From Lucifuga dentata (Eukaryota > Chordata > Actinopteri > Ophidiiformes > Bythitidae): 64,000 nt of DNA. The notes under the pieces are model-generated. The model searched no databases. It worked only from the letters and a program-made list of their open reading frames with translations, and was not told where the DNA came from. The stretch spans positions 1-64,000 of the forward strand of contig VXCM01003404.1 in NCBI GenBank assembly GCA_014773175.1. Reading direction: 5' to 3'. Both the position numbers and the translations under genes were made by a program. Shown here one piece after another: positions 1 through 64,000 of the stretch (position 1 is the stretch's first letter; each line of letters begins with the position of its first letter).

Positions 1-179
1 AACATGGATTTTTAAGGTGGGTGTATCACTTGAATATTTGATTTTGAAAGATTAAGAGATTTTGTATAATGTCAGGAAAATAAATAAAATACAGTTTTAT
101 CCTTTGGGAAATGATTGTCAATAATGAAAATGAAATATATTAGGCTCAAACATACAAAATGGGTGGTAGGGTCCTTTAA
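1..179 (-). mobile_element. TTAA-MITE, subfamily Y, right part
   Basis: Right half of a Y copy cut by the window edge. It ends with the TIR and shares its terminal TTAA (176-179) with the next copy. Confidence 0.85.
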
Positions 180-745
180 AGGGCAATATTGGCAATTTGG
201 TGTGTTTAAGCCCATTAAATAAACCTGTATACATGTTTACATTCCTGACAACTGTTTCCCAAAAACATTACTGGAGCAGTAAATATTAGATTTTTTTTTT
301 TCCCTATCTTTCAGGCTGCCATTGATTGCAGTTCATTCCAGAATGCTTTAAAAATCAACTGTAGAGACTTGAAACATACTTGAGATACATAATGCATCAC
401 AGCGAACACTGTCTCTTACATTTTTTGTTGAAGTAGCTTTATTGAACCGAGCCAACACGGACAATGTATGTCTCCGCCAGGGAATATAGTCCCAAGAGAA
501 AACGGCTTTTACCGAGAAATTAAAAGCGACCGTGCCTTCTACATTTGTTAGCAGGTAAAACACTGAATTTTAAGGTGGATGCATCACCCTGAACATTTGA
601 TTTTAAAAGATTAAAGGACTTGGCAAAAATAACAGGGAAACTACAATACAGTTTTATCTTTTGGAAATTGTCAGTAATGTAATGTGCGTGTGGGTAGTAT
701 TTGTTGGAGCTTAAACATGCAAAATTGCCGGTATGGTCCTTTTAA
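176..745 (-). mobile_element. TTAA-MITE, subfamily O
   Basis: Full-length O copy with diverged TIRs, joined directly to the preceding Y copy. The internal block GGAATATAGTCCCAAGAG is present. Confidence 0.85.
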
Positions 746-806
746 CTTTCATCTGCAACAGTCCATATCACCAGTCTGTCTGCCCTGCCCACACTTTTTG
801 TCACAC

Positions 807-914
807 ACAGCACCCTCCACAAATATTGGCAAAATTGGTAAATAAAAGAAAAATAGGCTGTGAAAATAAATGTCTTTGTTATTCTCTTTCATTCAAAATG
901 TGAACAAAAATATG
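807..914 (+). mobile_element. Tc1-like MITE, 5' fragment
   Basis: Contains CACCCTCCACAAATATTGG and TAAATAAAAG like the longer copy at 50351-50657, but stops after about 100 bp where O-type MITE sequence resumes. Confidence 0.6.
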
Positions 915-1134
915 ACGACTTTTACCGAGAAATTAAAAACGACCGTCCCTTATACATTCTGACATGTATGTGTTAGGAGGCAAAACACTGAATTTTAAGG
1001 TGGGTGTATAACTGAGACATTTGATTTTGAAAGATTAAGGGATTTGGAAAAATAACAGGAAAACATCAGTAACGTAGCATGTATGCAGATGCTATTGGGC
1101 TTAAACATGCAAAATTGCTGGTATGGTCCTTTAA
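915..1134 (-). mobile_element. TTAA-MITE, subfamily O, right part
   Basis: Right 220 bp of an O copy ending GGTATGGTCCTTTAA; the left part is replaced by the Tc1-like fragment. Confidence 0.8.
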
Positions 1135-2120
1135 AGCCAATTTGCGTCTTCCTACCATTTGAGAAACTTTATGGCTGCTAATAAAAATCAATTCACATTC
1201 TCTGATGTGTTCTTTAGCTTAAAATCCTGGAAAAAGATATTTTAGAGTTTCTCTTCTGTGTTTTTAGCCTTATTAGTCCATAAAGTAACTTTTCATTCAA
1301 ATGTTTTGATGTGTTGCACTTTATAAACACATTTTACAATCATTTCAGGATCTGCTGCAGCACAGGAAAGATACCAGATTCTTATTTGTTTTTTATCCTC
1401 GCTGAGACTGAAAGTTGTCAGTATTTGACTGTGACGACTCTCCACGTGGTTTTTCTTTAATGCATTAGAGTTTTGCATCTTCTTTTCTGCTGCATTTGTG
1501 TTGTAAAATGTGTGATTAGGAATTTGGTTGATATAGAATACTTTTTTGTTATTGAGATGAATTGTGAATTTCTAACCTTTGTGGTGCTGACTGCCGTTTC
1601 AACTCACTAGTTTGGACACACTAACATTTGTCTTCTTTGTGCCGTCTGGAATGCTCACTATATTATATACGCAACGCGGTAAAATTACCTTTCAGTATCT
1701 TCAACTAAGCTGGACAACAATTTATAGAAGCAAAAGATTCTATTTTTATATGTGAAAACAAGGCCGATGGCATGTACTGTAACACAAAGGTAAATACTTT
1801 AAGCATTTCTATTGTTGGTTTAGTGATATGAAACAGGAATAAATAGTTGTAACTTCACAGAGTGTAATTGTATTCATGTGTGTATCATTTAAAGCTGCAG
1901 ATATGGATCGCTAATGTCTGAATATGTTTTTTGGCTTGGAGTAAAATGCGACTCCTGGACTTCTTAAACAAGTGAAAATGTCTTATTTCATCTGCATCAG
2001 TTTGTCTTTTGTTTCGCAGAGTTTTTTTTTACAGTTATACCACCCGTAGACTGTGATATTAGTAATCTTATGTCATGAAATTCATTGCATGTCATACTAC
2101 AAGATTTCTACAGTATAATC

Positions 2121-2642
2121 TTAAAGGACCATACCACCCATTTTGCATGTTTGAACCTAATATATTCAATTTTCATACACGTAATGTTACTGACAATCAT
2201 TTCCCAAAGCATAGTACTGGAACAGTGAATTATAAATGTTTTTCCTACCTTCCAGACCTCCATTGGTTTCATTCATTCTGGCACGCTATGAAAATCAACC
2301 GAATGGTGCATTCAAGTGCTGTAGCGAAGAACTGAAAACAGGAAGCATTTTTAGATCACTCTGTGCTTTTTATTGCGCTTAAACACTAAAATTGTGTAAC
2401 TTTAAAAAAAAAAAACCTGAATGCATGTCTTGTTCATGATGATGGATTACCTATCCCAAGAACATTTCAAATATCAACAAGTTGATTTTAATAGCGTACC
2501 AGAATGAACTGAAACCAGTGGAGGTCTGGAAGGTAGGAAAAACATTTTTAATTCATCATTCCAGTAGTATGCTTTGGAAATGATTGTCAGTAACATAACA
2601 TGTATGAAAATTGAATATATTAGGCTCAAACATGCAAAATGG
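2121..2642. mobile_element. TTAA-MITE, subfamily Y, fold-back derivative
   Basis: Both ends carry the same arm: the TIR followed by the ACTACTGGAAC and CCTACCTTCCAGACC blocks occurs at the left and, inverted, at the right. It stops at an N (2643) before the right terminus. Confidence 0.8.
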
Positions 2643-2949
2643 NACTCCCCATAGCTCCCCCTCTCCGCGGTGAAAGCCTCAACAGTTATCAACCATAAAT
2701 TATCTGTATTTGTGTAAAACATTTTATCAAGTTTCCACATTTCATGCGAGCAAAATAAATTGTGTCAAAATCTGCATGTGATGGTTTTTACTTTGTTTTT
2801 CTTATGAAAGATTAATGTCTGACAGCATTTATGGTACATTTTTCTATGTGCAGTCATGTAATTAATGTGTGTATGTATCTGCAGTGCGGTTTCTAAATTT
2901 CATTAAAATTGACTCATTTGCGTTGATTTTTAAAGGCTAAACAAATTTG

Positions 2950-3112
2950 TTCTAGATCCTGGATCCAGAATCTGATCCGGATCACCTCCAAAATTTAAAT
3001 GCTTCTTTCTCTCGACATTATCCGTCCTCCAAATTCGTCCCTAATGTTCCGAGATATTTAGCTAACAGACAATCACAGATGATCGCGTAACCTCCTCGGC
3101 GGAGGAAATAAT
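2950..3112 (+). mobile_element. LINE-like 3' end fragment (RTE type suspected)
   Basis: Contains TCCGGATCACCTCCAAAATT, a CCGTCC...GAGATATTTAGCTAACAG stretch and ends CTCCTCGGCGGAGGAAATAA. This resembles tails I associate with fish RTE LINEs, from memory only. Confidence 0.45.
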
Positions 3113-3249
3113 GATTGAGAGAAACATGAAGAAATCCTCAGTCGTCAGTCCAAAACGGTGATCCTTGTTGAAATATGGACAGCAGAGTCTACAGACAAGC
3201 TGCGATAAAATGTGTCAGACATTTTGGAATTTGTCTGATTAACCCAGAC

Positions 3250-3400
3250 TGTAAATCAGACATTAACATTTAGATAACTGGAGTAATTTTACACCTGAGT
3301 TGTTGCTGTTATGTGTCTGTTCTCATGATCACTGGTAGCCCTAGGTGTAGCAAACCAGCTGCAGCACATCTGTCCAATCAGAAAGAGGAAGGAAGGAACG
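3250..3400 (+). repeat. Dispersed repeat, partner at 28280-28425
   Basis: Shares AACATTTAGATAACTGGA and CTGAGTTGTTGCTGTT in the same order with 28280-28425. Family not recognised. Confidence 0.6.
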
Positions 3401-4682
3401 AAGAGGAAGAAAGACTAAGTATTTCCTTGTTTATTACTATTCTATGACTCTGGAACTTAATACTTAGAGAGCAAATGTGATGATTTCCAAGGAACTAGAC
3501 ACTGAGCTTTCAGAAGAGCCCAAGCTTATGTTTGCCCACAAAGGGACTGAGGAGATGTAGCCATTTTCATTTGGGTATGTCATTTTCGGTGTTTTCGTTG
3601 AAAATAGAGGGGGATGGAGCAGATTGATTTCCGGGTCATGTCAGGATCAAGGAACGTTCAAGAGCTTCGGAACCCACTGAGGGTGTGTAAAGTGTGCCGC
3701 TGGGCATGGTGACAGGTGAAAATGGCCACACCTTTAAGGGCCACACCCTGCAGCTGATGCTGCGTGTGGACAAAACATTTTCAGATGGGGTTAAGTTCAG
3801 ATCAATGAAAGATATATCAAAAATATCAATCAATAAAAATCAATTTGTCATAATTCCAAACAGGCCGGCTTATGCAGGGAGAACTGAGGTGTTGAAGGTG
3901 TAAAAATAAATACATCTGTGGGGTTGACAGAAGTGCAGCTTTGGGAAACAGGATGTGGGGTTATTTCCGCTGAATCCAATTAGCTTCCTGCTAATACAAC
4001 GTTAAGAGTCTGGAAGCTAATCACAGATTAGCAGCATATGCTACTCAAACAAGATTTCTACCAGATAGCTACTGTAAATGAGATTTTTTGAAACTTTTGC
4101 TGAGTTTTGCATAAGAACAGTGGATCCATGGCAATTCCTAAAGCACGTCCATGTTTTATCCCTCCTTAAGCTGCCCTGAAGAGATCTGTGGTGTGTCACA
4201 AAGGTTTGACTTTTTGAATTGTAAACCAGCCTAAAATGGATTTTATGTGATACAGACTGCATAAAACACAAAACCCTCAAAAATTAAAACATTTCAGAGT
4301 GGGAAACGAGAACTTCAGTCTCCTTAAACGTAAAGAAAAGCAGCATTTAACCGTGAGAAGTTATTATTTCTGTGCCTGAAAATGAATTGTGAACTGTGTT
4401 AAACCATCCAAGGAAATCAACAGAAAACTGAATTAATTCCAAAGCCCGAACTATGATTTGGAAGACAAACTTCTGTTTTAAAATGTCATGATAGATAATG
4501 TCGGCTATCTGCAGTGTATTTTCTGTATTTTATTTATTTTTATTTTTTATTCATCTTTGTTATATACTATGTCCACTGGCAGCAAGAAACACAACTTTTT
4601 ATGTGACATCACAAAAGAATTCTTACTGCAGAGTGTTGACCGTTCACTTAAACTGATTCCAAAGCATTTCTTTGCTTACACC

Positions 4683-4979
4683 TAAAGGACCATATTGGTG
4701 ACTGAGCATGTTTGAGCCCCATAAAAATAACTTGCATATATATATGTATATAAATTTTTTTCAAATCCCCTAATCTTTCATAATCAAATGTTGAGGTGAT
4801 TCACTCGCGTTAAAATTCAGTGTTTCTCCTCTAACACTTATGAATAATTGTAGAAGGCACGGTCGTTTAATTTCTCAATAAAAGCCGACTCCTCCTGGGA
4901 CTATATTTCCTGTTGGAGTAATACATTGTCTTCCATGCAACTCCATGTTGGATCGGTTAAATAACGTTGCTTCGACAAA

Positions 4980-5011
<32 letters not shown>

Positions 5012-5235
5012 CTAACAGACACCATGTTCGCTGTGATGGATTATGCATCTTAAACGTGTTTCAGCTCTACATGTTGATTTTAATAGCATACTGGAATGAA
5101 ATGAAACCAATAGCAATCTGGAAGTTTGGGAAAAAAATTTACCACTAAATTAGTATATTTTGGGAACTTGTTTGTCAGTAACTTGTATGTGGATTGCTGG
5201 GCTCAACATGCATGATTGTCCGTGTGTTCCTTTTA
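4683..5235 (+). mobile_element. TTAA-MITE, subfamily O
   Basis: Diverged full-length O copy with degenerate termini (CCTAAAGGACCATATTGG and GTGTTCCTTTTA). The conserved CTGGGACTATATTTCCTG block is present. Confidence 0.8.
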
Positions 5236-5727
5236 CAATTTCAGCCAACGACAGATTTGAGTGAAAACCCTTTTGTGGTCTAGATCCAAGTGCTTGAAAC
5301 TGCAGACGGTACACAAACGAAGTCACATGGACTAGAAAATCCAGTTTAAGCTAGGATGAAACCAGAAGGGGGAAGGGTCATGCTGACCGACTACACTAAT
5401 GGCATTAATTCACTAATAAGGATGTGTTCCTTCAAACTAAGGCAGTAAATTAGCAGAGACACGTTGGCACAAATTCCAAGTTCTACCCTTAAATTCAAAA
5501 TAAATGTTGCTTCACAGTTGAATGAAGAACATTTATTTTGAAATTAATGCTGCTTTATTGCTGAAGGTTCCTTTCCTGTCCTCGTGTAGATCATTCATAG
5601 AAATGCAAACAAGATGATGTTTGAAACTTAATACATCCCCTCTGTGCACGCACCGTTTCGTTTGACAGTTTAGTGTATTTCAATATAAAAATGTGATTCA
5701 AACGACAAACTGATGTCACAAGGGAGG

Positions 5728-5840
5728 GAAGAGAGAGAGAGAGAGAGAGAGAGAGACTAAAGAGATTATCCATGTGTCAGAGTNGAAGAGAGAGAGAGAG
5801 AGAGAGAGAGAGACTAAAGAGATTATCCATGTGTCAGAGT
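5728..5840. other. Direct repeat across single N (5784), probable assembly overlap
   Basis: 5728-5783 and 5785-5840 are identical 56-bp copies containing (GA)n and a unique tail. Confidence 0.8.
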
Positions 5841-6538
5841 GTTCCAAGAAATCCAAGAAATCCCAACGCTTCTCCGTAGGGAAACACCAGTTTAGTTTCT
5901 CAACATGACTATGGTGACTGTCGCTTCCACAAACAAACTGTCTACTTTCACTTTTACAAGGACAACTTCAGCTCGACCTGGATTTCTGATCGGCGATGCC
6001 ATGGCTCTACTAATGGATGAAAAATTGCTGTAGGTGTGAAAAGTCACGTGAAAGTGTTCAGCGGCTTTTCCAGCTATTCTGAGGACTTGCACCAGTACTT
6101 GTAGATACTCTGGTGCGCGAGATTCGACTGATGCAACTTTTACATGCTAATCAAAGAAAACCTGCAATCGTCTATGCTTATTTATTATTCATATTCTTTA
6201 ACCCCTCTGGTCACCTCACCATTCTACTGTGAGTATGACTTGTATGACCAAAACTATCTTCATGACGTTGTGTTTCAGAGTTGTAGGGATTTGTAAACTC
6301 TATGGCAACCTGAGAAGATTAATGCATCAATGAAGAAGGGTTGGCAGCAAGTGCGATGATCTCGTTTATCCCCCGTGAACTCGGCTGGCCTCTGTGCCTT
6401 GGAAAAGCGACAGAGAGGAAAAAGAATCAAAATCGAGAACCTTGCAGGATTCAGCCGTAGGATGAGGCACCGTGTTTGCATTGCGGACGGCCAGTGGACA
6501 TAAACTCTGGGTCCTCCTGGTGTTTGGTATGAGATTAA

Positions 6539-7012
6539 ATGGTGTTGATGACAGAGGAATCAGGCGAAGGATTAAAGGTTCGAGAGAATGGAGTGGCTGG
6601 AGGGATGGGTTTGGGCGAGAGCGAGATTAGGACGGAGAAAATGGCTCTGGACACACCCATCTTTTCCATCAGTCAGGACCAAGAGGACGAGGACGAAGAC
6701 AAGAACCAGATTGAAGTTGATTACATGCACAACTATTGGGAGGACGACGATGATGTCTACCAGGAGTTTGAGGAGTTGGACTTCGAGGCCCTCCCAGATC
6801 GCTTTGACACGAGGAGCGTGGCCTCGGACGATTCCTTCTATCCGCCAGATAACTCAGTTGCGTCCACTGTATGTCGTCCACCAAGCCCTGTGAGCCCAGA
6901 GCCCATCTCCTTCTTCAAGGCCTGCTGCAACAACAACCCCATCATCGTCAAGGTCATGATCAGACAAGGAGTGACAAAAGAGGAAGTGACGGAGACAGAC
7001 AGGAACGGACGA
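6539..7012 (+). CDS. ankrd33b: ankrd33b exon 1 (start codon to first ankyrin repeat)
   Basis: There are 158 codons, opening [11 protein letters not shown]; human ANKRD33B also opens MVL, as I recall, which supports this ATG. An acidic, Ser-rich leader precedes a PPSPVSPEP linker and the first ankyrin helix pair. The exon ends in TDRNGR at the donor CGA|GTGGGT, phase 0. Translation past 7012 ([12 protein letters not shown]) is intron read-through. Position -3 of the ATG is T and +4 is G, a middling Kozak context. No promoter motif is convincing upstream. A Y transposon starts 52 bp after the donor. Confidence 0.85.
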
Positions 7013-10000
7013 GTGGGTGTCTATAGATCCTATATTGTTCTGAATTATTAGTTATATGTCAACATTAAAGGGCCATACTGGCCATTTTGCATGTTTGAGC
7101 CTAATATATTCAATTTTCATAATGTTACATTACTGACAATCATTTCCCAAAGCATACTACTGGAACGATGAATTAAAAATGTTTTTCCTACCTTCCAGAC
7201 CTCCATTGGTTTCAGTTCATTCTGCTATTAAAATCAACTTGTTGATACTTGAAACGTTCTTGGGATAGGTAATCCATCATCACCAACAAGATGTGTATTC
7301 ACGTTTTTTTTTAGAAGTTACATAATTTTTTAGTGTTTAAGCTCAATAAAAACTGCAGAGTGAATGTATGTCTCCACTGGGGAATATAGTCCCAAAAGAA
7401 GACCTGAGTTTATTGAGAAATTTAAAGGACTGACTTCATAAGGCTGTGTAACTATTAGCAGGTAAAACACTGATTTTTAAGGTGGGTGTATTGCTTGAAT
7501 ATTTGATTTTGAAAGATTAAGAGATTTTGTAAAATATCAGCAAAGCTGAAATATGGTTTTATCCTTTGGGAAATGATTGTCAGTAATGTTACGTGTATGA
7601 AAATTGAATATATTAGGCTCAAACATGCACAATCGCCGGTATGGTCCTTTAAGCATGTTTAGGTTTATTTTCTCTGATATCTTGAAACCAGTAAAGTCCA
7701 CAAGAGAGTAAAAATCTCAAAACATTTCCCAAACAGGCCAACAGCAGGATTTATTTCTTCAAGGTCCTCCTCTCAACTCAATCAGGTCAATTAGCATTAA
7801 CATTGTGAAGTTAGAACACAGAAGCCCCTGGCACATAATTCTATAGATACATTAGCATCATGTATGAGGGAGGGTGTTTGGAAAAATGCTCCACAATCAT
7901 CATATTTCAAATTTTGCTTATATATTTCAATGTTAGCATAAAGTCATGCTATTGTACATCTATTCCTGATGCACAGCTGCAGCTATGTGACGACACTCTG
8001 CAGATCAGATCAGGTAAAGTGCAGATGCATGTTTAGAATTTCTAAAAGCTTCTATTTAAACCTGCAATGTCCAAAATTTTTGACATTAACACTGAATTGT
8101 TTCATGAAACCACAGAAAATAGCAACAAACTCTGCAGCTCTGTTCAGCTTTTATCCTCTTTTAGCTCTTTGTTCTGGCTTTATAAATATACACAAAAAAT
8201 GGCTGAAAGACAAAGGAAAGTAGTTACTGGTGAAGAAAGTCAAACACACAGCAAGATAAAGACTCAGATATGTTTGTCTGGAGTTGGTGGAGACAAAAAC
8301 AAATCAAAACTAAACTAAAATTAGAGGAAATACTGGACTTGTATTCAAATGGTTAGGTTAGGTTAGGTTAGGTTAGGTTAGGTTAGGTTAGGTTAGGTTA
8401 GGGTTCTCTTGAATGTATAAGTAGGAAAATGTTTGCTAACTTGTCAACCACATTAGCCTATAATACATCAGGGCTATGTGACATTCCATTTTCAAGGACC
8501 ATACCAGTGATTTTGGATGTTTGAACCCATTAAATACTACACACATGCACAGGTGTCACGAGGGGAATGCGGGGGGTGTGGACCACACTGGGTGACACCA
8601 TCAGAGGGTGTCACACCAAAATGACTATCTATAAAATTTTTGTGCAGTGTTTCAGCAGAAATGTTTTATTATTTTAAAAAAAAATTCCCGGTAGTTAGTT
8701 ATAACAAGAAAAACATATTTCGTAACTCCAGTGTACATACTGTCATGTACTGCCCCCTCCCCTCCCCTCCCCTCCATCGGCAACTTGAATAGTTAGTACC
8801 ATCCATTATTGCTGAACCCACCTGTCACCGAGATACCGCACCAGGTGACACCAACCCTAGTGACGTCACTACGCATATGTTACATTACTGACAAATAGGG
8901 ATGAGCTGAGTACTTGGATGAAATGAGTATCCAATACAGATAATGCACTTTTTACGAGCATGAGTACCATCCGAGGAAAAAGTGTCGATATCTGTACTCA
9001 TTAAATACTTAGTTACTAGTACTCGTTACTAGCGCTGTGCCCACATGGTTGTGTGATCGTACAGGCAGCCAATCACAGAGCTCCTCTCTACACAGAGCTG
9101 CTGCTGCTGCTCCACACCACTCACAGCCACTGTGTCCACACTAGCATAGTAGCATCTATTAGCTATAGTTTAGCATAGTAGCATCTATTAGCTATAGTTT
9201 GTTATTCTCAGATTCAGCTCAACATTATTCTCAGTCCACAGCTAAACACACATTCATTTACTGTGGACATTCACACGTAAGATACTGATACTAACATACA
9301 TTTCTACTAGCTACTACTAGCTTCTTGTAGCTTCTAGCCTCTAGGAGGCTAACTAGCCAGTTAGTTCGCAATTTGTAACTTTCTGTTAAACCCCGCCCAC
9401 TTCCACATTAAACCCCACCCATCCGAATATGGATAATTTAGTTGATTGATAACAATGTACTCGCTCATCTCTTCTTACAACCAATTTCCAAAACGAAAAA
9501 CCATATTTCAGTTTTCCTGTTATTTTGCCAAATCCCCTTATCTTTCAAAATCAAATGTTCAGGTGATACACTCACCTTAAAATTCAATGTTTCGCCTGCA
9601 GACACTTATGCACGATTGCAGAAAGTATGCTAGTCTTAATTTCTTCATAAAAGCCGTATTCTGCTGGGACTATATTCCCAGGCAGAGACTTCTGTGGAGT
9701 TCCATGTTGGATCTGTTAAATTAAGTTACTTCAACAAAAAATTTAGTAGACGTGGTGTTTGCTGTGATGAATTATGTATGTCATGCATGTTTGAAGTCTC
9801 AACAAATTGATTTTAATAGCTTACTGGAATAAACAGAAACCATTAACAATCTGGAAGGTAGGAAAAAAAATTCTAAAATTTACTGCTACTGTAATATATT
9901 TTGGGAAATGATTGTCAGTATAACGTGTATGCAGGTTGTATATATTGGTCTCAAACATGCAAAATCAGCTGTATTGTCCTTTACAGTGTTAGAACACCTT

Positions 10001-12338
10001 TACATATAAACTGTACTTGTAGTAAGGGATCCATATTTGTGAGGAAGATAGATTTCAAGGAAAAATCAATCTTGAATTCTCAACAAACAGGCATTTCCTG
10101 TATGATAGACATGAAATCTAATACTTAACGGATTTGAGGAAACGATCCGGTGTTCAGCTCTAAAGGCACTTTGACGGCACTTTGTAACTCTGATATTTTC
10201 TCAGTGATCTTGTGGTTTTTGCGGTCAGACCGGCTGAGTCTGATGCAGCAGCGAGACAAATCCTGGAGGAGTTTTTAGAGCCGTAGGTTAAGCTGCTGGT
10301 GACAGATGGAGAGCGTAACCTAAACCTGCATGATGACAATGTCAAGAAGCAGCTTGCTATCATGGCTCAGTGTTTAAAGGACCATACCACCATTTTGCAT
10401 GTTTGAACCTAATATAGTCAATTTTCATACACATAATGTTATAGACAATCATTTTCCAAAGCATACTACTGGAACGGTGAATTACAAATGTTTTTCCTAC
10501 CTTCCAGACCNTTTTTTTTTTTTTTTTTTTTTTTAGAAGTTATGTAATTTTAACGTTTAACCACAATAAAAAACGTGGAGTGAATGTATGTCTCCACCGG
10601 GGAATACAGTCCCAAAAAAAAGACCTGTGTTTATGGAAAAATTTAAAGGACTGTGACTTCATAAGGCTGTGTAACTATTAGCAGGAGAAACATGGATTTT
10701 TAAGGTGGGTGTATCACTTGAATATTTGCTTTTGAAAGATTAAGAGATTTTGCAAAAATATCAGGAAAGTTGAAATACGGTTTTATCCTTTGGAAAATGG
10801 TTATCAGTAACCTTACATGTATAAAATCCTCAAAATTTGGACTCCAGACCAAAACACAACTTTCTCTGGACTCTGAGCAAATTCTACTTTTCATATGTAT
10901 TTTTTGTATTATCTGCGGGACATTGCTGTGACGCAACAAGTCAAAATTCTCAGCTTTCTACGCTGCGAAGTGAAAGCGAATGTCCGCCTAAAAGTTGACA
11001 GCACAGCTAGATCCTTCCCCCCCCACCCCAAACAAAAAACAAACAGACCTTTGTGATATTGAAAATTTTCTTTGTGGACTTTTAAGATTTGTATTTGAGT
11101 ACTCCTCAAACATGCAATATAGGTGGTATGGTCCTTTAAAGACTTGCTAAGACACTGACCTCATGTTGAAGAAAGCGAGGAAACAAGCATATTTATGTGT
11201 CTTTTTTTTTTTTTTTNTTTTTTTTTTTTTTTAATAAGTTATATTTGCTGACACTCGTATTTCTCAGCCTGAAGACAAAGTTCAGGGATTACTGCTCTGA
11301 ATGTAAATGTGCAGCATGACGTCATGCTTTCCTCTGTCTGTGCCATTCTCACGATTCATGTTATTGTAGCTAAAAGGAGCAAACCGGTGGTTTTTACATG
11401 TTTGAGCCCAATATACACAACCCACATTCATGTTACGTTACTGATAACCATTTTACAAAACATACTACTGGAGCGGTACATTTTAGAATTGTTTTTCCTA
11501 CCTTCCAGACTGCCACTGGTTTCAGTTCATTCATGTAGGCTATTAAAATCAACTTGTAGAGACTTAAAAAGCGCTTGAGATAAAATTCATCACAGCAAAA
11601 ATGACATCTATTACATTTTTGTTTTGTGTCCAAATGACTTTATTTATCCGATCAAACACAGAGCTCCTTGGAAGAAATGTATGTTTCCAGCAGGGAATAT
11701 AGTCCCAGAAAAAGACAGTTTCTACAAAGAAATAAAAACAATAAAATCCCGTTTACATTTGGATGTACATATTAGCAAATGAAACATTAATTTTTTAAGG
11801 TGGGTGTATCACCTGAACATTTGAATTTGAAGAATTAATAACAGGAAAACTAAAATCCATCTTTATGCTTTTGAAAATGGCTGCTAGAGTTAAGTGTATG
11901 CAAGTAGCATTTATTAGGCTTGCAAAATCACCGGTATGGTCCTTTATGAGCTAAAACCGAATGAAAGATGAAGAAACTCCTCTGTGTGTGTTTCAGTCTG
12001 GCCTGATCGTGGCGTGCTACAAAGGCTACATGGATGTGGTCATCGCTCTCTCTCAGTGCCCGTATGTTGATGTAAACTGGCAGGACAACGAAGGCAACAC
12101 AGCTCTCATGACCGCGGCACAAGCAGGTAAACACATGCTGGTCCATCCATCCATCCATCNGGCAACACAGCTCTCATGACCGCGGCACAAGCAGGTAAAC
12201 ACATGCTGGTCCATCCATCCATCCATCCATCCATCCATTCTCTATACCTGTTTATCTTGTTCAGGGTCATGGGGGGCTGGAGCCTATCCCAGCAGTCATT
12301 GGGCGAGCGGACAGATCGCCAGTCTGTCATAGGATTAA

Positions 12339-12379
<41 letters not shown>

Positions 12380-13559
12380 AAACTCATTCACACCTACGGC
12401 CAATTTAAAGTTTCCACTTCACCAAACCTGCAAATCATCATGCTGCCCAATTTTGCAATTTTACTTTTCATTGAATTTGGATTGTTTTTTTTTTTGTTTG
12501 TNAAAAAAAAAAAAAAAAAAAAAAAAAAATTACTAGACAGCGGAATTATCTTGACATTTCTACCAAGCCTGTCAATTTTTAGCATTCATATGCATGTTCA
12601 TTGAAATATTTTGGACAGTTTGGACATTTATGCCTAATGAGGAGTTTAATTAGCGCTGATCCAGAGAGAAAAGCCTCATCTGGAGTTACATGATACAGAG
12701 ATCTCCACATCTTTGAGCTTTGGCTAGAGGTGATATGTGTGGTGTTTTCTAACAAATTGAATTTGGAGGATGAAAGCAGAGCGCAAAGTGAAGATAAAGA
12801 AATCTGTCAATGTCCTGTTTAAATTTAGAAACAGTAGACATAAAAATTGTCAAAAATTGTTGCAACCATTTCATCTATGTTTCTCTTCCCACTTCCGATG
12901 CGTAATTTACAGTGGATGGAAATTTATTGTATTGAATTGATGGAGACCTCTGAGACTGACCCAAATTAAAGCACAAAGTATTAATAGCATTAAATCTGCT
13001 GCTAGAATTGAGCTGCAATCGCTTTAATTTTCTGACGTTAGAAATTGGCGTCACAACTAATTTCATAGTTATGCAGCCATGTGTGTCAGACGTAACGCCC
13101 TGCTCTCTCATCTCCTGATGATGATGAATGGCCGCTGAGGCTGTGATGAATAGCTGCAGACTGCTCTTCATTTTATGCCTCATTAAAAGAACTATTGATC
13201 CCCTTTAGGTGACAAAGTCCTCTGTGAAACCTCAGGAGAGGAGAGGTAAAAAAGACTGAGTCAACGCAGCAGAGGGAGTTTTCAGTCAGAATGCAGAAGG
13301 AACCAAAAGCTCCGTTTCTGATTTTTCACAGTATATCTTCTTATATCTTTTTTTAAGTGGCCCATAGCTGGTTTACACCTAAATGAGCAAACATGGGTTT
13401 TTATTCCTGAGATGGAGGCAAACAAAAAGCTGGAATGAACACAAATGACACATAGAAAACATGACAAGCTTTTGCTTTGTGAAGCATCTTTAAAGGTCCA
13501 GAATGACTTCATTGTATTTTAAAGCAGAGAAGAAGGATTAGGGCCTGTATAGCATTGAC

Positions 13560-13594
<35 letters not shown>

Positions 13595-14995
13595 CATTTT
13601 ATTCTGTTCCTGTTTGCTGTTTTATATTCTTTACTGTTTCATTGGTTTTATGTCTTTGTAATTTGTCTGCTTTCTCGCCCAGCCATTTGAGGAGAGGGAA
13701 TCTCTCTTTGAATTGCCTTTCCTGCAGTTTCTATCATTTTTTTCCTCATATGAGGAGGTTTTTTAGGGAGTTTTTTGTCTTGATATTGGGCTAAACTTGA
13801 CTTGACTTATTTCAGTTCACAGGACTGATTTGTATGGACACAGAAGAAGAGAGTTGCGTTTTATGGGATGCAGTTCAGAGGGAAATTTAAATTTGCATGT
13901 ATTTGCAGATGTCCAGAATGTAATTGATTTATTTCCACATATAAATGTGGCTCAGAAGAAGTTAGTTTCAATGTGTTGTTTTTTTTTTTTTTTTNTTTTT
14001 TTTTTTTTTTTTTACTGTTTACATGTTCAAACTTGGAATGAGTAACTTGTACCTCACTGTATGAATGAGTGAATGTAGAACTTTTTTGAATTGTTTTTTG
14101 AATTGTCGTCGAATTGTTTATGACATTAAATGACCATACCATCCATTTTGCATGTTTGAGCCTAATATATTCAATTTTCATACATGTAATGTTACTGACA
14201 ATCATTTCCCAAATACTACTGGAACGGTGAATCAAAAATGTTTTTCCTACCTTCCAGACCTCCATTGGTTTCAGTTCATATTAAAATCAACTTGTTGATA
14301 CTTGAAACGTTCTTGGGATAGGTCACGAACATCATCGTGAACAACACGTATATTCAGGTTCTTTTTTAGAAATTTTGTAATTTTAGCATTTAAGCACAAT
14401 AAAAAGCGTGGAGTAAATGTATGTCTCCACTGGGGAATACAGTCCCAAAAGAAGACTTGTGTTTATTGAAAAATTTAAAGGACCATGACTTCATAAGGCT
14501 GCATAACTATTAGCAGGAGAAACATGGATTTTTAAGGTGGATGTATCACTTGAATATTTGATTTTGATCATACACATAACATGTATGAAAATTGAATATA
14601 TTAGGCTCAAACGTGCAAAATGGATGGTATGGTCCTTTAAAANTAACATGTATGAAAATTGAATATATTAGGCTCAAACGTGCAAAATGGATGGTATGGT
14701 CCTTTAAAAATGAGTTATATTTTCACTGTCCTCTGAACGGTTTGGTACTTTAACTGTTCAATGCTAAATTATGATTGATTCGATCTTTAATGCGTGACAG
14801 CGGTTGTAGCCATGTCCTGCCTGATGCTGATTGGTGTTTTCCTTTGGCCTGCAGGTCATCTTATGATCTCTAACTACCTGCTGAACTACTTCCCCCGGCT
14901 GGACATCGAGAGGAGGAACTGCCACGGTTTCACGGCTCTGATGAAGGCCGCCATGCAGGGCCGAGCCGAGTGTGTCAGGGCTCTCATGTTGGCAG
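6539..14995 (+). CDS. ankrd33b: ANKRD33B-like ankyrin-repeat protein, gene span (3 exons seen, 3' end missing)
   Basis: Three exons (6539-7012, 11997-12126, 14855-14995) join in frame, phases 0 then 1, with GT donors and AG acceptors, giving about 248 residues. The first part is acidic ([19 protein letters not shown]) and contains [13 protein letters not shown], which I recall as a hallmark of ANKRD33B. Ankyrin repeats begin near residue 127 ([20 protein letters not shown]) and continue through [18 protein letters not shown] and [12 protein letters not shown]. The family includes ANKRD33 (PANKY), a photoreceptor protein reported to bind the transcription factor CRX. The function of ANKRD33B is poorly known and I assign none. 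Human ANKRD33B is about 490 residues, so roughly the C-terminal half is absent here. The last exon was sought between 14996 and 24572 and not found; a 228-base gap begins at 15919. An ANKRD33 paralogue is less likely, because the CTNND2 neighbour fits ANKRD33B. Confidence 0.85.
7065..7652 (-). mobile_element. TTAA-MITE, subfamily Y, complete
   Basis: 588 bp between TTAA motifs, with TIRs of about 85 bp. It lies in ankrd33b intron 1, 52 bp after exon 1. Confidence 0.9.
8351..8403 (+). repeat. (TTAGG)n pentanucleotide array
   Basis: About ten perfect GGTTA units. TTAGG is the insect telomere motif; vertebrate telomeres are TTAGGG, so this is read as an ordinary microsatellite. Confidence 0.95.
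8550..8870. mobile_element. Unidentified insertion with GTCACKAGGG inverted ends
   Basis: The left end contains GGTGTCACGAGGGG; the right end, inverted, reads GACGTCACTAGGGTTGG. It interrupts the O MITE. No clear target duplication. Confidence 0.5.
8896..9473. mobile_element. hAT-like non-autonomous element
   Basis: The ends TAGGGATGAGC and GCTCATCTCTT are imperfect inverted repeats. Flanks CTGACAAA and CTTACAAC fit an 8-bp duplication of CTGACAAC, the sequence expected in the uninterrupted MITE TIR. No transposase frame. Confidence 0.65.
10374..11139 (-). mobile_element. TTAA-MITE, subfamily Y, with nested insertion
   Basis: Complete Y copy whose right TIR is split by the element at 10829-11106. 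An N (10511) followed by poly-T marks a joint inside it. Confidence 0.85.
10829..11106 (+). mobile_element. Unrecognised small element, partner at 35766-36137
   Basis: Starts ATCCTCAAAATTTGGACTCC and ends ATTTGAGTACTCCT. A related sequence lies inverted at 35766-36137. The ends are weakly inverted (ATCCTCAAAAT versus AGTACTCAAAT). It splits the MITE TIR cleanly, so it is a discrete mobile unit. Confidence 0.55.
11370..11946 (-). mobile_element. TTAA-MITE, subfamily O
   Basis: Full-length O copy ending ACCGGTATGGTCCTTTA, 50 bp before ankrd33b exon 2. Confidence 0.85.
11997..12126 (+). CDS. ankrd33b: ankrd33b exon 2 (ankyrin repeat)
   Basis: Acceptor TTTCAG|TCTGGC at 11996/11997 and donor GCAG|GTAAAC at 12126/12127. 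It encodes [18 protein letters not shown], then a cysteine-proline turn and [20 protein letters not shown] plus one base of a Gly codon. The NTALMTAA motif is a canonical ankyrin TALxxAA signature. The last 34 bases of the exon are repeated after an N at 12160 (see 12161-12227), which I read as an assembly overlap. An O transposon ends 50 bp before the acceptor. Confidence 0.88.
12161..12227 (+). other. Duplicate of ankrd33b exon 2 tail, probable assembly artefact
   Basis: Positions 12161-12227 repeat 12093-12159 base for base across a single N at 12160: the last 34 coding bases, the donor GTAAAC and the start of a (CCAT)n run. The 67-bp unit resembles other single-N joints in the window, so I read it as an unmerged contig overlap and not an exon duplication. 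Confidence 0.85.
12338..12379 (+). repeat. (CA)n microsatellite
   Basis: Nearly pure CA dinucleotide run in ankrd33b intron 2. Confidence 0.9.
13560..13812 (+). mobile_element. LINE/SINE-like 3' tail, partner at 51430-51675
   Basis: After a (CT)n run it carries GGGAATCTCTCTTTG, GAGGTTTTTTAGGGAGTTTT and ATTGGGCTAAACTTGACTTG. The same order recurs at 51430-51675. This resembles a common fish retroelement tail, from memory. Confidence 0.5.
14126..14708 (-). mobile_element. TTAA-MITE, subfamily Y, with internal deletion and assembly repeat
   Basis: A Y copy lacking the segment between the TGATTTTGA block and the right TIR. Its last 66 bp (14577-14642) are repeated at 14644-14709 across N 14643. 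Confidence 0.85.
14855..14995 (+). CDS. ankrd33b: ankrd33b exon 3 (ankyrin repeats)
   Basis: Acceptor CCTGCAG|GTCATC at 14854/14855 and donor GCAG|GTAAAG at 14995/14996. The split Gly codon completes in frame with exon 2. It encodes [20 protein letters not shown], then [16 protein letters not shown] and [11 protein letters not shown], ending one base into the next Gly codon. The NYLLNYFP and [13 protein letters not shown] blocks agree with my recall of human ANKRD33B. An exon starting with the rest of that Gly codon should follow but was not seen. Confidence 0.88.
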
Positions 14996-15099
14996 GTAAA
15001 GAACAGCAAAGCAACAAACAGTACTCCACAGCAGTCTGCCATCTGCCGCTCCTGCCCTGCAATTTTAATGCAATACACTTTAGCTTTGTACACCTAGGT

Positions 15100-15918
15100 G
15101 GGGCACACACTAAGGGGAGGGAAAAAAAAGTGTTAGGAAGAAAGGTGGGTAATCACTTGTATAGGGTCAGCGTGGCATGTGGGGCCGGTCCTAAGTGGTT
15201 ATGGGTGCTGGGGGGGTAGTGGATGTAGGCTGGGGTCCTGTCTTGCTTTGGCCTCTTGGCCTCTTGGTTGTTGGGTCCTGCCGGCTGTGTGGGGGAGTCT
15301 TAGTTGGAGGGTCTGCTGTATGTGTGTCTGGCTTCAGGTGTCTGGGTTCCACCCCTCGCCTGGATGCCGGGTCTCACCCTCACCGGCTTGGTGGGCTGTG
15401 CTCATGTGCGGGGCATGGGTGTGTGGGCCCTTGGCCCCTTATGCCCCACTGCTGGCATTCTACCCCTGTGGTGTTGTGGCCCATGTGGTGTGGGGCTGGG
15501 GCCCTCCCGGTGGGCCGCTGCCGGCGCCCCGCGCCCTTCCCCCTGGGCCTGGGGGTGCCTCTNTGGCCTGGCCTGCTGTTCTGGTGGTCTGCTTGTCTGC
15601 TCCAGTGGTGCATGTGGTGCCTTTCCTGGCTCCTGGGCTCGTCCGTTGTCCTGGTTCTCCTCTGTCCCTCCGGGGCTCTACATCCTGGGTGTCTTTCTGT
15701 CTGGGGTGTCCCGTCTGACCGTGTGGCTTCTGTCGGGCTCAGAGAGGTCCCTGTACTATGGTAAGGTTCTGTGTTTAGGTCCCGGCCCGACACATCAGCT
15801 ACAACTGAGATCCGATCTTAAGCTGTGATCTGGGTCCCTGAGGTTGCTGGGCCAGTGTTTGAGGCCGTCACCACCACTTAGTATTGGGTGTTCTCAGGGG
15901 GATCAGGATTCTGGGGAT
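15100..15918. other. GC-rich, strand-asymmetric stretch of unknown nature
   Basis: From about 15160 the plus strand is rich in G, T and C with little A, unlike the AT-rich surroundings. All three plus frames stay open for 170-190 codons, but the translations are Trp/Cys/Gly/Val-rich and lack recognisable motifs, so they look compositional. It follows ankrd33b exon 3 and runs into the gap at 15919. An unrecognised interspersed repeat is possible. An N lies at 15563. Confidence 0.4.
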
Positions 15919-16146
15919 NNNNNNNNNNNNNNNNNNNNNNNNNNNNNNNNNNNNNNNNNNNNNNNNNNNNNNNNNNNNNNNNNNNNNNNNNNNNNNNNNN
16001 NNNNNNNNNNNNNNNNNNNNNNNNNNNNNNNNNNNNNNNNNNNNNNNNNNNNNNNNNNNNNNNNNNNNNNNNNNNNNNNNNNNNNNNNNNNNNNNNNNNN
16101 NNNNNNNNNNNNNNNNNNNNNNNNNNNNNNNNNNNNNNNNNNNNNN
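15919..16146. other. Assembly gap (228 N)
   Basis: A run of 228 N, bordered on the right by a 10-bp minisatellite. The gap size may be nominal. It lies where the missing last exon of ankrd33b would be expected. Confidence 0.99.
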
Positions 16147-16277
16147 TGGTTATTACTGGTTATTACTGGTTATTATTGGTTATTACTGGTTATTACTGGT
16201 TATTATTGGTTATTATTGGTTATTACTGGTTATTATTGGTTATTATTGGTTATTACTGGTTATTACTGGTTATTACT
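16147..16277 (+). repeat. 10-bp minisatellite, unit TGGTTATTAY
   Basis: About 13 head-to-tail units of TGGTTATTAC or TGGTTATTAT with a single variable base. The array is cut on the left by the gap and probably continues into it. Open frames here (GYYWLLLVI repeated) are repeat translation. Confidence 0.95.
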
Positions 16278-16990
16278 GTCACTACTCTGTGTTTTTGTCT
16301 TTGTGTTGTTGTTCAGGTGTTTAGCCCTTCTTGATAGAAATTGTTTGTTAGTTATTATCTGTCTGTTGCTAGATTAAATTGCATATATATAAAAAATGGT
16401 TGTGCCAATCTTGGCATATACCACAACTATATATACAGACAGAAAGAAAAAAAAGCAAAAAAAAAAAGCATTTAAAAAAACCATTTCCACCGCCAACACA
16501 TGACGAGGAAAGAAAGAAGAGCTCGCGAACAGAATTTGACAGCCATGCCGTGCGGCCTGCTCGCACGGGTTTTGTGTAAAGGGCTTTGTTGGAGAATTTG
16601 AAAGCCGACCCGAAAATAAACGGCTCACATATCGATTTGTGACTCGCCGACTGCAGAAACGATCAGACGAGACGTCTGACTTTACGTCTGCATCTGAAAG
16701 CATCAGACAGTCTGAGCGTGACAGCCACCTGCTCTTTATGTTCTTCTGTCACATACATCAAACGTACTGCCACAAAAATGATCTTATTGTTATAAAATAG
16801 AAGCTTTTTATATGATAATTTAAGGATTACCTCACAGCATCTGCCTCAGCTGCACAGTTGTCAAAATTTTGTATTTAATCGAAAATACAGGTAGTTTTTC
16901 TTTCTTTTTTTTAATGTATATCTGTATCCAGACCTGCATTAAAGACACAGTGATCGATAATCATGGGATAACACATGCCAAGTGCTTTAT

Positions 16991-17875
16991 TTAAAGGACC
17001 AGACTGTTAGTTTTGCATGTTTGAACCCAATGAATACTACCAGCATACATGTTACATTACTTTTCCAAAACATAAAACTGTATATTAATTCTCATGTTGT
17101 TTTTTTTTTTTTTTCCAAAATCCCCTAATCTTTCAAAATCAAATGTTCAGGTGATACACACACCTTTAGTATTTTGCCTGTTAACACTTATGCAAGATTG
17201 TGCAAGGCATGGTTCTAATTTTTCAGCAAATGCCGTCTTCTCCTGGGACTATATTTCCTGGCGGAGACATACATTTTCTTTCCTGAAGCTCTGTGTTGGA
17301 TAACTTTGACCAAGGATGGTCGGACAGTCAGATGAAAATGCCGAGGGCAAATAACTCCATAATTGTCGCTGTTTCTCCGCACCACCCTTTCTCTTTTTAG
17401 AATCAATTTTTCATCTAAGCGCCAAGAAAATTATGAAAGAACAAAATTATGTTTGCTTAGTTTAAGTTAATTTTAATTAATATATTGTGCAGTGCAAAGG
17501 TCACTGGCTTGCCCACCAATGGCTGCGGCCCACCAGGAAAAGTCCCGCCTCTCCCGCTGGCCAATCCTACCCTGCTGCCAGGAAATATAGTGCCGGAGAA
17601 GATGTTACCATTACCGAAAAATTTAAAAAAAACCAAAAAAAAAAAAAAANAAAAAAAAAAAAAACATCCCTTCTACATTTAGACATATTTGCTGCAGGTA
17701 AAACATTGAATTTTAAGGTGTGTGTATCGTCTGAACTGATTTTGAAAGATTTCAAGATTTGTATATTTGGCAAATTAACAGGAAAACTAAAATACAGTTT
17801 TATGTTTTGTAAAATGTCAGTAACCTAACATGTACAGTATGTGGGTAGTATTTATTTGTCAGCATATAAATGGTT
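16991..17875. mobile_element. TTAA-MITE, subfamily O, fold-back derivative with 265-bp spacer
   Basis: The left arm (16991-17311) reads CTGGGACTATATTTCCTGGC. The right arm (17577-17875) carries the inverted CCAGGAAATATAGTGCC and continues to a degenerate TIR. The spacer 17312-17576 is other repeat sequence. Confidence 0.6.
17441..17575 (+). repeat. Dispersed repeat, inverted partner at 27645-27785
   Basis: Shares, inverted, the words GTGCAGTGCAAAGGTCACTGG-type, AAAGTCCCGCCTCTCCCG and GGCCAATCC with 27645-27785. Family not recognised. Confidence 0.55.
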
Positions 17876-18104
17876 TAGGAGCCATAGTTGTACCAAAATG
17901 TGTCCTGTCCTTGGTATAAAACAAGGGAATGTTCCTGAGCTCCTGAAAAGGTTCCTGCAGGTCAAAAGGTCATTCTGGAGCTGCGTATGACGTCCTGCCT
18001 TCACTTTATTACTGTTACTCTTCTTCACTCCATCAGCATGATGAGATAATCATGACCAGACCACAGATCAAATCTTTACTGTGATCAGCTCACTCTCTGC
18101 ACAC

Positions 18105-18117
18105 ACACGCACGCACG

Positions 18118-18156
<39 letters not shown>

Positions 18157-18289
18157 CTCCAGAGGCTAAAATGGCTGCCACCCTCACCTAATGTGCAATT
18201 TCTTTTATGACCACTAGGGGGCACTCATGACCATTAAAAGGTCATTTATATGTAGCATTAAGGTGAACGTTACCACAAATCATGCATGT

Positions 18290-18368
<79 letters not shown>
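18105..18368 (+). repeat. (CA)n and (CT)n microsatellites
   Basis: Two CA runs, the second preceded by (CT)n, flank about 140 bp of ordinary sequence. Confidence 0.9.
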
Positions 18369-18370
<2 letters not shown>

Positions 18371-18468
18371 CATGCATATATACAAAATAACAATCTCTTG
18401 ATTTGCCTTTCAATTACAATTTAACATGTTATGATCTTCTGCTCTCTTCTGTTGTATTAGAAGCTGCT

Positions 18469-18995
18469 TTAAAGGGCCATACCACACATTTTGCATGTTT
18501 GAGTCTAATATATTCAATTTTCATACATTATGTTGTTGACAGTCATTTCCCAAAGGACAAAATCGTACTTCAGCTTTCCTGATATTTTGCAAAATCTCTT
18601 AATCTTTCAAAATCAAATATTCAAGCGATACACCCACCTTAAAAATCCATGTTTCTCCTGCTAAAAGTTATACAACCTTATGAAGTTGTGGTCCTTTAAA
18701 TTTTTCCATAAACACAGGTCTTCTTTTGGGACTATATTCCCTGGTGGAGACATACATTCACTCTACGCTTTTTGTTGTGCTTAAACACTAAAATTATGAA
18801 ACTTCTAGAAAAAACCTGAATACACGTCTTATTGGTGATGATGGATTACCTATCCCAAGAACATTTCAAATATCAACAAGTTTGATTTTAATAGCATACC
18901 AGAATAAACTGAAACCAATGGAGGTCTGGAAGGTAGGAAAAACATTTTTAATTCACCGTTCCAGTAGTATGATTTGGGAAATGATTGTCAGTAAT
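18469..18995 (+). mobile_element. TTAA-MITE, subfamily Y, right TIR lost
   Basis: Complete left end and body. It breaks off in the right TIR at GATTGTCAGTAA and continues as a GAATTGATT simple repeat. Confidence 0.85.
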
Positions 18996-19908
18996 TATTG
19001 AATTGATTGAATTGAATTGAATTAATTATTGAATTATTGAAAGAAGTATTGATGGATGATGCAAACTACCATGTGTTCAAACCCAATTAGCAGTTCAGAT
19101 CAGATAACATATTTAATTGATTTTAGTACGAAAAATAAAGTTTTGTTTTTTTTTCTAAATAAGAAATAGTGGATGCAAATCTGAGGGGAATAAAAATCAA
19201 TAATTAAAAAATCTGGGTGAGAAGTGTTACATTTTTACTTAATTTGAGGCAGTTTATCACAGTTTATCATATGATTAGCAGCTGTTTTGCATTTCATGTT
19301 CATTTTCTCTTCACATTCTATTACCAGAAACATAATCTGAACTCTCTCACCACCAGATGTCCTCATTTACAGTGAAACGTGTCTCTGTTGGCGGAAGAAA
19401 TACAAGAACCTTTGGGTCGTAGAGAAATCAAGTCTCCATGAAAATTGCTTTAAAATGGTTTGTTCCTTTTAAGAAATCCAGATATATTATAGATAACATA
19501 TAAGTCTTAGATATAGCCAAATGAACTGCATGTTAAGCTCATCTATAAATGCTGAAAAATGAATTGCTGAATTAAAATTAATATTCTTCTAAACAGTCTG
19601 CCTAATGGTGTGTTTAAGGACACTTCAACAGCTAAAAATTGAGATGGCTGCTTAACAGCAAACTTTTTGGATTTTAATTTTGATCAACTTAGCTTTTCAG
19701 TACAGCAGTTGACTATTAATGTTTTTTTTTTTTTGAGTGTCCTTGAATGCACCAGCTGGTTCCTCTCCACAACATAGCAACATTCCCTGACATACAAAAG
19801 ATCATCAGCCAATCAGATGCATCTGGAATCATATATGTATATAGCAGCATTAAAATACTGAAAATATATTGTAAATGGAAAAAATGTTTAATTTATTTTA
19901 AGGACATC

Positions 19909-20473
19909 TTAAAGGACCATACCGGTGATTTTGCATGTTTGAGCCCAACCACTGCTGACCATTTTCCAACACACTACTGGGGTGGTAAATATTATATATT
20001 TTTTTCTACCTTCCAGATTGACATTGGTTTCAGTTCATTCCAGCATGCTATTAAAATCAATGTGTAGAGACTTGAAACGTGCTTAGGATCAGTAATCCAT
20101 CACAGCAAACCGCACACTGTTATTATTTTTTTATTTGATCATTAAATTAAGTTACAATCCAACACATTACTGCACAGAAAAAAAAAGTCTCCACCAGGGA
20201 ATATAGTCTATGGAGTAGATTGCTTTTCCTGATTAAAGAAAATGGCCATGCCTTCTACAATTGTGTGTAAAAGTTCAGGCAAAGCATTGATTTTTTTTTA
20301 AGGTGGATCAATCACCTGAATATTTGATTTTGAAAGATAAGGGAATTTGGCAAAATAACACAAAAACTAAAATATGGTTTATGGTTTGGAAAATGGTTGG
20401 CAGTAACATAACGTGTATGCAGGTGATATTTATTGGGCTCAAAACATGCAAGTTTACCAGTATGGTCCTTTAA
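19909..20473 (-). mobile_element. TTAA-MITE, subfamily O
   Basis: 565 bp between TTAA motifs; inner TIR word GAGCCCAA. Confidence 0.85.
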
Positions 20474-21544
20474 CAGCTAAAATTTCAGTTGCTGTGTGAC
20501 AACAAATGTTTTCAATGCAGGAAACAACGAAATTTGCATGATCTGTTTCATGACGTCCATGCGTTTTTCATTTGGATTTTCATTTTTAATCAACTTAGCT
20601 TGCCAATGTGTTGCTTTCTGGCAGCCAACTATCAATTCTGTTTTTGTTGAGTGTCCTTGAATGCACCAGATGGTCCCTCCTCACAGCTGTAGTGCTTTAT
20701 AACAGCATGACTGACAGGAAAATGCTGTTTGATTAGCTTTGTCAACCATGTTTCATATCTCCTAACTGGATATTTTATACTGTACTGAAATGTAAAGAAA
20801 CCAAAGATGTAAACCCATCAAAACAAATGATTATGTGCTTCAAGAAATAATGAAAAAATAAAAGATTATTTGCAGGTAATGTCAAAACTTGTGCTAATTT
20901 AGTCGCTGATTTGGTTAGTAACACAACCAAACAGAACAAAGGCAACAGAACAAAGCAGTCCCAAAACCAGAGGCTCTTGGATGGTTTTTATATTTTTAGA
21001 GCAGTTGCAATCTGTTTGAGGCAATAGAAAGATTCACAATTTTCTTTTTAAAACACATTTGGTCTAGCAACAAAAAGGTTACCGACGTTATATCTCCACA
21101 CAGCTCAGTTTTTCTGCCTAAGGATCACAAGGACATACATGACGTCAGTTTCCATGATGCTTCCTAACAAATGTCTGTTTTTTCATCCGGTGTTTCTGGG
21201 GATAGTTTCATTCAAATCAAATTTTCCAAGCATCGGAATTTGACCTCTAGGACTTCTACACGGCAGTGGGTAGGTAGAACCAGGGTCTTACCACGTTTTT
21301 ATCATTTATCCCATAAAATACAAAATAAAAAAACTGATAATAAAAATGCACCATTTAGTTTCAGATTGACAAATGACAAAATACTCTTGCGAACGTGGGT
21401 GCAATTCTTTTGCGTTTTAGCTTAATGAGACCAATTGATCCAAAATGGATGTGGTCATGCACAGGAAATACACTTTCAGGGAGATCACACACGTGAAAGA
21501 CGTCGTTTTTTTTTTCCAGTTGTGTGATATTAAAACTGTCACAT

Positions 21545-22605
21545 GATCAGAATTGATATGACGGCGTATAAGGGGCCATATAAGACAAAAAAAAAAAAAA
21601 AAAANAAAAAAAAAAAAAAAAAGAGGGGGGCATTATTTCGAGTTTTCAAACTCTCAAATTTGCCATTTTTAAAAGTCTGGATGTTTATGATAATTTGAAG
21701 ATTTTGCACTAAAAGCATACGTATTTCTTTATTACTAAATCTGATGGAAAAGTATAATTTAATAAGGTCATGTACTGCAGGCATAGTCACAACATGAGGT
21801 GGTTCCGCTTCCCGTTCTCATTATTTTCCCTTTTTCATTATTAAAAAAACTTAAATTATCTATCTATAAAGACAGAAATCTCTGTATGTGGCACCAACAT
21901 TTCTAGAACCCAGTACTGTATGAAGCTGAAATTTGGCAGGTTTATTGCTCAGGACCCAAAGACGTGCAGTGTCATGTGTGAAGTTGTTTGGATGAGCAGT
22001 TCTCAAATTGAGCTGTGCTGGTAAAAAGTAGTCCATGCAGCAGGATACGCTCCAGGCATGGCAGCATATGGTCTGCTACACAGGCACTGATGGCAGGCTG
22101 TGGCGTACACCATAAAGTCCAGCCTGGTACAATCAGGCATGTTTTCAATGGGCACTGCACGAGTTAATTTAAAAAATATTAAAAAATGATTATTCATCAT
22201 TAAAAATAATTGTCATTACTTTTTAAAAATTTTAAACTCGCAAATTTGCTAGTTTAAAAACTCACAAATCTGCCAGTTTAAAAATTTGCAAATTTGTGAG
22301 TTTTTAAACTGGCAAATTTGTGAGTTTTTTTGCGAGTACATGACCTTATTAAATTATACTTTTCCATCAGATTTAGCAAATAAAGAAATACTTGTGCTTT
22401 TAGTGCGAAATCATCATATTGTCATAAGGATACGGACTTTTAAAACTGGCAAATTTTCGAGTTTTAAAACTCACAAATTTGCGAGTTTAAAAACTTGAAA
22501 ATAATACCTTGTTTTCTTTTTTCTTTTTTTTTCTTTTTTTTTTTTTTTTNTTTTTTTTTTTTTTTGTCTAATATGGCCCTAATATGCCGTCGTAGAATTG
22601 AGAAT
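21545..22605. mobile_element. Composite fold-back element
   Basis: The ends ACGGCGTATAAGGGGCCATA and TATGGCCCTAATATGCCGTC are inverted, each followed by poly-A or poly-T. Inner arms match inverted over about 150 bp (21630-21778 with 22331-22500). The interior repeats TCGCAAATTTGC-type words and contains a separate repeat at 21855-22165. Confidence 0.7.
21855..22165 (-). mobile_element. Helentron-like fragment (tentative), partner at 56440-56795
   Basis: Contains CTATCTATAAAGACAGAAAT, CACCAACATTTCTAGAACC and a CATGCAGCAGGATACGCTCC stretch; the inverted counterpart is at 56440-56795. The opening resembles fish Helentron ends, from memory. Confidence 0.4.
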
Positions 22606-23505
22606 CCATAAAAGGGCAACAAACATTTGCACACAATTAAAATACAGACATGTTGGGAATATCGATATCGATGTAGCACCTTTTCCACTGATTTCGTGAC
22701 AACGTGGATCCCTGGTCTACTCTACTCCACATAGCAACAACATTACTACACAAAGTCGACAATTTAGTGTGTGCGGACCAGAAAATAAAATGTGAACAAA
22801 ATTCCTACATGTAGTGATTTGTTTTTTTTACAAGTCTTTTTTTTCCCGATAATGTTGCTGCTATAAGTGACATCCACATCTGCACATAAAAAGTATATAT
22901 TTATATTTTATATAATATATATCCGTACTCTATTAACAGTTTCGTCTACCATGAACTGCTGCCCATCGTCTGTACTTCAAACATTGATTATTTTACAACA
23001 CGGAAATCAACTAATTTTGTACAGCTTTGGAGGAAGCGAGGCTTTATCTGATCGTGGTCCCTCCGTTTCTGTTTTTCGCTGTTTAATTTTTGATGTTTTT
23101 TTTTTTTTTTTTTTNTTTTTTTTTTTTTTTTTTCAGTCTTGGTGCAGTTAGACAGTTTTCATCCTAGTAAAACACAGCTTAGAAAAACCAAAGCATTTAC
23201 AAACTGGCATCGTTTGAACCAAAGACGTTCGGCAGAAATCGATATTCCAGTCGAACTTGGACCCTTTTACCCCACCCCCCCCCCCCCNGGGGGGGGGGGG
23301 GGGGGGGGGGGTAATGGAAAAATTTTGCCGTCAAAAAACAAAGCTAGACTCAAAAAATAAGTCACCACGAGCGACAGATTGATGCTTTGAAACTGCATTC
23401 AATACTTCGTATCTACTGATTCACATAAGCAAATGCGTTGAATCTGGAGCGGTGATGCGAGTTTAGAACGTTCGAGTGCAGATACTATTCTGTGTATGTC
23501 GGGGG

Positions 23506-23510
<5 letters not shown>

Positions 23511-23546
<36 letters not shown>
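23511..23546 (+). repeat. (GT)n microsatellite
   Basis: Pure GT run downstream of the ctnnd2 stop codon. Confidence 0.9.
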
Positions 23547-23891
23547 ATAAGAAGGTGTGTTTGACCCGTGGCGTGGGCCTGACGTTACACAGAAAATAGT
23601 GCAATGTACAATACACAATGCATCTCCGGTAATGTACATCAAATACTATACAACCAGAATCAAGAATTAAAAAAGTAGAAACACACACAAAAAAAAGAAA
23701 AGAAAAAAAAAGAAAGAAAATCGTTACAAATGACAACGTCCAGAATCGTTCTTTGTTTGGAGGAGGATACATCACGCTGAAAGCCCTATAGAGAAACAAA
23801 AGTAAATGTGACAGACATCCTATAAGTCTTATAACTCTGCTTCTTGTGCTTCACATTACTAAAAGCTGTATTATACCACATATTTACAGCT

Positions 23892-23928
<37 letters not shown>

Positions 23929-24311
23929 TTTCTCCGACACGTTCCGCTCGCTCTCCAATCCGTCTTACGTCTTGTCGCCGCCAAAACCGTCCGTTCCTCA
24001 CCTTTAACGAGTCCGCTCATCAATTTCTCTCTTTCACATTCCTTCTCAAAGTCTGTACATTTCTATTTCTGTGTCCCTCTTTCTCTCTCACTCGCCCGCG
24101 CATCGTGTCTTGTTCTTTACCCAGAGGCCTTTGGGTGCAGGAGGTTTTTTGCTCTGCCAAACCGTCTTGATCACGAACAGAAACACAGAAAGAAAACGTG
24201 TTTGTCGGTTTTTGTTGGTGGTGTGCATGCACATGCATGGCTGCTCCTCCGTCCTCTTTGGGTCCTCCTTCTTCCCCCTCCTTCCTCCCTCTGATGTGTC
24301 TGGAAGGAGTG

Positions 24312-24314
<3 letters not shown>

Positions 24315-24360
<46 letters not shown>
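24315..24360 (+). repeat. (CT)n microsatellite in probable ctnnd2 3' UTR
   Basis: Pure CT run about 215-260 bp past the ctnnd2 stop; another lies at about 23895-23926. On the transcript these are (GA)n. Confidence 0.85.
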
Positions 24361-24363
<3 letters not shown>

Positions 24364-24572
24364 TTGCCCTCCGCGCTCCCCTCTCCTTTCCTCCTCTTCG
24401 TCTCGCTACCTATGATGCTACTCGGGAACTACAGAGGAGGATGGAAGGGAGGGGAAGCAGCATCCTTTCACCTTCTCTCCTGCCTTCTGAACTACCACTT
24501 TCACCCTCCTGTTTTCTTTTCGCCCTCTTCGTCCACCCTCTCCTCCTCTTCCTTCTCCACCCTCGTGTCCAC

Positions 24573-51050
<26,478 letters not shown>

Positions 51051-51429
51051 CTACGGAGCAGGCAGGCGGTGAAAACAAATGCATTAAAAATGAAACGCCA
51101 CGAAGAAAAAGGACAGAAACAAAAACAGATGCAACTCCAGGACAAAAATATTAAAATATTTAGTAAGTTATGGTGAGTGGTGTGACTGAACAGACGCAAG
51201 GTGATATCAAATATAACTTACCGGCTTTATGTTCACCTCGATTGCTAACAAGTTCTCAGATTTGCAACTGTATTACATTACTACAGACTGGACCATCATA
51301 TTAAAATGTTTCTATATTTACAGTATATGTGCCTTGAAGCATCACGGGTATGATTTCAGACTGACTACATCTTTGTGGATCCTCTTACTGGATCGCGAAT
51401 TATTAAATGTTTTAGATCATGTTTCATTC

Positions 51430-51675
51430 TTTTCTGTGTCTTTGTCCACTTCCTGAAACTCCTCTTGCACACCTGGCTGTGGGAGGAGAGGGAGTCTCTC
51501 TTTGCATTTCCTCTCCCAAGGTTTTTTTCTCCCATTTTTTTCCATATCTGATAAGGTTTTTTAGGGAGTCATGGAGAGCTCAGGCTGGGTCAGGAGCTGT
51601 GGATGTGTGGGCCTGTAATGCCCTTTCAGACATTTTATGTGATATCGGATCATACAAATAAACTTGACTTCATTA
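51430..51675 (+). mobile_element. LINE/SINE-like 3' tail, partner at 13560-13812
   Basis: Carries GGGAGTCTCTCTTTG, AAGGTTTTTTAGGGAGT and ends ATACAAATAAACTTGACTTC. Confidence 0.5.
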
Positions 51676-51728
51676 TTAGTCATGTGATTGATCAAATAAT
51701 CAGTTACAGCACAGACGGATGATATAAT

Positions 51729-51995
51729 GATGAAGACGGCTTTTACCAAGATGTTTAAAACAACTGACTCTTTTACATTTGGACACACGTGTAAGAAGGC
51801 GAATCATTGAATTTTAAGGTGTATGTATCATCTGGACATTTGATTTTGAAAGATTAGGGGATTTGAAAAAAATAACAGGAAAACTAAAATACAGTATTCT
51901 GTTTTGGAAGTTGGTTGTCACAGTAACATAATGTGTATGCATGTAGTATTTGTTGGGATTAAACATGCAAAAAATCAACGGTCTGGTCCTTTAAC
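51729..51995 (-). mobile_element. TTAA-MITE, subfamily O, right part
   Basis: Right 267 bp of an O copy ending GGTCTGGTCCTTTAA. Confidence 0.8.
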
Positions 51996-52078
51996 ACCTG
52001 CTGAAAACCTTAATTTTGCTGCTGGTAATAGATACAGACATAAACACCCACATCTTATGTTGCATAGGCGTGATGCAT

Positions 52079-53214
52079 TTAAAGGACCATACCGCTGACC
52101 ATGCATGTTTGAGCCCAATATACACAATCTACATACATGTTACTGACAACTGTTTCCAAAACTATACACTACATTAGTGGTGAATTTTAGATTGTTTTTC
52201 CTACTTTCTAGACTGCCATTGGCTTTATTCATTCTAGCACACTATTAAAATCAGCTTGGAGAGACTTGAAACATGTGTAATCCATCACAGCAAACAACAC
52301 ATCTATTAGGGTTTTTTGTTGAAGTAACGTTATTTAACAGAGGTGCATGGAAGACAATGTATTTCTCCGCCAGGAAATATAGTTCCAAGAGAAGACAGCT
52401 TTTACGGAGCAATTAAAATGACTGTGCCTTCTACAATCGTTCCAAAGTGTTAGAAGGCAAAAAACTAAATTTTAAAGGACCATACCACCCATTTTGTACG
52501 TTTGAGCCTAATATATTCAATTTCCATATATGTTACGTTACTGACAATCATTTCCCAAAGGATAAAACTGTATTTCAGCTTTCCTGATATTTTGCAAATC
52601 TCTTTCAAAATCTTAAAATTAAAATGATACACCCACCTTAAAAGTCAATGTTTCTCCTGCTAATAGTTATGCAGCCTTATGAAGTCACGGTCCTTTAAAG
52701 TTTTCATTAAACGCAGGTCTTCTTTTTGGACTATATTCCCCGATGGAGACTTACATTACCTCCACACTTTTTATTGTGCTTAAATGTTAAAATTACAAAA
52801 TTTCTAAAAAAAAAAACAAAAACAAAAACTGAATACACGTCTTGTTGGTGATAATGGATTATCTATCCCAAGAATGTTTCAAGTATCAACAAGTTGATTT
52901 TAATAGCAGAATGAACTGAAACCAATGGAGGTCTGGAAGGTAGGAAAACATTTTTAATTCACCTTACATGGATGAAAATTGAATGTATTACACATGCATA
53001 ATAGAATGTATTAAACATGCAAAATGGTGGTATGGTCCTTTAAGGTGGGTGTATCACCTGAACTTTTGATTTTGAACGATTGGCAGATTTGGAAAAATAA
53101 CAAAAATGTTTTGGAAACTGGCTGTCAGTAACATAACATGTATGTGGATATATATATATACACACACACATATAGTGGGCTTAAATAGGCAAATTCGCTG
53201 GTATGGTCCTTTAA
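52079..53214 (-). mobile_element. TTAA-MITE, subfamily O, host of a nested Y copy
   Basis: O halves 52079-52475 and 53040-53214 join at AAATTTTAAGGTGGGTG, the normal family sequence. Confidence 0.9.
52472..53043 (+). mobile_element. TTAA-MITE, subfamily Y, nested at TTAA
   Basis: Flanks AAATTTTAA and TTAAGGTGGGTG each keep TTAA where the host has it once. Confidence 0.92.
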
Positions 53215-53478
53215 ATGCTGTTGTAAATTTGGAAACCTATCTGTACCACGCTCCTTATAATTTTTTTGCAGGTTGCCACTGCGCTGCTGTCAGTCAGAGA
53301 GAGAACAAGGTTAAAAAAACTGAACGGGAGCCCTGAAGCAGTAAATCACTTAAACTTGATTCTATTCCTCTTTTCCTGAAATTCTCTCTGTTCTTAATCC
53401 TCACCTGAATCCAACATCCAGCAACCAGCCAACCGAGAAAATGGAGTTTTCTCCTGCCTACCAATTACTGCTCACTCC

Positions 53479-53483
<5 letters not shown>

Positions 53484-53546
<63 letters not shown>

Positions 53547-53558
53547 NNNNNNNNNNNN

Positions 53559-53608
<50 letters not shown>
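53484..53608. repeat. (CA)n(GA)n - 12 N - (CT)n(CA)n
   Basis: CA then GA runs, a 12-N gap (53547-53558), then CT and CA runs. The GA and CT parts are mutually complementary. Confidence 0.9.
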
Positions 53609-53612
<4 letters not shown>

Positions 53613-53840
53613 AATACGCTTTTCACAAAAAAGGTCACCGAAGGTAAGAGACGGTGTGATTTTTTTTTTTTGGCTTGTTTTACACACGTGCTTGTGTTTT
53701 CACACACACTCTCACATGTATAAATTGTGATAACCTTGATGGTTGACACAGAAAAACATCATAATTCTTGTTGACCTTCCCCTTTGCAGCGTGTGTATGT
53801 CCTAATCTTTGTATTCACGTAATTATATGTTTGAGCCCAT

Positions 53841-53953
53841 GTGTGTGTGTGTGTGTGTGTGTGTGTCCACTCCGCCTCATATCTACACTTCTCCTTTATG
53901 GGTGTAATTACAGCTGTAGAGGTGGTAAAACAGCCTATCCTCCGATCTGTGTA

Positions 53954-53992
<39 letters not shown>

Positions 53993-54077
53993 ACTCCGCC
54001 TCATATCTACACTTCTCCTTTATGGGTGTAATTACAGCTGTAGAGGTGGTAAAACAGCCTATCCTCCGATCTGTGTA

Positions 54078-54143
<66 letters not shown>
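53841..54143 (+). repeat. Tandem duplication of a ~95-bp unique block between (GT)n runs
   Basis: The block from CCACTCCGCCTCATATCTAC to CCTCCGATCTGTGTATG occurs at about 53868 and again at about 53990, each followed by (GT)n. There is no N between the copies. Confidence 0.85.
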
Positions 54144-54451
54144 AGTGTGTGTCTGGAGCAAAGTGTTCTCTGTTTAGCGCTGCGTTGTTCACCCTTGGCT
54201 GCAGGCATCTCTGTAATTACAGCTTCTGTTATCTGACTTTGCATGAATTCGCTCTTGTGTGTATGTGTGTATGTGTGTGTGTTTGTATGTGTGTGTGCGC
54301 TCCTTTCTGTCTCAGCCCTCACGACAGATCGGTCTTATCTCTGTCAGCCGTGTGTGTTTTCGTGTGCGATCCCGCCCGCGGTCGAGAGGAGTTTGTAAAT
54401 GAACAGCTTCTGGCTTCATGACAGTAATTAGCAGGAAATGTGTTAGCGGAG

Positions 54452-54455
54452 CATT

Positions 54456-54503
<48 letters not shown>
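54452..54503 (+). repeat. (CT)n microsatellite
   Basis: Pure CT run. Confidence 0.9.
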
Positions 54504-54508
<5 letters not shown>

Positions 54509-54648
54509 CTCTCCGGTTTGAGAGGGTGAAGAGGGCAGACTCATTTTATTTTGATGACCTTGATGTTTAACGGGACATGTAATAATTCAAGCCGATCGTG
54601 ATGTTCGTGTCTGTGAGCTAGCACATGTTACGCTCTCATGGCACAGGA

Positions 54649-55015
54649 TTAAAGGACCATACCATCCATTTTGCATGTTTGAGCCTAATATATTCAATTT
54701 TCATACATGTCNAGGATTAAAGGACCATACCATCCATTTTGCATGTTTGAGCCTAATATATTCAATTTTCATACATGTCAACATTACTGACAATCATTTC
54801 CCAAAGGATAAAACTATATTTCAGCTTTCCTGATATTTTGCAAAGTCTCTTATTCTTTCAAAATCAAATATTTAAGTGGTCTGGAAGGTAGGAAAAACAT
54901 TTTTAATTCACTGTTCCAGTAGTATGCTTTGGGAAATGATTGTCAGTAAAGTTACGTGTATGAAAACTGAATATATTAGGGTGAAACATGCAAAATAGTC
55001 GGAATGTTCCTTTAA
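54649..55015 (+). mobile_element. TTAA-MITE, subfamily Y, internally deleted, with assembly repeat
   Basis: Left TIR and short body join directly to GTCTGGAAGGTAGG and the right TIR; most of the interior is missing. 54645-54711 is repeated at 54713-54779 across N 54712. Confidence 0.85.
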
Positions 55016-55169
55016 TATCACTTGATATCATCCCCATATTTGTAATAATTGTGAAGGTCATCTCTGATTTTAATTGCAAATCTTCCACTTGTGTATGTTG
55101 TAAATTAAAAAAAATTAACCACAAATGTGATATTAGTCATGTGTGAACCTGCATTCTGAGCTGCAATTA

Positions 55170-55193
55170 TTATTATTATTATTATTATTATTA
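55170..55193 (+). repeat. (ATT)n microsatellite
   Basis: Eight ATT units. Confidence 0.9.
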
Positions 55194-55750
55194 TGCTCCA
55201 TCTTTATCCATCAGTAGCTAAGGTAGAATTATTCAGCTGGGATTTGGGATTTTTGAGCATTTTTTTGTTTCTGAACACTTCCCAGCAGAATGAACTCTAT
55301 TTTGGAGAAACAGCAGCTGAAATCTCCAAAGATCGATGGTGATCTTCATTATCCATAACAGCATAAAAACACATTTTCCAGTAATGGCCCCTGAGTGAGT
55401 CCTCCACCCTGTTCTCCTAAATGTTACTGAAGTGTTCTATTATCAGTTTCCTCTGGTCTGAGTCGTTGTTACTTTTGTTGCATTTACTCTTGGTAGCCAT
55501 CAACAGAAGCATATGAAAACCATCTTGCTGCTCATTGGTCAGAAATGTCTGGGGCCAGAAACATCAAAAATCAAAAAATGGTGCTCTGTGGTGGCAAAAC
55601 GGCAAGAATGACTGATATGAATTGGTGCAGAATTCTTGTCACAGTCATCATTTGGTCCATATTCGGCAGCAGAACTTTCAGTATGACTTCATGACAATGG
55701 GTGTGATTCATAAAGTTTTGTGCAAGACGTACCAAAGCTGCTTTTAAAGA

Positions 55751-56340
55751 TTAAAGGACCATACCATCCATTTTGCATGTTTGAGCCTAATATATTCAAT
55801 TTTCATACATGTTATGTTACTGACAATCATTTCCCAAAGCATACTACTGGAACAGTGAATTAAAAATGTTTTTCCTACCTTCCAGGCCACCATTGGTTTC
55901 AGTTCATTTATACGCTATTAAAATCAACTTGTTTATACTTGAAACATTCATGGGATACGTAATCCATCATCACCAACAAGACATGTATTCAGGGTTTTTT
56001 CAAAGTTATGTAATTTTAGTGTTTAAGCGCAATAAAAAGCACAGAGTGAATGTATGCCTCCACCAGGGAATATAGTCCCAAAAGAAGACCTGTGTTTATG
56101 GAAAAATTTAAAGGACCCTGACTTCATAAGGCTGTGTAACTTTTAGCAGGAGAAACATGGATTTTTAAGGTGGGTGCATCCTTTGAATATTTGTGTCTGA
56201 AAGATTAAGAGATTTTGCAAAATATCAGGAAAGCTGAAATATGGTTTTATCCTTTGGGAAATGATTGTCAGTAATGTAACATGTATGAAAATTGAATACA
56301 TTAGGCTCAACCATGCAAAATGGATGGTATGGTCCTTTAA
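55751..56340 (-). mobile_element. TTAA-MITE, subfamily Y, complete
   Basis: 590 bp between TTAA motifs. Confidence 0.9.
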
Positions 56341-56439
56341 TGTTTGCTACGAGATGTTACCTACCACATTATTGTGTGTTAAATTTATGTTTTAGCCTAT
56401 TAGTTTATTATTGTCTTCACTCTCCATCTTTCCCCTTTT

Positions 56440-56795
56440 GGGTTTTTGGCTCGTGCACCATTCAAAACCTGCCTGTTCGGAACGGGCCGGACTTTATGGT
56501 GTGCACCACAACCTGCCATAATTTAGTTCTGCATGTCCTCGTGAGCTAGCTTTGTTTGCTGTAAGGGGTCGGGTTGAGACTGTGCCACTGGAAAGGAGCG
56601 TATGCTGCTGTGTCCAGAGCGTATCCTACCGCGCGGACTACTTTTTATCTGCAAATCTCAATTGGAGAACCGCTCATCCAAACAACTTCACACGACACTG
56701 CACGTCCTTGGGTCCTGAGCTGAATATCAACTTCATACATGACGGGTTCTAGAGATGTTGGTGCCACAGACAGAGATTCCTGGCTTTATAGTTAG
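56440..56795 (+). mobile_element. Helentron-like fragment (tentative), partner at 21855-22165
   Basis: Inverted counterpart of 21855-22165, e.g. GGGTTCTAGAGATGTTGGTG. Ends near a CTTTATAGTTAGATA word. Confidence 0.4.
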
Positions 56796-57284
56796 ATATT
56801 TTTTTTATCTGTAAAGCATCTTTGTGTCAAGAAAATCCTCTACAAATAAAATGTATTATTATTATTATAAGTATTATTACTATTGTTATTACCACGTTGA
56901 TAATGGCAAATGTCATCATGTTCCATCATTCATTAACATCTTTTTTTTTTATAAACATCTGTTACATCTTATAGTTTTTGCCTTGAAAGAGGCATTACGA
57001 CACTAATTATAAAAAAAAACAACTACGCAGAAATTATAACCTGTTTTATATTCTGGTCATAAATTTGAGCGGGATGATATCTGGGCGACGTTTCAGACTG
57101 TATTTGCCTCACATGTGTTAGCGATCAATAAATTTGATAGATACACTCACTCAGCTGATCGGTCATTGTGTTTAAATGGTGAGTTTTGATGGGATCTCAC
57201 AAACATTCTATTGGAGCTGCTCTTCTTCTTCCAGCCCCACCTGCTACACTCTGTCTCTTTCTCACACATACGCACACTCACGCA

Positions 57285-57321
57285 CGCACGCGCGTGCACA
57301 CACACACACACACACACACAA
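57285..57321 (+). repeat. (CA)n microsatellite
   Basis: Mostly CA, preceded by CG-containing units. Confidence 0.85.
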
Positions 57322-57618
57322 AATCTCACTTTTTACTTGGACAGCTTCATCTGTATTTTGCCACAACCCCAGGAGATGCTATTCAGAAATGTCAAGTGTT
57401 GTTCTTTTGTCAGATGTCAAAAAAAAAAAAAAAAAAAAAANACACATGAATTTATTCATTTTTAAGAGTTTTTTTTTTTCTTTTTCACCTGTCTGTATAT
57501 ATAGTTCTAGTGTGCGCAATTCTGGCACACACCATTGAGAATATACACAGTTTAATCTTGCAGACAGATCACATGCTTGAGTCAAATAAAGCCAAAATTT
57601 GTCCCTTTGTGCACTTTG

Positions 57619-58160
57619 TACACGTAATGTTAATGACAATCATTTCCCAAAGCATACTAATGGAATGGTGAATTAAAAATGTTTTTCCTACCTTCCAGAC
57701 CTCCATTGGTTTCAGTTCATTCTGGTACACTATTAAAATCAATTTGTTGATACTTGAAACGTTCTTAAGATAGGTAATCCATCATCACCAACAAGATGTG
57801 TATTCATGTTTTTGTTTTTTTTTAGAAGTTTCATAATTTTAGCGTTTAATCGCAATAAAAAGCGCATAGTGAATGTATGTCTCCACTGAGGAATATAGTC
57901 CCAAAAGAAGACCTGTGTTTATGGAAAAATGTAACGGACCGTGACTTCATAAGGCTGTGTAACTATTAGCAGGAGAAACATGTATTTTTAAGGTGGGTGT
58001 ATCACTTGAATATTTGATTTTGAAAGATTAAGAGATTTTGCAAAATATCAGGAAAGCTGAAATACGGTTTTATCCTTTGGGAAATGATTGTCAGTAACAG
58101 AACATGTATGAAAATTGATATTAGGCTCAAACATGCAAAATGGCCGGTATGGTCCTTTAA
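57619..58160 (-). mobile_element. TTAA-MITE, subfamily Y, left TIR eroded
   Basis: Starts within the left TIR at CACGTAATGTTAATGACAA; the right end is intact. Confidence 0.85.
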
Positions 58161-58814
58161 TGTGACAACCATATGCTGATTATTTAAGAGAAGCTTTATG
58201 AGTGAGCTTCAGTTATCATGTGACTCTGTGTTATCGTGATTTTTTTTTTATGAATCCCATCCAATGTGTTGAAAAGCACATATTGCTTCAGGTCACGTGA
58301 TAAAGACGTGCTGCCTTCAGGCAGCTGAAAAGGAGAACGGAGCACATATTGAGCTCCTTTCACATGCTAATGATCAATCATTTTTAGCACTCGTCCAGAT
58401 GACGTTCCCGCCACAAAAGATCCACTCCACGTTTTATTTGTGACTTAGACCACGTCCTGAAAAGGGTCTCGGCGTGCATGTTTAGACCCACGATTGAGAG
58501 TGATTGCTGTGTTCAGACCTGAACAAACAGAGGAAAAAAATACATACAAGCCTGATTCAAACCAATAAAACACATAGGTGTGAAAAGGCCTTTAATCTCC
58601 AATGCTGAAAATGTATCAAAGCATTCACAGCATTGTTTGTTTTTGCATCAATTGTTTTTTTATTTCTCTTTTGTTTTTTTTTAATTGACATAGCAAAGGG
58701 AGGGAACAAGTAATAATACATACGTAATAATTACATACGACAATACCGATTATATGTGTTGTGTGAAGAGATTTCTGAATGGGAGAATAAGTATGTGAGA
58801 TAACTTACTTTGTT

Positions 58815-58847
<33 letters not shown>
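58815..58847 (+). repeat. (GT)n microsatellite
   Basis: Pure GT run. Confidence 0.9.
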
Positions 58848-58849
<2 letters not shown>

Positions 58850-59747
58850 TGAAGGGGGAATATAGAGATGTCCATGTGCGTAACAGAAGATGTAAGGGTT
58901 GATGTGACTCGGAGGACAAGGGAAATAACCAAACATGGGAATAAAAAGAAAGACAGAGAAGGAAAGAAAACATGAAATAAATAGAAAATTCATTATTTAA
59001 ATGAGAAAAAAACAAAACAAAAAAAACCCGACAGCGCAAGGCCGGCATCCACCAGCAACCGTCTGCAGCACCCACCCCCNACTCCACGACCCCCCAAGCA
59101 CCACAGCAGGCCCCCACCGAGCGCCATGAGCACGCCACGAGGACACAAGACATGAGGAAGTAAAAGCAACATGGCAGCAAGTAATAATGAGCATATTGAG
59201 AAATAAAATCATGCTGCAGCTGCATGCAAAGATGCACTTTTATTATTATCTCAAGTCAAATCAGATGTTTGCCAGCATGACTTCTTACTGTGCAGCATAT
59301 GACATCATCTCCTTATGGAAAAAGGGGCTTTTCTTTTACCTCTGATTTGACACACACACACACCCACACACACACACACAAAAGCACATCTAAAGTGATT
59401 CGATACACACACAGCCACACCATGAGTGAATGACAGATGAAGGAGGTTAATTGCCTCAGCGTTACATCATGGATGGCAGCAGGAGGTTATGAACGTGCCG
59501 TTATGAGGAGGGAGGGGAAATTAATATTCTGGCTATATCTCTGTCTTTTTTTTTTTTTTTTNTTTTTTTTTACTGTTTCCCATCTTTCATTTACCCTCTT
59601 TCATTTCCCCGTTAAAATCTCTCTGTGAATTCTCCAGTATTACATCGCCTCCCCTGCATCCTGCTGTTTCTGCTTGTGATCTATTCTGTTTTCTGATGAG
59701 TTTGAGACCTTTGCAGGACATCTTCAAAAAAAAAGAGGGCTCATTTT

Positions 59748-60342
59748 TTAAAGGACCTTCCCCCCATTTTGTTTGATTTTGAAAGATTTCACTTTGCTAG
59801 TATATTCAATTTTCATACACGCAATGTTACTGACAATCATTTCCCAAAGTATACACGGTGAATTAAAAATGTTTTTCCTACCTTCCAGACTGCCATTGGT
59901 TTCAGTTCATTCTGGTACACTATTAAAATCAACTTGTTGATACTTGAAGAGTTCTTGGGATAGGTAATCCATCATCACCAACAAGACGTGTATTCAGGTT
60001 ATTTTTAGAAGTTATGTAATTTTAGCATTTAAGCACAATAAAAAGCGTGGAGTGAATGTATGCCTCCACCAGGGAATATAGTCCCAAAAGAAGACCTCAG
60101 TTTATCAAAAAATTTAAACGACCATGACTTCATAAGTCTGCGTAACTATTAGAAGGAGAAACATGGATTTTTAAGGTGGATGTATCACTTGAATATTTGA
60201 TTTTGAAAGATTAAGAGATTTTGCAAAATATCAAGAAAGCTGAAATACAGCTTTATCCTTTGGGAAATGATTGTGAGTAACGTAACATGTATGAAAATTG
60301 ATATTAGGCTCGAACATGTAAAACAATGGTATGGTCCTTTAA
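59748..60342 (-). mobile_element. TTAA-MITE, subfamily Y
   Basis: Full copy; the left TIR carries a scrambled segment (GATTTTGAAAGATTTCAC) copied from the element interior. Confidence 0.85.
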
Positions 60343-60376
60343 GGGTTTAGCTTGAGATAATGACTATGATTTAGCT

Positions 60377-60551
60377 TTAAAGCACCATATCGGCAGTTTT
60401 GCATGTTTAAGCTCAATAAATACTATAAGCATAGACATTATGGATAATTTACTGCTCCAGTGATATATTAGGCAAATGTCAATAATGTAACATGCATATG
60501 GATTGTATATGTTGGGCTTAAACATGCAAATTTGATGGTATGGTCCTTTAA
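60377..60551. mobile_element. TTAA-MITE, subfamily O, minimal 175-bp form
   Basis: Little more than the two TIRs joined, 35 bp after the preceding Y copy. Confidence 0.8.
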
Positions 60552-60615
60552 CATCAGTATTAGTGTTAAATTTTGGTGTGGAACACTTATAGTCAATGTC
60601 ATCACTAGAGGGCCA

Positions 60616-60616
60616 G

Positions 60617-60671
<55 letters not shown>
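60616..60671 (+). repeat. (GA)n microsatellite
   Basis: Pure GA run. Confidence 0.9.
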
Positions 60672-60674
<3 letters not shown>

Positions 60675-61036
60675 TGAAACAGTCTTGCAGGTTGCTCTGG
60701 TGACAGAAACAACAATAAACAGTTTGGCAAAGTTTGATGTGAATTATGGGCACAGATGGCATTTATCTTTTATTAATTACACTTCTTGGCTTGAAGTGAC
60801 TGTAGCAGAAACCACTTTAGAAACAAACAAAGGAAAAGGAAAACAGAAAGTTGCATGAATTAGTAAAACTGTTGAAATGAGAAAACGACGACAGTCAGAA
60901 CCATTTGTAAATGCAACTGAAACTGGAACGAATCAAAAGCCAAAACTGGGCTAAGATCGACTGCAGACCCTCAGGGACGTGAGAAGTTTTGAAGGAATCA
61001 GAATCTAATTGTGCTCACATGAGCACAGTAATGCCT

Positions 61037-61582
61037 TTAAAGGACCATACCAGTGATTTTGCATATTCAAGCCCAATAAATGCACATTACATTATTGACA
61101 GACAACTTTCAAAACACAATTTTAGCTTTTCTGTTATCCTGCAAATCCCCTAATCTTTCAAAATCATACACTTACCTTAAACTTCAATGTTTCACCTGCT
61201 TACATGTTCATCCGAATGTAAAACCCGTCGTCTCCTGGGACTATATTCCCTGGCGGAGACATACATTGTCTTCCATGCAGCTCCATGTTGGATTCTTAAA
61301 TTAAGTTACTTTAACAAAAAAAAAAAAAAAAAAAAAANAAAAAAAAAAAAAAAAAACTTAAGTGTTTGCTATGATGGATCACGTATCTCAAGTGCGTTTA
61401 AGTCTCTACAAGCTGATTTTTAATTGCATAATGGCAGTCTGGAAGGTAGGAAAAACAATTCTAATATTTACCACTCCAGTAGTATATTTTGGGAAATGAT
61501 TGTCATTAACGTAATGTTATGTGGGTTATATATATACAGTATATTCAGCTCAACTTGCAATGTCGCCGTTATTGTCCTTTAA
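61037..61582 (+). mobile_element. TTAA-MITE, subfamily O
   Basis: Complete O copy with N (61338) inside poly-A. Confidence 0.87.
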
Positions 61583-61607
61583 CATGTCCATGTTGAAGGC
61601 AAGAACT

Positions 61608-62194
61608 TTAAAGGACCATACCGGCCATTTTGCATATTGGAGTCTAACATATTCAATTTTCATACATGTTATGTTACTGACAATCATTTCCCAAAGGATA
61701 AAACCATATTTCAGCTTTCCTGATATTTTGCAAAATCTCTTAATCTTTCAAAATCAAATATTCAAGTGATACACCCACCTTAAAAATCCATGTTTCTCCT
61801 GCTAATAGTTACACAGCCTTATGAAGTCACGGTCCTTTAAATTTTTCCATAAACGCAGGTCTTCTTTTGGGACTATATTCCCCGGTGGAGGCATACATTC
61901 ACTCCACGCTTTTTATTGAGCTTAAACACTAAAATTACATAACTTCTAAAAAAACCTGAATACACGTCTTGTTGGTGATGATGGATTACCTATCCCAAGA
62001 ACGTTTACAGTATCAACAAGTTGATTTTAATAGCAGAATGAACTGAAACCAATGGAGGTCTGGAAGGTAGGAAAAACATTTTTAATTCACCGTTCCAGTA
62101 GTATGCTTTGGGAAATGATTGTCAGTAACATTATGTGTATAAAAATTAAATATAGTAGGCTCAAACATGCACGATCACCGGTATGGTCCTTTAA
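61608..62194 (+). mobile_element. TTAA-MITE, subfamily Y, complete
   Basis: 587 bp between TTAA motifs, 25 bp after the preceding O copy. Confidence 0.92.
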
Positions 62195-63053
62195 GACAGC
62201 GTAGCGCTAAAAATCAGCCCATATCTGGAAGATTCTTGTGAGGGCAGAGTCACATTTAAATTCATGACATTGAAATTTCACACCGATTTCATCCCATTTC
62301 AGTGGAACCATCACGATCAGATCCATTTCAGGATATTTGCGTGAATCATGTGTCAAATTCACATTGTCACAGAAAGCACACCGTCGTAGAGAACTCGCCT
62401 CTTCTGCAAAACACTCCTCCACAATTCCCATCCTTTCTTTCACATCTGTTAAAGTTGAAATCCATTTCTCAGAGGACTTGCTGTTAAAATTGGTGAAACC
62501 TTCGCAAATCTGCTTTTAGCATCTGTGTTGTATATACCTGCAACAACTTCTGTATGTGCTAACACGCTAAACGGTGCCATTTACCCACTTTAATGCCACA
62601 ATTTCCACAGGTTTTTGTATTTAAAAAAAAAATCTACTTCACTTCCACCTTTAAATCAATGTACGCTCCTCTCTTCAGTGCTGTCATTCTCCATCTGTTT
62701 TCTTTGCTGGAAGAGCGCTGTGACTGGATGTCATCTCCACAGTTCCCATCGCAGTGTGAACTGACAAATTCCATATCTGCTTTTGAAGTTTTGATACCAA
62801 AGTGAGTGATCCTGTCCTGTCACCCACAATGATGCGTCCTGGTGTGACTGGATGAAAAATGTCGCACAGACAGCTTGTGGATTTTATGAAGCGTCAAAGG
62901 CAGTGCGGCGCTCTGTGAACCAGATAATATGCAGGAGCCCAGCAAAGACTTCAACCTGAGCTCACCAAAACCAAACCTGACAAGCCCAGCCTCACATCTG
63001 AGGGTTTTTTTTTTTTTTTTTTTTTTTTTTTGTACATTGTAGTGTAAATTAGC

Positions 63054-63693
63054 TTAAAGGACCATACCAATCAGCTATTTCTTCAGTTCTTTAGCAAATG
63101 AATTAAAAGACTAACCAACCATGTTGTATGTTTGAGCCTAATATATTCAATTTTCATATACGTAAGATTACTGACAATCATTTCCCAAACCATACTACTG
63201 GAACAATAAATTAAAAAAATGTTCCTACCTTCCAGACCTCCATTGGTTTCAGTTCATTCTGGTACGCTATTAAAATCAACCTGTTGATGCTCGAAACATT
63301 CTTGGGATAGGTAATCCATCATTGCCAAAAAGAACTTTATTCAGATTTTTTTGAGAAGTTTTGTAATTTTAGCATTTAATCACAATGAAAAGTGCAGAGT
63401 GAATGTATGTCTCCACTATGGAATATAGTCCCAAAAGAAGACCTGTGTTTATGGAAAAATTTAAATGACTGTGACTTCATAAAGCTGCCAAACTATTAGC
63501 AGGAGAAACATTGATTTTTAAGGTGGGTGTATCACTTGAATATTTGATTTTGAAAGATTAAGAGGTTTTGCAAAATATCAGGAAAGCTGAAATACGGTTT
63601 TATCCTTTGGGAAATGATTGTCAGTAACCTTACATATATGAAAACTGAATATATTAGGCTCAAACATGCAAAACGGCCAGTATGGTCCTTTAA
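63054..63693 (-). mobile_element. TTAA-MITE, subfamily Y
   Basis: Complete copy with about 38 bp of extra sequence in the left TIR (63067-63104). Shares its right TTAA with the next copy. Confidence 0.87.
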
Positions 63694-64000
63694 AGCACCA
63701 TACCGGTGATCACGTCAGTAACGCATATATGTTAAGTTACTAACAATGTTATTATTTGTCATTGAAGTTACCTAATTTAACTCATCCACAGAAGAAAATA
63801 CCTGTGAAAATACCTGGTGTAACTGGTCCAACATAGAGCTGCACTGAAGACAATGTATGTCTCCGCCAGGAAATATAGTCCCAAGAGAAGACAGCTATAA
63901 CTGAGAAATTACAAAGACTGTGCCTTCTACAATGTGCTGAAGTGTTAGCAGGTGAAACATTAAATTTGAAGGTGGGTGCATCACCAGAACTTTTGATTTT
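63690..64000 (-). mobile_element. TTAA-MITE, subfamily O, cut by window end
   Basis: Begins TTAAAGCACCATACCGGTGA directly after the previous copy and keeps the GGAAATATAGTCCCAAGAG block. Confidence 0.8.

Follow-up and report, generated by a model that had tools for sequence, protein, structure and literature searches.

TTAA is the insertion target of several described groups of elements. Among them are the T2-MITEs of Xenopus, which belong to the Kolobok superfamily, have termini starting with AGG and fall into many subfamilies (PMC6004289, in the portion available). They are presumed to be moved by THAP-bearing Kolobok transposases, and THAP-coding sequence is described there as typical of such transposases (PMC6004289). 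Kolobok transposons, KolobokP included, duplicate TTAA and end in 5'-RR...YY-3', in contrast to piggyBac, according to the accessible sections of PMC9587614. Nested and adjacent insertions at TTAA occur in piggyBac/TTAA MITEs, for example the coral CMITEs (PMC2872659, as far as available). Pack-type non-autonomous elements, which carry gene fragments, have part of a gene between their TIRs. The target, the termini, the nested and adjacent insertions and a gene fragment between the TIRs (in longer copies) recur in the family described here, which we call Y/O after its two subfamilies and which we studied in a stretch of 64,000 bases (the window), likely from a fish. We consider it quite probable that its approximately 35 copies in the window form one TTAA-inserting MITE family, which a Kolobok-type transposase likely mobilizes in trans and which probably derives by internal deletion from a longer element that encoded THAP and bore the same TIRs.

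The Y/O family in the window

The end sequence TTAAAGGACCATACC has 72 matches in the window with at most three mismatches, against 1.8 expected from shuffles (largest shuffle, 5). Profiles of Y (592 bp) and O (593 bp) detected 51 segments with nhmmer, amounting to 16,754 of 64,000 bases or 26.2% of the window, which agrees with the claim of an earlier note on this DNA that one TTAA-targeting MITE family makes up about a quarter of it. Chained by hand, these segments give about 35 copies; the note, whose observation is confirmed, had counted about 31. Its TIRs are real as well, although slightly longer than the 85 bp it proposed: 93 bp with 90 matches in Y and about 97 bp in O. The two subfamilies are distinct over their whole length, as had been suggested, with a consensus identity of 82% and differences spread along the entire element; all 10 O copies tested form a single clade in the tree (support 1.000). 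AG opens 43 of the 46 inner termini of the 23 two-ended copies, and the elements read 5'-AG...CT-3' with the consensus start AGGACC, which confirms that a CCC start is missing. Being short, TIR-bounded, without transposase and present in numerous similar copies, Y and O are MITEs. No coding domain was detected in the window copies, and the frames of 153 and 132 codons that overlap copies at 48260-48721 and 60364-60762, respectively, have no Pfam match; the earlier statement that the interior lacks a coding frame is correct for these copies and incorrect for the family's longer form, which has one. A TIR-like site inside Y (about 219-233) is conserved. It was rejected as a third terminus, since by eye the similarity ends after about 15 bp and the site varies among copies.

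Alignment and profile together delimit Y copies on the minus strand at 7065-7652, 26999-27589, 55751-56340 and 59748-60342, a full-length O copy at 176-744 (minus), and further O copies at 4682-5235 and 61037-61582 (plus) and at 11371-11947, 19909-20473 and 33384-33887 (minus). With a terminus check in addition, TTAA and TIRs proved intact in the Y copies at 24884-25468 and 61608-62194 (both plus). Profile matches define Y copies at 10374-11139 (minus, interrupted by about 257 bp at 10847-11103), 18469-19020 (plus, without right end), 57558-58160 (minus) and 63105-63693 (minus). The last shares TTAA 63690-63693 with an O copy that runs into the window edge (63690-64000, minus, profile). O partial copies were likewise found by profile at 912-1134, 17575-17858 and 51732-51994 (minus) and at 16991-17340 (plus), together with an O copy without left end at 9465-9984 (plus); profile and terminus check identified a short O deletion copy of 175 bp at 60377-60551 (plus). 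End matches and profile support a Y copy cut at the other window edge (1-179, minus), whose TTAA at 176-179 is common to the next copy, an O fragment at 8491-8551 (plus) and an O variant that contains about 400 bp of extra sequence at 36188-36965 (plus). The remaining copies are nested or lie at assembly gaps and are given below.

Target site, relative age and abundance

Two O copies, at 47657-48747 and 52079-53214 (both minus; profile and empty-site check), are targets of nested Y copies, at 47814-48372 and 52472-53043 (both plus; empty-site check), in line with the nested copies mentioned in the earlier note. When the flanks of the nested Y are rejoined, each rebuilt O carries a single TTAA, as does the O consensus at that point (O positions 420 and 171, respectively). 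TTAA is therefore the target of Y/O insertion, as previously claimed, and it is kept at both ends in 16 of the 23 two-ended copies; the left TTAA of the Y at 47814-48372 is now TTGA. A further nest of Y in O lies outside the window (locus L044). This nesting, and a mean K2P distance to the own consensus of 0.071 in Y (n=13) versus 0.168 in O (n=7), suggest that O spread earlier than Y.

Exact matches to the 15-base end number 41,575 in the 598-Mb genome, against 2 for the control, a copy number that fits a mobile family and so passes the test that the earlier note had set for itself. Y/O coverage is 5.1% across 20 ten-kb genome samples; at 26.2%, the window is therefore about five times richer, in keeping with the very high density proposed for this locus. 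Thus, a single family occupies about 5% of sampled sequence in what is probably a vertebrate genome, and its roughly fivefold excess in this gene region offers a testable case of uneven MITE density. The TIR pattern was not found in a scan of IMG/VR, and one Y copy compared with phages gave no match.

Longer copies with part of a THAP domain

Pfam THAP matches number 77 in the genome. Six loci in which the match ends at about model position 61 were fetched, and five of them belong to the Y/O family: L050 (819-1688) reads TIR-THAP-TIR within 870 bp, L045, L046 and L049 have the left TIR together with the right arm up to the end of the fetched sequence, and L047 has the right TIR only. Three other loci (L038, L039, L048) were rejected as members, as they look like other, probably host, THAP genes. 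The THAP fragment comprises 66 codons, about 59 of the 87 Pfam model positions, and scores 47.7 bits in L045 and 41.1 bits in L050 (cut-off 23.9). Read by eye, its consensus retains the C2CH and P/W/F positions described in the available part of PMC6004289. The THAP peptide has at least 149 match pieces (150 of 196 candidates scored), some loci being in several pieces and at least two separate THAP genes (C2324 and C1656) being included; at least 40 loci, counting the query's own, show 84-100% identity at the DNA level (40 of 143 candidates scored). Five loci (L040-L044) picked as possible longer elements because two TIRs lie 1-3 kb from each other turned out to be pairs, nests or interrupted copies with no transposase-like frame. 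No transposase gene with Y/O TIRs was found in the genome loci searched, nor any element that joins these TIRs to a DDE catalytic domain and an H2CH motif.

Since these same-ended longer copies carry a partial THAP domain, the family likely represents stripped-down relatives of Kolobok and not of piggyBac. Y/O show the 4-bp TTAA target duplication and the 5'-RR...YY-3' termini of Kolobok, and the combination of target, termini and THAP points to this assignment. A Kolobok transposase would bind the Y/O TIRs, cut at TTAA and reinsert the elements at TTAA. PF20700, used as a Kolobok model, is uninformative, with no match in the genome, nor in the controls. PF20478, which we take to be the KolX domain (P2X7 C-terminal type; Kol0-lineage Kolobok), has two matches on a single contig; they lie within 1.5 kb of each other, and we interpret them as exons of one P2X7-like host gene.

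Origin of the MITEs

Y can be viewed as the THAP form minus one segment, presumably removed by a single deletion: the segment is absent from each of the 17 Y copies compared, always between the same two breakpoints, and 4 THAP copies have an additional 284-423 bp there. O probably lost the THAP segment by an independent deletion. The left edge of this segment is resembled by 7 of 10 O copies (shuffle p <=0.03 with at least one of two queries) and by 0 of 17 Y copies, a test that was repeated with 2,000 shuffles; at p <=0.015, 5 of 10 O copies remain. The similarity in O is short, each copy was tested twice, and 3 of the 10 copies are without it.

Because no transposase with Y/O TIRs was found, and because the full THAP gene closest to the fragment (on contig C2324; 57% identity) looks single-copy and has no TIR in the 600 bp fetched upstream, THAP could instead be a captured host exon. 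An O-like Kolobok MITE would then have captured the first, promoter-proximal exon from a THAP gene of the host and so produced the THAP form, and Y would have deleted the exon and spread widely as a Pack-MITE. O is without THAP, while the 4 THAP copies are not a separate clade and fall inside Y (tree with weak supports), as such a history would have it; Y also retains about 25 bp present in the THAP form and absent from O (alignments read by eye). The apparent single-copy state of C2324, whose following exon is matched in full by itself alone and otherwise by a single relative at 36%, and a very old O-like copy without THAP in a presumed intron of the same gene point the same way. Searching proteins with the THAP exon of C2324 gave no match. 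However, the edge of the THAP-flanking segment kept by 7 of 10 O copies fits deletion as well, and identity falls to 57-66% in some THAP match pieces, for example on contigs C636, C708 and C49, as expected of old copies. We therefore regard exon capture as possible but doubtful. If it were true, an exon-ejecting descendant with a scar of about 25 bp, Y, would have come to rank among the most abundant repeats in this genome. In the preferred origin by internal deletion, a THAP-carrying element seems to have shrunk step by step to a MITE, and the intermediate form persists in many copies. Whether the MITE arose by deletion of a transposon or by loss of a captured exon is decidable here from one full-length relative.

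Mobilization by a piggyBac-type transposase, which the earlier note had suggested, would make Y/O piggyBac MITEs, cut and reinserted at TTAA by that enzyme. The target fits, and piggyBac transposases are present in the genome, with 67 matches to PF13843 and stop-free frames of 496-675 codons in five of them. However, the Y/O termini (AG...CT, consensus AGGACC) differ from the CC[C/T] of piggyBac, and THAP sequence lies inside the same TIRs. Of the 67 matches, 15 loci were fetched and examined up to 1.5 kb to either side, and not one of these lies between a pair of Y/O TIRs. This suggestion is consequently disfavoured as improbable, and the reflex that equates TTAA with piggyBac is corrected here, with two clean empty sites supplied. 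Single TIR-like matches occur beside 3 of the 15 loci: two belong to ordinary copies of Y or O, and the other (L031, 3 mismatches) lies outside all profile matches. At locus L022 one side starts with TTAACCC.

It is still less probable, indeed very unlikely, that the THAP peptide of the longer copies is a repressor or titrating factor kept by selection. A pooled pN/pS of 0.45 in five Pfam-picked copies spoke for it, but those copies were chosen for their THAP resemblance. In a set of 25 copies (20 added by DNA search), only 7 are open without indel, and divergence from the consensus is 0.085, 0.054 and 0.067 at codon positions 1, 2 and 3, versus a non-coding value of 0.063. The THAP copies decay neutrally, and the reading of 0.45 as constraint is withdrawn, as the 25 copies show none.

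Finally, several copies delimited by profile and gap reading meet the assembly's single-N gaps. Y copies are affected at 2121-2642 (strand unassigned; rearranged, ending at the gap at 2643), at 14126-14640 (minus, with internal deletion), at 29988-30694 (plus, with a 114-bp duplicate around the gap at 30386) and at 54649-55015 (plus, a deletion copy, gap at 54712). In the O copy at 40168-40825 (minus), which a gap breaks at 40389, the TIR apparently holds a nested Y copy (40389-40789). Three apparent duplications, at 14643-14707, inside 29988-30694 and at 54649-54711, and the Y/O mosaic at 40168-40789 are located at such gaps, which direct repeats of 63-114 bp flank, and are likely artefacts; the mosaic, considered as a recombination product, is better read as a gap plus a nested Y. 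There is hardly any chance that the high density of the window is itself an assembly artefact, for although parts of several copies are duplicated at such gaps, only about four copies are touched, and the copies have different flanks and are 4-18% off the consensus.

Comparison with known elements

No paper on the Y/O family or on THAP-carrying TTAA MITEs was found among those listed in our literature search, and a text search with two strings from the end sequence listed matches whose titles and abstract openings are unrelated to transposons. Piggybac-related coral CMITEs differ from Y/O (AGGACC) in having CC[C/T]T termini, going by the part of PMC2872659 at hand. Pack-type elements are set apart in that THAP is also an expected domain of the Y/O mover itself. 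Compared with Kolobok transposons as presented in the accessible sections of PMC9587614, no DDE transposase was seen in the Y/O family; with respect to KolobokP, the Y/O alignments show no long terminal direct repeats with TIRs of their own, the ends being inverted repeats of about 93-97 bp, and no internal endonuclease-bearing region was seen (PMC9587614). From the T2-MITEs, to the extent that the available text of PMC6004289 defines them by motif and description, Y/O are distinguished by the start AGGAC, whose fifth base C lies outside the T2 motif AGGRR, and by the THAP fragment of their longer members. The Y/O family is thus likely a very abundant addition to a known kind of element, the Kolobok-like TTAA MITEs.

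Copies and subfamilies of the MITE family

Self-comparison of the window revealed a single dominant repeat of about 590 bp. Its terminal 15-mer, TTAAAGGACCATACC, occurs 72 times with up to three mismatches, against 1.8 expected, and 27 of these matches are exact. Alignment of 22 near-complete copies resolved two subfamilies, Y and O, which are distinct along their whole length, although the assignment of copies was made by eye. All 10 tested O copies form one clade with a support of 1.000. Profiles were built from 13 Y and seven O copies, the rearranged copy at 2121 and the gap-broken copy at 40168 being excluded; they match 51 segments, or 26.2% of the window, which hand-chaining reduces to about 35 copies. 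The two consensuses are 82% identical, and the terminal inverted repeats (TIRs) of Y measure 93 bp with three mismatches. The MITE observation of the earlier note is sound.

At about positions 219-233 (e.g. window 25102-25116), the Y consensus also contains a reverse-oriented 15-mer resembling the TIR, TTAAAGGACCGTGAC, and a weaker one lies within O; these are possibly relic termini. Elsewhere in the genome, a 45-bp element (L003:6314-6358) consists almost entirely of two TIR tips, both of which end in TTAA.

Target site and relative age

The O copies at 52079-53214 and 47657-48747 are split by Y copies at 52472-53043 and 47814-48372, respectively. Removal of Y together with one TTAA renders both O copies continuous, with a single TTAA as in the O consensus (positions 171 and 420). 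For 23 copies with both ends present, the six bases flanking either end show no duplication longer than TTAA, and two pairs of adjacent copies have one TTAA in common (176-179 and 63690-63693). Together, these observations show that TTAA is the insertion target of the family, bearing out what had been proposed from the sequence alone. Since Y sits inside O, Y is the younger in both nested cases; it is also the less diverged subfamily (0.071 versus 0.168).

Genomic setting of the window

Matches to catenin delta-1 and armadillo repeats come from minus-strand frames at 31.6-35.3 kb. Other exon-like frames are spread over about 24.5-51 kb, and we take them all to be exons of a delta-catenin gene (24400-51200, minus strand), presumably ctnnd2 of a teleost host. 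On the plus strand, a frame at 14.8 kb has a match to ankyrin repeats and belongs to a gene with exon-like frames at 6500-15200 (plus strand), presumably ankrd33-like.

Ten of the 37 N runs in the window are single Ns between direct repeats of 56-114 bp (positions 5784, 12160, 14643, 25618, 30386, 36477, 37029, 39224, 40389 and 54712). They are likely to be contig overlaps that the assembly left unmerged and that mimic short duplications. Between 37300 and 42300, long tracts are rich first in pyrimidines (GC skew -0.51) and next in purines (+0.41); they represent two large, adjoining arrays of simple repeats whose strand polarity is opposite. An inverted repeat pair at 42562-42853 and 43255-43543, whose arms measure about 290 bp, share 93% identity and lie about 400 bp apart, is unrelated to the MITE and is possibly another long-TIR or foldback element.

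Abundance in the genome

The assembly (597.9 Mb, 8,189 contigs) contains 20,814 + 20,761 exact copies of the 15-base end, whereas the reversed end used as a control occurs 1 + 1 times. We sampled 20 ten-kilobase stretches picked by contig number, of which eight, on contigs 1-8, were picked after the end-sequence hit list for them was known. The Y and O profiles cover 10,181 of 199,678 sampled bases (5.1%). If this sample is fair, the family would total about 30 Mb and number roughly 50,000 copies. With thresholds kept equal, mean coverage is 23.9% in six window tiles and 5.1% in the sample (rank test, p 0.0003), and the window holds 27 exact ends against 12 in the richest 64 kb of the first seven contigs. 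A Poisson test of end density in the window was set aside because density varies greatly from contig to contig.

Longer members carrying a THAP segment

A THAP search of the genome gave 77 matches. Among the eight loci fetched first were six chosen because the match stopped near model position 61, and five of these are family members (L045, L046, L047, L049 and L050); L048 is not. The remaining two, L038 and L039, appear to be host THAP genes. The whole form is seen in L050, where 870 bp comprise a TIR, the left portion of Y, a 5' leader, 66 THAP codons, the right portion of Y and a TIR. In L045, L046 and L049 the left TIR is present, as is the right arm up to the edge of the fetched stretch; L047 has the right TIR alone. 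The peptide scores 47.7 bits (L045) and 41.1 bits (L050) against the Pfam THAP model, and its nearest solved structure is THAP11 (2lau; E 2.9e-6).

All 40 loci scored in a DNA search with the segment, from 143 candidates in all, match it. A protein search, in which 150 of 196 candidates were scored, gave 149 match pieces, some loci being split into several and at least two deriving from other THAP genes. None of the window copies carries the segment. Among 25 copies (20 from the DNA search and five from the Pfam search), seven are open without indel; for the 25, divergence from the consensus at the first, second and third codon positions is 0.085, 0.054 and 0.067, against 0.063 in the leader. 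A pooled pN/pS of 0.45 was rejected as a sign of constraint, the copies having been pre-selected for THAP resemblance. We see no sign that the THAP piece is functional.

Relationship of Y, O and the THAP form

Seventeen Y copies (13 from the window and four from the sample) were aligned alongside four THAP copies. All 17 read GGAGACATACAT joined directly to TCACTCC, or a near variant, without the THAP segment, and the four THAP copies have 284-423 bp extra between those same flanks. Y thus looks like the THAP form minus one deletion. A stretch resembling the segment's left edge (shuffle p no higher than 0.03 for one or both of two queries) was detected in seven of 10 O copies and in none of the 17 Y copies; 2,000 shuffles gave identical counts, with five of the 10 O copies at p 0.015. 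The straightforward reading of these alignments is that O lost THAP through a separate, smaller deletion. Edge similarity is missing from three O copies, one of which lacks the region altogether. Alternatively, an O-like MITE may have taken up a THAP exon.

The nearest complete THAP gene, on contig C2324, shares 57% identity with the fragment. An apparent splice donor lies 3' of its THAP exon, and its second exon contains paired cysteines; the presumed first intron, between these exons, holds a very old O-like copy that lacks THAP. The gene, read in part, looks like a host gene. Apart from itself, its second exon has one relative, with 36% identity, on contig C311, which also has a THAP match; no others were found for the cysteine-pair exon of these two THAP genes (L071 and L072).

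Superfamily assignment and known relatives

A TTAA target is common to piggyBac and Kolobok. Family copies start with AG at 43 of 46 ends, and Kolobok termini are described as RR...YY, unlike those of piggyBac (PMC9587614). The genome has 67 piggyBac transposase matches, and no pair of family TIRs bounds any of the 15 fetched loci, read 1.5 kb on each side. Single TIR-like matches adjoin three of them: those beside L028 and L035 fall within Y/O copies, and the one beside L031, with three mismatches, lies outside any profile match. At one piggyBac locus, L022, a TTAACCC start is present on one side. The piggyBac-type mobilisation suggested in the earlier note is consequently not supported, given the AG termini and the fetched loci. 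Five piggyBac loci (L021-L025) have stop-free frames of 496-675 codons, so piggyBac may have been active lately in this genome or domesticated.

Kolobok is the best filing for the family; a THAP domain is described as usual in Kolobok transposases (PMC6004289). A Kolobok transposase supplied in trans would recognise the long TIRs, excise the element at TTAA and allow its reinsertion at another TTAA. No gene for this mover came to light in the loci read. The family itself was recognised in none of the hits listed by paper searches, which do not extend to Dfam or Repbase. For zebrafish, PMC4746887 puts Kolobok elements altogether at 2.41% of the genome. The kind of MITE is already known, the T2-MITEs of Xenopus being of a kind comparable to the family described here.
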